Source: Microcella alkalica (GTDB lineage Bacteria > Actinomycetota > Actinomycetes > Actinomycetales > Microbacteriaceae). From it: DNA of 64,000 bases. Made by a program: the position numbers and the translations under genes. The first letter of the stretch is position 1, and each line of letters starts with the position of its first letter. The stretch spans positions 62,001 through 126,000 of the forward strand of contig NZ_JACGWX010000006.1 of NCBI RefSeq assembly GCF_014137945.1. The letters are read 5' to 3'. The notes below the pieces were generated by a model that saw nothing but the letters and a program-made list of their open reading frames with translations, searched no databases and was not told the origin of the DNA. Positions 1 to 64,000 of the stretch are shown here, in pieces.

Positions 1-79
1 ATTCGAGCGCGAAGAAGCCGACGTGCAGGGCGGCAGCGAGCACCGCCGCGACGAGTCCGGCGGTGCCGAAGGGGGTCAT
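1..79 (-). CDS. Partial membrane protein, DUF1304-like (N-terminus only)
   Basis: Only the first 26 codons lie in the window; the gene runs off the left edge. The visible N-terminus is one hydrophobic helix ending in an ALHVGFFALE-type sequence, which resembles the start of DUF1304 small membrane proteins (usual pattern LLHVYIFVLE). It begins 10 nt after the pfkA stop on the same strand, so the two are probably co-transcribed. Function unknown; the family call rests on this short stretch only. Confidence 0.45.
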   Translation of the reverse strand, partial: MTPFGTAGLVAAVLAAALHVGFFALE

Positions 80-89
80 GCCCGCGAGG

Positions 90-1115
90 CTAGCCGAAGA
101 GCAGCGCGGCCTCGTCGTAGCGCGACTGCGGCACGGTCTTGAGCTTCCCGAGCGCCTCCGCGAACGGTACGTGCACGATCTCGGTGCCGCGGAGGGCGAC
201 CATGCGACCCCAGTGCTGCTCGTTCACGGCGCTGATCGACGCCATGCCAAGCCGGGTCGCGAGCACGCGGTCGAACGCGCTCGGCGTGCCGCCGCGCTGG
301 ATGTGACCGAGCGTCGTAGCGCGGGTCTCGATGCCCGTGCGCTCCTCGATGAGCGGGGCGATGCGCTCGCCGATTCCGCCGAGGCGCGGGCGGCCGAACG
401 CGTCGAGGCCGCGCTCGGAGTGCGGCTCGTCGTCCTCGGGGAGCGTGAAGCCCTCGGCGACGACGACGAGGGGCGCGCGGCCGCGGTCGTAGGCGCTCTG
501 CACCCACTCGGCGACCTGGTCGAGGGTCGTCTTCTGCTCGGGGATCAGGATCGCATGGGCACCCGCGGCCATGCCCGAGTGCAGGGCGATCCAGCCGACG
601 TGGCGGCCCATGACCTCGGCGACCATGCAGCGGTTGTGGGCGTCGCCGGTGGTGCGCAGGCGGTCCATGGCCTCGGTCGCGATGCCGACGGCCGTGTCGA
701 AGCCGAAGGTGTAGTCGGTGGCGTCGAGGTCGTTGTCGACCGTCTTGGGCACGCCCACGATCTTGACCCCCGCATCCGTCAGCCGCTTCGCGGCCGCGAG
801 GGTGCCCTCGCCGCCGATCGCGATGAGAGCGTCGAGGCCGTTCTCGGCCATGACCTCATTGATGCGGTCGACGCCGCCGCGGCCCTCGAACGGATTCGTG
901 CGGCTCGTGCCGAGGATCGTGCCGCCCTGCTTGCTGATGCCCTTGACCTCGTGGCGCGAGAGGGGGAGGGTGTCGTTCTCGACGAGGCCCTTCCAGCCGT
1001 CCTTGAAGCCGACGAACTCGTGCGTGTGCACGGTCGTCCCGGTCAGCACCGCGCCGCGGATGACGGCGTTGAGTCCGGGAGCGTCGCCGCCGGAGGTCAG
1101 CATTCCAATGCGCAT
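90..1115 (-). CDS. pfkA: 6-phosphofructokinase
   Basis: Phosphorylates fructose 6-phosphate to fructose 1,6-bisphosphate, the committed step of glycolysis, in the cytosol. The 341-residue length suits the short bacterial PFK family. Visible motifs are the N-terminal GGDAPG loop (residues 9-14), GGEGT at 101-105 and PKTVDNDL at 123-130, whose Asp127 is the expected catalytic base. This is the group III type seen in actinomycetes. Gly104 in GGEGT is the residue linked to ATP use, whereas pyrophosphate enzymes carry Asp there; Lys124 is shared with both subtypes, so the donor is inferred. It is transcribed away from the DUF4190-like gene and sits 10 nt upstream of the partial DUF1304-like gene. 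Confidence 0.95.
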   Translation of the reverse strand: MRIGMLTSGGDAPGLNAVIRGAVLTGTTVHTHEFVGFKDGWKGLVENDTLPLSRHEVKGISKQGGTILGTSRTNPFEGRGGVDRINEVMAENGLDALIAIGGEGTLAAAKRLTDAGVKIVGVPKTVDNDLDATDYTFGFDTAVGIATEAMDRLRTTGDAHNRCMVAEVMGRHVGWIALHSGMAAGAHAILIPEQKTTLDQVAEWVQSAYDRGRAPLVVVAEGFTLPEDDEPHSERGLDAFGRPRLGGIGERIAPLIEERTGIETRATTLGHIQRGGTPSAFDRVLATRLGMASISAVNEQHWGRMVALRGTEIVHVPFAEALGKLKTVPQSRYDEAALLFG

Positions 1116-1264
1116 GGGTTCTATCTAAGTGCGTCAGTGGGTCGCGTGCGAAAACGAGCACGGGCCGACAGCCTCTGTCGCGATGAGCGGATGCCCCGCT
1201 AGGGTTCGCGCTGAGGGAGCCTCAGCGCTCCGGCCCGCGACCCCGCCTGCGACAGGAGACGAGC

Positions 1265-1717
1265 ATGACCGACCCCACGAACCCCGGCACTCCCGAATCG
1301 ACGAACCCTGGGCCGACGAACCCTGGGCCGACGAACCCTGCGCCGACTGACCCCGCGTCGTACCCGCCGGCGCCGCCCGCGCCCGCCGCGGCCCCGTACT
1401 CGACGCCCGGCGCCGCGACCGACGAGGACCCGGGGCGCATGCTCGGCATCGTCGCGCTCATCCTCGCCTTCCTCGTGCAGATCGCCGGTCTCATCGTCGG
1501 CATCATCGCGCGCAAGAAGTCGAAGGAGGCCGGCTACTCCAACGGCTTCGCGACCGCCGCGATCTGGATCAGCATCGTGCTCATGGTCCTCGGCCTCCTC
1601 CTCGCGATCGCGCTCATCGCGGGCGGCGCGGCGCTCTTCAGCGGCATCACCGAGACGTGCACTGAGCTCGGCTCCGGCACGTTCGAGGTCGATGGCGTCA
1701 CGTACGAGTGCCCGTAA
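1265..1717 (+). CDS. Small membrane protein, DUF4190-like
   Basis: A 150-residue protein with a Pro/Thr/Asn-rich N-terminal tail (about residues 1-55, with a repeated NPGPT unit), then two membrane helices at about 60-80 and 95-125 joined by a basic loop (RKKSKEAGYSNG). A short C-terminal segment of about 25 residues carries two cysteines (TCTELG, YECP) and is probably extracytoplasmic. The GxxxGIIARKKSKEAG loop is typical of DUF4190 proteins, which have no assigned biochemical role. A GGAG-like site lies just before the ATG. The nucleotide repeat coding the NPGPT units makes this tail prone to length variation. Confidence 0.75.
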   Translation: MTDPTNPGTPESTNPGPTNPGPTNPAPTDPASYPPAPPAPAAAPYSTPGAATDEDPGRMLGIVALILAFLVQIAGLIVGIIARKKSKEAGYSNGFATAAIWISIVLMVLGLLLAIALIAGGAALFSGITETCTELGSGTFEVDGVTYECP

Positions 1718-1784
1718 GGCTCTCTGACCTTCGGGGGCGGCGGGGCGCATCGCGCGCTCAGCCGCCCCCGCTAGTTTTCGCTCC

Positions 1785-2816
1785 ATGACCGCGGCCCCCG
1801 ACGCGACCGGCCTCTACGCGCCGGGCCGCCCGGTCGACCTGCGGCAGACGCTCTTCCCGCTGCGCCGCGGCCACGCCGACCCGACCCTCCAATGGACGCC
1901 CGACGGCGCCGCCTGGCGCACCCAGCGCACTCCCGAGGGCATCGCTCTGATCCGGATGCTCGCCCGCCGCTCGACCGCGCCCGACGGCGCCGGCCCAGAG
2001 CCGGGCGCAGCATCCACCGAGGTCGAGCTCGCGGCGTGGGGCCCGGGCGCCGCGTGGTCGATCCGGCAGGCGCCGGAGCTGCTCGGCGAGGGCGACGACT
2101 GGAGCGCGCTCGACTCCCTGCTCGAGCCCGGGGAGCTCGCGGGTAGCGCGGGTGCCGACCCGAGCGCGATCGATCCGGAGGTCGTGGCCGGGCTCGCGCG
2201 CGTGCGGCGCCGCCACGCGGGGCTGCGGCTGCTGCGCACGGGCATCGTGCTCGACTCGGCCGTCGCGGCCGTGCTCGAGCAGAAGGTGACGGGGGTCGAG
2301 GCCCGGCGCGCGTGGCGCACGCTCATCCGGCGGCACGGCGAGGCGGCGCCGGGGCCTGCGCCGGAGGGCATGCGGGTCATCCCGGACGCCGAGCGGTGGC
2401 GGAGCATCCCGGACCACGACTGGCACGCCGCGGGGGTGGGCCCGCAGCGGATGCGCACCATCCGCCGCGTGACGGCCGTCGCCCCCGCGCTCGAGCGCAC
2501 CCTCGCCCTCGGCCGCGGCGGGCCCGCGGTCGCGGCGGCGCTCACGTCGATCCCGGGCGTGGGGGAGTGGACGGCCGCCGAGATCACCCAGCGCGCCCAC
2601 GGCGACGCGGACGCGATCAGCGTCGGCGACTTCCACCTCGCGGGGCTCGTCGGGTACGCCCTCACGGGCGAGCGCACGGACGACCCCGGCATGGTGCGGC
2701 TGCTCGCCCCGTTCTCCGGTCACCGGCAGCGGGTCGTGCGGCTCATCGCGACGCTCGGCTCGACCGCGCCGCGGCAGGGGGCGCGCATGACGATCCAGAA
2801 CCACCGCGGGCACTGA
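1785..2816 (+). CDS. DNA-3-methyladenine glycosylase, AlkA/HhH-GPD type
   Basis: Predicted base-excision repair glycosylase that removes alkylated purines. The C-terminal half holds a helix-hairpin-helix (LTSIPGVGEWTAAEI, about residues 250-265) followed by SVGDFHL, where Asp282 is the likely catalytic aspartate of the HhH-GPD fold. The 343-residue length and an N-terminal AlkA-N-like part (FPLRRGHADPT) fit the actinobacterial 'glycosylase 2 family'. No ribosome-binding site is visible. Instead TAGTTT at 1772-1777 ends 7 nt before the ATG, so a leaderless transcript is likely. Substrate range cannot be read from sequence. Confidence 0.85.
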   Translation: MTAAPDATGLYAPGRPVDLRQTLFPLRRGHADPTLQWTPDGAAWRTQRTPEGIALIRMLARRSTAPDGAGPEPGAASTEVELAAWGPGAAWSIRQAPELLGEGDDWSALDSLLEPGELAGSAGADPSAIDPEVVAGLARVRRRHAGLRLLRTGIVLDSAVAAVLEQKVTGVEARRAWRTLIRRHGEAAPGPAPEGMRVIPDAERWRSIPDHDWHAAGVGPQRMRTIRRVTAVAPALERTLALGRGGPAVAAALTSIPGVGEWTAAEITQRAHGDADAISVGDFHLAGLVGYALTGERTDDPGMVRLLAPFSGHRQRVVRLIATLGSTAPRQGARMTIQNHRGH

Positions 2817-2887
2817 TGCCGGGTGCGGATTGGAGGAGGCCGACAGCGGGAGCGACGCGCGGGCGAGAGAGGTCTAGCCTCGGCCGG

Positions 2888-3436
2888 GTGAACATGATCT
2901 TCCGCCTGCTGCTGCTGAGCATCCGTTCGCGATTCGGGCCCCGCATCGACCCGACCGATGTGGCGCGCACGACTTTCCGGGTGCTGCCGACCGACCTCGA
3001 CGTGCTCAACCACATGAACAACGGGGTATACCTGTCGATCATGGATCTCGGCCGCATCGACCTCATGGCCCGGTCGGGCGTGTGGCCCGAGCTGCAGCGC
3101 CGCGGCTACTACCCCGTCGTCGTGAGCTCGACGATCACCTACCGCCGCTCGCTCGAGCCGTGGCAGAGGTTCACCGTCGAGAGTCGCATCGTCGGGCTCG
3201 ACGACGTCGCCGGCTACGTCGAGCAGCGCTTCGTGCGCGACGGCGAGGTGTGCGCGCGCGGCGTCATCAAGGCGCGGTTCCTGAAGAGGTCGGGGGGCAT
3301 CGTGCCCATCCCCGAGCTCGCCGAGCTCTTCGGCCTCGACCCCGACGACCACCCGCTTCACCCGTGGCTCGCGCACTGGAGCGAGCACGCGAGCCTGCCG
3401 CCGCGTCGTGAGCCGACGCCGAGCGTCTGGGACTGA
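2888..3436 (+). CDS. Acyl-CoA thioesterase family protein (hotdog fold)
   Basis: A 182-residue single hotdog-domain protein of the 4-hydroxybenzoyl-CoA thioesterase type. The segment TDLDVLNHMNNGVYLSIMDLGR at about residues 36-57 matches the family active-site region, with Asp and His-Met-Asn-Asn positions. It should hydrolyse an acyl-CoA; the substrate is unknown. The GTG start is preferred because TAGCCT at 2875-2880 ends 7 nt upstream and no Shine-Dalgarno is present, the leaderless pattern seen at other genes here. An ATG two codons later (2894) is the alternative. Confidence 0.8.
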   Translation: MNMIFRLLLLSIRSRFGPRIDPTDVARTTFRVLPTDLDVLNHMNNGVYLSIMDLGRIDLMARSGVWPELQRRGYYPVVVSSTITYRRSLEPWQRFTVESRIVGLDDVAGYVEQRFVRDGEVCARGVIKARFLKRSGGIVPIPELAELFGLDPDDHPLHPWLAHWSEHASLPPRREPTPSVWD

Positions 3437-3491
3437 CCGGCCGCGGATCAAGGGGGTGGCTCGAGCGCGACCGCCTCGTTACCGTTCGGGG

Positions 3492-3908
3492 GTGAGCGAA
3501 CCCGAGAAGAGCAGCGTCGGCGCCGGCCCTCCCGACGACCGCAGGCCGCGCGCCGTGTACGGCGTCGGATCGGAGCCCGACGTGCAGGCGAGCCTCGCGA
3601 ACGAGCGCACCGCCCTGTCGTGGATCCGCACGGGCCTCGCGCTCGTCGCCGGCGGCGTCGCCCTCGCGACGCTCGCGAGCTTCGGCGAGCTGCCCGTCGT
3701 CATCATCGTCATCGCGGGTCTCGCGAGCCTCGGCGGAGGCCTCCTCGCCATCTGGTCGCTCATCGGCTGGCGTCGCACCGAGATCGCGATGCGCTTGAGG
3801 GAACCCCTGCCCCCGCCCTCGGCGCTGCCGTGGCTCGTCGGCGCCGTCGTCGCGGTCGCGATCTTCCTCGCCGGGTTCGCGGCCTACCAGGCGCTCACGG
3901 GCGTCTGA
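3492..3908 (+). CDS. DUF202 (YidH-like) membrane protein 1
   Basis: A 138-residue protein with a short polar N-terminus and three predicted membrane helices (about residues 45-65, 70-95, 112-135). The motif LANERTALSWIRTGLAL at about 36-52 is the hallmark of DUF202/YidH proteins, whose function is unknown. The GTG start has TACCGT 6 nt upstream and no ribosome-binding site, suggesting a leaderless message. The stop overlaps the start of a second DUF202 gene (TGATG), so the pair is translationally coupled and its products may pair in the membrane. Confidence 0.8.
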   Translation: MSEPEKSSVGAGPPDDRRPRAVYGVGSEPDVQASLANERTALSWIRTGLALVAGGVALATLASFGELPVVIIVIAGLASLGGGLLAIWSLIGWRRTEIAMRLREPLPPPSALPWLVGAVVAVAIFLAGFAAYQALTGV

Positions 3909-4258
3909 TGACGGCGGCGGATGCTCGGCGCGAGCCCCCGACCGACACCGGGCTCATCCGCCGACCTGGCCCGGCCAATCGCACCTCGCTGTCGTGGCAG
4001 CGCACGTCGGCGGCCGCCGCGCTCGTCGCGATGTTCGCGGCGTTCACCGCCTTCCGGCTGGGAGAGCCGGGCGTCGCGATCGCGGCCGGCGTCGTGGCCG
4101 TCGTCGGGCTGCTGCTCGGCGCGACGACTCCGCGCGTCTCGCGCCATCGCCCGGAGGACCGCCACCCCTACGCCTTCATCGTGAGGGGCGCCACCGTGCT
4201 CGCGATGACCGGGCTGCTCGGGGTCGCGCTCGCCGTGTACGCGATCATCGACGGATAG
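3908..4258 (+). CDS. DUF202 (YidH-like) membrane protein 2
   Basis: A 116-residue companion of the preceding gene. It keeps the family signature in shortened form (NRTSLSWQRTSAAAAL, about residues 26-41) and has three membrane helices. Its ATG overlaps the upstream stop codon (TGATG), so it should be translated by reinitiation. Adjacent DUF202 genes occur in E. coli (yidH, yidG) and many actinobacteria, which supports a two-subunit membrane unit; its role is not known. The gene ends 41 bp before the convergent flavoprotein gene. Confidence 0.78.
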   Translation: MTAADARREPPTDTGLIRRPGPANRTSLSWQRTSAAAALVAMFAAFTAFRLGEPGVAIAAGVVAVVGLLLGATTPRVSRHRPEDRHPYAFIVRGATVLAMTGLLGVALAVYAIIDG

Positions 4259-4299
4259 CGCGCGCGGGGCATCCGCCTGCTCGCGATTCGGCAGGAGCG

Positions 4300-5922
4300 C
4301 TAGCGGCTCTCGAGCACCGCCATCGCCGCATTGTGTCCGCCGATCGCGGAGACCGCGCCGCCGCGCTGCGCGCCCGAGCCGCAGAAGAGGATGCCCGGCA
4401 GTCCCGTCTCGACGCCCCAGCGCGCGGCCGGGGTCGACAGGTCGGTGCCGTCCTCCGCCCACGGCCAGGCGAGGTCGCCGTGGAAGATGCTGCCGGCGGG
4501 CAGGCGCAGGGCGTGCTCGAGGTCGCGCGTGGTCTTCGTCTCGAGGCACGGGTTGCCATCGCCGTCGGTCATGAGCAGGCTCTCGATCGGCTCGGCGAGC
4601 ACCGAGTTCAGCGATTCGAGCACGCCGCGCTCGAATCGCGCGCGCATGGCGTCGTTCGTGCGCTCGGTCAGCAGCCGGTCGGGGGTGTGGAGGGCGAAGA
4701 CCGTGAGGGTCTGGGCTCCCGCCGCCTGCAGCTCGGGCGACAGGATCGACGGGTCGGTGAGCGAGTGGCAGTAGATCTCGGCGGGGATCGGGTCGGGGAT
4801 GCGGTGCTCAACGGCGGCGTCGTAGGCCGACTGCAGCTGCGACCACGTCTCGTTGATGTGGAAGGTGCCGCCGAACGCGGCCGCGGGGTCCATGCTCGCA
4901 TCGCGCAGGCGGGGGAGTCGCGTGAGCAGCATGTTGACCTTGACCTGCGCGCCCTCGGCGTCGGGGGCCGCGGCGCCGAACTCGTCGTCGGCGTCGCCCG
5001 CGGCGAGCAGGCGCGCGAGCTCCTGCGGCGAGCAGCCGACGAGCACGTGGTCGGCGGCGATGCGGCGTTCGGTCACGTCGGCGTTGCTGCCGTGGGCGCT
5101 GCCGCCGGGCCCGCTCTGCCGCACCGTCACGACGCGGTCGGGGCTCAGCGCGGTCACGTCGGCGCTCGTGGTGAGGATGCTCCCGGCCAGTCGCGCGGCC
5201 CGCGCGAGCTCGCCGCTCACGGCGCCCATGCCGCCGACGGGGACGTTCCAGTCGCCCGTGCCCCCGCCGATCACGTGGTACAGGAAGCAGCGGTTGGCGT
5301 TGAGGGTGGCATCCACGTTGGGGGCGAAGGTGCCGATGAGCGCGTCGGTGTAGACGACCCCGCGCACGAGATCGTCGGCGAAGGTCTGCGCGATCGCGGT
5401 GCCCACGGGCTGCTCGATGAGCGCATCCCACACCGCGTCGTCGGCGACGGCCGCGCGCGCCTCGGAGCGCGTCAGCAGCGGGTCGGTCACGGTCGGGAAG
5501 AGGCCGCGCGCGAGGCGCTGGGTGCCTTCGTAGAAGCCGCCCCACGCCTCGGCGTCGGTGCTCGCCCCGAGGGCCGCGAACGAGGCGGCGGTCGCGGCGG
5601 CGTCGTGGTTGTCGACGAGGAGGCCGCGATCGGTTCCGGGCAGCGGCGTGTAGGACGAGTAGCGGCGCGGCGCGAGGCGGATGCTCAGCCCGAGGTCGTC
5701 GATGATGCGCGGGGGGAGCATGCTCACGAGGTACGAGTAGCGGCTGAGCCGGGCAGCCACGCCGGGAAAGGCCTGGGCCGAGATCGCGGCGCCGCCGAGC
5801 ACGTCGAGGCGCTCGAGCACCTCGACCTCGAGGCCGGCGCGGCTCAGGTAGGCGGCGGCGGCGAGGGCGTTGTGGCCTCCGCCGATGATGACGACGTCGC
5901 GGCGCTCGGTGGGCGGGGTCAC
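4300..5922 (-). CDS. FAD-dependent oxidoreductase, phytoene desaturase/PYROXD2-like
   Basis: A 540-residue flavoprotein. The N-terminal Rossmann loop VVIIGGGHNALAAAAYLSRAG (about residues 10-30) followed by EVLE at 34-37 binds FAD. The C-terminus (GILFCGSGAQRGGAVSAIGGHNAA) is the second FAD-contact motif of the carotenoid desaturase/isomerase superfamily. No other carotenoid genes are nearby, so a carotenoid substrate cannot be inferred; the closer resemblance is to the widespread uncharacterised PYROXD2-like group. A GAAGGAG site lies upstream of the GTG start. Confidence 0.82.
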   Translation of the reverse strand: MTPPTERRDVVIIGGGHNALAAAAYLSRAGLEVEVLERLDVLGGAAISAQAFPGVAARLSRYSYLVSMLPPRIIDDLGLSIRLAPRRYSSYTPLPGTDRGLLVDNHDAAATAASFAALGASTDAEAWGGFYEGTQRLARGLFPTVTDPLLTRSEARAAVADDAVWDALIEQPVGTAIAQTFADDLVRGVVYTDALIGTFAPNVDATLNANRCFLYHVIGGGTGDWNVPVGGMGAVSGELARAARLAGSILTTSADVTALSPDRVVTVRQSGPGGSAHGSNADVTERRIAADHVLVGCSPQELARLLAAGDADDEFGAAAPDAEGAQVKVNMLLTRLPRLRDASMDPAAAFGGTFHINETWSQLQSAYDAAVEHRIPDPIPAEIYCHSLTDPSILSPELQAAGAQTLTVFALHTPDRLLTERTNDAMRARFERGVLESLNSVLAEPIESLLMTDGDGNPCLETKTTRDLEHALRLPAGSIFHGDLAWPWAEDGTDLSTPAARWGVETGLPGILFCGSGAQRGGAVSAIGGHNAAMAVLESR

Positions 5923-6019
5923 GGGCGGGGCTCCTTCGCGGCGGTGCGGGCCCGCGGCGTCGCGGGTGGGTACCGTCAGCCTACGACCGCGACGCCTGGC
6001 AGGGCCCGACGTCCCCGTG

Positions 6020-6108
6020 TCGACGAAATGAAGGGAGCGGAGATGGAATCCACGGCGTGTCGGGGCGGCACACCGCCGCGGGTCGCCTCGCTCCCTTCAT
6101 TTCGTCGA
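6020..6108. repeat. Nested double-palindrome element, copy 1
   Basis: Outer arms of 20 bp (6020-6039 and 6089-6108) are perfectly complementary and carry the core AATGAAGGGAGC / GCTCCCTTCATT inside TCGAC...GTCGA ends. An inner imperfect stem starts with ACGGCGTGTCG at 6052-6062 and pairs with CACACCGCCG. Copies 2 and 3 (14508-14598 and 45745-45832) share the same architecture. This copy lies just downstream of the LysR stop codon and upstream of the flavoprotein gene start. Confidence 0.9.
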
Positions 6109-6118
6109 CCGCACCGGT

Positions 6119-7015
6119 TCAGCCGGCGACCGCGCGGGCGAGCACCGCGCGCACGGCGACGATCGCGGGGCGCGAGGCCGACGTGCGGCGCGCGGCCGTG
6201 AACACCTCGCGCGACGGTGCGCCCGGCAGACCGACGAGCCGCACCGTCGCGCGGCCGCCCATCCACAGCAGGTCGGGCAGCAGCGCGACCGCGTGCCCGG
6301 CCTCGATGAAGCGCACGTGCGCCTGCAGGTCGGCGGTCTCGAAGCGCACGTCGGGCTCGAAGCCCGCGAGCCGGCACTGCTGCTCGGCCCAGTGGCGGCT
6401 CGCGGTGCCGCGCGGCTCCATGACCCACGCCGCGTCGGCCGCGTCGGCGAGCGCGCGCCCGCGCCAGCCGCGCGGCACCCCGAGCCGCAGCGCGTCGCGG
6501 TGCAGCGGCACGCGGTCGAGCTCGCGCCGCAGCGGGGCGGCGTGCGCGGGGTACTGCTCGGCGATCACGAGGTCGAACTCGCGCGCCCACACCTCGTCGA
6601 GCGCGCTCTCGGGCTCGCGCTGCGTCAGCTCGACCCGCAGCGACGGATGCTCGACCTCGAGCAGCGACAGCGCCCGCGGCACGATGCCGAGCGCCGCCGA
6701 CTGGAACACCGCGAGCCGCACGGTGCCCCGCAGCGGCTCGCCCTCCGTCGCGGCGAGGGATGCCCCGAGCGCCGACTCGAGGCGCTCCATCTCGTCGAGG
6801 AGACGGCCTGCGCCCTCGACCAGGAGCTCGCCCTGCGGAGTCAGCTGCACCCGCCGGCCGGAGCGCTCGAGCAGCGGCACGCCCGCCTCGACCTCGAGCT
6901 GCGCGAGCTGCTGCGAGATCGTCGACGGGCTGTAGGCGAGGGCGCGCGCGACGGCGTGCAGGGTGCCGCGTCGGTGCACCTCGCGCAGGAGGCTCAGGCG
7001 GCGGAGATCGAGCAC
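6119..7015 (-). CDS. LysR-family transcriptional regulator
   Basis: A 298-residue LysR regulator with an N-terminal winged helix (about residues 1-60, including ALAYSPSTISQQLAQLE as recognition region) and a C-terminal effector-binding domain. The start is a GTG preceded by GAGGAGG at ideal spacing. It is transcribed divergently from putA, and a 23-bp perfect dyad (7032-7054) lies between them, so control of putA and of itself is the simplest inference. It resembles the ArgP-like subgroup, but the ligand is not known. Confidence 0.88.
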   Translation of the reverse strand: MLDLRRLSLLREVHRRGTLHAVARALAYSPSTISQQLAQLEVEAGVPLLERSGRRVQLTPQGELLVEGAGRLLDEMERLESALGASLAATEGEPLRGTVRLAVFQSAALGIVPRALSLLEVEHPSLRVELTQREPESALDEVWAREFDLVIAEQYPAHAAPLRRELDRVPLHRDALRLGVPRGWRGRALADAADAAWVMEPRGTASRHWAEQQCRLAGFEPDVRFETADLQAHVRFIEAGHAVALLPDLLWMGGRATVRLVGLPGAPSREVFTAARRTSASRPAIVAVRAVLARAVAG

Positions 7016-7031
7016 GGGGGCCTCCTCGATG

Positions 7032-7054
7032 ATTGTTCGAGCATACCGAACAAT
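7032..7054. promoter_or_regulatory. Putative LysR operator between the LysR gene and putA
   Basis: ATTGTTCG, a 7-nt spacer, then CGAACAAT gives a perfect 8-bp-arm dyad. It is A+T-rich compared with its surroundings and starts about 17 bp from the LysR start codon. The layout fits the T-N11-A-like binding sites of LysR regulators. Binding by this regulator is inferred. Confidence 0.65.
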
Positions 7055-7176
7055 ACTGTGCGTGAATGCTCGCTTTTCGTGACGGCCCGCCGTGCGCACA
7101 CTGGGATCCAGGCGGGCCGAGCGGGCCGCGCGGTGTGCGCGCGACCGGGCCCCTCTCCGCGGAGGCTGACAGGCTG

Positions 7177-10100
7177 ATGACCATGAGCACCCCGATCGAT
7201 CGCCCGCGCGAGGCCGACCTCGCCGCCCTCGAGCCGCTCGGCGACGAGGCCGTCCATCTCGTGCGCCGCTGGCTCGACGAGGCGGTTGACGCGAAGCCCG
7301 ACGCCGCCGCCGCCCGTCTCGCGGGCCTCCTGAAGGACCCGGACGGCCTGCACTTCGCCATCGGCTTCGTCGACCGCGTCGCCCGGCCGGAGGACCTGCG
7401 CGTCGCGGCACGCAACCTCGAAGAGCTCAGCGAGCGCATCCCGCGGTTCCTGCCCGCCCCGCTGCGCGGGCTCATCGCGCTCGGCGGCGGCTTCGCGCGG
7501 TTCCTGCCGAACCCGATCATCCCGATCGCGCGGCGCGTGCTGCGCGGCATGGTCGGTCACCTCATCGTCGACGCGACGCCCGAGAAGCTCGGGGCGACGC
7601 TCGCGACCCTGCGCGAGAACGGCGACCGGCTCAACATCAACCTGCTCGGCGAGGCCGTGCTGGGCGACGCGGAGGCGGACAAGCGACTCGCGGGCATCCA
7701 CGCTCTCGTCGCGCGCGACGACGTCGACTACGTCTCGGTGAAGGTCTCGTCGATCGTCAGTCAGCTGTCGATGTGGGCGTTCGACGAGACCGTCGACCGC
7801 GTCGTCGATCGCCTCGTGCCGCTGTACGAGGAGGCGGCGCGCACGGGCACGTTCCTCAACCTCGACATGGAGGAGTTCCGCGACCTCGACCTCACGATCG
7901 CGGTCTTCGAGAAGCTGCTCGACCGCCCGACGCTGCACGGCTTCGATGCCGGCATCGTGCTGCAGGCGTACCTGCCCGAAGCCGTCCCCGCGCTCGAGCG
8001 ACTCACCGCGTGGGCGCAGCGCCGCCGGGCCGCGGGCGGCACCGGCATCAAGGTGCGCGTCGTGAAGGGCGCGAACCTCGCGATGGAGCGCGTCGATGCC
8101 GCCGTGCACGGCTGGCCCGTCGCTGTGCTGCCGAGCAAGCAGGCGAGCGACGCCAACTACAAGCGCGTGCTCGAGCTCGCCCTGCGCCCCGACCGCGTCG
8201 ACGCCGTGCGCATCGGCGTCGCGGGCCACAACCTGTTCGACATCGCGTGGGCGCACCTGCTCGCCGGCTCGCGCGGCGTCGCCGACCGCGTCGAGTTCGA
8301 GATGCTGCTCGGCATGGCGCCTGACCAGACCGAGGCGGTGCGCGGCACGGTCGGCTCCCTGCTGCTCTACACGCCCGTCGTGCACCCGGACGACTTCGAG
8401 TCGGCGATCAGTTACCTCATCCGCCGCCTGGAGGAGAACGCGAGCACCGAGAACTTCCTATCCGGAGCCTTCGAGCTCGCGAACTCGCACCAGATGTTCG
8501 CGCGCGAGCAGGGCCGCTTCCTCGCCTCGCTCGTCGACATCATCGACCATCCGGGCGCGCCGGCTCCGCACCGCGTGCAGAACCGGCAGACGGGGGCGGA
8601 TGCTCCGCGCGAGCTGCCCCTCGGCGCGACGGCCGACTCGCTCGGCGTGCGGGAGAACTTCGACAACGAGCCCGACACCGACCCGGCTCTGCCCGCCAAC
8701 CGGGAGTGGGGCCGCGCGATCCTCGAGCGGTCGCGCGCGACCGTGCTCGGAGCCGACGCCGTGGCCGCCGCCGCGATCGCGACGCCCGGCGAGATCGAGC
8801 GCGCCGTCGCGGATTCGCGCGCCGCCGCATCCGCCTGGGCTTCGCGTTCGGTCGACGATCGCGCCGGAGTCCTGCACGCGGCGGGGCGGATGCTCGCCGC
8901 CCGCCGCGCGGACCTCCTCGAGATCATGGCCGCCGAGGCCGGCAAGACCCTCGCGGAGGGCGACCCCGAGGTCAGCGAGGCGATCGACTTCGCCCACTAC
9001 TACGCCGAAAGCGCGCGCGAGCTGGAGCGCGTCGAGGGGGCGCGCTTCGCGCCGGTGCGGCTCACGCTCGTCGTGCCGCCGTGGAACTTCCCCGTCGCGA
9101 TTCCGGCCGGGGGCGTGCTCGCGGCGCTCGCCGCGGGCAGCGCGGTCATCATCAAGCCCGCGCCGCAGGTGCGCCGCTGCGCGGCCGTCATGGTGCAGGC
9201 GCTGTGGGATGCCGGGGTGCCGCGCGAGGTCCTGCGCTTCGTCGACGTGCCCGAGAACGAGCTCGGGCAGCAGCTCGTGAGCCACCCGGCGGTCGACCGC
9301 GTCGTGCTCACGGGGGCGTTCGAGACGGCGGCGCTGTTCCGCTCGTGGCGGCCCGACCTGCCGCTGCTGGCGGAGACGAGCGGCAAGAACGCGATCGTCG
9401 TGACGCCGTCGGCCGACTACGACCTCGCCGCCGCCGACCTCGCGCGCTCGGCGTTCGGGCACGCGGGGCAGAAGTGCTCGGCGGCCTCGCTCGGGATCCT
9501 CGTCGGGTCGGTCGCCGACTCGCCGGCCTTCCGCCGTCAGCTCGTCGACGCCGTGTCGACCATGCGCGTCGGATGGCCGGGGGACCCGACGACGGTCGTC
9601 GGCCCGCTCATCGAGCCCGCCGCGGGCAAGCTCCTGCGCGCGCTGCGCGATCTCTCGCGCGGGGAGTCGTGGCTCATCCAGCCGCGCCAGCTCGACGATG
9701 CAGGTCGGCTGTGGTCGCCGGGCGTGCGGCTCGACGTCGCGCCGGGCAGCGAGTTCCACACGACGGAGTACTTCGGACCCGTGCTCGGGCTCATCCGCGC
9801 CGCCGACCTCGACGAGGCGCTCGCGCTTCAGAACGCGACCCCCTACGGGCTGACGGCGGGGCTGCACTCGCTCGACGCGTCGGAGGTCGAGCACTGGGTC
9901 GACCGCGTCGAGGCGGGCAACCTCTACGTCAATCGCGGCATCACGGGCGCGATCGTGCGCCGGCAGCCGTTCGGCGGGTGGAAGCGCTCGAGCGTCGGCG
10001 GCTCGACGAAGGCGGGCGGGCCGTCGTACCTCTTCGGCTTCGGCTCGTGGGAGCCGGTCGAGCGCTCGCCGAAGCAGAACCTCAGTCTGCGCGGGTTGAG

Positions 10101-10737
10101 CGCCGAAGTGCGCCGCGTGCTCGAGGCGGCTCAGCCCGGCCTCGACTTCGCCGGCTTCGACACGGCGCGGGCGGGGGCACTCTCGGACGAGCGGGCGTGG
10201 GCCGACGAGTTCGGCGTCGCGCGCGACGTGAGCGACCTCGGCGTCGAGCGCAACGTGCTCCGGTACCGCGTGACCTCGGAGCCGGTGGTGGTGCGGCTCG
10301 CGTCGGGCGGGTCGACCGGCGCGCTCGTTCGCGTGCTGCTCGCGGCGGTGCGGGCAGGGGCGCCCGTCGCGGTGTCGACGCCCGTTCCACTGCCATCGGC
10401 GCTGCTGTCGCTCGCGGAGGAGTTCGGCTCGCCGCTGCGTGCCGCCTCGATCGTGATCGAGAGCGATGCGGCGTTCACGGCGCGGGTCGTCGCGGAGCGC
10501 CCGTCGCGCATCCGCCTCATCGGCGGTGACGGAGGCGCGGATGCTCGCCCCGCGTCGGAGGTGGCGCGCGAGCTGTTCGCCGCCCTCGACGGAGACCCGG
10601 ACGTCACGATCTGGTCGGGGCCCGTCACTGCCGCGGGTCGCGTCGAGCTGCTGCCGTTCCTGCGCGAGCAGTCGGTGACAGTCACGGCGCACCGGTTCGG
10701 CAACCCGTACCCGGCGCTCGCCGAGCTGCCGCTGTAG
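7177..10737 (+). CDS. putA: Bifunctional proline dehydrogenase / L-glutamate gamma-semialdehyde dehydrogenase
   Basis: Oxidises proline to glutamate in two steps. The 1186-residue protein has a FAD-dependent proline dehydrogenase barrel (about residues 110-450, with RRLEENASTENFLSGAF near 415) and an NAD-dependent aldehyde dehydrogenase domain (about 505-960). The dehydrogenase has the catalytic cysteine in GQKCSAAS (Cys767) and the LLAETSGKN glutamate motif. A further 220 residues match the C-terminal part of long PutA proteins. There is no DNA-binding domain at the N-terminus, so repression must come from elsewhere, presumably the divergent LysR. The ATG at 7177 follows GGAGG; 7183 is an alternative. 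Confidence 0.93.
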   Translation: MTMSTPIDRPREADLAALEPLGDEAVHLVRRWLDEAVDAKPDAAAARLAGLLKDPDGLHFAIGFVDRVARPEDLRVAARNLEELSERIPRFLPAPLRGLIALGGGFARFLPNPIIPIARRVLRGMVGHLIVDATPEKLGATLATLRENGDRLNINLLGEAVLGDAEADKRLAGIHALVARDDVDYVSVKVSSIVSQLSMWAFDETVDRVVDRLVPLYEEAARTGTFLNLDMEEFRDLDLTIAVFEKLLDRPTLHGFDAGIVLQAYLPEAVPALERLTAWAQRRRAAGGTGIKVRVVKGANLAMERVDAAVHGWPVAVLPSKQASDANYKRVLELALRPDRVDAVRIGVAGHNLFDIAWAHLLAGSRGVADRVEFEMLLGMAPDQTEAVRGTVGSLLLYTPVVHPDDFESAISYLIRRLEENASTENFLSGAFELANSHQMFAREQGRFLASLVDIIDHPGAPAPHRVQNRQTGADAPRELPLGATADSLGVRENFDNEPDTDPALPANREWGRAILERSRATVLGADAVAAAAIATPGEIERAVADSRAAASAWASRSVDDRAGVLHAAGRMLAARRADLLEIMAAEAGKTLAEGDPEVSEAIDFAHYYAESARELERVEGARFAPVRLTLVVPPWNFPVAIPAGGVLAALAAGSAVIIKPAPQVRRCAAVMVQALWDAGVPREVLRFVDVPENELGQQLVSHPAVDRVVLTGAFETAALFRSWRPDLPLLAETSGKNAIVVTPSADYDLAAADLARSAFGHAGQKCSAASLGILVGSVADSPAFRRQLVDAVSTMRVGWPGDPTTVVGPLIEPAAGKLLRALRDLSRGESWLIQPRQLDDAGRLWSPGVRLDVAPGSEFHTTEYFGPVLGLIRAADLDEALALQNATPYGLTAGLHSLDASEVEHWVDRVEAGNLYVNRGITGAIVRRQPFGGWKRSSVGGSTKAGGPSYLFGFGSWEPVERSPKQNLSLRGLSAEVRRVLEAAQPGLDFAGFDTARAGALSDERAWADEFGVARDVSDLGVERNVLRYRVTSEPVVVRLASGGSTGALVRVLLAAVRAGAPVAVSTPVPLPSALLSLAEEFGSPLRAASIVIESDAAFTARVVAERPSRIRLIGGDGGADARPASEVARELFAALDGDPDVTIWSGPVTAAGRVELLPFLREQSVTVTAHRFGNPYPALAELPL

Positions 10738-10812
10738 GGCGCTTGCGCGGGCTCGGCGCTCGCGCCGCGGCACCCGCTCGGCTGCGGGTAGGGTCGCCGC
10801 ACCCCTGTCCAC

Positions 10813-10888
10813 GAACTCCGGAGATCTGGGGCCGCCCCGCCGCCCGTTCTCCGGCGTCCCGGGCCCGGCGAACCGGAACTCCGGAGTT
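10813..10888. repeat. Intergenic segment flanked by direct GAACTCCGGAG repeats
   Basis: In the 277-bp gap between putA and the GntR gene, GAACTCCGGAG occurs near 10813-10823 and again inside the perfect palindrome AACTCCGGAGTT at 10877-10888. The intervening 50 bp is GC-rich with further CTCCGG cores. No open reading frame is convincing here. It may be a repeat remnant or a hairpin downstream of putA. Confidence 0.5.
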
Positions 10889-11014
10889 AGAGCACGCGCT
10901 CTTCGGGAAGTGCGCACGGGGTGAATCGAGTTCGCCCGCTCCGCACTTTCAGAAGCCTGCGGCGCATCGCCTGCGCCCCGCCGTGATCGGCTCCGGCGCG
11001 CGTGCTGCGGCGGC

Positions 11015-11371
11015 TCACGCTCGCAGCGCGGCGCGCACGAGCGCGAGAGCGGCGTCGTCGGCGAGGCCGAGGCGGCGCGAGCGGGCGACGAACTCGTGCG
11101 CAGCATCCTGCGCCTGGCGCTCGGTCGGGTCGCCCTGAGGGGCGACGAACGAGCCGGCGCGGCCCCGGGTGTCGATGATGCCGTCGGCCTCGAGCTCGCG
11201 GTAGGCGCGTGCAACGGTGTTGACGGCGAGGCCGAGCTCCTCGGCGAGGGCGCGCACAGTCGGCAGCTTCGCACCGGCGACGAGTGCGCCTCCCGCGACC
11301 GCGTCGCGCACCTGCACGCGCAGCTGCTCGAACGGCGGGGTCGAGACGGAGGCGTCGATCGCGAAGCGCAT
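11015..11371 (-). CDS. GntR-family regulator, YtrA-like short form
   Basis: A 118-residue protein containing only the GntR winged helix (about residues 10-78; AGAKLPTVRALAEELGLAVNTVARAYRELEADGI region) and a short helical tail. This is the YtrA subfamily, which usually controls a neighbouring ABC transporter; none is adjacent here. TAGCCT at 11378-11383 (minus strand) ends 6 nt before the ATG with no ribosome-binding site, indicating a leaderless transcript. Confidence 0.85.
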   Translation of the reverse strand: MRFAIDASVSTPPFEQLRVQVRDAVAGGALVAGAKLPTVRALAEELGLAVNTVARAYRELEADGIIDTRGRAGSFVAPQGDPTERQAQDAAHEFVARSRRLGLADDAALALVRAALRA

Positions 11372-11404
11372 GGGCCGAGGCTACCCGCGCGCAGCTCCCG
11401 ATGG

Positions 11405-11460
11405 AGCCCGAAAGTCGCGAGTGGGCCCGAACCTTCGGGCTCACATGCCACTTTCGGGCT
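11405..11460. repeat. Compact 27-bp-arm hairpin
   Basis: The segments 11405-11431 and 11434-11460 are inverted copies matching at 23 of 27 positions, separated by only CC. Both arms begin and end with AGCCCGAAAGT and CCCGAA motifs. It lies downstream of the ramB-like gene (minus strand) and upstream of the GntR gene, so it may terminate ramB transcription; a dispersed repeat family is also possible. No T-run follows. Confidence 0.7.
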
Positions 11461-11526
11461 CACGCGCGGGGTGCTGGGCGGGGTGCGGGACCCGGGCGCG
11501 GGGTGCAGGCGCGACGCGTGCGCCGG

Positions 11527-12993
11527 CTACACCCCGGCGTGACGCTCGAGGAACGCGAACACCTCGGTGCGATCGACCCCCGGCAGGGTTTCGCGCGGCA
11601 TCGCGGCGAGCAGCGACGAGTTGATTCGCGCCTGCGGGCGGGCGGCGCCGGCCCAGCGGGCGGCGAGCTCCGGCGGAGCATCCTGGCAGCAGGACGGGTC
11701 GGGGCAGGTCGACGAACCGCGCCGCTGCGTCTCGCGCCCGCGGAACCACTTCACGTGGGCGAAGGGCGTACCGACCGAGATCGAGAACTCGCCGGCCGAC
11801 CCCGATTCGATGCGCGAGGTGCACCAGTAGGTGCCGGTCGGCTTGTCCGTGTATTGGTGGAACGGGCTGAACCGGTCGGGCTCGTCGAACACCTGCCGCG
11901 CCGACCACTTCCGGCACACGCTCTGGCCCTCGACCGCGCCGAGGGCATCGGTCGGGAACTTCACCGAGTCGTTCTCGTACGCCTTCGACAGCACGCCCGC
12001 CGCCGACACCTTGAGGAAGTGCACGGGGATTGCCAGGTGCTCGGTCGCGAGGTTCGTGAACCGATGGGCCGCCGTCTCGTACGACACGGCGAACCGGTCG
12101 CGCAGATCCTCGACGGCGAGCTCGCGCTTCGCCTTCGCCGCCTGCAGGAACTCGACCGCGTCGCCCTCCGGCACGAGAAGCGCCGCCGCGAGGTAGTTCG
12201 TCTCCACCCGCTGCCGCAGGAACTCCGCGTACGAGGTCGGCTCGGGCCGCTGCAGCACGTGCCCGGCGAGCGCCTGCAGCAGGTTCGTGCGCGGGTCGCG
12301 CCCCGGGGCGTTCTGCACCGGCAGGTAGATGCGGCCGTGCTCGAGGTCGGTGATCGTGCGCGTCGAGCTCGGCAGGTCGGTGACGTAGTGCAGCGAGAAG
12401 CCCAGGTGCGCCGCGAGCTCGGCCGCGAGTCGCTGAGACAGCGGCCCGCCCTCGTGCTTGATCGCCTTGAGCAGCCCGGCCGCCGTCTGCTCGAGCTCGC
12501 CGTAGTGGTTGCCGCGCGCGCGCATCTCGCCGCGCAGCTCGGCGTTCGCGCGCCGCGCCTCCTCGGGGGTCGCCGCGCGCTCGCGGTGCACGCGCTCGAG
12601 CTCGGCGTGCAGCGACAGGATCGTGCGGATCGCGTCGTCCGACAGCGACTTCCGCACCGGCAGAGACGGGATGCCCAGGGCCGCGAACAGCGGACCCTCC
12701 TGCACCCGGGTCAGCGCGATCTCCAGCGCGGCCCGCCCCGTGGGCGCCTCCGAGCTCAGCAGCCGCTCGAGCGGCACGCCGAGCGCCCGCGCGATCGACT
12801 GCAGCTCGCCGAGCTTCGCCTCGCGCTTGCCGTTCTCGAGCACCGAGACGTGCGAGGTCGCGACGCCGATGCGCTCGCCGAGCTCGGCGAGGGTCAGCCC
12901 CGCGTCGGAGCGGAGCTGGCGGATTCGGCGGCCGAGCGTCAGGGAGTCGAGCACCTCTTCAGCGTGGTCGGGGGTCGGAGCGCGGTCGAGCAT
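11527..12993 (-). CDS. ramB: RamB-like XRE/short-chain acyl regulator of acetate metabolism
   Basis: A 488-residue regulator with an N-terminal XRE helix-turn-helix (about residues 20-75; [25 protein letters not shown]). A middle IrrE-like peptidase fold follows, whose metal motif is degenerate (LAGHVLQR rather than HExxH), and then the C-terminal DUF2083-type sensor domain with several Cys residues (CRKW, WCTSR, CPDPSCC). Corynebacterium RamB has this architecture and controls aceA and aceB. Here the gene is divergent from aceA, which is strong context support. The ATG at 12993 is chosen because the helix-turn-helix begins soon after; the longer reading frame upstream runs into the intergenic promoter region. 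Confidence 0.85.
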
Positions 12994-13165
12994 GCGACGA
13001 GCATTCCACGCTTCGCTTTTCGGACCAAGTGAAAAACAGCGAAATTTCAGTCGATCTTTCGGGATGCGCGGGCTCATTCTTCGAGGAATGTTGAGGCACG
13101 GCGCCACGAGAGCGCGTCGCAGCCAGCCCCGCACGACACGCGGGCACACCGAAGGAGCAGCCCAG

Positions 13166-14476
13166 ATGAACACCCAGCACCGCACCGGCGACCAGACGCA
13201 GAACGCCGCCGAGCTCGAGACCGCGTGGAAGACGGAGGCCCGCTGGTCGGGCGTTCAGCGCGACTACTCCGCTGAGGACGTCATCGCGCTGCGCGGCCGC
13301 GTTCAGGTCGAGCACACCATCGCGCGCCGCGGCGCCGAGAACCTGTGGGATCTCATCCACACCGAGGACTACGTCAATGCGCTCGGCGCCCTCACCGGCA
13401 ACCAGGCCGTGCAGCAGATCCGCGCCGGTCTCAAGGCCATCTACCTGAGCGGCTGGCAGGTCGCCGCCGACGCCAACCTCTCCGGTCAGACGTACCCCGA
13501 CCAGAGCCTCTACCCGGCGAACTCGGTGCCCGCGGTCGTCAAGCGCATCAACAACGCACTGCTCCGCGCCGACCAGATCGCCGCCGCCGAGGGCGACGCG
13601 TCGGGTCGTGACGGCGGCATCGACTGGCTCGCCCCGATCGTCGCCGACGCCGAGGCCGGCTTCGGCGGCCCCCTCAACGCCTACGAGCTCATGACCGCGA
13701 TGATCGAGGCGGGTGCCGCGGGTGTGCACTGGGAGGACCAGCTCGCGAGCGAGAAGAAGTGCGGCCACATGGGCGGCAAGGTGCTCGTGCCGACGCAGCA
13801 GCACATCCGCACGCTCAACGCCGCACGCCTCGCCGCCGACGTCGCCGGCGTGCCGAGCATCATCGTCGCGCGCACCGACTCGCTCGCCGCCGACCTCGTC
13901 ACGAGCGACATCGACGAGCGCGACCGCCCCTTCCTCACCGGCGACCGCACCGAGGAGGGCTTCTTCCGCACCCGTCCGGGCATCGAGACGGTGCTCGCCC
14001 GCGGCCACGCCTACGCCCCGTACGCCGACCTGCTGTGGGTCGAGTCGAGCGAGCCCGACCTCGAGCTCGCGCGCACCTTCGCCGAGAGCATCCACAAGGA
14101 GTTCCCCGGCAAGAAGCTCGCCTACAACTGCTCGCCGAGCTTCAACTGGAAGCGCCACCTCGACGACGACACCATTGCGAAGTTCCAGAACGAGCTCGGC
14201 GCGATGGGCTACGCGTTCCAGTTCATCACCCTCGCCGGGTTCCACTCGCTCAACCACTCGATGTTCGAGCTCGCGCGCGGCTACAAGGAGCGCCAGATGA
14301 GCGCCTACGTCGAGCTGCAGGAGGCCGAGTTCGCCTCCGAGGTGAACGGCTACACGGCGACGAAGCACCAGCGCGAAGTCGGCACGGGCTACTTCGACCG
14401 CATCGCGACGGCGCTCAACCCCGACAGCGCGACGCTCGCGCTCGTCGGCTCGACCGAGGCCCAGCAGTTCCACTAG
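13166..14476 (+). CDS. aceA: Isocitrate lyase
   Basis: Splits isocitrate into glyoxylate and succinate, the first step of the glyoxylate shunt. The 436-residue length fits the bacterial class. The catalytic loop KKCGHMGGK is intact, with Cys199 as the acid/base residue, and the SPSFNWK motif follows. A GGAG site sits 8 nt before the ATG. It is divergent from the ramB-like regulator and upstream of aceB; a double-palindrome element separates aceA and aceB. Expression is presumably induced on acetate or fatty acids. Confidence 0.97.
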
Positions 14477-14507
14477 GCCTGCGCCGGGCATCCCCCCAAC
14501 GAACCCA

Positions 14508-14598
14508 GTCGACCAGATGAAGGGAGCCGGGCCGCCCGGGACGGCGTGTCGTCGCGACACGCCGTGGCCGGACCCGCCGCTCCCTTCATTCGGTCGAC
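14508..14598. repeat. Nested double-palindrome element, copy 2
   Basis: The outer arms 14508-14527 and 14579-14598 match at 18 of 20 positions around the AATGAAGGGAGC-type core (here AGATGAAGGGAGC). The inner stem is perfect: ACGGCGTGTCG at 14541-14551 pairs with CGACACGCCGT at 14555-14565 around a 3-nt loop. It fills most of the aceA-aceB gap and would form a strong RNA or cruciform structure between two genes of one pathway. Confidence 0.92.
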
Positions 14599-14618
14599 CC
14601 CCTCGAACGGAGAACACC

Positions 14619-16262
14619 ATGAACACGCACCAGCTGACCATCGCGGGGCCGATGCGCCGCCGGTACGACGAGATCCTCACGCCCGATGCGCTCGCGTTCG
14701 TCGCCGAGCTGCACCGCCGCTTCGCCGGCACGCGGCACGAGCGCCTCGCCGACCGCATGCGCGCCCGGTACGACCTGGGCAACGGGCGCGACCTGCGCTT
14801 CCTGCCCGAGACGGCGGATGTCCGTGAGGACGATTCCTGGCGCGTCGCGGGAGCAGGCCCCGGCCTCGACGATCGCCGCATCGAGATCACGGGCCCCACC
14901 GACCCGAAGATGACCATCAACGCGCTCAATTCGGGCGCCAACGTCTGGCTCGCCGACCTGGAGGACGCCACGAGCCCCACGTGGGCGAACATCATCGAGG
15001 GGCAGTTGTCGCTGTTCGACGCGATCCGCGAGCGGCTCGAGTTCACCTCGCCGGAGGGCAAGGAGTACCGCGTCACCGCCGAGCGCACGCCCACGATCGT
15101 GATGCGCCCGCGCGGCTGGCACCTGGTCGAGAAGCACATCGAGTACACCGATCGCTCGGGGCTGCGCCTCGCCGCGAGCGCGAGCCTCGTCGACTTCGGG
15201 CTGTACGCGTTCCACAACGCCGCTGAGCTCGTCGCCCGCGGCCGGGGCCCGTACTTCTACCTGCCGAAGCTCGAGAACCATCGCGAGGCTCGGCTGTGGA
15301 ACGACATCTTCACCTTCACCGAGCAGCGACTCGGGCTCGACCACGGCACCATCCGCGCGACCGTGCTGATCGAGACCTTCCCCGCGGCGTTCGAGATGGA
15401 GGAGATCCTGTTCGAGCTCCGCGACCACTGCGCCGGCCTCAACGCCGGCCGCTGGGACTACGTCTTCTCGATCATCAAGAACTACCGCGGCCGGGGCCAG
15501 TGGTTCGTGCTGCCCGACCGCGACCGCATCCTCATGACCCTTCCGTTCATGCGCGCCTACACCGAGCTGCTCGTCAAGACGTGCCACCAGCGCGGGGCCC
15601 ACGCGATCGGGGGAATGAGCGCGTTCATCCCGAACCGTCGCGACCCCGAGGTCACGGAGCGCGCGCTCGAGCGCGTCGCCGCCGACAAGCGCCGTGAGGC
15701 CGGCGACGGCTTCGACGGATCGTGGGTCGCGCACCCCGACCTCATCCCGGTCGCGCGCGCCGAGTTCGACGCCGTGCTCGGCGACCGCCCGAACCAGCTC
15801 GACCGGCGGCGCGACGACGTGCACGTCACGGCGCGCGACCTTCTCGACGTGCGATCGGCCGGCGGCGAGGTGACGCTCGCGGGCGTTCGCGCGAACATCG
15901 CGATCACCGTGCGCTACCTCGACTCGTGGCTGCGGGGCATCGGCGCCGCCGCGATCGACAACCTCATGGAGGATGCCGCGACGGCCGAGATCAGCCGCTC
16001 GCAGCTGTGGCAGTGGATCCACCATGACCACGTCACCGTCGAGGGCGAGACGATCACGCGCGGCCTAGTCGAGGGGATGCTCGCCGAGGTGCTCGCCTCG
16101 CTGCCGCACGCGCCGAGCAGCCGCCTCGCCGAGGCCGAAGAGCTCTTCCGCACGGTCACCCTCCACGAGGACTTCCCGACCTTCCTCACGGTGCCGGGGT
16201 ACACGCGCTATCTGGTCGAGCCGACCGAGGTCACGCAGGCCGAGGACGTGCGCGCCGCGTAG
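14619..16262 (+). CDS. aceB: Malate synthase A
   Basis: Condenses glyoxylate with acetyl-CoA to malate, completing the glyoxylate shunt. The 547-residue length and the segments VWLADLEDATSPTW (about residues 108-121) and PRGWHLVEKH identify the AceB (isoform A) type rather than the longer GlcB. The catalytic LADLEDA aspartate/glutamate region is intact. The AACGGAGAACACC stretch before the ATG provides a GGAG ribosome-binding site. It lies 142 bp after aceA, separated by the palindromic element, so expression could be uncoupled from aceA. Confidence 0.96.
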   Translation: MNTHQLTIAGPMRRRYDEILTPDALAFVAELHRRFAGTRHERLADRMRARYDLGNGRDLRFLPETADVREDDSWRVAGAGPGLDDRRIEITGPTDPKMTINALNSGANVWLADLEDATSPTWANIIEGQLSLFDAIRERLEFTSPEGKEYRVTAERTPTIVMRPRGWHLVEKHIEYTDRSGLRLAASASLVDFGLYAFHNAAELVARGRGPYFYLPKLENHREARLWNDIFTFTEQRLGLDHGTIRATVLIETFPAAFEMEEILFELRDHCAGLNAGRWDYVFSIIKNYRGRGQWFVLPDRDRILMTLPFMRAYTELLVKTCHQRGAHAIGGMSAFIPNRRDPEVTERALERVAADKRREAGDGFDGSWVAHPDLIPVARAEFDAVLGDRPNQLDRRRDDVHVTARDLLDVRSAGGEVTLAGVRANIAITVRYLDSWLRGIGAAAIDNLMEDAATAEISRSQLWQWIHHDHVTVEGETITRGLVEGMLAEVLASLPHAPSSRLAEAEELFRTVTLHEDFPTFLTVPGYTRYLVEPTEVTQAEDVRAA

Positions 16263-16303
16263 CCGCGCCGCGCACCGCGCCGCGCGGCGGCGAGGGGCGT
16301 GCG

Positions 16304-16741
16304 CTACTCGTGCGCGCGGTCGACGAGCCGCGAGAAGACGATCGCGCTGCGCGTGTGGTCGACGTTCGGCGCCGACCGCACGCGCTCGAGCGCCTCCTCC
16401 ATGCTGGGGATGTCGCGCGACCGCAGCCGCACGATCGCGTCGGCGTCGCCCGTCACGGTGCCGGCCTCGACGACCTCGGGCACGGCGAGCAGGAGGCGCC
16501 GCAGCTCGTCGGGCGCGACCGTGCCGCGGCAGAACAGTTCGACGTACGCCTCGACGGCGAGACCATCGACGGCCGGGTCGACCTGCACGGTGAAGCCGCG
16601 GATGACGCGCTCGGCCACGAGCTTGTCCACTCGCCGCTTCACGGCCGAGGCGCTGAGTCCGACGACGTCGCCGATGTCGCCGTACCCGGCGCGGGCGTTC
16701 TGACGCAGCTGATCGATGATGCGCGAGTCGATGGCGTCCAT
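16304..16741 (-). CDS. Lrp/AsnC-family transcriptional regulator
   Basis: A 145-residue regulator with the N-terminal helix-turn-helix (DSRIIDQLRQNARAGYGDIG, then LSASAVKRRVDKL at about 29-41) and the C-terminal RAM ligand-binding domain (about 65-140). It is convergent with aceB. Upstream on the minus strand TACAGT (16748-16753) lies exactly 6 nt before the ATG with no ribosome-binding site, so the gene is probably leaderless. Targets and amino-acid ligand are unknown. Confidence 0.88.
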   Translation of the reverse strand: MDAIDSRIIDQLRQNARAGYGDIGDVVGLSASAVKRRVDKLVAERVIRGFTVQVDPAVDGLAVEAYVELFCRGTVAPDELRRLLLAVPEVVEAGTVTGDADAIVRLRSRDIPSMEEALERVRSAPNVDHTRSAIVFSRLVDRAHE

Positions 16742-16799
16742 GCCGGAACTGTACGGGAGTTCGTGCGAAGAGGGAGTATCCGAGTGGCGCTTTTGCTTC

Positions 16800-16817
16800 G
16801 GTAAGGCTATCCTTACC
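16800..16817. promoter_or_regulatory. Iron box (DtxR/IdeR-type operator)
   Basis: GGTAAGG, CTAT, CCTTACC forms a perfect 7-bp-arm dyad 54 bp upstream of the iron-importer binding-protein gene. It closely resembles the DtxR/IdeR consensus (AGGNTAGCCTAACCT-like core). The embedded TATCCT (16808-16813) could be the -10 hexamer, so holo-repressor would block initiation. The site implies derepression of the importer when iron is scarce. Confidence 0.75.
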
Positions 16818-16870
16818 TATGGCGCTCTCGCCGACTCCCATCCGCTCGACTCCTTTGGAGCATCATTCCC

Positions 16871-17932
16871 ATGCGACTGCATCCTGCCGTCTCCGTCCTC
16901 GCGCTCAGCACCGCCGGTCTCCTCCTGGCCGGTTGCGCCGCTCCCGCCGATCCCGGCGCCCCCGCCGATCCCGGCGCGAGCGCTCCGGCCGCCGAGAGCG
17001 ACAACGCGTTCACGCTCTACTCCGGCCGCGACGAGGATCTCGTGCAGCCCCTCATCGACGCGTTCGAGGCGGAGACGGGCATCGATGTCGAGGTGCGCTA
17101 CGGAAACACCGCCGAGCTCGGCGCGCTGCTGCTCGAGGAGGGCGACGCGACCCCTGCAGACGTCTTCCTCTCGCAGGATGCCGGTGCTCTCGGCGCCCTC
17201 GCGAACGCGGGCCTCTTCAGCATCCTCCCGGATGACATCGCCGACGCCGTCCCGGCCGGCTTCAGCTCGACCGACGGCAACTGGGTCGGCGTGACCGGTC
17301 GTGCCCGAGTGGTCGCCTTCGACGGCGAGAAGTACTCCGCCGACGAACTGCCCTCCGACATCGACGCATACACCGAGGACGAGTGGCGCGGGCTCCTCGG
17401 CTTCGCGCCGACGAACGCGAGCTTCCAGTCGTTCGTCACCGCCTACCGGGTCCTCGAGGGAGAGGAGGCGGCCGAGGCCTACCTCACCGCTCTCGCGGGC
17501 AACGAGCCGCAGATCTTCGAGGGCAACAGCGCCATCCTCACCGCGGTCAACGAGGGCGTGCTCGACGTGGGTCTGATCAACCACTACTACTGGTTCGCGC
17601 AGGCCTCCGAGGTCGGAGCCGAGAACATGCGCGCGCAGTTGAAGTTCCTCGACGCCGGTGACCCCGGCTCGATCGTCAATGTCACGGGCGCCGGGGTTCT
17701 CAACGGGTCGGCCGCCGACGCGGACGCGCTCGCCTTCGTCGAGTACCTCGTCTCGGAGGAGGGTCAGACCTACTTCGTCGAGCAGACCTTCGAGTACCCG
17801 CTCGTCGTCGGTATCGACGCGCCCGAGGGGCTTCCGAGCCTCGAGAGCCTCGTGAACCCCGAGCTCGACCTCAGCGACCTCGAGACGATCGAGGAGACGC
17901 AGGAGCTCCTCGCCCGCGTCGGCCTCATTTAG
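16871..17932 (+). CDS. Fe(III) ABC transporter substrate-binding lipoprotein
   Basis: A 353-residue lipoprotein: a signal peptide with lipobox LLAGC (Cys22), then a periplasmic-binding-protein fold of the FbpA/AfuA type (FTLYSGRDEDLVQPLIDAF near residue 45). Two adjacent tyrosines in NHYYWF (about residues 237-241) match the iron-binding Tyr pair of the ferric-binding family. It should deliver ferric iron to the permease encoded next. The iron box upstream supports the substrate call. Confidence 0.9.
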   Translation: MRLHPAVSVLALSTAGLLLAGCAAPADPGAPADPGASAPAAESDNAFTLYSGRDEDLVQPLIDAFEAETGIDVEVRYGNTAELGALLLEEGDATPADVFLSQDAGALGALANAGLFSILPDDIADAVPAGFSSTDGNWVGVTGRARVVAFDGEKYSADELPSDIDAYTEDEWRGLLGFAPTNASFQSFVTAYRVLEGEEAAEAYLTALAGNEPQIFEGNSAILTAVNEGVLDVGLINHYYWFAQASEVGAENMRAQLKFLDAGDPGSIVNVTGAGVLNGSAADADALAFVEYLVSEEGQTYFVEQTFEYPLVVGIDAPEGLPSLESLVNPELDLSDLETIEETQELLARVGLI

Positions 17933-17995
17933 CGGTGGCGCCTGCGGGGCTCTCGGCCCTGCTCGCTCCCACGCTTCGGATGATCGAATAGCTGC

Positions 17996-19651
17996 ATGAC
18001 GATCGCGACGCACGCCGCGTCGGCACCGGGCGAACCGGCTGCCGGCGCGGCGTCGTCGCGCTCGGGCGGATCCGGTGCGGCCGTCGGTCGTGAGGGCGGC
18101 CGGGCTCAGGGGGTGGATGCCCGCGACGCGTCGCGCGTCGCCCGCCCGCCGCTCTGGCTCGTGGTGCTGGCGTCGCTCGCCGCACTGGCCGCGAGCATCC
18201 CCCTCGTCTATCTCGTGGTGCGCGGTGGCGAGTCGGGGCTCGACCGCATCGTCGAGACCCTGTCGCGCGGGCGCGTGCTCGAGTACGCGGCGAACTCCCT
18301 CGGTCTCGCCGCCGCGACGACGGCGACTGCGCTCGTGCTCGGCACGGCGGTGGCGTTCACGCTGTCGCGGCTGCGCGTGCCGTTCCCGCGGTTGTGGCTG
18401 CTGGCGTCTGCATTGCCGCTCGCGGTGCCGTCGTTCCTCGCCGGGTACGGCTGGCTCGTCCTCGCGCCGGGCATCGACGGCTTCGTGCCCAGCTGGCTGC
18501 TGCTGTCGGCGGTGACCATGCCGTACGTCGCGCTGCCGGTGGCGGCGGCGCTGCGCGGCGCGTCGGGCGACCTCGAGGGGGTCGCCCGCACGCTCGGCCG
18601 CGGTCCGTTCCCGGCCTTCCTGGTCGCGACGTGGCCGCAGGTGCGCCCCGCGGCGATCGCGGGTGGGCTCCTCGTGGCGCTCTACGCGCTGAGCGACTTC
18701 GGGCTCGTGGCGATGATGCGCTTCCCGACGCTGACATGGGGCATCAACGCGGCGTACTCGGCGAGCTTCGACCGGGCGCAGGCGGCCATCCTCGCGCTCC
18801 TGCTCGTCGTGCTCGCGCTGCTCGTGGTGCTCGGAGAGCGCACCGCGCGCGGTCGCGTTCCGCGCGCGGCCGCCCGCGCCGTCGCGCCGCGCACGATCGG
18901 GCGGGGGATGCTCCTGTCGCTGCTCCCGGTCGTCGCGGCCGCTCCGGTGGTGGGCGTCGCGATCCCGCTCCTGGGTCTTGCGACGCGCCTGGTGCAGGCG
19001 GAGACGCTGCGCGAGCTCGATGTGCCGCGCCTGCTCGCGGCGGTCGGATCGACGGTGGGGGTCGCGCTCGCCGCTGCCGCGCTCGCGGTCGTGCTCGCGC
19101 TGCCCATCGCGGCGCTCGCCGCCCGCTTCCGCGGCCGGCTCGTCTCGGCGATCGAGTCGGTGGGCTTCCTCGGCCACGCGCTGCCCGGCATCGTGGTGGG
19201 TCTGTCGCTCGTGTTCTTCTCGCTCGCGGTGCTGCCGGCGCTGTACCAGAGCGTGGTGGTGCTCGTTTTCGCCTACGCGGTGCTGTTCATGCCGAAGGCG
19301 ATCGGCACGATGCGCTCGGGCCTCGCCGACGTGCCGGTGTCGCTCGTCGCGGTCGCGCGCACGCTGGGCGACTCGCCGCTGCGCGCGTGGTGGCGGGTGA
19401 CGGTGCCGCTCGCGCTGCCGAGCGTCGGCATCGGCGCACTGCTGGTGGCCATCGCGACCATGAAAGAATTGCCGGCGACGCTGCTGCTGCGGCCGACGGG
19501 AATCCAGACCCTCGCCACCGAGTTGTGGAACAGGACGGTCGTGTTCGAGTTCGGCGCCGCCGCCCCGTACGCCGCGGTGCTCGTCCTGATCGCGGCGGTT
19601 CCCGCGATGGTGCTCTCGGGCATCCGCAGCACGGCCAAGGAGGAGTTGTGA
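17996..19651 (+). CDS. Fe(III) ABC transporter permease (fused two-domain)
   Basis: A 551-residue inner-membrane protein with about 12 helices and two MetI-type permease domains (about residues 90-280 and 345-545), as in FbpB-type ferric permeases. The cytoplasmic coupling loops are recognisable (EGVARTLGRGPFPAFL and VARTLGDSPLRAWW). An unusually long Gly/Ala-rich polar N-terminus of about 45 residues precedes the first helix. Its stop overlaps the ATPase start (GTGA at 19648-19651), so the two are translationally coupled. Confidence 0.92.
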   Translation: MTIATHAASAPGEPAAGAASSRSGGSGAAVGREGGRAQGVDARDASRVARPPLWLVVLASLAALAASIPLVYLVVRGGESGLDRIVETLSRGRVLEYAANSLGLAAATTATALVLGTAVAFTLSRLRVPFPRLWLLASALPLAVPSFLAGYGWLVLAPGIDGFVPSWLLLSAVTMPYVALPVAAALRGASGDLEGVARTLGRGPFPAFLVATWPQVRPAAIAGGLLVALYALSDFGLVAMMRFPTLTWGINAAYSASFDRAQAAILALLLVVLALLVVLGERTARGRVPRAAARAVAPRTIGRGMLLSLLPVVAAAPVVGVAIPLLGLATRLVQAETLRELDVPRLLAAVGSTVGVALAAAALAVVLALPIAALAARFRGRLVSAIESVGFLGHALPGIVVGLSLVFFSLAVLPALYQSVVVLVFAYAVLFMPKAIGTMRSGLADVPVSLVAVARTLGDSPLRAWWRVTVPLALPSVGIGALLVAIATMKELPATLLLRPTGIQTLATELWNRTVVFEFGAAAPYAAVLVLIAAVPAMVLSGIRSTAKEEL

Positions 19652-20703
19652 GCGACCTCGTCGTCAGCGGCGCGAGCGTGATCCACGGGTCGACGCTCGC
19701 GGTCGACGACGTGTCGATGACGATCCGCTCCGGCGAGCTCGTGGCGGTGCTCGGCCCGTCGGGGTGCGGCAAAACGTCTCTGCTGCTGGCGATCGCGGGG
19801 CTCCTGCCCGTGCGGGAGGGGTCGATCGCGATCGGGTCGCGCGAGCTGTCGCGCCCCGGCCGCGTCGTGCCTCCCGAGAAGCGCGGGATCGGCTGGGTGC
19901 CGCAGGAGGCGTCGCTCTTCCCGCACCTGAGCGTGGCCGAGAACATCGGCTTCGCGGTGCCGCGCGGTCGCGGTCGCGCGGCGCGCATCCGGGAGCTCGC
20001 CGAGCTCGTCGGCCTGGGCGCCCTCACCAACCGGGCCCCCAACCAGCTCTCGGGCGGACAGGCGCAGCGCGTCGCCCTCGCCCGCGCTCTCGCGCCGCGC
20101 CCGGAGGTGCTGCTGCTCGACGAGCCGTTCGCCGCGCTCGACACGCAGCTGCGCACGGGCCTCCGACGCGAGGTCGCCGAGCTGCTGCGTGCGCAGGGCA
20201 CGACCTCGATCCTCGTCACGCACGACCAGGAGGAGGCTCTCACTCTCGCCGACCGCGTCGCCGTGCTGCGCGACGGGCATCTCGAGCAGTTCGGCACTCC
20301 GGAGGAGATCTACCAGCAGCCCGCGAGCGACTGGGTCGCCCGGTTCGTCGGCGACGTCGTCGAGCTCGACGGTGCCTGGCGCGGCGGCCGCGTCACGTGC
20401 GCCCTCGGCGCGGTCGAGGCCGCGGCGGTCGGATTCACGCCCGCCGACGGCGACACCGTGCGCCTCATGCTGCGCCCCGAGTGGATCGTCCCGCGGCCTG
20501 ACCTGCTCGCGCACGCCGCGGCAGGTGCGGATGCCCGCGTCGCCTCGATCTCGTACGCCGGCCACGACGCGATGCTGAGCTGCGATCTCACCGCGGGTCT
20601 CACGGTGCGCATGCGCATGGCGGCCGTCGACCTGCCGGCGGTGGGGGAGGATCTGCGGCTCGCGGTGCAGCGGCCGGGGCTCGCGTACCCGGTGCCGGCG
20701 TAG
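19648..20703 (+). CDS. Fe(III) ABC transporter ATP-binding protein
   Basis: A 351-residue ATPase of the FbpC type. Visible motifs are Walker A GPSGCGKTS (about residues 35-43), Q-loop WVPQEASLF, signature LSGGQAQRVALARAL, Walker B VLLLDEPFAALD and the switch His in LVTHDQEEAL. A C-terminal TOBE-like regulatory region spans about 240-345. It energises the iron importer encoded upstream. The GTG start overlaps the permease stop and is preceded by AAGGAGG. Confidence 0.93.
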   Translation: MSDLVVSGASVIHGSTLAVDDVSMTIRSGELVAVLGPSGCGKTSLLLAIAGLLPVREGSIAIGSRELSRPGRVVPPEKRGIGWVPQEASLFPHLSVAENIGFAVPRGRGRAARIRELAELVGLGALTNRAPNQLSGGQAQRVALARALAPRPEVLLLDEPFAALDTQLRTGLRREVAELLRAQGTTSILVTHDQEEALTLADRVAVLRDGHLEQFGTPEEIYQQPASDWVARFVGDVVELDGAWRGGRVTCALGAVEAAAVGFTPADGDTVRLMLRPEWIVPRPDLLAHAAAGADARVASISYAGHDAMLSCDLTAGLTVRMRMAAVDLPAVGEDLRLAVQRPGLAYPVPA

Positions 20704-20710
20704 CCGCGCG

Positions 20711-20783
20711 CCGCGGTGCGCCCGCCCTGGCCGCTGAGCCGCGGTGCGCCCGCCCCGGCCTCCGCGCCGCGGCGCGCCCGCCC
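20711..20783. repeat. 28-bp tandem repeat after the iron-importer operon
   Basis: The 17-mer CCGCGGTGCGCCCGCCC starts at 20711, recurs at 20739 and again (one mismatch) at 20767, an exact 28-bp period over about 2.6 units. It begins 8 nt after the ATPase stop. It may act as a structured 3' end or simply be a mini-satellite; no gene is supported in this 196-bp gap. Confidence 0.75.
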
Positions 20784-20899
20784 CGAGGACGGGGGCGCCA
20801 CTCCGGTGACAGGGCTGCACATCGATCTGACGCCTTGTCATCGAAGTAGCGCCCCAGCGATTGATCGCGACGCACGGGGCGCGAGCCTAGGCTGACCGG

Positions 20900-22165
20900 G
20901 TGACCGACCCTCGCACGCCGGCTGCCGACGCCGCGCACCTCCCGGACCCGGCTGCCGACGCCGCGCACCTGCCGAACCCGGCCGCGCTCGACGTCGCCGA
21001 CCCGCTCGCGCCCCTCGTCGACCGCTTCGTGCCGAGCGACGACCTCGTCGCCTACCTCGACGGCAACTCGCTCGGACGGCCGCTGCGGGCGACGGTCGAC
21101 GCGCTGCCCGACTTCGTGCGCACGCAGTGGGCCGAGCGACTCATCCGCGGCTGGGACGAGGGCTGGCTCTCTCTGGGCGAGCGCCTCGGCGACCGCATCG
21201 GCGCCGCGTGCCTGGGCGCGGCATCCGGTCAGACGGTCGTCGCCGATTCGACGACGGTGCTCATCTTCAAGCTGCTGCGCGCCGCGATCGCCGCCCGTCC
21301 CGGCCGGACGGAGCTCGTGATCGCGCGCGACGAGTTCCCGACCGATCGCTTCATCGTCGAGCGCCTCGCCGATGATCACGGGCTCACGGTGCGCTGGGTC
21401 GATACCCCGCACGACGGCGGCATCTCGCCCGAGCTCGCGGCCGAGGTCGTGAGCGAGCGCACGATCGCCGCGCTCCTCGGCGGCGTCGCGTACCGCAGCG
21501 CGTGGTTCGCCGACATCCCCGCCGTCACGGGCATCGTGCAGGCGCACGGCGCGCTCGTCATCTGGGACTGCTCGCACGCGGTCGGCTCCGTCCCGCTCGA
21601 GCTCGACGCGTGGCGCGTCGACATGGCGGTCGGATGCTCGTACAAGTACTTGAACGGAGGCCCGGGCGCCCCCGCCTGGGCCTACGTCGCCGCGCGGCAC
21701 CAGGCGCAGCTGCGCAACCCGATCCCCGGGTGGCTGGGCGCTGCCGAGCCGTTCAGCATGACGGCCGGGTTCGAGCCCGCGCCGGGCATCCGTCGCCTCG
21801 TCAGCGGAACCCCGCCCATCATCGGCATGCAGCCGATCGCTCACATGCTCGACGAGATCGAGGCCGCGGGCATGTCGGCGATCCGCGCGAAGTCGGTCGC
21901 GCTGACCGAGTACGCGATCGCGCTCGTCGATGCCCTCATCCCGGATGCCGTGGTCGCCTCGCCGCGCGATTCGGCGCGTCGCGGGGGCCACATCACGGTC
22001 GACCATCCGAAGGCTCGCGCGGCCGTCGAGCGGCTCTGGGGCGAAGGCGTCGTCCCCGACTTCCGGCACCCGAGCGGGGCGCGCATCGGGCTGTCTCCGC
22101 TGAGCACGAGCTTCGCGGAGGTCGAGCGGGGCATCCGGGCGCTCGCGGCGGCGCTCGCCGGCTGA
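20900..22165 (+). CDS. kynU: Kynureninase
   Basis: PLP enzyme cleaving kynurenine (or 3-hydroxykynurenine) to anthranilate (or 3-hydroxyanthranilate) and alanine. The 421-residue fold-type-I protein shows the family motifs YLDGNSLGRP (about residues 53-62), WDCSHAVGSVPLEL and CSYKYLNGGPG, where Lys249 is the expected PLP lysine. The extra N-terminus holds a perfect-frame 30-bp tandem duplication (20918-20977), giving a repeated PAADAAHLP unit. The GTG start has TAGGCT 6 nt upstream (leaderless). No other kynurenine-pathway gene is in the window. Confidence 0.87.
   Translation: MTDPRTPAADAAHLPDPAADAAHLPNPAALDVADPLAPLVDRFVPSDDLVAYLDGNSLGRPLRATVDALPDFVRTQWAERLIRGWDEGWLSLGERLGDRIGAACLGAASGQTVVADSTTVLIFKLLRAAIAARPGRTELVIARDEFPTDRFIVERLADDHGLTVRWVDTPHDGGISPELAAEVVSERTIAALLGGVAYRSAWFADIPAVTGIVQAHGALVIWDCSHAVGSVPLELDAWRVDMAVGCSYKYLNGGPGAPAWAYVAARHQAQLRNPIPGWLGAAEPFSMTAGFEPAPGIRRLVSGTPPIIGMQPIAHMLDEIEAAGMSAIRAKSVALTEYAIALVDALIPDAVVASPRDSARRGGHITVDHPKARAAVERLWGEGVVPDFRHPSGARIGLSPLSTSFAEVERGIRALAAALAG
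20918..20977 (+). repeat. In-frame 30-bp tandem duplication in kynU
   Basis: Two adjacent 30-bp units (20918-20947 and 20948-20977) differ at two positions and each encode ten residues beginning PAADAAHLP. They lie before the conserved fold, so the duplication lengthens a likely disordered N-terminal tail without touching the active site. Confidence 0.85.
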
Positions 22166-22269
22166 GCCGCGCCGCCCGCGCGCTGCCGTCTCGCACCGCG
22201 CCGCACCCGTAAGCACTTCGTAAGGTTCGCGCCGGGTGCGCGTGCGGGGCGCCGCCGTACGCTCGCACC

Positions 22270-22800
22270 ATGTCAGCCCTCCCTCGCCCGGCCGCCGCGG
22301 CCGCGCTCGCCCTCGCCGCCGGACTGCTGCTCGCTGGCTGCGCCGCCGGCGACCCGTCCGCTGCTCCCGAGCCGGCCGCGTCGAGCAGCCCCACGACGAG
22401 CGGAGGCGGGGAAGCGACCGAGTCGCCCTCGGCCGAGAGCGAGAGCGAGGGCGGCGGCGACGGCGGCGACGCGGTCGACCCCGGCACTGCGCAGCCCGGC
22501 GCCTACGTCGATTACCGCGACGGCGTCATCGGCGAGACACCGGGCACGAAGGCGCTGTTCTTCCACGCCCCGTGGTGCACGCAGTGCCGAGCGCTCGAGC
22601 AGAGCATCCTCGAGGGCGAGATCCCCGTCGGGCTCACGATCATCAAGGCCGACTTCGACTCCGAGACCGCGCTGCGCCAGCAGTACGGCGTGACGCTGCA
22701 GACGACGATCGTGTACGTGGGCGACGAGGGCGAGTCGCTCGGCAGCACCGTCCTGTACGACGACACGACTCTCGACGCGCTCGTCGCGGCCGCGCCGTAG
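22270..22800 (+). CDS. Thioredoxin-fold lipoprotein
   Basis: A 176-residue exported lipoprotein: a signal peptide with lipobox LLAGC (Cys24), a Ser/Glu/Gly-rich linker to about residue 70, and a thioredoxin domain with active site APWCTQC (Cys103 and Cys106). It should act on disulfides outside the membrane, receiving electrons from the CcdA protein encoded next. TACGCT lies 6 nt before the ATG without a ribosome-binding site (leaderless). It heads an apparent four-gene unit. Confidence 0.88.
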   Translation: MSALPRPAAAAALALAAGLLLAGCAAGDPSAAPEPAASSSPTTSGGGEATESPSAESESEGGGDGGDAVDPGTAQPGAYVDYRDGVIGETPGTKALFFHAPWCTQCRALEQSILEGEIPVGLTIIKADFDSETALRQQYGVTLQTTIVYVGDEGESLGSTVLYDDTTLDALVAAAP

Positions 22801-22809
22801 GCCCCGGCC

Positions 22810-23568
22810 GTGGAAGGGCTCGCGCTCGTCGCCCTCGTCGCGGGCGTGCTGACGGTCGCCGCGCCGTGCGTGCTGCCGCTGCTGCCGATCATCGTCGGCG
22901 GGTCGATCGTCGCCGATGGTGCCGACCCCCGCCGGGCGGCCGCGCGCCCGTACGTCATCGCGGGCTCGCTCGCCGTCAGCGTGATCCTCTTCACGCTCCT
23001 GCTCAAGGTGACGACGGCGCTCCTCGGCGTGCCGCCGCAGGTGTGGCAGATCGTCTCGGGCGTCATCGTGATCCTGCTGGGGCTCAACCTGCTCGTGCCG
23101 CGCGTCTGGGAGTCGGTCTTGACCCGCCTCGGCCTCGGCGATCGCAGCAATCGTGCGCTCGACAGCTCGGTGCAGAGGCAGTCGCTCGGCGGCGACATCC
23201 TCACGGGCGCCGCGCTCGGCCCCGTGTTCACGAGCTGCAGCCCGACGTACGCGCTCATCATCGCGACCGTGCTGCCCGTCTCGGTCGCGGAAGGGGTCCT
23301 CTACATCGTCCTCTACGCGATCGGGCTCGCCATCCCGCTCCTCCTCATCGGCCTCGCCGGCCGCAGCGCCGCCCGTCGGCTGGGCTGGCTGGCCGACCCG
23401 CGCGGCTGGTTCCGCCGCGTGACGGGGGTTCTCTTCATCGTCGTGGGCGTCGTCGTCATCGTCGGCGCCGACAAGGCGCTCCAGTCGGCGATCCTCGACC
23501 TCGGCTGGTACCAGCCGATCGCCGACATCGAGGAGTGGGTGCGTCGCCTGGCCACCGGCGGAGGATGA
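22810..23568 (+). CDS. CcdA/DsbD-family transmembrane electron-transfer protein
   Basis: A 252-residue protein with about six membrane helices. The paired motifs APCVLPLLPIIVGG (about residues 16-29) and TSCSPTYALIIATVLP (about 138-153) carry the two membrane cysteines that shuttle electrons from cytosolic thioredoxin to exported partners. The adjacent exported thioredoxin is the obvious partner. The GTG start is 9 nt after the thioredoxin stop, and its 3' end overlaps the response regulator start. Confidence 0.88.
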   Translation: MEGLALVALVAGVLTVAAPCVLPLLPIIVGGSIVADGADPRRAAARPYVIAGSLAVSVILFTLLLKVTTALLGVPPQVWQIVSGVIVILLGLNLLVPRVWESVLTRLGLGDRSNRALDSSVQRQSLGGDILTGAALGPVFTSCSPTYALIIATVLPVSVAEGVLYIVLYAIGLAIPLLLIGLAGRSAARRLGWLADPRGWFRRVTGVLFIVVGVVVIVGADKALQSAILDLGWYQPIADIEEWVRRLATGGG

Positions 23569-24317
23569 TGGGCGACGTGAGCGGGGCGACGGATGCGCGG
23601 CGTGCGGTGCCGCTCGACGGCCGCCGCGTCCTCGTCGTCGACGACGACGACACCCTGCGAGAGATCGTCGCCGCCTATGTGAGCGCTGCCGGCGCGACCG
23701 TGGATCAGGCGGCCGACTCGGTCGCGGCCCTGCGGATCGCGGAGGCGACCCCGCCCGACCTCGTCGTCCTCGACCGGATGATCCCGGGCGTGAGCGGCAT
23801 CGAGGTCGCCCGGCGCCTGCGCGCCGCCGGACCGGTGCCGATCGTCATGCTCACCGCGCTCGGGGAGACCGAGCACCGCATCGAGGGTCTCGAGGCCGGA
23901 GTCGACGACTACCTCGCGAAGCCCTTCTCTCCGCGCGAGCTCGTCCTCCGCATCGTGGCCGTCCTGCGGCGACGGGACGACGCGATCGCGCCGCAGGATG
24001 TCGTGCTCGGGCGGCTGCGCCTCGATGCGTCGTCGACGACGATCGCGCTCGACGGCGCGCCCCTCGCCCTCACCGGTCGGGAGTACGACCTGCTCGCGTA
24101 CCTCATGCGGCGACCCGGGCGCACGATCAGCCGCGAGACGCTGCGCGACGAGGTGTGGGGCTGGAGCGTGGGCGATGCCTCGACCGTCACCGTGCACGTG
24201 CGCCGTCTGCGCGAGAAGCTCGAGGTCGACCCGGGCGAGCCGCGCATCCTGCTCACGGTGTGGGGCATCGGGTACCGGCTCGAACCGACCCCGCTCGCGC
24301 TCGGGGCTCAGTCATGA
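23565..24317 (+). CDS. Response regulator, OmpR/PhoB family
   Basis: A 250-residue two-domain regulator: an N-terminal receiver with the acidic pocket VVDDDDT (about residues 24-30), phosphoacceptor Asp70 in VVLDRM and the conserved Lys in LAKPFSPRE. A C-terminal OmpR winged helix follows (about 150-245; GREYDLLAYLMRRPGRTISRE region). The start codon overlaps the CcdA stop; ATG 23565, ATG 23568 and GTG 23577 are possible, and GGAGG at 23560-23564 fits the later ones better. It is co-encoded with a histidine kinase and the thiol genes. Confidence 0.9.
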   Translation: MMGDVSGATDARRAVPLDGRRVLVVDDDDTLREIVAAYVSAAGATVDQAADSVAALRIAEATPPDLVVLDRMIPGVSGIEVARRLRAAGPVPIVMLTALGETEHRIEGLEAGVDDYLAKPFSPRELVLRIVAVLRRRDDAIAPQDVVLGRLRLDASSTTIALDGAPLALTGREYDLLAYLMRRPGRTISRETLRDEVWGWSVGDASTVTVHVRRLREKLEVDPGEPRILLTVWGIGYRLEPTPLALGAQS

Positions 24318-25453
24318 CGGCGCTCATCCTGCTGCAGTGCCTCGCGCTCGGGGCAGGATCGGCGATCGGCGCGGGCCTCATCGCGGCGCTCGTCCTCCGC
24401 GCCCTGCCGCGCGCCTCCATCTCGGTGCATCTCGCCGTGATCGTCGTCGCGGCGGTCGCCGGCGTCGCCGGTGGCATCGCGCTGAGCGCTCAGGCGATGT
24501 TCATCAGCGACGAGGACACCCTCGTGGCGCTCGTCGTGGTCGTCGTCGCGGGCATCGTCTCGACGCTCGTCGCGGTCGGGCTGGGCCTTCGCCTCGCGCG
24601 CGACGCACGGGCGCTCGGGGCGGATGCGCGAAGGCTGGGTGCAGGGCTGTCGGTCGCGGCGGCCCGCCGGACGACCGCCGAGCTCGACGCCGTGCAGGCC
24701 GACCTCGTCGGCTCGAGCGCGCAGCTGCAGGCGGCGCGGGAGGAGTCGGAGCGCAGCGAGGGGGCGCGCCGCGAGCTCGTGGCGCGCATCGCCCATGACC
24801 TCATGGCGCCGCTCGCGAGCATGCAGGCGATCGCGGAGACGCTCGGCGACGGACTCTCGCCCGACCCCCAGCGCCACCTCGGGCAGCTCGGCGGCCACGT
24901 CAGTCGGCTGCAGCGGCTCGTCGGCGACCTCTTCGAGCTCTCGCGCATCGACGCCGGCCGGCTGCGGTTGCAGCGAGAGCGGCTGAGCCTCGGCGACCTC
25001 GTGAGCGACCTGGCGGCCGAGCACGCCGCCCTCGCGCACCGCCTCGACCGGAGCATGGCCACTGACGTTCGACAGGATGCGCTCATCGATGCGGATGCCT
25101 CGGCGCTCAGCCGGGCGATCGTCAACGTGCTCGTGAACGCGCTCGAGCACTCGCCGGCGGGCGGCATCGTCACGCTCTCGGTCGATGCGCGCGACGGCGA
25201 GGCGATCATCGAGGTCGCCGACTCGGGGCCCGGCTTCTCTCCCGAGGCGCTCGAGCACGCCTTCGAGACCGGCTGGCGAGGCTCGGATGCCCGGCAGGCG
25301 CCCGCCCTGGAGCTCGCGGGCGGCGCGGGGCTGGGCCTCGCGATCACGCGTGCGATCGTCGAGGAGCACGGCGGCACCGCCCGCCTCCGCGCCGACCCGG
25401 CCGGGGGTCGCGTCGAGCTGCGGCTGCCGCTAACGGGTGCGCCCGGCGAGTGA
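24314..25453 (+). CDS. Sensor histidine kinase
   Basis: A 379-residue kinase with three N-terminal membrane helices (about residues 5-30, 38-60, 68-92) and almost no extracellular loop. A coiled-coil and H-box follow: ARIAHDLMAPLASM, with phospho-His161. A HATPase domain completes the protein (N-box NVLVNALEHSP, G1 ADSGPGF, G2 GGAGLGLAI). Such intramembrane sensors usually detect membrane or partner-protein states rather than soluble ligands. Its ATG overlaps the response regulator stop (ATGA at 24314-24317), so it is the cognate kinase. Confidence 0.9.
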   Translation: MTALILLQCLALGAGSAIGAGLIAALVLRALPRASISVHLAVIVVAAVAGVAGGIALSAQAMFISDEDTLVALVVVVVAGIVSTLVAVGLGLRLARDARALGADARRLGAGLSVAAARRTTAELDAVQADLVGSSAQLQAAREESERSEGARRELVARIAHDLMAPLASMQAIAETLGDGLSPDPQRHLGQLGGHVSRLQRLVGDLFELSRIDAGRLRLQRERLSLGDLVSDLAAEHAALAHRLDRSMATDVRQDALIDADASALSRAIVNVLVNALEHSPAGGIVTLSVDARDGEAIIEVADSGPGFSPEALEHAFETGWRGSDARQAPALELAGGAGLGLAITRAIVEEHGGTARLRADPAGGRVELRLPLTGAPGE

Positions 25454-25475
25454 GCCGCGCGCCGACGGAGCCGGC

Positions 25476-26363
25476 CTACTTCTTGCCGAGCGCCGCGAAC
25501 TTCGCGATCGACAGCGGCACGAACACGATCAGAAGCGCCGAGATGCCGATGAGCACGGTGAGGATGGGGTTCTGCGCCGTCCACGCGTCGCCGACGGGCG
25601 TGCCCGCGGGCACGTTGCCGAACAGCTCGCGCGCCGACTGCACGAGCGCCGAGACCGGGTTCCACTCCGAGAAGATGCGCAGCGGAGTGGGCAGGTTCTC
25701 GGTCGGCACGAAGGCGTTCGAGATGAACGTGAGCGGGAAGAGCACGAGGAACGACACGTTGTTGATGATCTCGGGGCTGCGCACGCTCATGCCGAGGAAC
25801 GCCATGAGCCACGAGAACGCGTAGGCGAACAGCAGCAGCAGGACGACTCCGGCGAGGAACCCGCCGACTGACGACTCCACCCGCCACCCGACGAGCCAGC
25901 CTGTGCCCATCATGACGAGCATCGAGAGCCCGTTGATGACGAGGTCGCCGTTCGTCCGCCCCACGAGCACGGCCGCGCCGTTCATCGGCAGCGTGCGGAA
26001 GCGGTCGATGATGCCGTCCTTGAGGTCCTGCGCCATCGCGGAGCCCGAGTAGGTCGATCCGAACACGACGGTCTGGGCGAAGATGCCCGCCATGAGGAAC
26101 GAGGTGTACCCGCCGGGCACGTCGATCGCCGCGCCGAAGACGTAGGTGAAGAGCAGCACGAACATTATCGGCTGCAGGAGCGTGAACACGAGGATGTCGG
26201 GCACCCGGATGATCTTCATGAGGTTGCGGCGCGTGGCGATCCACCCGTCGCTGAGGAACCTCCCGATCGCGGTTCCCGGATCCGGCTCGAGGGTCGCGGA
26301 TGCTCCGCGCGCGTCGAGGCCGCCGCCGGCGCCTCGCGTTCCGCTCGAGCCGACGGTGCTCAT
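25476..26363 (-). CDS. ABC-2 type permease, DrrB-like
   Basis: A 295-residue membrane protein with about six helices and the ABC-2 signature region (PLTFISNAFVPTENLP, about residues 210-225) seen in daunorubicin-resistance DrrB permeases. A Gly/Ala-rich N-terminus of 35 residues precedes the first helix. It pairs with the ATPase encoded immediately upstream, whose stop overlaps this ATG (4 nt). Role: export of a lipid, drug or other hydrophobic compound; the substrate is not predictable. Confidence 0.88.
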   Translation of the reverse strand: MSTVGSSGTRGAGGGLDARGASATLEPDPGTAIGRFLSDGWIATRRNLMKIIRVPDILVFTLLQPIMFVLLFTYVFGAAIDVPGGYTSFLMAGIFAQTVVFGSTYSGSAMAQDLKDGIIDRFRTLPMNGAAVLVGRTNGDLVINGLSMLVMMGTGWLVGWRVESSVGGFLAGVVLLLLFAYAFSWLMAFLGMSVRSPEIINNVSFLVLFPLTFISNAFVPTENLPTPLRIFSEWNPVSALVQSARELFGNVPAGTPVGDAWTAQNPILTVLIGISALLIVFVPLSIAKFAALGKK

Positions 26364-27343
26364 GCCGCGCCCTTCTCGTCCGTGCCGGCGTCTGCCGCCG
26401 CGTGCCCGGTGAGCTGCAGGAACACGTCGTCGAGCGTCGGCCGACGCATGCCCGCGTCGTGCAGCTGGAGGCCGGCGGCGGTGACCTCGCCCACGATGCG
26501 ACCGAGGGCGGTCGGGCCGTCGTCGACGGGCACGACCCAGGTCTTGCCCTCGTTCGAGGGAACGGCCTCGCCCGAGCCGTAGCGCTGCAGGATGCCGCGC
26601 ACGACCTCCGTCTCGTCGGCGTCGACGAGAGTGAGGGCGACGCGCTGCCCGCCGACGGACGCCTTGAGCTCGTCGGCCGTGCCCTCGGCGATCACGCGGC
26701 CGCCGTCGATGACCGAGATCGAGTCGGCGAGACGATCGGCCTCCTCCAGATACTGCGTCGTGAGGAGCACCGTCGTGCCGCCGCTCACGAGGCTCTCGAT
26801 GACATCCCACAGCGCCAGGCGGCTGCGCGGGTCGAGGCCCGTGGTCGGCTCGTCGAGGAAGAGCACGGGCGGGTTGATGACGAGCGCGCCCGCGAGATCG
26901 ATGCGTCGGCGCATGCCGCCCGAGAAGCCCTTGACGACCCGGTTCTGCGCCTCGACGAGGTCGAAGAGCTCGATGAGCTCGCGGGCCCGCGCCTTCGCCC
27001 GCTTCGCGCCCAGGTGGTAGAGCCGCCCGACCATCTCGAGGTTCTCGAAGCCCGTGAGGTTCTCGTCGACCGCGGCGTACTGGCCGCTGGCCCCGATCAT
27101 GCGCCGGACCCGCTCGGGCTCGGCGAGCACGTCGACGCCGTCGATCACGGCCGCGCCCGAGTCGGGGCTGATGAGGGTCGTGAGCACCTTGACGGTCGTC
27201 GTCTTGCCGGCGCCGTTGGGGCCGAGCAGGGCGGTGACGGTGCCCTGCGGCACCTGCAGCGACAGCCCGTCGAGCGCCCGCACGACGGGAGCGCCCTTCG
27301 GGGTGTAGGTCTTGACGAGCTCGCTCGCCTCGATGAACGGCAT
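26360..27343 (-). CDS. ABC transporter ATP-binding protein, DrrA family
   Basis: A 327-residue ATPase with Walker A GPNGAGKTT (about residues 41-49), signature FSGGMRRRIDLAGAL, Walker B PVLFLDEPTTGLD and switch His replaced by Gln in LTTQYLEEA, a substitution standard for the DrrA family. A C-terminal domain of about 90 residues follows. TAGCAT (27350-27355, minus strand) ends 6 nt before the ATG with no ribosome-binding site, so the operon mRNA is probably leaderless. Confidence 0.92.
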   Translation of the reverse strand: MPFIEASELVKTYTPKGAPVVRALDGLSLQVPQGTVTALLGPNGAGKTTTVKVLTTLISPDSGAAVIDGVDVLAEPERVRRMIGASGQYAAVDENLTGFENLEMVGRLYHLGAKRAKARARELIELFDLVEAQNRVVKGFSGGMRRRIDLAGALVINPPVLFLDEPTTGLDPRSRLALWDVIESLVSGGTTVLLTTQYLEEADRLADSISVIDGGRVIAEGTADELKASVGGQRVALTLVDADETEVVRGILQRYGSGEAVPSNEGKTWVVPVDDGPTALGRIVGEVTAAGLQLHDAGMRRPTLDDVFLQLTGHAAADAGTDEKGAA

Positions 27344-27439
27344 GCGCGGATGCTACTCCTGGCCGGCGACATCCTGAGGTCTCGTCGTTCTCCCCAGCGC
27401 ACCCGGCTCGCCGTCGGAGGTCGGGCGTAGCCTGGCGGG

Positions 27440-28630
27440 GTGAGCGAGCAGACCGTGCTGACCCCCGAGCTCCTGCAGGGCATCCGCGATCGCGCCGCCG
27501 GGTACGACGCCCGCAACTCCTTCTTCTTCGACGACCTCGCCGCGCTGCGCGAGGCCGGGTACCTCCGCCACCGCAGCCTCACCGTGGCGGCGCGCGACCA
27601 GCGGCTGCTCGCGGCGCACGCTCCGGCGACGGCGCTCGGCATGACCATGCACCTCGTCTGGATGGGCGTCGCCCGTGACCTCGCCTCCGCCGGCGACGAC
27701 AGCTTCGCGTGGGTCACGCGCGACTGCGAGGCCGGCGAGCTCTTCGCCTTCGCGATCAGCGAGGCCGGCAACGACCGCGTCATGACCGACTCGGTGACGC
27801 GCGTCGATCGCGTCGACGCCGGCCCCGGCGGTGACGGCGACGGCGACGGATGGTCGTTCACCGGCACGAAGATCATCACGAGCCTGAGCCCCGCGTGGAC
27901 GCGCCTCGGCGTGCTCGGCCGCCACGACCCCGCCGACGGCGCGGCCCCGCAGATCGTCCACGGCTTCCTCCTGCGCGAATCCCCGGTCTCGACCTCCGAC
28001 CGCCTCGAGCTCCACCCCGCGCCCGGCATCGCGCTCGCCCCCGACTGGGACTCGCTCGGCATGCGCGCCACCCAGAGCTGGACGACCCGCCTCGACGCGG
28101 CGTTCATCCCCGACGAGCGCGTCTCGCGCATCCTGCCCGTCGGACCGACCCTCGACCCGTTCCTCCTCGCGATCTCCGCCAACTTCCTCACCCTCATGGC
28201 CGCCGTCTACACCGGACTCGCCGACCGCGCCCTCGAACTCGCCGTCGAGTCGGCCCACCGGCGCACGAGCCTCAAGAACGGCGGGGCTCCCCAGTCGGCC
28301 GACCCCGACATCCGATGGCGGGTGGCGGATGCCGCGATCGCCCTCGACGCGCTGACCCCGCAGATCGAGGCCGTCTGCCGCGATCGCGACGCGAGTGTCG
28401 ACAGGGGTGCGCGGTGGTTCCGCGACCTGGCGGGGCTCAAGCAGCGCGCCGTCGTCACCGCGCGCGAGGTCGTCGACGAGTGCATGCACATCGCCGGGGG
28501 AGGGGCGTATCGCGCGAGCGACGAGCTCAGCCGCCTGCAGCGCGACGTCCTCGCCGGCATCTACCACCCGAGCGACCCGGAGAGCGTGCACGCGACAGTC
28601 GCCGCCGACCTGCTGGGGCCGCTGCCGTGA
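27440..28630 (+). CDS. Acyl-CoA dehydrogenase family protein
   Basis: A 396-residue flavoprotein of the acyl-CoA dehydrogenase fold: an N-terminal helical part, a central beta-domain (WSFTGTKIITSLSPAW, about residues 138-153) and a C-terminal four-helix bundle ending in HIAGGGAYRASDELSRLQRD. The catalytic Glu of standard beta-oxidation enzymes cannot be placed with confidence, so it may be a monooxygenase-like member (DszC type). TAGCCT lies 6 nt before the GTG (leaderless). Its stop overlaps the start of the ruined Nudix gene. Confidence 0.82.
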   Translation: MSEQTVLTPELLQGIRDRAAGYDARNSFFFDDLAALREAGYLRHRSLTVAARDQRLLAAHAPATALGMTMHLVWMGVARDLASAGDDSFAWVTRDCEAGELFAFAISEAGNDRVMTDSVTRVDRVDAGPGGDGDGDGWSFTGTKIITSLSPAWTRLGVLGRHDPADGAAPQIVHGFLLRESPVSTSDRLELHPAPGIALAPDWDSLGMRATQSWTTRLDAAFIPDERVSRILPVGPTLDPFLLAISANFLTLMAAVYTGLADRALELAVESAHRRTSLKNGGAPQSADPDIRWRVADAAIALDALTPQIEAVCRDRDASVDRGARWFRDLAGLKQRAVVTAREVVDECMHIAGGGAYRASDELSRLQRDVLAGIYHPSDPESVHATVAADLLGPLP

Positions 28631-28894
28631 GCGCCGGCCTCGTCACCCCCGACGCCGAGCCCACCGACCTCCCGCCCCCCGCCCTCGCCGGCGTCGACCT
28701 GCGCGTCAGCTGCTACGGCATCGTCCACGGCGAGCATCTCGAGCAGACAGCAGGAGGGCACGACCGACGACGTGCGCTGGTTCGCCCTCGACGAGGTCGC
28801 ACAGCTCGAGCGCGTCGAGCTCGTCGCCGACGGTCTCCGCTACGCGGGCCTCGCACTGCCCACCGACGCCGGCCTCCCGCCGGCCTGGTCGTAG
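28627..28894 (+). pseudogene. Nudix hydrolase pseudogene with internal deletion
   Basis: The 5' part, starting with GTG that overlaps the acyl-CoA dehydrogenase stop, encodes a Nudix N-terminus (about residues 25-40: DLRVSCYGIVHGEHLEQ). The reading frame then shifts, and the 3' part (from about 28755) encodes a typical Nudix C-terminus beginning EGTTDDVRWFALDEVAQLE in another frame, ending in a stop at 28892-28894. The roughly 80-residue middle, including the catalytic Nudix box GX5EX7REUXEEXGU, is absent. The gene therefore cannot make an active enzyme. The break lies beside the MerR-controlled island. Confidence 0.75.
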
Positions 28895-28923
28895 CGGCGA
28901 GTACGGGATCGCACTCGACGTGA

Positions 28924-29328
28924 TCAGTGCGACGTCATCGCGATGACGTCGCAGACGCCACCGGTCGCGCAGGTGGCCGGATCGACGGCGTGACTCGCGT
29001 CGATCAGGCGGATCAGCTCGGATTCGAGCAGCGCGAGCTCGCGTTGCCGCCGCTGTATCTCGTCACGCTTCGACGCCAGCAGAAGGGTCACGTGCTTGCA
29101 CGGCGCCTCGCCGGCCTCTCGGATGCTGATGATGCTGCCGATCTCGGCAAGAGTGAGCCCCGCGCTCTGGGCGGTTCGAATGAAGGTCAACCGCGCGATG
29201 GCCGAGTCGTCGTATCGGCGGTAGCCGTTGTCCTCCCGGGCGCTGGGCGTGAGCAGACCGCGACGCTCGTAGAAACGGATGGCCTGCGCTGACACGCCGC
29301 TCGCTGCAGACAGGTCGCTGATCCTCAT
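28924..29328 (-). CDS. MerR-family heavy-metal-responsive regulator
   Basis: A 134-residue MerR regulator: a winged helix (residues 1-70, ending in the IRFYERRGLL and GYRRYDDSAI hallmarks), a dimerisation helix, and a metal-binding loop. Cys77 (APCKHV), Cys120 and Cys126 (CATGGVC) match the positions of the three mercury-binding cysteines of MerR (82, 117, 126), which suggests a thiophilic metal effector such as Hg(II). It has a GGGGGGAGGAG ribosome-binding site. It is divergent from the flavoprotein, and a textbook MerR promoter lies between. Confidence 0.85.
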   Translation of the reverse strand: MRISDLSAASGVSAQAIRFYERRGLLTPSAREDNGYRRYDDSAIARLTFIRTAQSAGLTLAEIGSIISIREAGEAPCKHVTLLLASKRDEIQRRQRELALLESELIRLIDASHAVDPATCATGGVCDVIAMTSH

Positions 29329-29345
29329 GTCGTCTCCTCCCCCCC

Positions 29346-29377
29346 TTGACCTTATAGCGCAGGAGAAGGTCTACGGT
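29346..29377 (+). promoter_or_regulatory. MerR-type promoter with long spacer and operator dyad
   Basis: TTGACC (-35, 29346-29351) and TACGGT (-10, 29372-29377) are 20 bp apart, longer than the 17-bp optimum, as MerR activators require. The spacer contains the dyad GACCTT-N12-AAGGTC (29348-29353 with 29366-29371). The arrangement predicts metal-induced DNA untwisting by the divergent regulator, driving the flavoprotein gene. Confidence 0.85.
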
Positions 29378-29383
29378 GCGAGC

Positions 29384-29458
29384 ATGGAGATCACGCTGCG
29401 ACTCGTCGGGGAGCATCCGACCGTCTCGAGTGCGCCCGCATCGAGGTTCACGCGATGA
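29384..29458 (+). CDS. 24-residue leader ORF before the flavoprotein
   Basis: The first ATG after the MerR promoter, only 7 nt past the -10, opens a 24-codon frame (MEITLRLVGEHPTVSS...) whose stop overlaps the flavoprotein ATG (ATGA at 29455-29458). It may be a leaderless leader peptide coupling translation to the next gene, or the remnant of a deleted operon gene. I do not recognise the peptide. Confidence 0.4.
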   Translation: MEITLRLVGEHPTVSSAPASRFTR

Positions 29459-30807
29459 ACGCCCCGTACGATCTGATGGTCATCGGCGCCGGGATGGCGG
29501 GCATCGCCGCGGCCAACCGGTGCGCGGCACATGGCTGGCGCGTCGGGATCGTCGACCCCCTTCCCTACGGCGGCACGTGCGCGCTGAGGGGGTGCGACCC
29601 GAAGAAGATCCTTCGTCGCGGAGCCGAGATCATCGATGACGCCCGCCTCCTGCAGGGCAGGGGCGTGGACGCAACCGGGCTGGCACTCGACTGGTCAGGT
29701 CTGATGAGGCACAAGAGAGGCTTCACCAACGACGTTCCCCACGATGTAGAGGCCAGGCTGAGGAAGAACGGGGTCCGCACATTCCACGGCAGCGCTCGAT
29801 TCGTCAATGCTGACGCGCTGCAGATCGACGGCGAAAGTTTTGCAGCGAACCGCTTCCTCATCGCGACGGGAGCCCGCCCGCGATCGCTCGAGTTTCCGGG
29901 ACGCGAGCACATGATCGACAGCACTGAGTTCCTCAGCCTGCCCGACCTGCCTCCTCGGATCGTCTTCGTCGGCGGCGGGCTCGTCTCGTTCGAGTTCGCG
30001 CACATTGCGGCTCGCGCTGGTGCCGACTGCGTGATCGTCGATCACGGGGAACGGCCGCTGCGCGCGTTCGACCCCGATCTCGTCGACCTCCTCGTTCGTC
30101 GCAGCGAGCAGGTCGGCATTCACGTGCATAACCGGAGCTCGATCGGTGCTGTCAACCGCTCGGCGACAGGTCTTCAGGTCGACATCCATTGGGGTGACGT
30201 GGTGACCAGTATCGAGACGGACCTGCTCGTTCATGGCGCGGGCCGCGTTCCCGATCTCGACACTCTCGATCTTGAAGCCGCGGACGTCGCATCGGGACCG
30301 CGGGGCGTCGATGTCTTCGGGCACCTGCAGAGTCGGAGCAATCCGCGGGTGTTCGCTGCCGGAGACTCGGCAGACACGCTGGGCGAACGGCTCACCCCGG
30401 TCGCGGTGTTCGAGGGCAAGGTTGCGGCATCCAACATGATCAAGGGTTCCAGAACGGTGCCTGACTACAGCGGCGTGCCGAGCACAGTCTTCACGATCCC
30501 CGAGCTCAACAGAGTAGGCATGCTCGAGGAGGATGCGGTTCGAGACGGCCGCGATGTCGACGTGCGATTTCACGACACGAGCGGCTGGTACAGCAACTAT
30601 CGAGTCGGCGAGACGACGGCCGCCACCAAGGTGATCATCGACCCCGCGACCGATCAGATCCTCGGCGCTCACCTCCTCGGCCCCGGCTACTCGGAAGTGA
30701 TCAACACCTTCGCACTCGCGATCAAGCTGGGTCTCACGACACGGCAGCTGAAGTCCGCGACGGCAACATACCCGTCGGTCGGCTCTGATGTCGGGTCAAT
30801 GCTGTGA
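29455..30807 (+). CDS. Flavoprotein disulfide reductase, mercuric/dihydrolipoamide reductase-like
   Basis: A 450-residue protein with FAD Rossmann motif VIGAGMAGIAAA (about residues 9-20), redox-active GGTCALRGCDPKK (Cys42 and Cys47), NAD(P) motif VGGGLVSFEFA and FAD-closing AAGDSAD. The C-terminal catalytic HPT.SE motif is replaced by YPSVGSD, and the C-terminal Cys pair of true MerA is missing. It is therefore not a canonical mercuric reductase or glutathione reductase. The MerR promoter and metal-type regulator suggest metal or thiol-stress detoxification. Its base composition is visibly less GC-rich than its neighbours, suggesting transfer. Confidence 0.83.
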   Translation: MNAPYDLMVIGAGMAGIAAANRCAAHGWRVGIVDPLPYGGTCALRGCDPKKILRRGAEIIDDARLLQGRGVDATGLALDWSGLMRHKRGFTNDVPHDVEARLRKNGVRTFHGSARFVNADALQIDGESFAANRFLIATGARPRSLEFPGREHMIDSTEFLSLPDLPPRIVFVGGGLVSFEFAHIAARAGADCVIVDHGERPLRAFDPDLVDLLVRRSEQVGIHVHNRSSIGAVNRSATGLQVDIHWGDVVTSIETDLLVHGAGRVPDLDTLDLEAADVASGPRGVDVFGHLQSRSNPRVFAAGDSADTLGERLTPVAVFEGKVAASNMIKGSRTVPDYSGVPSTVFTIPELNRVGMLEEDAVRDGRDVDVRFHDTSGWYSNYRVGETTAATKVIIDPATDQILGAHLLGPGYSEVINTFALAIKLGLTTRQLKSATATYPSVGSDVGSML

Positions 30808-30900
30808 CCGCTCGCCTCCGCCGCGAGGACCCGGCGCTCGCATAGATCGAGAACCAGTTGTGCAGCACCGGGACGACCATCACCGTGAAGAGAGGACGCC

Positions 30901-31227
30901 ATGCCTGAGCAGATCACCATCGAGGTCGTGCACATCGACGAGTGCCCGAACTGGGCGGAGACCGCGGAGGACCTTCGCGGCTTGCTCGCCGAGCTCGGCC
31001 GCGACGACCTCGACGTCGACGTCCGCCGCGTGACGACGGGGAATGAGGCGCTCGCCGCGGGCTTCGCCGGCTCGCCGACGATCCTCATCGACGGCGATGA
31101 CCCCTTCCCGCACGGGGAGCCGACCGGCGAGCTCGCCTGCCGGGTCTACGTCACCGAGGCCGGGCTGCGTGGCCGGCCGAGCCGTGAGCAGCTGCGGGCG
31201 CTGCTCGCCGAGCACCTCGGCGCCTGA
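30901..31227 (+). CDS. Thioredoxin-like small protein with single active-site Cys
   Basis: A 108-residue thioredoxin-fold protein of the kind often found near actinobacterial metal-resistance genes. The N-terminal IEVVHIDECPNW holds one nucleophilic Cys15 (CPxW, no second Cys of a CXXC), and GFAGSPTILIDGDDPFP provides the cis-Pro loop. A second Cys is in ELACRVYV. A GAGAGGACG stretch precedes the ATG. It sits 93 bp after the flavoprotein and may be its redox or metal-binding partner; its GC content is back to the local norm. Confidence 0.65.
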   Translation: MPEQITIEVVHIDECPNWAETAEDLRGLLAELGRDDLDVDVRRVTTGNEALAAGFAGSPTILIDGDDPFPHGEPTGELACRVYVTEAGLRGRPSREQLRALLAEHLGA

Positions 31228-31408
31228 GCGACGCCGGCACCGGCACCCCGACACCGCCCGCGCCCGACCCGCCGACACCCCGCCCAGACCTCCCTGCGCG
31301 CCGCCGCACGGGTCTACCCTGGCCGTGCAACGACCGCGCGCCGCGGAGCGAGCAGCTCGTGCGAGGCGCGCGAGGCTCCCGCGCGGTCGTGGAGGAGGTC
31401 CCTGGACC

Positions 31409-32284
31409 GTGCGCACAGCATCCCTGACCGACACCGGATCGGTGTCGATCCCGCCCCGCACCACGCGCGGAACCGATGAGAAGCGGCGAATGCTCCTCCG
31501 CTCCGTGCTCGTCGTGCTCGCGGTCGGCCAGCCCGTGTCGTCGCTCGTGTTCGACCGGCTCTCACCGACGACGCTGCAGTCGGGGGCGGAGTTCTCGCCC
31601 CTCGTCCCGCCCGGCGCGTGGTTCGCCATCTGGGGCGTGATCATCCTGCTCAGCCTCGGCTATGCGCTCGCGCAGGCCCGGCCGTCGACGCTCACCCCCC
31701 TGCCGAGCATCCGCGATCGCGTCGCCGGTCCGCTGAGCGTGGTGTTCGCGTGCTTCGGCCTGTGGCTCGCGACCGCTTCGCTGGGGCAGGACAACCCCCT
31801 CGGCCTCGTCGTCTTCGTCGTCATCATCAGCGCGCACGTCGTCGCCTGGACCCGCGTCGTGCGCGCCCGCGACGAGCTCGCGACGTGGAACCCGCTCGAG
31901 CGCGGCTTGCTCTACGGCCTCCTCGGCACGTACTCGGGCTGGACCTCGATGGCGTTCTTCGTGCAGATCGGTACCGTCGTGCAGGGGTCGGGCGCGCCGG
32001 TCGACACCGCGTGGGGTCAGACCTGGCAGGTGCTCGTGCTGCTCGCCGCGAGCGGCCTCGCGGTCGCGTTCGTCCTCGGCTCGCGCGCGTCGATCGTCTA
32101 CGCCGCGACCGTCACCTATGCGCTCATCGGCGTCGGCATCAGCGCGGGTGCGGCTGGCCTCGCCCTTCTGGTGGTCGCGTGCGGGGTGGGGGTGAGCTTC
32201 GTCTGGGCGTCGGTCGTCGTCATCAGGGCGACGGATGCCCGCCACCCGACCCCGACGGCGCCCGGCACCGCGCGCCGTCGCTGA
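31409..32284 (+). CDS. TspO/tryptophan-rich sensory-like membrane protein
   Basis: A 291-residue protein with about seven membrane helices. The segment SPLVPPGAWFAIWGVII (about residues 64-80) resembles the start of TspO/MBR-type proteins and of a larger actinobacterial family annotated as tryptophan-rich sensory proteins. Function is unknown. The GTG start is supported by GGAGGAGG 10 nt upstream; a TACCCT -10 candidate at 31315-31320 would give a leader of about 80 nt. A strong terminator-like hairpin follows the gene. Confidence 0.65.
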   Translation: MRTASLTDTGSVSIPPRTTRGTDEKRRMLLRSVLVVLAVGQPVSSLVFDRLSPTTLQSGAEFSPLVPPGAWFAIWGVIILLSLGYALAQARPSTLTPLPSIRDRVAGPLSVVFACFGLWLATASLGQDNPLGLVVFVVIISAHVVAWTRVVRARDELATWNPLERGLLYGLLGTYSGWTSMAFFVQIGTVVQGSGAPVDTAWGQTWQVLVLLAASGLAVAFVLGSRASIVYAATVTYALIGVGISAGAAGLALLVVACGVGVSFVWASVVVIRATDARHPTPTAPGTARRR

Positions 32285-32309
32285 CGATCGGGCGCCCGCT
32301 CGATGACCG

Positions 32310-32348
32310 GGGGCGGGCAGGGCGCGACCTGCCCGCCCTGCCCGCCCC
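32310..32348. terminator. Bidirectional GC-rich hairpin terminator
   Basis: A perfect 14-bp stem (32310-32323 with 32335-32348, arms GGGGCGGGCAGGGC and its complement) closes an 11-nt loop between the converging TspO-like and DsrE-like genes. No T-run is present, as is common in high-GC actinobacteria. Confidence 0.7.
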
Positions 32349-32357
32349 GCCTCGTCA

Positions 32358-32714
32358 TCAGAAAGTGATGATCTGACGGCCCTCGAGCGCGAGCTGACGG
32401 ACCGAGGCCTCGCCCTCGTTGTCCGTGAGCAGCGGCCACCCGGCCGCGGTGATCGGGTCGACGACCCCGTGCGCCTTCGCGCAGAAGGAGCAGGCGCCGC
32501 GCACGTGCGGGCGCAGCGACTCGATGAGCGGCTTGAGCTTGCTGTCGTCGGCGGACACCGCCGCGAGCGAGTCGACTCCCGAGCCGTCGAAGACGATGGT
32601 GACGTCGTCGCCGGCGTTCACGAACTCGGATGCGGTCTTGAGCGCGCGATAGGTGCGCGCGAGGTCGTGCTCGATGTTGTTGAGAACGAGGATGGCGATC
32701 TTGAGCTGGGTCAT
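32358..32714 (-). CDS. DsrE-family protein
   Basis: A 118-residue cytoplasmic protein of the DsrE/DsrF-like fold (LKIAILVLNNIEHDLARTYRAL N-terminal strand-helix; VRGACSFCAKAHG, about residues 70-82, with two cysteines that could carry sulfur). Such proteins relay persulfide sulfur or have unknown small-molecule roles. It is divergent from a TetR gene across a perfect operator-like dyad at 32729-32746, so it is probably the repressor's target. Confidence 0.82.
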   Translation of the reverse strand: MTQLKIAILVLNNIEHDLARTYRALKTASEFVNAGDDVTIVFDGSGVDSLAAVSADDSKLKPLIESLRPHVRGACSFCAKAHGVVDPITAAGWPLLTDNEGEASVRQLALEGRQIITF

Positions 32715-32728
32715 GCGAAGACTCCTTA

Positions 32729-32746
32729 TTAGACAGAACGGTCTAA
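32729..32746. promoter_or_regulatory. Operator dyad between DsrE and TetR genes
   Basis: TTAGAC, six bases, GTCTAA: a perfect 6-bp-arm dyad centred between the two divergent start codons. It is 15 bp from the DsrE ATG. The position and symmetry suit a TetR dimer controlling both genes. Confidence 0.68.
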
Positions 32747-32779
32747 ACAAAAATGACACATCGCGAGTACGCTGTCAAC

Positions 32780-33364
32780 ATGACCGAAACCTTCCCGCCT
32801 GCCGCGGCTGCTGACCGTGGCAGGAGAGCCGGGGCGCGCGAGAGGATCCTTGCGAGCGCGCGCGACCTCTTTCGGGCTCAAGGCATCAACGCGACGGGGA
32901 TCGACGCGATCGTGGCGGGAGCGGGCGCGGCCAAGGGGAGCGTGTACTACAACTTCGACGGGAAGACGGCCATCGTCGCGGCGTACCTGGAGACCGAGCT
33001 CGATCGGTGGCGCGAGGCTGCTGCTGATGCGGACTCGCAGAGCGCGGGAGCCGATGTGAGAGTCGGAGCCTTCTTCGACGCGCTCGCGCGGTCCATCGAG
33101 GACAGGACGTTCGTGGGGTGCCCCTTCACCAACGCCGTCGTGGAGCAGCCGGACTGGGCTCCCGTGCGCGAGATCGCGCGCCGCTATCGGCAGGAGCTGC
33201 ACGAGCACGTGGGTCGACTCCTCGGGCGCGGTGCGAGCGATGACCTCGTGATGCGGATTGTGATCCTCTACGAGGGCGCGATCATGGGCGCCAAGATCTC
33301 TGCGGACGCGGTTCCCGTCCTCTGCGCACGTGAGCTCGCCCTCGACCTCGTCGGTGGGGCGTGA
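32780..33364 (+). CDS. TetR-family transcriptional regulator
   Basis: A 194-residue TetR regulator with the N-terminal helix-turn-helix (ARERILASARDLFRAQGINATGIDAI, then GAAKGSVYYNFDGK) and a C-terminal ligand domain (FVGCPFTNAVVEQPDW with a possible sensing Cys). TACGCT at 32768-32773 lies exactly 6 nt before this ATG and there is no ribosome-binding site, so the leaderless start at 32780 is preferred over the upstream ATG at 32753. It is divergent from the DsrE gene. Confidence 0.85.
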   Translation: MTETFPPAAAADRGRRAGARERILASARDLFRAQGINATGIDAIVAGAGAAKGSVYYNFDGKTAIVAAYLETELDRWREAAADADSQSAGADVRVGAFFDALARSIEDRTFVGCPFTNAVVEQPDWAPVREIARRYRQELHEHVGRLLGRGASDDLVMRIVILYEGAIMGAKISADAVPVLCARELALDLVGGA

Positions 33365-33392
33365 GCGCGCGACGACCGAGCCGCGCGCTGAG

Positions 33393-34064
33393 CTAGTCGA
33401 TCCAGTCGAGCTCGCGCAGCCACTCCACGCAATCGCGCGTCCAGTGACGGGCTACCCCCGCCTCCTCGCCGCCGAAGACGCCGTCGACGAGCCCGAGCCC
33501 GTGCCGGCCGCGCGGGTAGACGTGCAGCGCGTGCGGCACCTCGTGCTCGGCGAGCGCGCGGCCCAGTGCGTACGCGTGCTCGACGGGTACGGCCGCGTCC
33601 TCCGCGGTATGCCAGATGAACATCGGCGGCGCGCCCCGCGTGACGAGCCGGTCGATCGAGAGCGCGCGGCGCGTCCACGGCCAGGCGCGCAGGCCGATGA
33701 GATTCTCGCGCGAGCCGCGGTGCGTGGGCAGTTCCATCGACACGACGGGGTAGCCGAGCACGGCCGCGTCGACGAGCCCGCTCACGGCGGCGTGACCGGC
33801 GAGGTGGCCGCCTGCGGAGAAACCGACGATGCCGACTCGCTCGACCCCGTGCGCCCGCAGCTCGCCGATGTGGCGCCGCACCGCGTGGAAGGGGCCGGGA
33901 TGCCGGGTCGCGACCGGGTACCGCAGCACGTCCGCCTCGAGCCCGAAGCCGCGCAGCCACTCGACGACCGGCTCGCCCTCGTGCTCGGCGAGGCGCGCGT
34001 AGCCGCCGCCGGGCAGCACGACGACGTGCGTTCGCGGCCGGTCGGCACCCGGCGCGCCGGTCAC
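33393..34064 (-). CDS. Alpha/beta hydrolase (esterase/acetylxylan-esterase-like)
   Basis: A 223-residue hydrolase: oxyanion region LPGGGYARLAEHE (about residues 18-30), nucleophile elbow GFSAGGH (Ser83), acid in HTAEDAAVP and base His in GRHGLGL. The family includes xylan and feruloyl esterases, but no signal peptide is present. The GTG start overlaps the stop of the serine hydrolase gene upstream (GTGA at 34061-34064), so the two are co-translated. Confidence 0.82.
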   Translation of the reverse strand: MTGAPGADRPRTHVVVLPGGGYARLAEHEGEPVVEWLRGFGLEADVLRYPVATRHPGPFHAVRRHIGELRAHGVERVGIVGFSAGGHLAGHAAVSGLVDAAVLGYPVVSMELPTHRGSRENLIGLRAWPWTRRALSIDRLVTRGAPPMFIWHTAEDAAVPVEHAYALGRALAEHEVPHALHVYPRGRHGLGLVDGVFGGEEAGVARHWTRDCVEWLRELDWID

Positions 34065-35038
34065 CGCGCGCTCATCGCCGCGTTGAGCAGCTGATCCCAG
34101 TCGACGCCCACCTCCGGCCGCCACGAGTCGAGGCGGTTGGTGAGAGCGACGACGCACAGGCCCGAGTCGCGCGAGATCCAGAACTGGGTGCCCGTCCAGC
34201 CCGTGTGGCCGAAGAGCGAGTGGTCGAGCAGCCCGGGTCGGTGCGGCAGGTTCCAGGCTAGCCCGAAGTCCTCGAAGCGCTTGATCAGGTCCTCGTCGAG
34301 GACCGGCAGTCCCGTCGTGCGTGATCGCTGCATCGCGGCGAGCGTCGTGGGGGCGACGATGCGGCTGTCGCCCGCGAGCAGCGACTGCCCGATCGCGAGC
34401 AGGTCGTGCACGGAGCCGACCGCTCCGGCGGCGGGGTGCCGAGCGGCGAACACGAGCGACGGGTCGTGGCCGGCGAGGTCGGCGTCGTGGATCTCGTGCG
34501 CGTCCGCCGGGTCGAACGAGAGCGTGCCGGCGCCAGCCGCATCCGTCAGCTCGGTGAACAGGTCGATGAACTCCTCGCCCGTCGCGTGCTCGAGGATCGC
34601 GACGGCGCCCTCATAGGCGAGGTTGTTGTATCGGCGCACGGTGCCCGGCGCGGATTCGAGCAGCGCGGTCGCGAGCGACTCCCGCAGGGACTCGCCCCCG
34701 TCGAGCTCGTGGTCGACGATGCCGGAGGTGTGGCTCAGCAGCTGGCCGAGGGTCGCCGCGCCCGCGGGGGCCTGAGGCAGGGCAACCCGCAGCGGGGTCT
34801 CGCTCGTCAGCAGTCCGCGCTCGATCGCGCGCGCGATCACGAGGCCCGTGAGCGGCTTGGTCACCGAGTAGAGCGCGTACCGGTCGTCGACGGTCGCGGG
34901 GCGGCCGCCGTCGGTGCCGAACGCCTCGAGCGCGAGCACGCCGTCGGCGGAGCACACGCCGAGTACGCCCGTGGGCAGCTGGCCGGAATCGACGCGGGCG
35001 CGCATCCAGTCGATGGCGTGGCCGAAGGTGCGGGTCAT
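34061..35038 (-). CDS. Serine hydrolase, class C beta-lactamase/esterase family
   Basis: A 325-residue penicillin-binding-like fold with SVTK (Ser58 nucleophile, Lys61), YNN (Tyr137-Asn139) and a C-terminal HTGWTG triad. There is no signal peptide, so a cytoplasmic esterase, amidase or peptidase role is more likely than beta-lactam resistance. It lies upstream of, and overlapping with, the alpha/beta hydrolase. The substrate is unknown. Confidence 0.85.
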   Translation of the reverse strand: MTRTFGHAIDWMRARVDSGQLPTGVLGVCSADGVLALEAFGTDGGRPATVDDRYALYSVTKPLTGLVIARAIERGLLTSETPLRVALPQAPAGAATLGQLLSHTSGIVDHELDGGESLRESLATALLESAPGTVRRYNNLAYEGAVAILEHATGEEFIDLFTELTDAAGAGTLSFDPADAHEIHDADLAGHDPSLVFAARHPAAGAVGSVHDLLAIGQSLLAGDSRIVAPTTLAAMQRSRTTGLPVLDEDLIKRFEDFGLAWNLPHRPGLLDHSLFGHTGWTGTQFWISRDSGLCVVALTNRLDSWRPEVGVDWDQLLNAAMSAR

Positions 35039-35071
35039 GGGGCTCCTGTGGTGGCGGTCGTGGTGGCGGGG

Positions 35072-35996
35072 TCAGCGCACGCGCGCGATGACGTCGCGTG
35101 CGATGAGGTCGAGGTGGTCGAGGTCGGTCAAGTCGATGGTCTGCAGGTAGATGCGGGATGCGCCCGAGGCGCGCAGCCGCTCGATCTTCGCGGTGGCCTT
35201 ATCGGGCGTGCCGACGAGGCGGGCGTCGTGCGGAGAATCGGGGTCGATGCCCACGGCCTCGCAGCGCCGGCGGAGCGTCGCCGCGTCCTCCGCGACGACC
35301 GTCGGCAGCGCGACCGACAGCGACAGGGTGTCGGGGTCGCGCTCCTCCTCGAGGCACACGGCGCGCACGTTCGCGAACTTGTCAGCGACCGTCGCCTCGT
35401 CGACGAAGCCGATGTTGAACTCGGTCGCGTAGCGCGCGGCGAGCTGGGGGGTGCGGCGTGGGCCGCCGCCTCCCACGATCACGGGGATCGTGCTCTGCGC
35501 GGGCTTCGGCAGCGCGGGCGCGTCGAGCAGCGAGTAGTGGTCGCCCTCGAACGAGAACGTGGCGCCGTCGGGGGTGGCCCAGAGGCCCGTCACGATCGCG
35601 AGCTGCTCCTCGAGCATCCCGAACCGCTTCTCGGGGAAGGGGATGCCGTAGGCCGCGTGCTCCTTCGCGAACCAGCCGGTGCCGAGGCCGAGCTCGACGC
35701 GGCCCCCCCGACATGCGGTCGACCTGCGCGACCTGGATGGAGAGGATGCCCGGCACCCGGTACGTCGCCGACGACACGAGCGTGCCGAGCCGCACGCGGG
35801 AGGTCTCGCGGGCGAGGCCGGCGAGGGTCGTCCAGGCGTCGGTCGGGCCGGGCAGGCCGTCGCCGTCGCCCATGACGTGGTAGTGGTCCGAGCGGAACCA
35901 GCCGTCGAACCCGAGCGCGTCGGCGCGCTGCGCGTGGGCGAGCTGCGTGTCGTAGTCGGCGCCCTGCTGGGGCTCGGTGAACGCGCAGAACTGCAT
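35072..35996 (-). pseudogene. LLM-class (F420-dependent-type) oxidoreductase with frameshift
   Basis: The N-terminal frame (MQFCAFTEPQQGADY..., start at 35996 with AGGAGG upstream) and the C-terminal frame (FGMLEEQLAIVTGLW...RVR, ending 35072) together give a full luciferase-like monooxygenase of about 307 residues. The frames switch at a run of seven C (35703-35709). With six C the frame reads RMSGGRVELGLGTGWF, the conserved family motif. Either the gene is disrupted, the tract is phase-variable, or the extra base is a sequencing error. If intact it would reduce or oxidise a substrate with F420H2 or FMN. Confidence 0.8.
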
Positions 35997-36040
35997 GGAT
36001 GCTCCTCCTGGAGTGCGGCGGTGGATCGAGCCTAGGCGGC

Positions 36041-36613
36041 TCAGCCCGCCGTCGCGTCGAGCACCGAGCGGACGCGGGGGAGGGCCGCGAGCACGCGCTC
36101 GCGCAGCGGCGGCCCGATCTCGTCGCTCATCCACGACAGCATCGCGCCGCGGAACAGGGCGAAGCCGATCGCGGCGAGCAGCTCGGCGTCGGCCGGCGCG
36201 AAGCCGCGTCCGCGCAGCGCCTCGGCGATCGCCTGCTGCCAGCGCACCTGCTTGGCGAGCTCGCGGCCGGCGAGCGCGACATCCGTCTCGATGACCCGCT
36301 GGCGCTGCCGCATCGCCGCGCGCTGCGGCTCGAGCCGGTCGGCGAGGGAGGCGAGGACGTGGTGCATGTGCTGCTCCGCGCTCAAGCCGTGCGGGCTCTC
36401 GGTGATCGAGGCGACGAGCACGGGGAGGAGGGTGTCGTCCTCGGCGAAGAGCACCTCCTCCTTGTCGCGGAAGTGCCGGAAGAAGGTGCGGGCGGTGACG
36501 CCGGCGCTCGCCGCGATCTCGTCGACGGTCGTCGCGGCGAAGCCCTGCTCGGCGAAGAGCGCGGTCGCCGCGTCGACGAGACGGCGACGGGAGTCCTCGG
36601 GCCAGCGGGGCAT
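36041..36613 (-). CDS. TetR-family transcriptional regulator
   Basis: A 190-residue TetR protein with the N-terminal helix-turn-helix (RRRLVDAATALFAEQGFAATTVDEI, then GVTARTFFRHFRDKEEV) and a helical effector domain. It is divergent from an SDR gene. TAGAGT (36620-36625, minus strand) sits 6 nt before the ATG (leaderless), and the dyad TGTCA-N5-TGACA at 36632-36646 overlaps the region expected for the -35, so it probably represses itself and the SDR gene. Confidence 0.87.
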   Translation of the reverse strand: MPRWPEDSRRRLVDAATALFAEQGFAATTVDEIAASAGVTARTFFRHFRDKEEVLFAEDDTLLPVLVASITESPHGLSAEQHMHHVLASLADRLEPQRAAMRQRQRVIETDVALAGRELAKQVRWQQAIAEALRGRGFAPADAELLAAIGFALFRGAMLSWMSDEIGPPLRERVLAALPRVRSVLDATAG

Positions 36614-36631
36614 GCGGCCACTCTACTCTTG

Positions 36632-36682
36632 TGTCAGTTCGTGACATCACGTACCGTGCTCTCATGACAGTTCATGACATCA
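36632..36682. promoter_or_regulatory. Twin operator-like repeats between TetR and SDR genes
   Basis: TGTCA-N5-TGACA (36632-36646) is followed by ATCACG. About 30 bp later a near copy, GACAGTTCATGACATCACG, overlaps the first codons of the SDR gene. The two 19-bp segments match at 17 positions. The leaderless SDR promoter (TACCGT, 36652-36657) lies between them, so a bound TetR dimer could bracket it. Confidence 0.65.
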
Positions 36683-37659
36683 CGCGTCCCACCGCACTCC
36701 TCACCGGGCCCACGAGCGGCATCGGCGGCGGCATGCTGCAGGCCCTCATCCGGCACCCCCGGCGCCCGAACCTCGTGCTCATCGCGCGGGATGCGCAGCG
36801 ATTGGAGGCCGCCGTCGGGCAGGCGCGGGCGGCGGGGCTCGGCGCCCGAGGCATCCTGTGCGATCTCGGCGACCTCGAGAGCGTGCGGCGCGCGCTCGAC
36901 GAGCTCGCCTCCCTCCAGGCGACCGACCGCCTCGGAGGCATCGACGCCGCGCTCCTCAACGCCGGCACGCACTACATGGATCGCCGCCACGTCGGCGCCC
37001 AGGGCCACGAGCTCACGTTCACGGTCAATGTCATCGCTCAGCACCTCCTCGTCCGGGGGCTCGAGCCGCTCCTCGCGCCCGGCGGGCACGTCGTCGTGAT
37101 GGGCTCGTCCTCCCATCGAGGGAAGAGGCAGTCGTTCAACCTCGTGCCCGACCCGCAGTGGCAGGAGCCCGCCGCGCTCGCACGCATCGACGAGACGGAT
37201 GCGCCCACGACCGCGGCGGGTCGCGAGCGCGGCGGCATCGCCTACGCCTCGAGCAAGCTCGCACTCGTGACCGTCGCCCATCGGTGGGCGGCGCGGCTCG
37301 GGGAGGCTGGCCGACGACTGAACGTCTACGACCCGGGCCTGACAGTGGGCACGGGCCTCGTGCGCGAGCTGTCGCCATTCCGGTACTGGGTGTGGCGGCG
37401 GATCCTCCCCGTCCTGGCGATCCACCCGAAGGCGACCACCTCGCGCATCACGGGCCGGCATGCCGTCGCGCTCGCCCTCGGCGACGCGAATGCCGACCTG
37501 CACGACGGGTACGTGGAGATCGGGAGGCTCACGAAGGCCGAAGAGGTGACCTTCGATGGCGAGCGCCAGCAGGAGCTGTGGACATGGCTCGAGGACGCGG
37601 TGGCGCCGTTCCTCCGGTCGGGTCGCACCGAGCGCTCGAGCGCGGACACGACCGCCTAG
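36664..37659 (+). CDS. Short-chain dehydrogenase/reductase
   Basis: A 331-residue SDR. The NAD(P)-binding glycine motif is slightly unusual (GPTSGIGGGM, about residues 16-25), followed by NAGTHY, the active-site Ser in MGSSSHRG and catalytic YASSK. The C-terminal extension of about 60 residues is longer than classical SDRs and resembles the retinol dehydrogenase/WWOX-like group. It is controlled by a leaderless promoter (TACCGT, 6 nt before ATG) and by the TetR-type operators. The substrate is unknown. Confidence 0.85.
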   Translation: MTVHDITRPTALLTGPTSGIGGGMLQALIRHPRRPNLVLIARDAQRLEAAVGQARAAGLGARGILCDLGDLESVRRALDELASLQATDRLGGIDAALLNAGTHYMDRRHVGAQGHELTFTVNVIAQHLLVRGLEPLLAPGGHVVVMGSSSHRGKRQSFNLVPDPQWQEPAALARIDETDAPTTAAGRERGGIAYASSKLALVTVAHRWAARLGEAGRRLNVYDPGLTVGTGLVRELSPFRYWVWRRILPVLAIHPKATTSRITGRHAVALALGDANADLHDGYVEIGRLTKAEEVTFDGERQQELWTWLEDAVAPFLRSGRTERSSADTTA

Positions 37660-37748
37660 GTCGGCGGATGCCGCGTCCGGGCACGACGCGCGCACGAGAC
37701 CGCCACGCAGGGGCGACGGGATGCCCCTCCGAGCCCTACGGTGGAGGC

Positions 37749-37802
37749 ATGACCACGACCACGCGTCGATGCGGCCGGGCGAGCGGGCGGAGCATCCGCT
37801 GA
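37749..37802 (+). CDS. 17-residue leaderless upstream ORF
   Basis: TACGGT (37737-37742) lies 6 nt before this ATG, the same spacing as other leaderless genes here. The frame (MTTTTRRCGRASGRSIR) ends in TGA overlapping the ATG of the aldo/keto reductase (TGATG at 37800-37804). It could be a coupling leader peptide. Alternatively a one-base error has split the true N-terminus of the reductase. Confidence 0.4.
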   Translation: MTTTTRRCGRASGRSIR

Positions 37803-38644
37803 TGGGCTTCGTCCTCCCGCCCCGCGGCGTCGTGCTCGGCGTCGCCTCCCTCGTGCTCAAGGAGGGCGCGACGATCGACGGCGCGCTCGCGGTCGTCCGC
37901 GCGGCCGTCGACGCCGGGGTCCTCGCGATCGACACGGCGCGCGCCTACGCCACGGTCGACGACGATGCCGCGGGAGAGCGCATCGCGCAGGCGGCGCGCG
38001 CGCAGGCCCCGGGCATCCCCATCATCACGAAGGCCGGCCACTTCCGCGTCGGACGAGCGGCGTGGGATGTCGACGGCTCGCCCGAGCGCGTGCGCGCCGA
38101 CGCCGTCCGGAGCCGCGAGGTGCTCGGCGCCCCGCCCTCCCTGCTGCTGCTGCATCGCGCTGACCGCGTCGACGAAATCGACGCCTCGGTGCGCGAGCTC
38201 GCGTCGCTGAGGGAGAGGGGGGTCGTCGAGGCGATCGGGCTGTCGAACGCCTCCGTCGAGCTGCTCGACCGGGCGCGGGCGATCACCGAGATCGACGCCG
38301 TCGAGAACCGCTTCGCCTTCGGGCTCGACCCGGCAGCCGAGTATCGCTACTGCCTCGAGGCGGGCATCCCGTTCCTCGCCTACGCCCCCTTCGGCGGGCC
38401 CAAGGCCGAACCGCTCGCGACCCGGGTGCCGCGCGTCGCCGCGTCGGCGATGGCGCACGGCATCTCGGTGCACCGCGCGGCGCTCGCCGCGATGCTCGAC
38501 GCGATGCCCGGGGCATGGCCGGTCATCGGCTCGACGCGGGTCGAGTCGGTGCTCGACTCGATCGCCGCCGCGGCGCACGAGGTCGAGGACGACCTCCGTC
38601 GCGCGTTCGCGGAGGACCTGCGCTCGCGCGGGGTCGGGCTCTAG
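37802..38644 (+). CDS. Aldo/keto reductase family protein
   Basis: A 280-residue TIM-barrel oxidoreductase: AVDAGVLAIDTARAYATV (about residues 39-56) holds the catalytic Asp and Tyr of the AKR tetrad, ITKAG the Lys, and LLLLHRAD the His region; VIGSTRVESV is the NADP-binding end. The ATG at 37802 is preceded by GGAG at 9 nt and overlaps the stop of a 17-codon upstream ORF; the in-frame ATG at 37769 is an alternative. It is not obviously linked to the SDR operon upstream. Confidence 0.8.
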   Translation: MGFVLPPRGVVLGVASLVLKEGATIDGALAVVRAAVDAGVLAIDTARAYATVDDDAAGERIAQAARAQAPGIPIITKAGHFRVGRAAWDVDGSPERVRADAVRSREVLGAPPSLLLLHRADRVDEIDASVRELASLRERGVVEAIGLSNASVELLDRARAITEIDAVENRFAFGLDPAAEYRYCLEAGIPFLAYAPFGGPKAEPLATRVPRVAASAMAHGISVHRAALAAMLDAMPGAWPVIGSTRVESVLDSIAAAAHEVEDDLRRAFAEDLRSRGVGL

Positions 38645-38726
38645 CCGCGCTGCCTCACCGTCTCGAGGTCGACCGCGGTCGGCCCGTACGACCGCGCCAT
38701 CGTTACCCCCTCGAAATATGTTGTGC

Positions 38727-38755
38727 TTGACCACATTCCCGGGCCGACGTATATT
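38727..38755 (+). promoter_or_regulatory. Strong sigma-70-type promoter of the xylo-oligosaccharide importer
   Basis: TTGACC (38727-38732) and TATATT (38750-38755) are exactly 17 bp apart, close to consensus and much stronger than other promoters in the window. Transcription would start near 38762, just before two LacI-type dyads, giving a tightly repressible promoter. Confidence 0.8.
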
Positions 38756-38771
38756 CAGACCGTCCACACAC

Positions 38772-38798
38772 TTTCGACGTAGAAGTCGAAACTTTCGA
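38772..38798. promoter_or_regulatory. LacI-family (xylan regulator-type) operators
   Basis: Two overlapping dyads lie between the promoter and the binding-protein gene: TTTCGAC-N6-GTCGAAA (38772-38791) and TCGAAA-C-TTTCGA (38786-38798). The second resembles operators of Streptomyces BxlR-type LacI regulators (CGAAA...TTTCG). A related sequence precedes the LacI gene at about 46887-46912. Confidence 0.72.
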
Positions 38799-38809
38799 GA
38801 GGTTCAACG

Positions 38810-40129
38810 ATGAACAGACGAGCAGCGCGGCGCCTGGCCGCGATCGCTCTGACCGGCATCACGGTCGGCGCCCTCGCCGCCTGCGCGCCGGCGGAGAACG
38901 GAACGGGCGGATCCGGGAGCGGCGACGAGGTCACGCTCACCTGGTGGCACAACGGAACCGGCGAACCCCTCCTCGGCTTCTGGGAGGACGTCGCGGAGGA
39001 GTTCGAGGACGCCAACCCCGGCGTCAACGTCGAGGTCACCGCCTACCAGAACGAGGAGCTGCAGCGCACGCTCATCCCGAACCAGCTGCGCACCGGCAGC
39101 GGGCTCGACCTCTACCAGCAGTGGGGCGCGGGCGAGCTCGCCGCCCAGGTCGAGGCCGGCTTCGTGAAGGACATCAGCGAGGACGTGTCCGAGCAGGTCG
39201 ACGCCCTCGGCGGCGTCGTCGCCCCGTGGCAGTACGACGGGGCCACCTACGGCCTGCCGTTCAACTTCGGCATCTCGGGCTTCTGGTACAACACCGAGCT
39301 GTTCGAGCAGGCGGGCATCGAGGACACTCCCGAGACCCTCGACGACCTGTACGAGGCCATCGAGGCGCTCAAGGCCGCGAACATCACGCCCATCGCCGTC
39401 GGCGCGGGCGACGGCTGGCCGGCCGCGCACTACTGGTACCACTTCGCTCTCAAGTCGTGCGCGCCCGAGGTCCTCCAGCAGGCGCAGGTCGACTACACCT
39501 TCGACGACCCCTGCTTCCTCGAGGCCGGCGAGCTCCTCGAGGAGTTCATCGGCTCCGAGCCCTTCAACGACGGCTTCCTCGCCACGAGCGCCCAGCAGGG
39601 CGCAGGCAGCTCCGCCGGTCAGCTCGCCACGGGTGCCGCGGCCATGGAGCTCATGGGCCACTGGAACCCGGGCGTCATGGGCGGCATCCTCCAGGAGGAG
39701 TCGGGCGACGAGAACGCGACGCCGCCCGAGTTCCTCGGCTGGTTCAACTTCCCGGCCATCGACGGCGCGCAGGGCGACCCGACCGCGGCCCTCGGCGGCG
39801 GCGACGGATTCTCCTGCTCGGCGTGGTCGCCGCCGGAGTGCACCGACCTGCTGAACTACATCACGAGCGTCGAGGTGCAGACCCGCTTCGGCGAGATCGG
39901 CGCCGGCATCCCCGTCACGCCGGGCTCCGAGGCCGGCATCGCGGACGTCAACCTCCAGCAGGTGCTCGCCGGCCTGCAGTCGTCGACCTACGTGCAGCTC
40001 TGGCTCGACACCGCCTACGGCCCGACCGTCGGCGGCGCCATGAACGAGGGCATCGTCTCGCTCTTCGGCGGTCAGGGCTCGCCCGACAGCATCGTCGACA
40101 GCATGAGGAACGCCGCGGCGACGCTGTAA
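38810..40129 (+). CDS. Sugar ABC transporter substrate-binding lipoprotein
   Basis: A 439-residue family-1 extracellular solute-binding protein. It has a signal peptide with lipobox LAAC (Cys25), then a binding domain with ITPIAVGAGDGWPAAHYWY and many surface aromatic residues typical of oligosaccharide binders. It heads an operon of two permeases, GH3 and GH10 enzymes, so xylo-oligosaccharides (xylobiose and longer) are the likely ligands. GAGAGG precedes the ATG. Confidence 0.9.
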   Translation: MNRRAARRLAAIALTGITVGALAACAPAENGTGGSGSGDEVTLTWWHNGTGEPLLGFWEDVAEEFEDANPGVNVEVTAYQNEELQRTLIPNQLRTGSGLDLYQQWGAGELAAQVEAGFVKDISEDVSEQVDALGGVVAPWQYDGATYGLPFNFGISGFWYNTELFEQAGIEDTPETLDDLYEAIEALKAANITPIAVGAGDGWPAAHYWYHFALKSCAPEVLQQAQVDYTFDDPCFLEAGELLEEFIGSEPFNDGFLATSAQQGAGSSAGQLATGAAAMELMGHWNPGVMGGILQEESGDENATPPEFLGWFNFPAIDGAQGDPTAALGGGDGFSCSAWSPPECTDLLNYITSVEVQTRFGEIGAGIPVTPGSEAGIADVNLQQVLAGLQSSTYVQLWLDTAYGPTVGGAMNEGIVSLFGGQGSPDSIVDSMRNAAATL

Positions 40130-40133
40130 TCCC

Positions 40134-41120
40134 ATGCCCCTCTCCACGATGAACGCCGGGCCCGCGGTCTCCGCCGCGGGCCCGGCGCCCACCCCGACCC
40201 GCTCCTCCGCCACCGCGCGCCGGCGCAGCCAGCGCTCCGGCGGCGCCCTCCTCATCTGGGCCTTCGCCCTGCCGGCGCTCGTCGTCTACACGACGTTCGT
40301 GCTCGTGCCCGTGGCCCTCGCCGCCGTCTACAGTTTCTTCAACTGGAACGGCCTCGGCGCACTCGACCGCTTCATCGGCGTCGACAACTACGCCCGCGCC
40401 CTGCAGGACCCGATCTTCCTCGGCGCGATGGGCAACAACTTCGCCATCGTCGGGCTCTCGCTCGCCGTCCAGGGCCCGCTCGCGATCGGCATCGCGCTGC
40501 TGCTCAACCGCAACCTGCGCGGCCGCGCCCTGATCCGCACCCTCATCTTCGTTCCGTACGTGCTGAGCGAGGTCGTCGCCGGTCTCGCCTTCCGCCTCAT
40601 GCTCCCCCCGGGCGGGCCCGTCGACTCCGCGCTCACCTCGCTCGGCTGGTCGGGCGAGAAGCCGCTCTGGCTCGCCGACCCGTCGGTCGCGTTCTGGACC
40701 CTCTTCGCCGTCATCACCTGGAAGTACCTCGGCTTCGCGATCATCCTCATGCTCGCCGGGCTCCAGGGCGTGCCGGAGGAGCTCTCGGAGGCCGCGTCGA
40801 TCGACGGCGCGACCTGGTGGCAGACGCAGCGCTACATCACCCTCCCGCTGCTCGGGCCGACCATCCGCATCTGGGCCTTCCTGTCGGTCATCGGCTCTCT
40901 CCAGCTGTTCGACATGGTCTGGATCCTCACGGGAGGCGGCCCGCTCAACGCCACCGAGACGATGGCGACCTACATGGTCGAGTACGGCAACGGCCGCTCG
41001 CAGGTCGGCTACGGCAGCGCCGTCGCCGTCATCCTCTTCGTCGTCTCGCTCGTCATCGCGCTGGTCTACCAGCGCTTCGTCCTCCGTCGCGACCTCCGCG
41101 GCGCCATCACGAGGGGCTGA
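40134..41120 (+). CDS. Sugar ABC transporter permease (MalF/UgpA type)
   Basis: A 328-residue permease with six main helices and the coupling motif EAASIDGATWWQTQRYITLPLLGPT (about residues 221-245), the EAA loop that contacts the ATPase. It starts 4 nt after the binding-protein stop. No ATPase gene is in this operon; a shared MsiK-type ATPase elsewhere in the genome is the usual actinobacterial solution. Confidence 0.92.
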   Translation: MPLSTMNAGPAVSAAGPAPTPTRSSATARRRSQRSGGALLIWAFALPALVVYTTFVLVPVALAAVYSFFNWNGLGALDRFIGVDNYARALQDPIFLGAMGNNFAIVGLSLAVQGPLAIGIALLLNRNLRGRALIRTLIFVPYVLSEVVAGLAFRLMLPPGGPVDSALTSLGWSGEKPLWLADPSVAFWTLFAVITWKYLGFAIILMLAGLQGVPEELSEAASIDGATWWQTQRYITLPLLGPTIRIWAFLSVIGSLQLFDMVWILTGGGPLNATETMATYMVEYGNGRSQVGYGSAVAVILFVVSLVIALVYQRFVLRRDLRGAITRG

Positions 41121-41122
41121 CC

Positions 41123-42034
41123 GTGGCCATCACGACCGCACCCGACCGCACGACGGAGGCCGACCGATCGAGCTCGCGCCGGGCATCAGCCCCCCGCAGC
41201 TCGGGCCGCCCCGGCACGGGACGCTGGGGCACCCCGGTGGCGTACATCATCGCGCTCGTCATCTGCGGCATCACCGTCGCGCCGGTGATCTACGTGATCC
41301 TCGGCGGGTTCCGCACGACGGCGCAGATCAATCGCGACCCCGGCGGCTTCCCCGACCCGTGGGTGTTCGACAAGTACGGCGCCGTCTTCCAGGACCCGAA
41401 CTTCTGGACGCAGTTCACCAACTCGACGATCGTCGCCGTCGCGACGACCGCGGGCGTCGTGCTCCTCGGCGTCATGGCTGCGTTCGTCATCGCCCGGTAC
41501 GAGTTCCGGGGGCGCACGTTCCTGTTCTCGCTCTTCACCGCGGGTCTGCTCTTCCCCCTCACGGTCGCGGTGCTGCCCCTCTTCACGATGCTGCGCTCGT
41601 TCGGCCTGCTCGGGAACCTGCTCGCCGTCATCGGCCCGCAGATCGCATTCGCCCTGCCGACGACGATCATCATCCTCGTGCCGTTCCTCCGGGCGATCCC
41701 GGCCGAGCTCGAGGACGCCGCGCTCATCGACGGCGCCGGGCGCTTCACCTTCTTCTGGCGCGTGCTGCTGCCGCTGTCGTGGCCGGGGCTCATCACCGTC
41801 GGCGTGCTCGCCTTCGTCGCGAGCTGGAACGCCTACCTGCTGCCGCTGCTGCTGCTCGGCAACCCCGCCACCGCGACGCTGCCCGTCGGCGTGCAGTACT
41901 TCTCGACCGCCTACTCGCAGGACACCGCGGGGGTGCTCGCCTTCACATCGATCGCGATGCTGCCCGCCCTTCTGTTCTTCACCCTCGCCCAGCGCCGCAT
42001 CGTCGGCGGTCTGACAGGAGCCGTCAAGGGATGA
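41123..42034 (+). CDS. Sugar ABC transporter permease (MalG/UgpE type)
   Basis: A 303-residue permease with six helices and the EAA loop EDAALIDGAGRFTFFWRVLLPLS. It starts with GTG 2 nt after the first permease stop and overlaps the GH3 gene at its 3' end (ATGA at 42031-42034). It forms a heterodimer with the preceding permease for xylo-oligosaccharide import. Confidence 0.92.
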   Translation: MAITTAPDRTTEADRSSSRRASAPRSSGRPGTGRWGTPVAYIIALVICGITVAPVIYVILGGFRTTAQINRDPGGFPDPWVFDKYGAVFQDPNFWTQFTNSTIVAVATTAGVVLLGVMAAFVIARYEFRGRTFLFSLFTAGLLFPLTVAVLPLFTMLRSFGLLGNLLAVIGPQIAFALPTTIIILVPFLRAIPAELEDAALIDGAGRFTFFWRVLLPLSWPGLITVGVLAFVASWNAYLLPLLLLGNPATATLPVGVQYFSTAYSQDTAGVLAFTSIAMLPALLFFTLAQRRIVGGLTGAVKG

Positions 42035-44418
42035 CCAACCACCCCGCCCCCGCCGTCACGACCGACGGCCACGCCCCCTGGCGCGATCGCGGCCTCCCCG
42101 CCGACCATCGCGTCGATGCCCTCGTCGCGGCGATGACGCTGCCCGAGAAGGTCGCGCAGCTCTACGGCGTGTGGGTCGGCGCCGGTGCCGACGGCGGCGA
42201 CGTCGCCCCCCACCAGCACGACCTCGACGACGCGATCGACCTCGACGAGATCCTGGCGGAGGGCCTCGGGCAGCTGACGCGGCCCTTCGGCACCGCTCCG
42301 GTGGATGCCGGGGTCGGCGCCCTCTCGCTCCTCACGACCCAGAGGCGCATCACCGCGCAGAGCCGCTTCGGCATCCCGGCCGTCGCACACGAGGAGTGCC
42401 TCGCGGGCTTCGCCGCGTGGGGCGCGACGGCGTACCCCGTGCCGCTGTCGTGGGGCGCGAGCTTCGACCCCGAGCTCGTCGAGCGCATGGCGGAGCGCAT
42501 CGGCGCCGACATGCGCTCGGTCGGCGTGCACCAGGGTCTCGCGCCCGTGCTCGACGTCGTCCGCGACGCCCGCTGGGGGCGCGTGGAGGAGACCATCGGC
42601 GAGGATCCGTACCTCGTCGCGACGGTGGGAAGCGCGTACGTGCGCGGCCTCGAGTCCTCGGGCGTCGTCGCGACGCTCAAGCACTTCGTCGGCTACTCGG
42701 CCTCGCGCGCGGGCCGCAACCTCGCTCCGGTGTCGATCGGGGCGCGCGAGCTCGCCGACGTTCTCCTTCCGCCGTTCGAGATGGCGATCCGCGAGGGCGG
42801 CGCGCGCAGCGTCATGAACTCCTACACGGACCTCGACGGGGTGCCCAGCGCGGCCGACCGCAGCCTGCTCACCGAGCTGCTGCGCGAGGAGTGGGGCTTC
42901 ACCGGCACGGTCGTCGCCGACTACTTCGCCATCGCGTTCCTCAAGCTCCTGCACGGCACGGCCGGCTCGTGGGCAGAGGCGGCGGGCGCCGCGCTCTCCG
43001 CGGGCATCGACGTCGAGCTGCCGACCGTGAAGACCTTCGGCGAGCCGCTGCGCCGCGCCGTCGAGGAGGGTGCGATCGACGAGGCTCTCGTCGACACGGC
43101 CCTGCGCCGCGTGCTCGCCCAGAAGCTCGAGCTCGGTCTCCTCGACGACGGGTGGGATGCCGTACCGCCCGCCCTGCGCGGCGTCGACCTCGACCTCGCC
43201 GCCGTCCGAGGCACGATCGACCTCGACCCGCCGGCGAACCGCGCCCTCGCGCGCGCGCTCGCCGAGCGCTCAATCGTCCTCGTCCGCAATGACGGCGTCC
43301 TGCCGCTCGCCGTCGGCGGAGGCGCGGCCGCGCGCATCGCCGTCATCGGCCCCAACGCCGACGAGCGCTACGCGATGCTCGGCTGCTACTCCTTCCCGAC
43401 GCACGTCGTCTCGCAGCATCCGGGCGTCGAGCTCGGCATCGACATCGCGACCGTCCTGGATGCCGTGCGCGCCGAATTCGCGCACGCGACCGTCGCGCAC
43501 GTCCACGGCACCGGCATCGACGACGGCTCGACGGAGGGCATCGCCGCCGCCGTCGCGGCCGCCCGCGAGTCCGACGTCGCGTTCGTCGTGCTCGGGGACC
43601 GGGCCGGACTCTTCGGCCGCGGCACGAGCGGCGAGGGCTGCGACGCCGACGACCTCGCCCTGCCCGGCGCGCAGCAGCAGCTGCTCGACGCCGTGCTCGA
43701 CACCGGCACGCCCGTCGTGCTCGTGATGCTCGCGGGCCGGCCGTACGCACTCGGCTCCGCGACGACGCGGGCTGCGGCGATCGTGCAGGCGTTCTTCCCC
43801 GGCGAGGAAGGAGCGGCCGCGATCGCGGGCGTGCTGAGCGGGCGCATCGAGCCGTCCGGTCGACTGCCCGTGAGCATCCCCGCTCATCGCGGCGTTCAGC
43901 CGTCGACCTACCTCGCGGCGCCGCTCGCCCGCAAGAGCGGGGTCTCGAACATCGACCCGACCGCGGCCTACCCGTTCGGGCACGGGCTCGGCTACGGCTC
44001 GGCCACCTGGACCGATCTCGAGAGCCCCGACACCACAGCGACGACCGACGGCGAGGTCGTGCTGTCGATGCGCCTCGTCAACACGGGCGACCGCCACGCC
44101 GTCGAGGTCGTTCAGCTCTACCTGCACGACCCGGTCGCGTCGATCGTGCGCCCCGTGCAGCGGCTCATCGGCTACCAGCGCGTCGTCGTGCCCGCCGGGT
44201 CGAGCGCGCGCGTCGTCGCGACCGTGCCCGTCGACCTCGCGGGCTTCACCGGTCGCGACGGCCAGCGCATCGTCGAGCCGGGCGCGATCGAGCTCGGCTT
44301 CGGCCGATCGAGCGCCGACATCCCGCTCGTGCACCGCGTCGAGGTGACAGGGGCGCCGCGCGAGCTCGGCGCCGACCGGGCCGTGCACGCGCGATTCCAG
44401 GTGCTGGCGGGCGCGTGA
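42031..44418 (+). CDS. GH3 beta-xylosidase/beta-glucosidase
   Basis: A 795-residue glycoside hydrolase family 3 protein: an N-terminal barrel (about residues 30-330) with nucleophile Asp297 in TGTVVADYFAI, an alpha/beta sandwich with KHFVGYSAS earlier, and a C-terminal fibronectin-III-like domain (about 670-790; NTGDRHAVEVVQLYL). There is no signal peptide, so it trims imported xylo-oligosaccharides to xylose inside the cell. ATGA overlap couples it to the permease gene, and GTGA overlap couples it to GH10. Confidence 0.9.
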   Translation: MTNHPAPAVTTDGHAPWRDRGLPADHRVDALVAAMTLPEKVAQLYGVWVGAGADGGDVAPHQHDLDDAIDLDEILAEGLGQLTRPFGTAPVDAGVGALSLLTTQRRITAQSRFGIPAVAHEECLAGFAAWGATAYPVPLSWGASFDPELVERMAERIGADMRSVGVHQGLAPVLDVVRDARWGRVEETIGEDPYLVATVGSAYVRGLESSGVVATLKHFVGYSASRAGRNLAPVSIGARELADVLLPPFEMAIREGGARSVMNSYTDLDGVPSAADRSLLTELLREEWGFTGTVVADYFAIAFLKLLHGTAGSWAEAAGAALSAGIDVELPTVKTFGEPLRRAVEEGAIDEALVDTALRRVLAQKLELGLLDDGWDAVPPALRGVDLDLAAVRGTIDLDPPANRALARALAERSIVLVRNDGVLPLAVGGGAAARIAVIGPNADERYAMLGCYSFPTHVVSQHPGVELGIDIATVLDAVRAEFAHATVAHVHGTGIDDGSTEGIAAAVAAARESDVAFVVLGDRAGLFGRGTSGEGCDADDLALPGAQQQLLDAVLDTGTPVVLVMLAGRPYALGSATTRAAAIVQAFFPGEEGAAAIAGVLSGRIEPSGRLPVSIPAHRGVQPSTYLAAPLARKSGVSNIDPTAAYPFGHGLGYGSATWTDLESPDTTATTDGEVVLSMRLVNTGDRHAVEVVQLYLHDPVASIVRPVQRLIGYQRVVVPAGSSARVVATVPVDLAGFTGRDGQRIVEPGAIELGFGRSSADIPLVHRVEVTGAPRELGADRAVHARFQVLAGA

Positions 44419-45704
44419 GCGACGGGTCTGCCCGAGCGCGTGGCGCGACCGACGGAGACGCCCGCGCGGGCGTCGCCACCGACGCGTTCGCGCACCGGCG
44501 CGGCGAGGCCGAGCTGACGCTGCTCGACTTCGGGGGCCGGCCGCTCGCCGACCGCGACGTCATCGTCGAGCAGGTGCGGCACGCCTTCGCGTTCGGCTGC
44601 ATCGGCTTCGACCTCATCGAGCACGCCAACGGCGGTGCCGACGAGAGAGCGCTCGCCGCCGACTGGCTGGAGCTGTTCACCCTCGCCGTCCTGCCGTTCT
44701 ACTGGGGGGAGTTCGAGCCCGCGCGCGGGCATCCTCGCACCGCGTCGTTGCAGGCCGCGGCGCGCTGGTTCCGTGAGCGCGGCGTGCGCGTCAAGGGGCA
44801 CCCGCTCGTGTGGCACACCGTCAAGGCGCGCTGGCTCGACGCGCTCCCCGACGCCGAGATCGAGGCGATCGTGCGCGCCCGGGTACGCCGCGAGGCGAGC
44901 GACTTCGCTGGCCTCGTCGACGAGTGGGACGCCATCAACGAGGTCGTCATCATGCCCGACTTCGTCAACGAGCCCGACGGCGTGCCGAACGCGATCTCGC
45001 GCCTCGCCCGCCACCTCGGCCGTGTCGAGATGGTGCGGCTCGCGGTCGACGAGGCGCGCGCCGCCGACCCGGGAGCGCGCCTGCTGCTCAACGACTTCGA
45101 CCTCTCGGCCGACTACGAGCGGCTCATCGAGGGCGTGCTCGAGGCCGGAATCCGGCTCGACGGCATCGGCGTTCAGACGCACATGCACCAGGGCTTCCGC
45201 GGAGCGCAGCTGCTCGAGCTCGCCGACCGCTTCTGGCGCTTCGGCCTGCCTGTGCACTTCACCGAGACGACGATCGTCTCGGGCGACCTCATGCCGCCCG
45301 ACATCGTCGACCTCAACGACTTCCAGCCCGAGTCGTGGCCGTCGACGCCCGAGGGCGAGGCGCGCCAGGCCGATGAGCTCGAGCAGCACTACCGGATGCT
45401 CGTCGGCCACCCGGCGGTCGCCTCGGTCACCTACTGGGGCATCACCGACCGCGGAGCCTGGCTCGGCGCCCCCGTCGGCCTCGTCCGCGCCGACGGCTCG
45501 CGCAAGCCCTCGTTCGACCGTCTGCGCTCTCTCGTGCGCGACGAGTGGTGGCTGCCCGCGACGACGCTGCGCACCGACGCCGCCGGTCGCGTGCGCGTGT
45601 CCGGCTTCGCGGGCGACTACACGATCCGGGCGGCGGATGCTCGCGCCGAGGTCGCTCTGCCCGCAGGTTCGTCGGCGCAGGTCGTCGAGCTCGCCCACCC
45701 CTAG
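44415..45704 (+). CDS. GH10 endo-1,4-beta-xylanase, no signal peptide
   Basis: A 429-residue GH10 enzyme. The acid/base is Glu176 in DEWDAINEV and the nucleophile Glu284 in VHFTETT, with KGHPLVWH earlier. A C-terminal region of about 60 residues forms a small beta domain. There is no signal peptide or membrane segment, so it is predicted to be cytoplasmic, as in some Geobacillus xylan systems, and to cut imported xylo-oligomers. The GTG start overlaps the GH3 stop (GTGA). Confidence 0.9.
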   Translation: MSDGSARARGATDGDARAGVATDAFAHRRGEAELTLLDFGGRPLADRDVIVEQVRHAFAFGCIGFDLIEHANGGADERALAADWLELFTLAVLPFYWGEFEPARGHPRTASLQAAARWFRERGVRVKGHPLVWHTVKARWLDALPDAEIEAIVRARVRREASDFAGLVDEWDAINEVVIMPDFVNEPDGVPNAISRLARHLGRVEMVRLAVDEARAADPGARLLLNDFDLSADYERLIEGVLEAGIRLDGIGVQTHMHQGFRGAQLLELADRFWRFGLPVHFTETTIVSGDLMPPDIVDLNDFQPESWPSTPEGEARQADELEQHYRMLVGHPAVASVTYWGITDRGAWLGAPVGLVRADGSRKPSFDRLRSLVRDEWWLPATTLRTDAAGRVRVSGFAGDYTIRAADARAEVALPAGSSAQVVELAHP

Positions 45705-45744
45705 CCGCGCCCCGCCCACTCGCTCCCGTGCTCGCCTCCACCCG

Positions 45745-45832
45745 TGACCGAATGAAGGGAGCCGGGCGCGCTCCAACGGCGTGTCGCACCCGACACGCCG
45801 AGCACCGCCGCCCGGCTCCCTTCATTTGGTCG
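45745..45832. repeat. Nested double-palindrome element, copy 3
   Basis: The outer arms 45745-45766 and 45811-45832 pair at 20 of 22 positions (core AATGAAGGGAGCC). The inner stem ACGGCGTGTCG (45776-45786) pairs with CGACACGCCG (45791-45800) around a 4-nt loop. It lies between the converging GH10 and LacI genes, where a bidirectional terminator would be expected. Confidence 0.92.
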
Positions 45833-45872
45833 ACGACGACGACGACGGAGGAAGGGAGGGGGGCGAGCAGGG

Positions 45873-46886
45873 CTACGTCCGCGGCGGCGCCGTCGAGTCG
45901 CGCACCACGAGGCTCGTCGCGAGGTCCATGCGCTGGGTCGCGATCGCGCCGCCCGCGGCGACGGCGAGCACGAGCCGCGCCGCCTCGACGCCCATCTGCC
46001 GCAGCGGCTGATGCACCGTGGTCAGGCGCGGGCTCACCCAGCGGCTGAGCGGGATGTCGTCGTAGCCGACGATCGAGAGGTCCTCCGGCACGCGGAGCCC
46101 GAGCGCGCGCGCCGCCTCGAGCGTGCCGAGCGCCTGCAGGTCGCTGCCGGCGAAGATCGCGGTCGGCCGGTCGGGCCGGTCGAGCAGGCGCATCGCCTCG
46201 GCGCGCCCGCCCTCGACGTGGAAGTCGCCGTAGCGCACCCACGCCGGGTCGATCGCGAGCCCGGCCGAGTTCATGGCCGAGCGATAGCCGTCGAGGCGCG
46301 CGAGCGAGCACATCATGTCGGCGGGGCCGGTGATCGCGGCGATGCGCGTGTGCCCGAGCTCGATGAGGTGGCGCGTCGCGGCGAGCCCGCCCGACCAGTT
46401 CGCCGACCCGACGGAGGGCACATCCGGCGAGGGGTCTCCGGCGGGGTCGACGATCGCGAAGGGGATCGCGCGCGAGCGCAACCGCTCGCGCAGCGCGGGC
46501 GCCAGGTCGGAGAACACGAGGATGACGCCCGCCGGCCGCCGCCGCAGTACGCCCTCGAGCCACTCGCTCCCGGGCGAGTGGCGGTCGCCCGTGACGGTGA
46601 GCACGACGCTCAGGCCGTGCTCCTTCGCGACGGCCTCGACGCCGTCGATGAGCTCCATCGACCAGATGCGGTCGAGCTCGTGGAAGACGAGCTCGAGCAG
46701 CTCGGGCTTCGCTGTCGTGGGCCCGGTGCGGCGCTGGTAGCCGTGCCGCGCGAGCAGGTCCTCCACGCGCGAGCGGGTCGCGGCCGAGACATCCGGCCGC
46801 CCGTTGAGCACTTTCGAGATCGTCGCGAGCGAGACGCCCGCCTCGACGGCGACGTCGGAAAGGGTCACGCGCGCTTCCGTCGACAT
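45873..46886 (-). CDS. LacI-family regulator of the xylan-utilisation module
   Basis: A 337-residue LacI repressor with the N-terminal helix-turn-helix ([21 protein letters not shown]) and a periplasmic-binding-protein-like sugar domain ([27 protein letters not shown]). It is convergent with the importer/GH operon, whose promoter carries matching dyads. Upstream on the minus strand TAGGCT (46894-46899) is 7 nt before the ATG (leaderless), and TTTCGAA plus CGAAAGTT sequences flank it, suggesting autoregulation. Inducer: probably xylobiose or xylose. Confidence 0.88.
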
Positions 46887-46909
46887 GTTTCGAAGCCTAG
46901 CGCCGAAAG

Positions 46910-48142
46910 TTACGACACGACGGGCAGCGCGTCCGCGCGCGCCGCGTCGCTCTCGCCGGCGGAGAGCGGGTCGGCGATGAGGCCGTCCCACGCGAGCTCG
47001 GCCGCCCCGATGAGCAGCCGCTGACCGCCGAGCGCCGCGACCTCGATCGTCGCGTCGGCCGCGTTGACCGGCAGCGCCTGACCGAGAAGGGATGCCCGCT
47101 GGTCGCGATCCGCCGCCCGCCACAGGGCCGCCAGGTGCCCGCCGAGCACGATCCGCTCGGGGTTCAGCAGGTTGACGGCGCCGCGCAGGGCGATCGCGAG
47201 CCAGCGCAGCTGACGCGCGACCTCCTCGTGCACGGGCCCGCCGGTGTCCTCCGCGACGATCGCGGTGAGCAGCGCGCTCTCGAGCGTGTCGTCGTCGGGG
47301 TGCTCGAGCCCGACGGCCGCCGCGAGCGCGGCGCGCGGCACGAGCGCCTCGAGGCATCCGATCGCGCCGCACGCGCACAGCGGACCGTTCGGGTCGACGC
47401 TCGCGTGCCCGAGCTCGCCGGCGTATCCGGCGGCGCCGTCCATCGGGCGGCCGTCGACGACGAGCCCGCCGCCGATGCCGCTCGGCCCGCCGTTGAGGTA
47501 GAGCATCGTGCGGGCGCCCTGCCCGGCGCCGAACGACTGCTCGGCCCGGCACCCGAGGTGCGCGTCGTTCGCGGCGGCGACGGGGATGCCCATGGCCGCC
47601 GCGAGCGGAGCCGCGAGCGGCTCCTCCCGCCACCCCAATCGCGGCGCGAGCCGCACGAGGCCGTCCTCGTGCCGCACGAGGCCCGGCACGGCGACGCCCG
47701 CGGCGACGACGGTACTCTCGGGGTGGTCGGCGGCGAGCTCGGCGACCGTGCGGGCGGCGCGCTCGACGGTCGCGGCGACGGTCGGCGGCTCCGACAGCGG
47801 CACTCGGCGACGCGCGACGATCTCTGCGCCGAGCGACACGAGCGCGACGTCGATCACGTCGAGCTCGGGGTTGATCGCGGCGACGAGCCGGGCATCCCGC
47901 GGCAGCACCCGGGGGCTCGGGCGACCGACGCCCGATCGCGGGGCGTCGTCGCGCTCGTCGACCCAGCCGTTCTCGGCGAGCACCGCGACGAGGTCGCCGA
48001 TGGTCGAGCGGTTGAGGCCGAGGGCGCGCGTCAGGTCGGCGCGCGTGACACCGCGGCGCAGGTGGACGAGCTCGAGCACCGCGGAGAGATTGCGTCTCCG
48101 CACCGCTCCTGCGTCCATCGTCGTCGGCCTTCTCGTCGCCAT
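46910..48142 (-). CDS. ROK-family transcriptional regulator (XylR-like)
   Basis: A 410-residue ROK repressor: an N-terminal winged helix ([23 protein letters not shown], about residues 33-55) followed by a sugar-kinase-like domain with [17 protein letters not shown] and the zinc motif [10 protein letters not shown]. It is divergent from xylA, so it most likely represses xylAB and is released by xylose. The ATG at 48142 is used; an internal ATG at 48118 is possible. The xylA-ROK gap contains GTTGTGCACACCAAC, a likely operator (48178-48192). Confidence 0.88.
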
Positions 48143-48177
48143 GCGTCCAGTCTGGCGTGTCCGCCGGGCCCATGATA

Positions 48178-48192
48178 CGTTGTGCACACCAA
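48178..48192. promoter_or_regulatory. Putative ROK/XylR operator upstream of xylA
   Basis: GTTG, seven bases (TGCACAC), CAAC followed by AAAT lies midway between xylA and the divergent ROK gene. Repressors of this family bind TTGTT/AACAA-like dyads. The dyad is short, so this is tentative. Confidence 0.45.
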
Positions 48193-48234
48193 CAAATCAG
48201 GCGCGCAGCATGGCGCCCCGCGAGGAGACACCCC

Positions 48235-49425
48235 ATGGCAACGACGCCCACCCCCGCCGACAAGTTCACCTTCGGCCTCTGGACCGTCGGGTACAACGGC
48301 GCCGATCCCTTCGGCGGACCGACCCGCGCGCCCCTCGACGTCGTGCACGTCGTCGAGACGCTCACCGAGCTCGGCGCCTACGGCCTGACCCTCCACGACG
48401 ACGACCTCTTCGCCTTCGGCTCGAGCGACGCCGAGCGCCGCACGCAGATCGACCGCCTCATCGCCGCGACCGAGTCGACGGGCCTGGAGGTCCCGATGAT
48501 CACGACGAACCTCTTCAGCGCTCCCGTGTTCAAGGACGGCGGGTTCACCTCCAACGACCGCGCCGTGCGCCGCTTCGCGCTGCGCAAGGCGCTGCGCAAC
48601 CTCGACCTCGCCGCCGAGCTCGGCGCGCACACCTTCGTCATGTGGGGTGGGCGCGAGGGCGCCGAGTACGACTCGGCCAAGAACGTGGGCGCCGCGATCG
48701 AGCGCTACCGCGAGGCCGTCAACCTGCTCACGCAGTACGTCACCGAGCAGGGCTACGGCATCCGCTTCGCGATCGAGCCCAAGCCCAACGAGCCGCGCGG
48801 CGACATCCTGCTGCCGACCCTCGGGCACGCCATGGCGTTCATCGAGACGCTCGAGCACCCCGAGCTCGTCGGCCTCAACCCCGAGGTCGGGCACGAGCAG
48901 ATGGCGGGCCTCAACTTCACGGCGGGCATCGCGCAGGCGCTCGAGGCGGGCAAGCTCTTCCACATCGACCTCAACGGCCAGCGCGGCATCAAGTACGACC
49001 AGGATCTCGTCTTCGGCCACGGCGACCTCCACAACGCGTTCTCGCTCGTCGACCTACTCGAGAACGGCGGGCCCGGCGGTGGCAGCGCCTACGACGGCCC
49101 CCGCCACTTCGACTACAAGCCGAGCCGCACCGAGGACGAGACCGGGGTGTGGGAGAGCGCGAAGGCCAACATGCGCACCTACCTCCTGCTCAAGGAGCGC
49201 GCGGCCGCCTTCCGCGCCGACCCGGAGGTGCAGGAGGCCCTCGCGGCGGCCCGCGTCGCCGAGCTGTCGCAGCCGACGCTCGGCGAGGGCGAGAGCATCC
49301 GCGACCTGCTCGATGACGCGAGCGCCTTCGAGCAGTTCGATTCCGGCGCGTACTTCGACGGAAAGGGCTTCGGTTTCGTCCGTCTGCAGCAGCTCGCGAC
49401 CGAGCACCTCATGGGCGCCCGCTAG
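48235..49425 (+). CDS. xylA: Xylose isomerase
   Basis: Converts D-xylose to D-xylulose. The 396-residue length and motifs are of the class I (Streptomyces-type) enzyme: catalytic His in TLHDDD (about residue 54), Glu181 in AIEPKPNEP (metal site 1), NPEVGHEQM and the HFDYKPSR metal loop. GAGGAG precedes the ATG. It forms an operon with xylB and GH51; a stable hairpin lies between xylA and xylB. Controlled probably by the divergent ROK regulator. Confidence 0.97.
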
Positions 49426-49451
49426 CCGGAGCCCACGAGACCCCCCGACTC

Positions 49452-49495
49452 GGTCGGGGCGCGCGACGCCGTTTCGCCGCGCGCCCCGGCCGACC
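49452..49495 (+). promoter_or_regulatory. Intercistronic hairpin between xylA and xylB
   Basis: GGGGCGCGCG and CGCGCGCCCC form a perfect 10-bp stem, extended by GGTCG/CGACC beyond a small bulge, 26 nt after the xylA stop. It could stabilise the xylA message or attenuate transcription into xylB, giving more isomerase than kinase. Confidence 0.6.
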
Positions 49496-49516
49496 CCTCT
49501 CAGCACAGGAGCTGTC

Positions 49517-50944
49517 ATGACCCTCGTCGCCGGCGTCGACTCCTCGACGCAGAGCTGCAAGGTCGTCGTCGTCGACGCCGACACCGGCGCGGTCGTCCGC
49601 GAGGGCCGCGCTCCGCACCCCGACGGCACCTCCGTCGACCCGACGGCGTGGTGGGATGCCCTCCTCGCCGCGATCGCGGACGCCGGCGGTCTCGGCGACG
49701 TCGCCGCGATCGCGGTCGCGGGCCAGCAGCACGGCATGGTCGCCCTCGACGCCGACGGCCGGGTCGTCCGCGACGCCCTCCTCTGGAACGACACCCGCTC
49801 GGCCGCCGCGGCCGCAGCACTCGTCGACGAGGTCGGCGCCGACGAGTACGCGCGCCGCACGGGCGTCGTGCCCGTGGCGTCGTTCACGGCCACGAAGCTG
49901 CGCTGGATGCGCGACCACGAGCCCGAGAGCGCCGACCGCGTCGCCGCCGTCTGCCTCCCGCACGACTGGCTCACGTGGCGGCTGCGCGGCCACGGGCCTG
50001 CGGGCGAGAGCCCGCTCGGCCCCGACCTCGATGCCCTCACGACCGACCGCTCGGATGCGAGCGGCACCGCATACTGGTCGCCCACCACCGGGCAGTACGA
50101 CCTCGAGCTGCTCGAGCGCGCTCTCGGCCGCCGCGTGCGGGTGCCGCGCGTGCTCGAGCCGCTCGAGACGGTCGGCGCGACGGGCGCTTCGGAGCTCCCC
50201 GCGGGCATCCCGATCGGAGCGGGCGCGGGCGACAACGCCGCCGCCGCCCTCGGGCTCGGCGCCGCGGAGGGCGACGTCGTCATCTCGCTCGGCACGAGCG
50301 GCACGGTGTTCGCCGTCACCCCCGAGCCCGTGCGCGACGCGAGCGGCACGGTCGCGGGCTTCGCCTCCGCCGACGGCGCCTTCCTCCCGCTCGTCGCGAC
50401 GCTCAACGCCGCGCGCGTCCTCGACGTCACCGCCGCCCTCCTCGGGGTCAACCACGACGGCCTCGCCGACCTCGCGCGCGCCGCCGCCCCCGGCGCCGAC
50501 GGGCTCGTTCTCCTGCCCTACTTCGAGGGCGAGCGCACCCCCAACCTGCCCGACGCGACCGCCTCCCTCGGCGGCATGACGCTCGCCTCGACGACGCGCG
50601 AAAACCTCGCGCGCGCCGCGATCGAGGGGATGCTCTGCGGCCTCGCCGACGGCCTCGACGCGATCGTGCGCCAGGGCCTGCGACCGCGGCGCCTGCTCCT
50701 CGTCGGGGGCGCCGCGCGCTCGCGCGCGGTGCCCGGCATCGCCTCCGAGGTGCTCGGCCTCCCCGTCGTGGTGCCCGAGCCGGGGGAGTACGTCGCCCGC
50801 GGGGCCGCGCGGCAGGCGGCGGGAATGCTCGTCGGGGCGATGCCCGAGTGGCCGCTCACGGAGCATGCCTCGGTCGAGCATCCCGCCGCACCGCACGTGC
50901 GGGCCGCCTACGCGGCGGAGGCGGCGCGCCGGACGTGGGCGTGA
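49517..50944 (+). CDS. xylB: Xylulokinase
   Basis: Phosphorylates D-xylulose to xylulose 5-phosphate for the pentose phosphate pathway. A 475-residue FGGY kinase with [15 protein letters not shown] (phosphate-1, residues 6-20), [10 protein letters not shown], catalytic Asp239 in [11 protein letters not shown] and SLGTSGTVF (phosphate-2). An AGGAG site lies before the ATG. Its stop overlaps the GH51 start (GTGA). Confidence 0.95.
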
Positions 50945-52497
50945 CAGAGGGCGGGCCGGCGACGCAGCCCGCGACGGTCACGATCTCGGTCGACGGGGCG
51001 AACCCGATCGGCCCCGTGAACCGGCGCTTGTTCGGCGGCTTCGTCGAGCACATGGGCCGCGGCGTCTACGGCGGCATCTACGACCCCGCGCACCCGACGG
51101 CCGACGCCGAGGGGTTCCGCAGCGACGTCGTCGAGCTCGTGTGCGAGCTCGGCATGACGGTCTTCCGCTACCCGGGGGGCAACTTCGTCTCCGGCTATCG
51201 GTGGGAGGACGGCGTCGGCCCCCGCGAATCCCGCCCGCGCCGCCTCAACCTCGCGTGGCACAGCACCGAGACCAACGACGTCGGCCTGCACGAGTTCGCC
51301 GAGTGGGTCGAGAAGGTCGGAGGCGAGCTCATGCTCGCGACGAATCTCGGAACCCGGGGCGTACTCGAGGCGGTCGACCTGCTCGAGTACGCCCGCATCC
51401 CGCACGGCACCGAGCGCGCCGAGCAGCGGCGCCGCAACGGGCGCGATCAGCCGTTCGACGTGCGCATGTGGTGCCTCGGCAACGAGCTCGACGGCCCCTG
51501 GCAGCTGGGCCAGCTGACCGCGGACGAGTACGGCAGCCTCGCCGCCCGCACGGCGAAGGCCATGCGCATGCTCGAGCCCGACCTCGAGCTCGTCGCGTGC
51601 GGCTCGTCCGGCCCGCTCATGCCGACGTTCGGCGAGTGGGAGCGCACGGTGCTGCGGTACGCCTACGACGACGCCGACGTGATCTCCGCCCACTTCTACG
51701 CCGAGCCCGCGGGCGACGATCTCGCCTCCTTCCTCGCAGCAGGTGCCGTCATGGATGCTTACCTCGGCGACGTCATCGACCACGCGGATGCCGTGCGCGA
51801 CGAGCGCGGAAGCGACAAGACCCTGGCGATCTCAGTCGACGAGTGGAACGTCTGGTACCAGTCGCGCATGGCCGCGACCCTGCCCACGGGCGACGACTGG
51901 CCCGAGGCGCCCCCGCTCAGCGAGGACGAGTACACCGCAGCCGACGCGGTCGTCGTGGGCGACATGCTCATCACCATGCTCGGCCGCGCCGACCGGGTGA
52001 CGACCGCGTGCATGGCCCAGGTCGTCAACGTCATCGCGCCGATCGCGGCGCCCGCCGACGGGCCCGCCCGGCGCCGCGCGACCTTCCACCCGTTCAGGCT
52101 CACAGCCCGGCACGCGCGCGGCACGAGCCTCTCCACCAGCGTCGACGGGCCGGTCTCCGTCACCGCGCAGCACGGCGAGGTGCCCGCCATCAGCGCGGCG
52201 GCGGTGCGCGGCGAGACCGGGGGAGTCGTCGTGTACGTCGTCAATCGCCTGCCCGACCGAGCGGTCGAGGCGACGATAGACCTGCGCGGCGAGTTCGGGC
52301 GCGGCCTCGGAGGGCTGCGGGTGCTCGACGCGGTCACGATGAGCGCCGGCCACTCTGCAGGTGCGACCGGCGACGCTACGGCCGAGACCGGCGACGCCGC
52401 GGCCCCGCGCCCGAACCACACGGCGGCGGCGCACGGCGACGGCGTCCGCCTCATTCTGCCCGCAGCGTCGTGGAGCATGGTCCGACTCGGCCGATGA
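50941..52497 (+). CDS. GH51 alpha-L-arabinofuranosidase
   Basis: Removes arabinofuranosyl side chains from arabinoxylo-oligosaccharides. The 518-residue protein has a GH51 barrel with acid/base Glu182 in [11 protein letters not shown] and nucleophile Glu301 in SVDEWNVWY, then a C-terminal beta-jelly domain. There is no signal peptide, so it is cytoplasmic like the other glycosidases here. Its GTG start overlaps the xylB stop, so debranching and xylose metabolism are co-expressed. Confidence 0.93.
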
Positions 52498-52589
52498 GCC
52501 GAGGCTGGAGGGCGACCGCGCCGGAACGCCCGCGGAATCCGGGACCTTCGCCCCGGGCATCCGCGGGCACGCCTCATTAGGCTGAGGCC

Positions 52590-53105
52590 ATGGAGCCGTT
52601 CGACACCGCGTTCGGCCTGTCGCTTCCGCTCGCCGTCGGCCTGTTCTACGTCGTCGTGCTGCTGCGCGGCGGGGCGACCTACGCGCTCGGGCGCGGGGTG
52701 CGCGGCGGTGCGCGCCGCACGCGGCTGAAGGCCCGGCTCGAGACGCCGCGCTTCAGCCGCGCCGAGCGCATCGTCGAGCGCTGGGGTGCGCCCGTGGTCG
52801 CCGCCTCCTTCCTGACGGTCGGCTTCCAGACGCTCGCCAACCTCGCCGCGGGCGCGCTGAGGATGCCCCTCATCGCGTACCTCCCGGCGCTCGCCGTAGG
52901 CGGCTTCGCCTGGGCTCTCATCTGGGGCGTCGTGGGCGTCGCGACCTACGAAGCGATCGCCGAGCTCGCGATGCGCAGCCCGCTCGAGGCCGCGGTCTTC
53001 GTCGTGCTTGTCGTCGGCACGCTCGTGCTCATCGAGGTGCTCAACCACCGCAGGCAGACGCGTCGCGACGAGGTCTCCCTCCTGCAGGCCGCCGCCGAGG
53101 CCTAG
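52590..53105 (+). CDS. DedA/VTT-like membrane protein
   Basis: A 171-residue protein with about four membrane helices. The central part (RIVERWGAPVVAASFLTVGF, then ALRMPLIAYLPALAVGGFAWALIWG) resembles the DedA/SNARE-associated family re-entrant region (RFIPGLRT...ARMPLLRFL), but the conserved Arg of the first loop is replaced, so this is a divergent member. Function unknown. TAGGCT ends 6 nt before the ATG (leaderless). Confidence 0.6.
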   Translation: MEPFDTAFGLSLPLAVGLFYVVVLLRGGATYALGRGVRGGARRTRLKARLETPRFSRAERIVERWGAPVVAASFLTVGFQTLANLAAGALRMPLIAYLPALAVGGFAWALIWGVVGVATYEAIAELAMRSPLEAAVFVVLVVGTLVLIEVLNHRRQTRRDEVSLLQAAAEA

Positions 53106-53115
53106 GCTCTGCGGC

Positions 53116-54108
53116 ATGACAGCGACCGCCGACCGCTCGCCCTCCGACTCCGCCTCCCACACCGCGCAGTCATCGCCCGTCGTGACGCTCACCGTTAACC
53201 CGGCCCTCGACGTGTCGACGTCGACCGAGCGCGTCGAGCCCGAGCACAAGCTCCGGTGCGGGCCGAGCCGCACCGATGCCGGCGGCGGCGGGGTCAACGT
53301 CAGCCGCGTCATCCACCGCCTCGGCGGGCAGTCGATCGCGATCTACGCCGTCGGCGGCCCGACCGGGCAGGCATACAGGCAACTTCTGGAGGCCGATGGC
53401 ATCATCGGCCGCGCCATCCCCATCGACGGGTCGACGCGCGAGAACGTCACGATCGACGAGCTCGCGACCGGCCGCCAGTTCCGCTTCGTGCTGCAGGGCC
53501 CGCACCTGACGACCGATGAGTGGAGCGAGTGCCTCGCCGCGACGCAGCGCCTCATGTCGCCCGGCGGCTACGTCGTCGCGAGCGGATCCCTCTCGCCGGG
53601 CATGCCGGACGACTTCTACGCCCGCGTCGCCCGATCGGCGAAGGCCCGCGGGGCGCGGTGCATCGTGGATGCCTCCGGACCGGCGCTCGCCGCCGCCCTC
53701 CGCGAGGGCGTGCACCTCGTGAAGCCATCGGCGCGCGAGCTCGGCGAGCTCGTCGGGCGCGCGCTGCCCGACCTCGAGTCGCGCGTGGATGCCGCCCGCG
53801 AGCTCGTCGACCGCGGCGCGGCCGAGGTCGTTGCGCTCACCCTCGGCGGCGACGGCGCCGTTCTCGTCACGGCCGACGGGGTCACGCGGCTCGAGGTGCC
53901 GCCGGTCGAGGTGCGCTCGACCGTCGGGGCAGGCGACTCGTTCCTCGCCGCGCTCGTCCTGCGGCTCGCGCAGGGCCGCGACCTCGACGCCGCCTTTCGC
54001 GCGGGCGTCGCAGCCGGCACCGCGACCGCGATGACGGAGGCGACCGAGCTCTGCCACCGCGACGACGTCGAGCGTCTCGAGGCGCAGCTGCTTGCCGCGC
54101 AGGGCTGA
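53116..54108 (+). CDS. PfkB-family hexose kinase (1-phosphofructokinase-like)
   Basis: A 330-residue ribokinase-fold enzyme: VTLTVNPALDVST N-terminus typical of 1-phosphofructokinase and tagatose-6-phosphate kinase, GGGGVNVSRVIHRLG for substrate binding, and GAGDSFLAALV with the catalytic Asp near the end. The leading 20 residues are Ser/Thr-rich. The substrate is a phosphorylated hexose, possibly fructose 6-phosphate (Pfk-2 type). TAGGCT lies 7 nt before the ATG (leaderless). Confidence 0.85.
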   Translation: MTATADRSPSDSASHTAQSSPVVTLTVNPALDVSTSTERVEPEHKLRCGPSRTDAGGGGVNVSRVIHRLGGQSIAIYAVGGPTGQAYRQLLEADGIIGRAIPIDGSTRENVTIDELATGRQFRFVLQGPHLTTDEWSECLAATQRLMSPGGYVVASGSLSPGMPDDFYARVARSAKARGARCIVDASGPALAAALREGVHLVKPSARELGELVGRALPDLESRVDAARELVDRGAAEVVALTLGGDGAVLVTADGVTRLEVPPVEVRSTVGAGDSFLAALVLRLAQGRDLDAAFRAGVAAGTATAMTEATELCHRDDVERLEAQLLAAQG

Positions 54109-54118
54109 GATCCCGCCC

Positions 54119-54167
54119 GAGCCCCGAGCCCCGAGCCCCGAGCCCCGAGCCCCGAGCCCCGAGCCCG
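54119..54167. repeat. Heptanucleotide tandem repeat (GAGCCCC)n
   Basis: Six perfect GAGCCCC units (54119-54160) plus a seventh ending in G (54161-54167) follow the pfkB-type stop codon by 10 bp. Short tandem tracts like this change length by slippage and could serve as a strain marker; no coding role is seen. Confidence 0.9.
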
Positions 54168-54209
54168 ATCCGGGCATCCGCCTGCCCACTTCATCGGGGC
54201 CGCCAGAAA

Positions 54210-54220
54210 GTGTTAGACAA
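54210..54220. promoter_or_regulatory. Putative GntR/FadR-type operator upstream of the hydroxy-acid oxidase
   Basis: The minus-strand reading TTGTCTAACAC fits the TnGTnnnACn pattern of FadR-subfamily sites. It overlaps a -35-like TTAGAC (54213-54218) paired at 18 bp with TACTGT (54237-54242). A near-identical site (TTGTCAGACAC, 58751-58761) precedes the GntR gene of this cluster. Confidence 0.6.
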
Positions 54221-54278
54221 ATGTACCGAATAGACGTACTGTGCTGATCACCCCCTCGACAGCGAAAGGCGGTGCGCA

Positions 54279-55514
54279 GTGCGGCGCCAGTTGCCCAACC
54301 CCCGAGAGCTCGCCCCCCTGATGCGCTTCCGGCGGCCCGAACTCAACGGCCGCCGCCGCCGGCTCAACGGCGCCCTGACGATCGACGACCTCCGCACCAT
54401 CGCCAAGCGGCGCACGCCGAAGGCGCCGTTCGACTACACCGACGGCGCCGCCGAGGCCGAGATCTCGCTCGCCCGCGCGCGCCAGGCGTACCTCGACATC
54501 GAGTTCCACCCGTCGATCCTCCGCGACGTCTCCGAGGTCAGCACCGACCGCACAGTGCTCGGCGGGCCGAGCGTGCTCCCGCTCGCGATCGCCCCGACCG
54601 GCTTCACCCGGATGATGCAGACCGAGGGCGAGATCGCCGGCGCCCGCGCCGCTGCCGCGTTCGGCATCCCCTTCAGCCTGTCGACGATGGGCACGGCCTC
54701 GATCGAGGCGGTGCGCGAGGCGATCCCCGAGGGGCGCGCGTGGTTCCAGCTCTACCTATGGCGGGATCGTGAGCGATCGATGGCGCTCGTCGAGCGCGCG
54801 GCGCAGTCCGGCTACGACACCCTGCTGGTGACCGTTGACGTGCCCGTCGCCGGGGCGCGCCTGCGCGACAAGCGCAACGGCATGTCCATCCCGCCCGCGC
54901 TCACCCTCGGCACGATCGTCAACGCCATCCCGAGGCCGGCCTGGTGGATCGACTTCCTCACGACCGAGCCGCTCGCCTTCGCGAGCCTGTCGGAGTGGGA
55001 CGGCACGGTCGCCGAGCTCATCGACACGATGTTCGACCCGAGCGTGACCTTCGACGACCTGCGCTGGATCCGCGAGATGTGGAAGGGGAAGCTCGTCGTC
55101 AAGGGCGTTCAGTCGCTCGACGACGCGGTTGCGCTCACCGCCCTCGGCGTCGACGGGATCGTGCTCTCGAACCACGGCGGCCGCCAGCTCGACCGCGCGC
55201 CGGTGCCCCTGCAGCTCCTGCCCTCGGTCGCGAAGGAGGTCGGCTCCGACCTCGAGATCCTCCTCGACACGGGCATCATGTCGGGCGCCGACGTCGTCGC
55301 CGCGGTCGCGCTGGGTGCGCGCAGCACTCTCATCGGCCGCGCCTACCTCTACGGGCTCATGGCGGGCGGCCAGGAGGGCGTCGAGCGCGCGCTGAGCATC
55401 CTCTCGGATCAGATCACGCGCACCATGCGCCTGCTCGGCGTCACGAGCCTCGACGAGCTCGGCCCGCAGCACGTCACCCTACTGAGCCCCTACACCTCCC
55501 ACCACGCCGACTGA
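54279..55514 (+). CDS. FMN-dependent alpha-hydroxy-acid oxidase/dehydrogenase
   Basis: A 411-residue enzyme of the L-lactate dehydrogenase/glycolate oxidase/mandelate dehydrogenase family, which oxidises (S)-2-hydroxy acids to 2-oxo acids. Motifs: [27 protein letters not shown] and the active-site SNHGGRQLD (His299). The 45-residue basic N-terminus (RRRRLNG) may attach it to the membrane. It heads a four-gene unit with an amidase-family hydrolase, a transporter and an SDR, so its substrate may come from a hydroxy-amide or ester. Confidence 0.9.
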
Positions 55515-55531
55515 TCGGAAGGACCGCCTTC

Positions 55532-56533
55532 ATGCGCGAGATCGAGTTCACCCCGGAGCGCTCTCAGTACGTCTACACCTTCGGCGGCGCCGAGCCGGCG
55601 ATGCGCATCGAACCAGGCACCGCGATGCGGCTCTGGTCGGAGGACGCCTTCAACTTCGCCCTCACCTCCGTCGACCACCTGCCGAGCCAGCACATCGACA
55701 TCCGCTACGTGAACCCGCAGACGGGCCCCTTCTACGTCGAGGGCGCCGAACCGGGCGACACACTCGCCCTCCACATCGTCGACCTCACCCCCGCCCGCAG
55801 CTTCGGGGCCTCGTCGACGATCCCGTTCTTCGGCGGGCTCACCGGCACCGACCGCACCGCTCTGCTGCAGGATGCTCTCCCCGAGGCCACGTGGATCTAC
55901 GAGGTCGACACGGCTCGCCAGACCGTCGGCTTCCAGGCTCGGTTCGGCGACTTCGAGGTGTCCTTGCCGCTCGAGCCGATGCTCGGGACGGTCGGGCTCG
56001 CGCCCGGAGCGAGCGAGGTGCGCACGAGCCTCGTGCCGGAGCGCTTCGGCGGGAACATGGACACCCCCGAGATGACGATCGGCACGACCGCCTACCTCGG
56101 CGTCAACGTCGAGGGCGCCCTGTTCTCCATCGGTGACGGCCACTACCGCCAGGGAGAGGGCGAGGCGTGCGGCACCGCCGTCGAAGGCGCGATGAACTCC
56201 GTCATCATCGTCGAGCTCATCAAGGGCTCCGCGCCGCTCTGGCCGCGGCTCGAGAACGACGACTACTGGATGGTCGTCGGCTCCTCCCGGCCGATGGAGG
56301 ACTCGTGGCGCATCGCCCAGCTCGAAATGGTGACCTGGTTCACCGAGATGTTCGGGCTGCACGCGATGGATGCCTACCAGCTCCTGACCCAGACCTCCCT
56401 CGCCCCGATCGCCAACGCCGTCGACGCCAACTACAGCGTCGTCGTCAAGGTCGCGAAGTCGCTCATGCCGGGCGGCGTTGCGTACGACGGCATCCATCAC
56501 GAACTTCGCCAGGCAGCTCGTCAGCTGCGCTAG
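55532..56533 (+). CDS. Acetamidase/formamidase family protein
   Basis: A 333-residue member of the acetamidase/formamidase family (FmdA_AmdA), hydrolysing small amides to acid and ammonia. Recognisable regions: IRYVNPQTGPFYVEGAEPGDTL near residue 60, FGGNMDTPEM (about 175) and IGDGHYRQGEGE (about 201-212). A CGGAAGGA ribosome-binding site precedes the ATG, 17 nt after the oxidase stop. The substrate is not predictable; the cluster suggests an amide of a hydroxy acid. Confidence 0.88.
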   Translation: MREIEFTPERSQYVYTFGGAEPAMRIEPGTAMRLWSEDAFNFALTSVDHLPSQHIDIRYVNPQTGPFYVEGAEPGDTLALHIVDLTPARSFGASSTIPFFGGLTGTDRTALLQDALPEATWIYEVDTARQTVGFQARFGDFEVSLPLEPMLGTVGLAPGASEVRTSLVPERFGGNMDTPEMTIGTTAYLGVNVEGALFSIGDGHYRQGEGEACGTAVEGAMNSVIIVELIKGSAPLWPRLENDDYWMVVGSSRPMEDSWRIAQLEMVTWFTEMFGLHAMDAYQLLTQTSLAPIANAVDANYSVVVKVAKSLMPGGVAYDGIHHELRQAARQLR

Positions 56534-56612
56534 CGATGGCCGCGCACTGCGGCGGACCACCCCTTGATCCACCCCTCCATCCACCCCGACCCACAATGAA
56601 GTGGAGAACCAC

Positions 56613-57182
56613 ATGAACGAACAGAAGTCCGCCAACCCGGCCGTCCTCGGGCTCCTGGGCTACGGCGTATCGACCGTGCTCCTGAGTCTCGCCAACAGTG
56701 GTCTGTACGCCGTCGATGGGATGGTGCTCGTCATGGGCGTCTTCTTCGGCGGCATCGCTCAGACCATCGTCGCCGTCATGGCCTTCCGACTGGGCGACAC
56801 ATTCGGCGTGACCGCCTTCGGCGGGTACTCCTTCCTCTGGCTGTCGTTCGCCTTCCTGAACATCGGGGCCATCAACGGGTGGTGGACGGTGTCGTCGGTC
56901 GCCATCGGGTGGTACCTGCTCCTCTGGATGGTCTTCACGATCGGCCTCGTCGTCGCCTCGGCGGTCGCCCCGCGGATGCTCACGATCATCCTCGCGCTCA
57001 CCGCAGTCCTCCTCGGCTCCCTCGGCGTCGGCGCGCTCACGGGAAACGCCGCCATCAGCCTGTTCGGCGGGATCGAAGGAGTCGTCACCGGCGCTCTCGC
57101 CATCTACCTCGCGTTCGCGTTCCTCATCAACGAGATGTACGCGAAGGCCGTCCTGCCCGTCGGCGCGCCCCTGCGCGCCTGA
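56613..57182 (+). CDS. Acetate/succinate-type transporter, GPR1/FUN34/YaaH (SatP) family
   Basis: A 189-residue membrane protein with six helices. It matches E. coli SatP closely: NPAVLGLLGYG at about residues 8-18 (family signature NPAPLGL, with Ala-Val here), FFGGIAQ, GNTFG-like GDTFGVTAFGGYSF, and a GNAAISLFGG motif near the end. It moves short carboxylates such as acetate, possibly the acid made by the amidase. The ATG at 56613 has GTGGAG upstream. Confidence 0.88.
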   Translation: MNEQKSANPAVLGLLGYGVSTVLLSLANSGLYAVDGMVLVMGVFFGGIAQTIVAVMAFRLGDTFGVTAFGGYSFLWLSFAFLNIGAINGWWTVSSVAIGWYLLLWMVFTIGLVVASAVAPRMLTIILALTAVLLGSLGVGALTGNAAISLFGGIEGVVTGALAIYLAFAFLINEMYAKAVLPVGAPLRA

Positions 57183-57206
57183 TCGATCGAATCGAAGGAG
57201 AACGTC

Positions 57207-57968
57207 ATGGATCTGGGAATCACCGGCAAGACCGCCATCGTCACCGGCGGCACGAAGGGAATCGGCCGCGCGATCGTGGAGGGCTTCGCCGCGGAGGGCG
57301 CGAACGTCGCCTTCTGCGCGCGGGACGCCGCCGAGGTGGAGAGCACGCAGGCGGCGATCGAGGCCACGGGCGTCAGGGCCGTCGGCACCGTGCTCGACGT
57401 CGGGGACGCGGAGGGCATCCGATCGTGGGTGGAGGCCACCGCCTCGGCCCTCGGCGGCATCGACATGGTCGTCGCCAACGTCAGCGCCCTCGCCATCCCC
57501 GACACGGATGAGAACTGGGAGGCGTCGTTCCGCGTCGACCTCATGGGCACAGTGAACCTTGTGAAGGCGGCTTTGCCGCACCTCGAGGCGAGCGATGTGA
57601 AGTCGGCGGTGGCGATCTCGAGCGTGTCCGGCCGCGAGGCGGACTTCGCGTCGGGCCCCTACGGAACGATCAAGACGGCGATCATCGGCTATATGGCCGG
57701 CGTCGCCCTCCAGGTCGCCGAGAAGGGGATCCGCGCGAACACCGTGTCGCCGGGCAACACATACTTTCCCGGCGGCGTCTGGCAGAGCATCGAGGGGGGC
57801 AACCCCGACCTGTTCTCGTTCGCCATGGGCCTCAACCCGACCGGTCGCATGGGAACGGCGGAGGAGATCGCGGCGGGCGTCGTGTTCCTCTCGAGCCCGC
57901 GTGCGAGCCGCATCAGCGGGGCGAACCTCCTCATCGACGGCGCCCTGACCCGCGGCATCCAGTTCTAG
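57207..57968 (+). CDS. Short-chain dehydrogenase/reductase
   Basis: A 253-residue classical SDR: cofactor loop TGGTKGIGRAI (about residues 13-23), NVSA (replacing NNAG), active-site Ser in SSVSG and Tyr152-Gly-Thr-Ile-Lys156. It may reduce or oxidise the keto or hydroxy product of the cluster. GAAGGAG precedes the ATG. Its stop overlaps the convergent GntR stop by 4 nt. Confidence 0.9.
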   Translation: MDLGITGKTAIVTGGTKGIGRAIVEGFAAEGANVAFCARDAAEVESTQAAIEATGVRAVGTVLDVGDAEGIRSWVEATASALGGIDMVVANVSALAIPDTDENWEASFRVDLMGTVNLVKAALPHLEASDVKSAVAISSVSGREADFASGPYGTIKTAIIGYMAGVALQVAEKGIRANTVSPGNTYFPGGVWQSIEGGNPDLFSFAMGLNPTGRMGTAEEIAAGVVFLSSPRASRISGANLLIDGALTRGIQF

Positions 57969-58678
57969 GCGTCGGTGCCCCGTCCGTCGCTGAGCGTGGC
58001 GGGCGGGGCATCGCGCTGCGCGTCGAAGTAGCCGAGCAGGCGATCGCGCGCCCCCTCGATGTGCGTGCGAGTCAACCGGCCCGCGAGATCGGAGTCGCCC
58101 TGCGCGACGGCGTCGAGAATGCCCTGGTGCTGGGCGATGACGTCGTCGAGCGCGAGGAGCCGGTGCGCGAGGACCTGCCCGATGCACAGCTCGATCTCGC
58201 CCATCAGCAGCGCGTGCAGACGCGCCAGTCGAGGGGATGGCTGCGCCTCGACGAGAGCGCGGTGAAAGGCGATGTCGGCGCGCGCGAGCGAACCCGTGTC
58301 AGCCCCCTCGGCGTCGCTCGCGGCTGCGGAGACGATGATCCGCTGCGCGTCGATGGCCTCGGAGGGGGCGGCGGCGGTCACGGCGAGCAGCCGCAGCGCG
58401 GCCTCCTCGATGACGGCGCGGTTCGCGTAGAGGTCGACGATGTCGTCGCGATCGAGTTGCGGCACGCGGGCCGTCTTGTGGGTGCTGCGACGGAGCAATC
58501 CCTCGGCGACCAACCGCTCGAGGGCGGCCTTCGCGGTCGGTCGGGCCACGCCGAAACGGTCGGCGACCGCCTTCTCCGTCACGGTCGCGCCCGGCGGCTC
58601 GCGCTGGGCCAGGATGCTCTCGCGCATCGCCTCGTAGACGGCGTGGGGCAGGGTCGTCACCGACAGGGACTCGTCCAC
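57965..58678 (-). CDS. GntR-family regulator, FadR/FCD subfamily
   Basis: A 237-residue regulator: an N-terminal winged helix (ATVTEKAVADRFGVARPTAKAALERL, about residues 30-55) and a C-terminal all-helical FCD domain with metal/acid ligands DLYANRAVIEEAAL, DIAFHRALVEA and HQGILDAVAQGD. FCD proteins commonly sense 2-hydroxy or other small carboxylates, which suits the adjoining oxidase operon. The GTG start has GGAGG close upstream. A shared TTGTCnnACAC site lies upstream of this gene and of the oxidase. Confidence 0.88.
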   Translation of the reverse strand: MDESLSVTTLPHAVYEAMRESILAQREPPGATVTEKAVADRFGVARPTAKAALERLVAEGLLRRSTHKTARVPQLDRDDIVDLYANRAVIEEAALRLLAVTAAAPSEAIDAQRIIVSAAASDAEGADTGSLARADIAFHRALVEAQPSPRLARLHALLMGEIELCIGQVLAHRLLALDDVIAQHQGILDAVAQGDSDLAGRLTRTHIEGARDRLLGYFDAQRDAPPATLSDGRGTDA

Positions 58679-58750
58679 AGCCCTCCTCTCGATGTCTCCA
58701 AGCGGCCTCCGGAGCTCTCCGTGGATCCGCGCGCGGGGAGCCTAACAGCA

Positions 58751-58761
58751 TTGTCAGACAC
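58751..58761. promoter_or_regulatory. Putative GntR/FadR-type operator upstream of the GntR gene
   Basis: TTGTCAGACAC fits TnGTnnnACn and matches the site at 54210-54220 (TTGTCTAACAC on the minus strand) at 9 of 11 positions. Its position 73 bp from the GntR start is compatible with autoregulation. Confidence 0.55.
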
Positions 58762-58836
58762 TCGATCCGAGCACGACGTGAAGCAGGCGCGGAGTTCGGA
58801 AACACCCCGGCAACGTGAGGTGCCTATGCTCGGGGG

Positions 58837-60480
58837 ATGGCCGACCTCTTCCACGAGTACGGCGCTCGCAGATCCACCGGCGGGTCGACTCGCGCGATCG
58901 ATGAGATGTTCGCGCCCGACAGCTCCGTCCGGCTGCCCTACCGAGACCTTCACGCGGCTCTCGCTCGGCTCAGCACCGACGAGCTGCGCGGCCGTACCGA
59001 CGCGCTGGCGCGCTCGTACCTCGCGCAGGGCGTGACCTTCGACTTCGCCGGCGAGGAGCGTCCGTTCCCGCTCGACGCGGTGCCCCGCGTGATCGGCCGT
59101 TCCGAGTGGGCGACCCTCGAGCTCGGCATCGCCCAGCGCGTGCGGGCGCTCGAGGCCTTCCTCGCCGACGTCTACGGCCCGCAGCGCGCGATCGCCGACG
59201 GCGTCATCCCGGCTGGCCTCATCTCGTCGTCCTCCCACTTCCACCGGCAGGCTCACGACATCGAGGCGTCCAACGGCGTGCGGATCCAGGTCTCGGGCAT
59301 CGACCTGATCCGCGACGAGTCGGGCGGCTGGCGCGTCCTGGAGGACAACGTTCGTGTTCCGAGCGGGGTCAGCTACGTCATCTCCAACCGCCGAGTGATG
59401 GCGCAGACGCTCCCCGAACTCTTCGTCTCGATGCGCGTGCGGCCCGTCGGCGAGTACCCGCAGCGGCTGCTATCGGCCCTGCGCGCCTCGGCGCCGGCCG
59501 GCATCGACGAGCCGACGATCGTCGTACTCACCCCAGGGGTGTTCAACTCGGCGTACTTCGAGCACACCCTCCTCGCCCGCCTCATGGGCGTCGAGCTCGT
59601 CGAGGGCCGCGACTTGTTCTGCTCGGGCGGGCGCGTGTACATGCACACGACCTCCGGCCCGCAGCGCGTCGACGTCATCTACCGCAGGGTCGACGACGAG
59701 TTCCTCGACCCGCTGAGCTTCCGCGCCGACTCGATGCTCGGCACGCCCGGCCTGATGATCGCAGCCCGTCTGGGCAACGTGACGATCGCGAACGCCGTCG
59801 GCAACGGGGTCGCCGACGACAAGCTCGTCTACACCTACATGCCCGACCTCACCCGCTACTACCTCGGCGAGGATCCGATCCTCGCCAGTGTCGACACGTG
59901 GAGGCTCGAGGAGCCGGCGGCGCTCGCCGAGGTTCTCGATCGGCTCGACGAGCTCGTCGTCAAACCGGTCGACGGCTCCGGGGGCAAGGGCCTCGTCGTG
60001 GGGCCGGCGGCGACCCCGGCGGAGCTCGACGAGCTGCGAGCCCGCCTCATCGCCGACCCGCGCGGCTGGATCGCGCAGCCCGTCGTCCAGCTGTCCACGA
60101 TCCCGACCCTCGTCGAGGACGGCATGCGGCCGCGACACACCGATCTGCGGCCCTTCGCGGTCAACGACGGCACCGACGTGTGGGTCCTCCCTGGCGGTCT
60201 GACTCGCGTTGCGCTCCCCGAGGGCGAGCTCGTCGTGAACTCCAGCCAGGGCGGCGGCTCGAAGGACACCTGGGTCGTGGGCAGCGACGCCGTGATGAGT
60301 CACGGGCGCGACGTGCGCGGCATCGTCGACGAGCAGTCCACCGCGACCAGCGGCCTCCCGATCGTCGCCGGATTCCCCCCGCCGGACACGAGCGAGCTCG
60401 ACGATCCCCGCCGCGACCAGCAGGGCCAGCAGCAGCAGTCGCGCGCCCCCGACTCGACGACGGGAGCCCGCCCATGCTGA
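58837..60480 (+). CDS. Circularly permuted type-2 ATP-grasp protein
   Basis: A 547-residue CP_ATPgrasp_2 protein. Recognisable parts: DFAGEERPFPLDAVPRVI (about residues 68-85), ISSSSHFHRQAH, VLEDNVRVPSGVSYV, and the ATP-grasp lysine/glycine loop VVKPVDGSGGKGLVVGP. This family is predicted to ligate amino acids or peptides with ATP and is found with alpha-E and transglutaminase genes in many bacteria. TATGCT lies 6 nt before the ATG (leaderless). Its 3' end overlaps the alpha-E gene by 7 nt. Confidence 0.9.
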   Translation: MADLFHEYGARRSTGGSTRAIDEMFAPDSSVRLPYRDLHAALARLSTDELRGRTDALARSYLAQGVTFDFAGEERPFPLDAVPRVIGRSEWATLELGIAQRVRALEAFLADVYGPQRAIADGVIPAGLISSSSHFHRQAHDIEASNGVRIQVSGIDLIRDESGGWRVLEDNVRVPSGVSYVISNRRVMAQTLPELFVSMRVRPVGEYPQRLLSALRASAPAGIDEPTIVVLTPGVFNSAYFEHTLLARLMGVELVEGRDLFCSGGRVYMHTTSGPQRVDVIYRRVDDEFLDPLSFRADSMLGTPGLMIAARLGNVTIANAVGNGVADDKLVYTYMPDLTRYYLGEDPILASVDTWRLEEPAALAEVLDRLDELVVKPVDGSGGKGLVVGPAATPAELDELRARLIADPRGWIAQPVVQLSTIPTLVEDGMRPRHTDLRPFAVNDGTDVWVLPGGLTRVALPEGELVVNSSQGGGSKDTWVVGSDAVMSHGRDVRGIVDEQSTATSGLPIVAGFPPPDTSELDDPRRDQQGQQQQSRAPDSTTGARPC

Positions 60481-61403
60481 GCCGCATCGCCGAGAGCCTC
60501 TACTGGATCGGGCGGTACGTCGAGCGCACCGACGGCACCGCGCGCATCCTCGACGTGCACCTCCAGCTGCTGCTGGAGGATCCGTGGATCGACGAGAACA
60601 CCGCATGCCGCTCGCTGCTGAGCGTCATGGGCTCCGACATCGAGGAGGAGACCCGCCTCACGCGGCACGACGTGCTCAGCATCCTCGCGATCGACCGCAC
60701 CCATCCCGCATCGATCGCCTACTCGATCAGCGCCGCGCGCGAGAGCGCCCGCCGCGCGCGCGAGATCGTCAGCACCGAGCTGTGGGAGGTCCTCAACGCG
60801 TCGTCCGCCCGCATGCCGCGCCGGGTGAGCGACGAGAAGATCGCCGAGTTCTTCGGCTGGGTGCGTGAGCGATCGGCGCTCGCCGTCGGGATCGTCGAGA
60901 GCTCGAGCAGCCGCGACGAGGTGTACGGCTTCTTCACGCTCGGCCGATCGGTCGAGCGCGCCGACATGACCGCCCGCCTGCTCGCCACGCGCGCGCTCAC
61001 CGAGGCGAGCGGTCCGGCCTGGACGACCATCCTGCGCAGCGTCGGCGCGTACGAGGCCTACCTGCGCACCTACCGGGGCGTGCCGAGCGCGCAGAATGCC
61101 GCCGAGTTCCTCCTCCTCGATCGGCTCTTCCCGCGCTCGATCCTCTACTCCGTCCTGCGGGCCGAGCGCTGCCTGCGCGACATCGAGCCCCGCACCGACC
61201 GTGCGGGTGTCGCCGATCTCGCTCTGCGCCGGCTCGGGCAGATCCGCAGCGAGCTCGAGTACCGGCCCATCACCGAGATCATCGACGACCTGCCGCACTT
61301 CATGGACGCCGTGCAGTCGGCCACGAGCGCCACGAGCGACGCGGTGCGCCTGCGCTACTTCCCGACGAGCACCGCGCCCAGCTGGGTGGCCGAGCGCTCG
61401 TGA
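60474..61403 (+). CDS. Alpha-E domain protein 1
   Basis: A 309-residue all-helical alpha-E protein, beginning MLSRIAESLYWIGRYVERT, the family hallmark. Conserved segments include DRTHPASI, ARESARRAREIVS and WVRERSALAVGIVESS. The domain has no known activity and is thought to assist the ATP-grasp ligase. Its ATG overlaps the ATP-grasp stop and its stop overlaps the transglutaminase start (GTGA). Confidence 0.9.
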   Translation: MLSRIAESLYWIGRYVERTDGTARILDVHLQLLLEDPWIDENTACRSLLSVMGSDIEEETRLTRHDVLSILAIDRTHPASIAYSISAARESARRAREIVSTELWEVLNASSARMPRRVSDEKIAEFFGWVRERSALAVGIVESSSSRDEVYGFFTLGRSVERADMTARLLATRALTEASGPAWTTILRSVGAYEAYLRTYRGVPSAQNAAEFLLLDRLFPRSILYSVLRAERCLRDIEPRTDRAGVADLALRRLGQIRSELEYRPITEIIDDLPHFMDAVQSATSATSDAVRLRYFPTSTAPSWVAERS

Positions 61404-62245
61404 GCAGACTGCGCATCGTCCACACGACCGGGTTCACGTACGCCGGCGACGTCTCCGCCTCCTACAACGAGGCGAGGATGCTCCCCGCGAGCTCGAACGG
61501 TCAGCTCGTCCTGCAGGCCCACCTCTCCATCTCGCCGAGCTCGCACCAGCACCCGTACCTCGACTACTGGGGCACGCGGGTCGTGTTCTTCGAGCAGCTG
61601 CACTCGCACCGGGAGCTCACGATCACGTCCGAGAGCCTCGTCGAGGTCCGCCGCCGCGACGTCGGAGCGGCGACGCTGACGTGGGATGCCCTGCCCGGCG
61701 TCGTCAGCAGGGGCGTCGGCCTCATCGAAGCGACGCGCCAGACCCGGTACACGACGCCGCCCGCGGAGGTCGTCGAGCGCGCACGCGCCATCGCCCGCGA
61801 TGCCTCGCATCCCGGCGTCGCGGCCCTCCGGATCAGCGAGTTCCTGCACGAGGAGGTCAGCTACGTGCCGGGCGTCACGGGCGTGCAGACGACGGCGGCC
61901 GAGGCGTGGGCGCAGCGCGCGGGCGTCTGCCAGGACATCGCCCACCTCGCCCTCGGGGCGCTGCGTGCGGTGGGCATCCCCGCCCGGTACGTGAGCGGCT
62001 ACCTGCACCCGCGGCGCGATGCCGAGCTCGGCGAGCCGATCGTCGGCGAGTCGCACGCCTGGGTCGAGTGGTTCGACGGCGAGTGGCGGGGCTACGACCC
62101 CACGAACGCGCTCGAGATCGCGGAGAGCCACGTCGTCGTCGGCCGCGGACGCGAATACGGCGACGTGCCTCCACTGCGCGGCGTCTACGCCGGCAGCTCC
62201 GGCTCGGAGCTCTTCGTGCGCGTCGAGATCACCCGCGAGTCCTGA
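61400..62245 (+). CDS. Transglutaminase-like cysteine protease/acyltransferase
   Basis: A 281-residue transglutaminase-fold protein: an N-terminal beta domain (about residues 1-95) and a core with catalytic Cys177 in RAGVCQDIAHL, His219 in GESHAWVEW and Asp233 in YDPTN, so the triad is complete. It belongs to the bacterial group that accompanies ATP-grasp/alpha-E genes and may cleave or form amide bonds in the ligase product. The GTG start overlaps the alpha-E stop. Confidence 0.92.
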   Translation: MSRLRIVHTTGFTYAGDVSASYNEARMLPASSNGQLVLQAHLSISPSSHQHPYLDYWGTRVVFFEQLHSHRELTITSESLVEVRRRDVGAATLTWDALPGVVSRGVGLIEATRQTRYTTPPAEVVERARAIARDASHPGVAALRISEFLHEEVSYVPGVTGVQTTAAEAWAQRAGVCQDIAHLALGALRAVGIPARYVSGYLHPRRDAELGEPIVGESHAWVEWFDGEWRGYDPTNALEIAESHVVVGRGREYGDVPPLRGVYAGSSGSELFVRVEITRES

Positions 62246-62326
62246 CGCATCCCGCCCGCGGGGGGCGTCGACGCCGGCCACGCGCGCGTAACACTCGCGC
62301 AACACTCGCCGCTTAGGCTCCCCCGC

Positions 62327-63262
62327 ATGACGGGCATCGGCGAGCCCCTCCTGCGGGGCGCTGCGGGAGTCTCCGCGAGCGCGCACGCGCACCTTGTCGC
62401 CCTCGGTCGAGGCATCGAGCGGGCTGACGCGACCGCGCGCATCCTGGAGGCGCATCTGCTGCTCGCGCAGGAGCATCCGCTGCCGGACATGGCCGACGCG
62501 GGGGTCGTCCTTCGCGCCTGCGGAGTCGATCGCGCGGCCGATGACGGGCTCTCCCGGAGAGCCGCGATCGATCTGCTCACCGCCGACCGCGCGCATCCCG
62601 CCTCGATCCCTCACGCGCTCGTCGAGGCCCGCGACGCCGCGCGACTCGCGCGCGACGCGCTTCCCGCTGAGCTCTACGACATGCTCGTCGCGACCCGCGC
62701 TCGCCTGCCGCGCAAGGTCGTCGAGCCGCGCGTCGGCGACTTCCTCGCCTGGGTGCGCGAGCGATCAGCGCTCGCCGTCGGGCTCGTCGAGTCGGCGGTC
62801 GCTCGCGACGGCGCGTTCGAGCTGATCGCCCTCGGCCGGCGGCTGGAGCGCGCTGCGGCGACCGCCCGTCTCCTGACGGCGCACGCCGACGACGCGGAGG
62901 CGGGCCCAGGGTGGATGTTCGTGCTCCGCAGCGCCGGAGCGCACGAGGCGCACGTGCGCGCCCATCGCGGTGCGCCGACCGCTTCGGCCGCGATCGAGCT
63001 CCTCGCCCTCGACGAGCGGTTCCCGCGCTCGGTCGCGCACGGACTCGTCCACGCCGAGCAGAGTCTCCGCGCGCTCGGGGTGGAGGGCGGCGCGACGGGG
63101 CTCGCCGAGAGCCGCCGGGCGGCAGCCACGCTGAGCCGCCTCGTCGAGGCGGCCGCGGCCGCCGACGCCGACCGCGTCCTGCCGCGCCGGGCATCCGCCC
63201 TCCGCTCGCTGCACGGAGCCGTCGAGCAGGCGACGCGCGAGATCCTCCTCGTGCTCGACTAG
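62327..63262 (+). CDS. Alpha-E domain protein 2 (paralogue)
   Basis: A 311-residue second alpha-E protein. It matches alpha-E protein 1 through most of its length, e.g. FLAWVRERSALAVGLVES against FFGWVRERSALAVGIVES, and DRAHPASI against DRTHPASI. The N-terminus has lost the MLSRIAESLYWIGRY hallmark (here HAHLVALGRGIERAD), so it is a diverged duplicate. It has its own leaderless promoter (TAGGCT, 7 nt before ATG) 82 bp after the transglutaminase. Confidence 0.85.
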   Translation: MTGIGEPLLRGAAGVSASAHAHLVALGRGIERADATARILEAHLLLAQEHPLPDMADAGVVLRACGVDRAADDGLSRRAAIDLLTADRAHPASIPHALVEARDAARLARDALPAELYDMLVATRARLPRKVVEPRVGDFLAWVRERSALAVGLVESAVARDGAFELIALGRRLERAAATARLLTAHADDAEAGPGWMFVLRSAGAHEAHVRAHRGAPTASAAIELLALDERFPRSVAHGLVHAEQSLRALGVEGGATGLAESRRAAATLSRLVEAAAAADADRVLPRRASALRSLHGAVEQATREILLVLD

Positions 63263-63269
63263 CCCGAGC

Positions 63270-63509
63270 TCAGACCGCGGCGGGCGGGCAGTGCAGTCGC
63301 GTGGCCGTCGTGCCGACGCCGCGCTCGATCACGTGGTCGGCCATCGGAGCCGCGCAGAGCGGGCACGTCGGGTCGAGCGGAGCGACGTACGGGTCCTCCG
63401 GCCGGCCGATGCCGACGGCGGCGGGCCCGGCGATCGGGTAGAAGAACCGGTTCACGGCGGCCCAGAACCCGGGCTGACCCGCCCACGGGTTCGGAAGCCT
63501 CGACACCAT
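63270..63509 (-). CDS. Small Cys-containing hypothetical protein
   Basis: A 79-residue protein with an aromatic N-terminal part (GFWAAVNRFFYP) and a C-terminal possible zinc knuckle (CPLCAAPMADHV...HCP). It is convergent with the second alpha-E gene. I do not recognise the family; similar small proteins with this CPLC layout occur in Microbacteriaceae as far as I can recall. GGAGG lies 9 nt before the ATG. Confidence 0.6.
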   Translation of the reverse strand: MVSRLPNPWAGQPGFWAAVNRFFYPIAGPAAVGIGRPEDPYVAPLDPTCPLCAAPMADHVIERGVGTTATRLHCPPAAV

Positions 63510-63581
63510 GCTCCGATCCTCCCACCCGTCCTGCGTGCCGCCAGCGGCCGAACAACCTGTGCTCGGCGCGAGCTGCGCGCA

Positions 63582-64000
63582 TCAGCCCTTGCGCGCCGAC
63601 GCCTCTATGATCGCGATCTCGCGCGTCGCGGTCTCGAGGTCGTAGTCGTCCCCGTCGTACCGCACGCGCACGCGCCACCACGGCCCGCCGTCGCGCCCGA
63701 GGCGCAGGTTGCGCGTCGAGCGCATCCACAGTGCGGCGACGGCCGCCGCAGCGAGCCCGGAGAGCGCGGCGACGCCGAGCGCCCAGCGCGGCCCCGCCTC
63801 GTTCGCGATGAAGCCGAGCAGCGGCGCGCCCAGGGGCGTCCCTCCCATGAAGATCGTGAGGTAGAGCGCCGTGACCCGCCCGCGGATCGCGGGCCTCGTG
63901 GTCGTCTGCACGTACGCGTTCGACGAGGTGATCATCGTGAGCGAGGTGAATCCGACGAGCACGAGAGCGACCGCGAAGGTTTCGAACGTCGGCATGAGGG
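63582..64000 (-). CDS. Partial MFS transporter (C-terminal part)
   Basis: The gene enters from the right edge; about 139 codons are visible, ending at 63582. Two membrane helices and an intervening MFS motif (PAIRGRVTALYLTIFMGGTPLGAPLLGFIANEAGPRWAL) match the second half of a Major Facilitator transporter. A cytoplasmic tail of about 45 residues (WWRVRVRYDGDDYDLETATREIAI) follows. The substrate cannot be assessed from this part. Confidence 0.8.
   Translation of the reverse strand, partial: LMPTFETFAVALVLVGFTSLTMITSSNAYVQTTTRPAIRGRVTALYLTIFMGGTPLGAPLLGFIANEAGPRWALGVAALSGLAAAAVAALWMRSTRNLRLGRDGGPWWRVRVRYDGDDYDLETATREIAIIEASARKG

Follow-up and report, generated by a model that had tools for sequence, protein, structure and literature searches.

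Dispersed double palindromes of Microcella alkalica as candidate recognition sites of an AbiEi-like/Vsr-like nuclease

The window analysed here, 64,000 nt of Microcella alkalica (contig NZ_JACGWX010000006.1; the genome is called G000 below), contains three copies of a double palindrome. The question is what kind of DNA they represent: a non-autonomous or REP-like mobile element or a standard terminator module, as proposed in a preliminary description, or something else. The copies were recovered where that description had placed them, with an offset of only 1–2 bases (Table 1), and all three do lie downstream of a gene end. Copy 1 lies 8 nt beyond the end of a minus-strand gene which by eye looks LysR-type, and the genes on either side of copy 2 indeed resemble aceA and aceB (names again given by eye). 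An Rfam scan of the window returned no match above the gathering score, and no T tract follows the stem at any of the three copies.

Table 1. Positions of the three element copies and their parts in the window, and of the gene-bearing unit of the same genome
Feature	Position	Strand
Element copy 1 (solo), whole palindrome	6019..6109	.
Copy 1, left outer arm TCGACGAAATGAAGGGAGC	6020..6038	+
Copy 1, inner palindrome: two core halves around a loop of 3 nt, the right half with 2 changes	6053..6075	.
Copy 1, right outer arm	6090..6108	-
Element copy 2 (solo), flanked by aceA-like and aceB-like genes	14508..14598	.
Copy 2, left outer arm	14509..14527	+
Copy 2, inner palindrome CGGCGTGTCG-TCG-CGACACGCCG	14542..14564	.
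Copy 2, right outer arm	14579..14597	-
Element copy 3 (solo), flanked by convergent genes	45744..45833	.
Copy 3, left outer arm	45744..45762	+
Copy 3, inner palindrome CGGCGTGTCG-CACC-CGACACGCCG	45777..45800	.
Copy 3, right outer arm	45815..45833	-
Unit of this genome (outside the window)	contig C11, 34.8-35.9 kb	

Copy number and geometry of the element

The element, about 90 bases in all, has two outer arms and, at a fixed distance from them, an inner palindrome set off by free spacers of about 14 nt. A covariance model built from 12 elements found 17 elements genome-wide, on both strands, with E < 1e-6 (six further matches, with E from 0.008 to 0.23, were left out of this count), so that the absence of further copies, which in the preliminary description would have reduced the three to chance hairpins, does not apply. 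The arm-gap-arm pattern occurred at 6 places in the genome and the reversed pattern at none, far from chance. The 18 exact matches to ATGAAGGGAGC in the whole genome all fell within 12 elements, those used to build the model, and G000 contained no exact single-arm copy outside the elements.

The arm-to-arm distance was 72–74 bp in 75 of the 78 Microcella copies measured, out of 84 listed elements (G002, G008, G009 and G020, which had no arm word set, were omitted); two of the three odd geometries, in G024, are partly due to wrong arm picking, and the third, L308 of G005, has other arms. In 19 of the 23 copies of G004 and G005, one inner half-site was displaced by 10–11 bp with the total length kept. 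This shift and the frozen spacer lengths argue against a reading at the RNA level only. Outside Microcella, the length of the model matches ranged from 71 to 96. One of the DNA samples scanned had partly been selected around elements already known.

Inner palindromes without arms were also present in many Actinobacteria, among the matches listed, and the inner stem may derive from a source such as the TRIT terminators of M. tuberculosis, which we take to be a candidate. A phage origin was considered and rejected: viral contigs had the inner stem in two stretches and the arm pair in none.

The gene-bearing unit and its protein

In five of the eight Microcella genomes with at least five listed elements (G000, G001, G004, G005 and G006), one gene lies between two tandem elements separated by about 1 kb. 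Of the other three, G011 has a truncated cognate gene, lacking its N-terminus, with one element beside it, and G015 and G024 retain elements although the cognate nuclease gene was not found there (G024 is 82% complete). Units also occur in other genera (G202, G243, G097 and G304). In the units inspected, the single gene between the two elements encoded the predicted nuclease. The arms of the flanking elements resemble those of the solo elements of the same genome: the unit's arm type was shared by 11 of 15 solo elements in G000, 13 of 15 in G005, 5 of 6 in G004, 3 of 3 in G006 and 2 of 5 in G001, where the solo elements fall into two arm types. Nuclease matches were present in all 26 Microcella genomes, with 2–7 per genome, some of them fragments of one gene.

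The unit protein is predicted to be a fusion in which an AbiEi-like part, for DNA binding, is joined to a nuclease resembling Vsr and homing endonucleases. In Pfam, DUF559 was above the cut-off in four of six proteins, and AbiEi-type matches, every one below the cut-off, were obtained for five of six. PADLOC called AbiEi in all four proteins submitted and "homing endonuclease" in two of them; NCBIfam gave no name for any of four. The structure model of the nuclease (pLDDT 92.8) matched in Foldseek AbiEi 6y8q (E 1.5e-5) and I-Bth0305I 3r3p (E 3.2e-3, probability 1.00, TM 0.80 on the target). Residues E186, D213, H230 and D239 were invariant across 35 proteins; in the alignment to I-Bth0305I, H230 and D225 stand opposite A and N. 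Plasmid and phage records contained three and one weak protein matches to the nuclease, respectively.

A family of MITEs or REPINs that owes its mobility to a transposase of known type (Y1/RAYT or DDE) would have a similar size, arms, solo copies and gene-bearing unit. We nevertheless regard this origin as extremely unlikely: the Y1/RAYT transposase domain (PF01797) was found in none of the 26 genomes of the genus, in a search which detected it in 6 of 14 control genomes, the gene between the tandem elements is the nuclease, and nearly all copies have different spacers. A recent MITE is likewise disfavoured by spacers that are saturated in changes next to arms that are not. The earlier proposal of a REP-like or non-autonomous mobile element thus holds for the dispersed, intergenic location, mostly at gene 3' ends, and for the related gene-bearing unit, and fails for REP in the strict sense, which implies Y1/RAYT. 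In REPIN/RAYT systems, each end (REP) is itself an imperfect palindrome, unlike the single arms described here, which by eye are not self-complementary. In behaviour the elements resemble the REPIN/RAYT system (REPtron). In GI REPINs, two invariant ends of 16 bp face each other in inverted orientation at a distance of 71 bp (PMC3116915), compared to 72–74 bp here. Both have a less conserved spacer, are extragenic and genome-specific, and have related repeats near the partner gene. They differ in the partner, here an AbiEi-nuclease fusion instead of a Y1 transposase, in the second, inner palindrome, and in the copy number, here at most about 20 per genome among the matches listed.

Covariation and constraint of the arms

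Other nuclease paralogues carry other flanking palindromes. Of 30 nuclease genes, 14 had identical arm words of at least 9 nt on either side, against none of 61 control genes; by eye, matching palindromes flanked 25 of the 30 on both sides and were not seen for the remaining five. A second arm family comprised 36 palindromes in 11 of the 26 genomes (none for the reversed control), all 75–76 bp long under a pattern permitting 58–90.

Arm similarity followed protein similarity. With hand-set arms, used because the automatic finder missed many symmetry centres and in some cases harmonised between close pairs, the Mantel correlation was 0.53; with automatic arms, 8 of 34 of which came from one side only, it was 0.51 (0 of 20,000 permutations each; G021 dropped in both tests). 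The correlation decreased to 0.30 under 60% protein identity, the closest protein did not have the most similar arm for 17 of 34 nucleases, and the arms of G025 and G011b were unrelated at 58% protein identity.

The arms were mostly uniform inside one genome and differed among species, with both sides changed at the same loci. These two-sided differences are the compensating changes for which the preliminary description had called. Its statement that the structure and not just the sequence is conserved needs one correction: inside G000 the sequence of the arms is itself conserved, the 12-copy alignment showing a double change in 1 of 26 pairs and the same pair broken in three copies. Elements were retained at shared sites across species. 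In 11 orthologous pairs (10 loci, chosen from the shared sites because arm type and geometry agreed, and the only ones counted), changes affected 42 of 396 arm positions, 145 of 308 spacer positions and 9 of 220 core positions. The proposed comparison of empty and filled sites revealed loci both with and without an element; their flanks were too diverged for defining junctions or a target-site duplication.

Could the elements be bidirectional intrinsic terminators or 3'-end stems between mostly convergent genes, the likeness of the arms reflecting common descent only? At least one gene end preceded 75 of 80 elements and 42 of 80 were in a convergent setting, versus 30 of 228 in the baseline, counts that include a wrong context for some elements flanking units, since in several of these the gene finder overlooked the nuclease gene. 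The inner stem recurred elsewhere with 2 of 120 occurrences inside predicted genes, and a few of the loci had T tracts. Mobile elements, too, accumulate in convergent gaps. A terminator origin appears improbable to us: the arms track the nuclease and not the class of gene, the spacer letters are saturated and the lengths frozen, unlike an RNA internal loop, and the element is present at about 17 loci in this genome, next to genes that by eye have no evident common function. Of the terminator module first suggested, it can be kept that termination may be a side effect; the species-specific arms tracking the nuclease and the rigid spacing are left unexplained by it. The idea of a regulon was dropped, as the neighbouring genes look unrelated.

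Rigid multi-part DNA sites would also suit a role in chromosome architecture, nucleoid occlusion or anchoring, exerted through a host protein. The elements of G005 lean towards the origin (17 of about 20, at a mean of 0.39 of the half-chromosome, among the matches listed), and in G202 and G243 the listed elements are clustered. The position bias is weak, shared sites are not independent, and the nuclease paralogue to which the arms correspond is present in some species but was not found in others, so this reading is very improbable in our opinion.

A further possibility, unlikely in our estimation yet the most serious of these alternatives, is binding without mobility. The AbiEi-like part would repress its own gene through binding to the palindromes beside it, and the solo copies would be decoy or antidote sites that render the nuclease harmless and to which the host is addicted. 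The predicted AbiEi fold, the strongly constrained arms of orthologous elements and the retention of elements at shared sites across species are consistent with this reading. Arm decay had a mean of 1.0 in G000, 2.6 in G015 and 3.2 in G024, the latter two being those with no cognate nuclease found (p 0.036); the trend has p 0.059 without one misassigned G024 row and is absent from the inner core. G015 lives without a cognate nuclease found, and autoregulation does not require the gene to have palindromes at both ends. One locus carries a solo element in G000 and G025 and a nuclease unit in G006, G007, G017 and G020, and since units of different paralogues or a solo element occupy this same place depending on the species, it points to movement and against binding only.

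Proposed mode of spread and related systems

We consider it probable that the AbiEi-like/Vsr-like nuclease recognises the element as a long DNA site of two-fold symmetry, and that the window copies are gene-free dispersed sites of a self-spreading unit. Binding, dimerisation, cleavage and copying or movement are the steps that we infer. The autonomous unit would be made of site, gene and site, and the solo sites would be dispersed copies without the gene. In a dimer, the winged-helix parts would read both outer arms and the nuclease parts the inner half-sites, on one face across about seven turns of DNA. After a nick or cut at a site, recombinational repair would copy the unit, or a solo element, to another site or to a fresh intergenic position, and would let the arms overwrite one another. 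An active nuclease would cut intact neighbouring sites, which implies that cleavage must be rare, restricted to nicking or dependent on a trigger.

A bolder version, possible and in our view somewhat doubtful, is a nuclease-driven selfish DNA of bacteria, in which an AbiEi-type endonuclease has its own palindromic sites as ports. The unit would home from one palindrome to the next, and repair after each cut would rewrite the arms genome-wide, a form of molecular drive. If so, this drive would explain the in-step change of both arms at unlinked loci between sister species. If the nuclease drives the copying, the selfish element would be composed of palindromes plus an endonuclease, no transposase having turned up in the Y1 search. 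Such a kind of self-spreading DNA is apparently undescribed so far, no report on DUF559/AbiEi proteins with flanking palindromes having been found in the portion of the open-access literature searched. With 2–7 matches per genome and 25 of 30 genes flanked, Actinobacteria could commonly carry this mobile system, which would then have been overlooked. DUF559, still named a domain of unknown function, gains a specific candidate DNA partner. The family also offers a natural test of the concerted evolution of short dispersed repeats at fixed places, and of a joint change of specificity in a DNA-binding protein and tens of sites; every species represents a matched protein-site pair, and the specificity code thereby becomes readable.

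The nuclease domain resembles those of DUF559/NGO0050 and of Vsr-like restriction endonucleases such as MTES_1575, named as a member of the Vsr family (PMC3710099); unlike here, no cognate palindromes are mentioned for the latter in the part of that article available to us. The Vsr-like catalytic-domain fold predicted for the protein is shared with the EDxHD homing endonuclease I-Bth0305I, a type which dimerises on a target of nearly 60 bp (PMC3943268). In contrast to EDxHD homing endonucleases, the gene is located between two complete sites and not in an intron or interrupting its target, the protein has an AbiEi-like DNA-binding part, and there are many solo sites. With AbiEi of the AbiE (type IV) toxin-antitoxin system (6y8q), the protein is predicted to share the overall fold and a winged helix at the N-terminus; it differs by the fusion of this part to a nuclease. 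Inverted repeats, as putative binding sites, adjoin its own gene.

The DNA uptake sequences of Neisseria and Pasteurellaceae exist as species dialects, evolve in concert and form inverted pairs at gene ends. Dialects, concerted change and inverted pairs at gene ends are also seen here, the differences being the number of loci, about 17, the confinement of exact arm copies to the elements in G000, and the linked nuclease.

Double palindromes in the window and its relatives

The three-copy double palindrome of the preliminary description was recovered as three palindromes of approximately 90 bp that agree in their outer arms (tcGACSRAATGAAGGGAGC) and in the inner palindrome they enclose, CGGCGTGTCG-N3-4-CGACACGCCG. 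The connecting sequences, said to vary between copies, were spacers of about 14 nt and were not alike. In the Microcella alkalica genome (G000; 2.74 Mb, 13 contigs) the arm-gap-arm pattern was found at six places and the reversed pattern at none. All 18 exact matches to ATGAAGGGAGC fell inside 12 elements, and the genome-wide search proposed earlier, performed with a covariance model built on these 12 (R1), gave 17 elements (E < 1e-6). In 1.59 Mb of DNA, partly selected around elements, no inner hairpin of one mismatch or fewer lacked outer arms.

R1 matched in 13 of the 26 genus genomes and the broader model R2 in at least 16. At the family level (299 genomes, 78 genera), exact inner hairpins were observed in 12 genomes belonging to 7 genera, against none for the reversed control; R2, under stricter filters, matched in 21 genomes from 9 genera. 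The inner stem was almost invariant between species; the arms were species-dependent, with the complementarity of both sides kept. The compensating arm changes anticipated for a conserved structure were present between species, with double changes at 16/16 outer pairs (91.8% paired) in an alignment fitted to the structure and including both strands. A single arm type predominated inside each genome (table below), with three additional copies of AAATGCAGG type, described as older, in G000 and arms of two types in G001. Behind the aceA-like gene, found in 20 genus genomes, an element was present in 6 and absent in 14, and the elements were of four arm types (both by eye).

Both neighbouring genes were called for 80 of 84 elements, giving 42 convergent, 33 co-directional and 5 divergent contexts (30, 136 and 62 in a baseline of 228 gaps of at least 60 bp). 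The adjoining genes were apparently unrelated. In two single-contig genomes of 3.6 Mb, G202 and G243, the 6 and 7 elements listed are markedly clustered, none lying outside 0.37–1.18 Mb.

Geometry and constraint

In nearly all symmetric copies the arm motif was 25 nt, rarely 24, from the inner half-site on either side, with a centre of 3–4 nt. The arm-to-arm distance was 72–74 bp in 75 of the 78 copies used from ten Microcella genomes (6 of the 84 listed elements were omitted). A 24/15/14 or 14/15/24 layout was observed in 19 of 23 copies from G004 and G005, one inner half-site being displaced by 10–11 bp, one helical turn, with the total length unchanged; two copies in another genus (G304) resembled it. 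Model matches in other genera were variable in length (71–96).

Flank comparisons showed many element sites common to several genomes. Among 11 orthologous pairs (10 loci, same arm family), changes affected 42 of 396 arm, 9 of 220 core and 145 of 308 spacer positions (arm versus spacer, Fisher 6.9e-28). Spacers of fixed length but free sequence speak for a protein–DNA complex. Four of the six listed G004 elements had G005 orthologues with both flanks agreeing, and carried identical changes on both arms, two changes in 8/8 arms and a third in 7/8. At one of these sites the centre and long spacer were near-identical (3/28 letters differ); at the others these two parts had diverged.

The enclosed nuclease gene

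In several genomes, paired elements approximately 1 kb apart enclose one gene, whose product comprises an AbiEi-like part and DUF559. The predicted structure, from 35 homologues (pLDDT 92.8, pTM 0.88), matched AbiEi (6y8q) and, after it, the homing endonuclease I-Bth0305I (catalytic domain) and NGO0050; the sequence profile also matched I-Bth0305I (E 4.8e-4) and NGO0050 (E 1.6e-7). The invariant residues E186, D213, H230 and D239 recall the EDxHD motif, but H230 lies opposite A in the I-Bth0305I alignment.

Eight Microcella genomes had at least five listed elements (G000, G001, G004, G005, G006, G011, G015, G024), and in five of them the cognate gene had an element on either side. The cognate gene of G011 was truncated, with a single element beside it. 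Nuclease units decay in place too, since split or stop-bearing homologues exist in three genomes.

Positions and arm types of elements, nuclease genes and neighbouring motifs
Genome or contig	Position	Feature	Arm type	Solo elements with cognate unit's arm type
G000	C6:62001-126000	window		11/15
G005			GTGCACAAATGCAGGA	13/15
G004			GGCACRAATTCAGGC	5/6
G006			GCACGAATGAAGGA	3/3
G001			TTTCAAGGAG	2/5
G000	C4:155863	solo element
G000	C1:173800-174572	split or stop-bearing nuclease homologue
G024	C53:4238-5073	split or stop-bearing nuclease homologue
G003	C3:107292-107723	split or stop-bearing nuclease homologue
G008	C1:2150214 and 2150336	identical tandem palindromes, 122 bp apart
G097 (L360)	2032-2126 and 3243-3313	elements enclosing nuclease
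G000	window ~14487-14496	GGGCATCC / GGATGC words
G000 (L219)	C6 ~40.8-43.9 kb, outside window	~231-bp internal repeats
IMGVR_UViG_3300024249_000020 (L278)	4980 and 5069	inner palindromes, 89 bp apart

Each of the 26 genus genomes gave 2–7 nuclease matches, some being fragments of one gene. Inverted repeats flanked both sides at 28 of 30 nuclease loci and 22 of 61 control genes, and an identical arm word of at least 9 was common to both sides at 14 of 30 versus 0 of 61 (Fisher 1.4e-8). With mismatches allowed, matching palindromes were read by eye on both sides at 25 of the 30, leaving G011a, G022, G015 and G001b (one side) and G021 (none). Paralogues differ in their arms, even within a single genome. 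As a prediction test, the 26 genus genomes were searched with the arms of another paralogue, GTTCGNAANTCAGGC. Eleven of them yielded a total of 36 palindromes, with no more than 8 in any one, and the reversed control gave none. Although 58–90 bp was permitted, all measured 75–76 bp; in G017 a pair of them encloses a nuclease gene, and in G024 a broken one.

Arm similarity is predicted by protein similarity among the nucleases. For 34 nucleases the Mantel r was 0.53 with hand-set and 0.51 with automatic arms, values reached by 0/20,000 permutations each (largest 0.23 and 0.25); r was 0.30 for pairs below 60% identity. The most similar arm belonged to the closest protein in 17/34 cases (null mean 1.4, maximum 8), exceptions to the agreement being G025/G011b and G001a.

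One gap between two genes holds a solo element in G000 (the one on C4) and its orthologue in G025, but a nuclease unit in G006, G007, G017 and G020, where by our own reading the units are of three arm types. Between a pcrA-like and a GDPD-like gene, both named by eye, G000, G001 and G006 carry the cognate unit, G011 a truncated form of it and G005 a different paralogue; the site of the G004/G005 unit is occupied by a further paralogue in G016. The two L360 elements have most spacer letters in common, so spacers are apparently duplicated along with their element and drift afterwards. The G008 tandem palindromes, adjoining a nuclease gene, are a recent local duplication.

Proposed system and neighbouring motifs

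We propose that the window copies are solo target sites of a nuclease–palindrome system, and infer that elements would be bound, cut and copied through the nuclease. REPIN/RAYT is the closest system by architecture and behaviour, but the partner enzyme here is different, and no RAYT was found in the 26 genus genomes. REPIN ends lie 71 bp apart according to PMC3116915. A studied relative of this nuclease type is described in PMC3943268 as dimerising on a target nearly 60 bp long, which fits the 73-bp two-fold site. A simple drive is opposed by G015 and G024, both with at least five listed elements retained, in which the cognate nuclease gene was looked for and not found. Their arms were slightly more decayed (p 0.036; 0.059 after removing one misassigned row), and their cores had no consistent decay trend. 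The nuclease-site reading does not explain the armless inner palindromes of other Actinobacteria, where at least 116 stretches contain the inner palindrome, with arms in a minority.

At five Saccharopolyspora loci (L093, L094, L098, L102, L183) the inner palindrome adjoins AT-rich palindrome arrays of GCAATTTCAATGGAAATTGC type, a separate composite family; some also carry TTGTCCACA, similar to the actinobacterial DnaA box. The GGGCATCC / GGATGC words are repeated genus-wide in intergenic DNA near elements, including several element flanks, and are possibly a second dispersed motif. The repeats at L219 were deduced from BLAST offsets against G011. On the predicted phage contig of L278, the inner palindromes are surrounded by repeated GTGTCTACA words.
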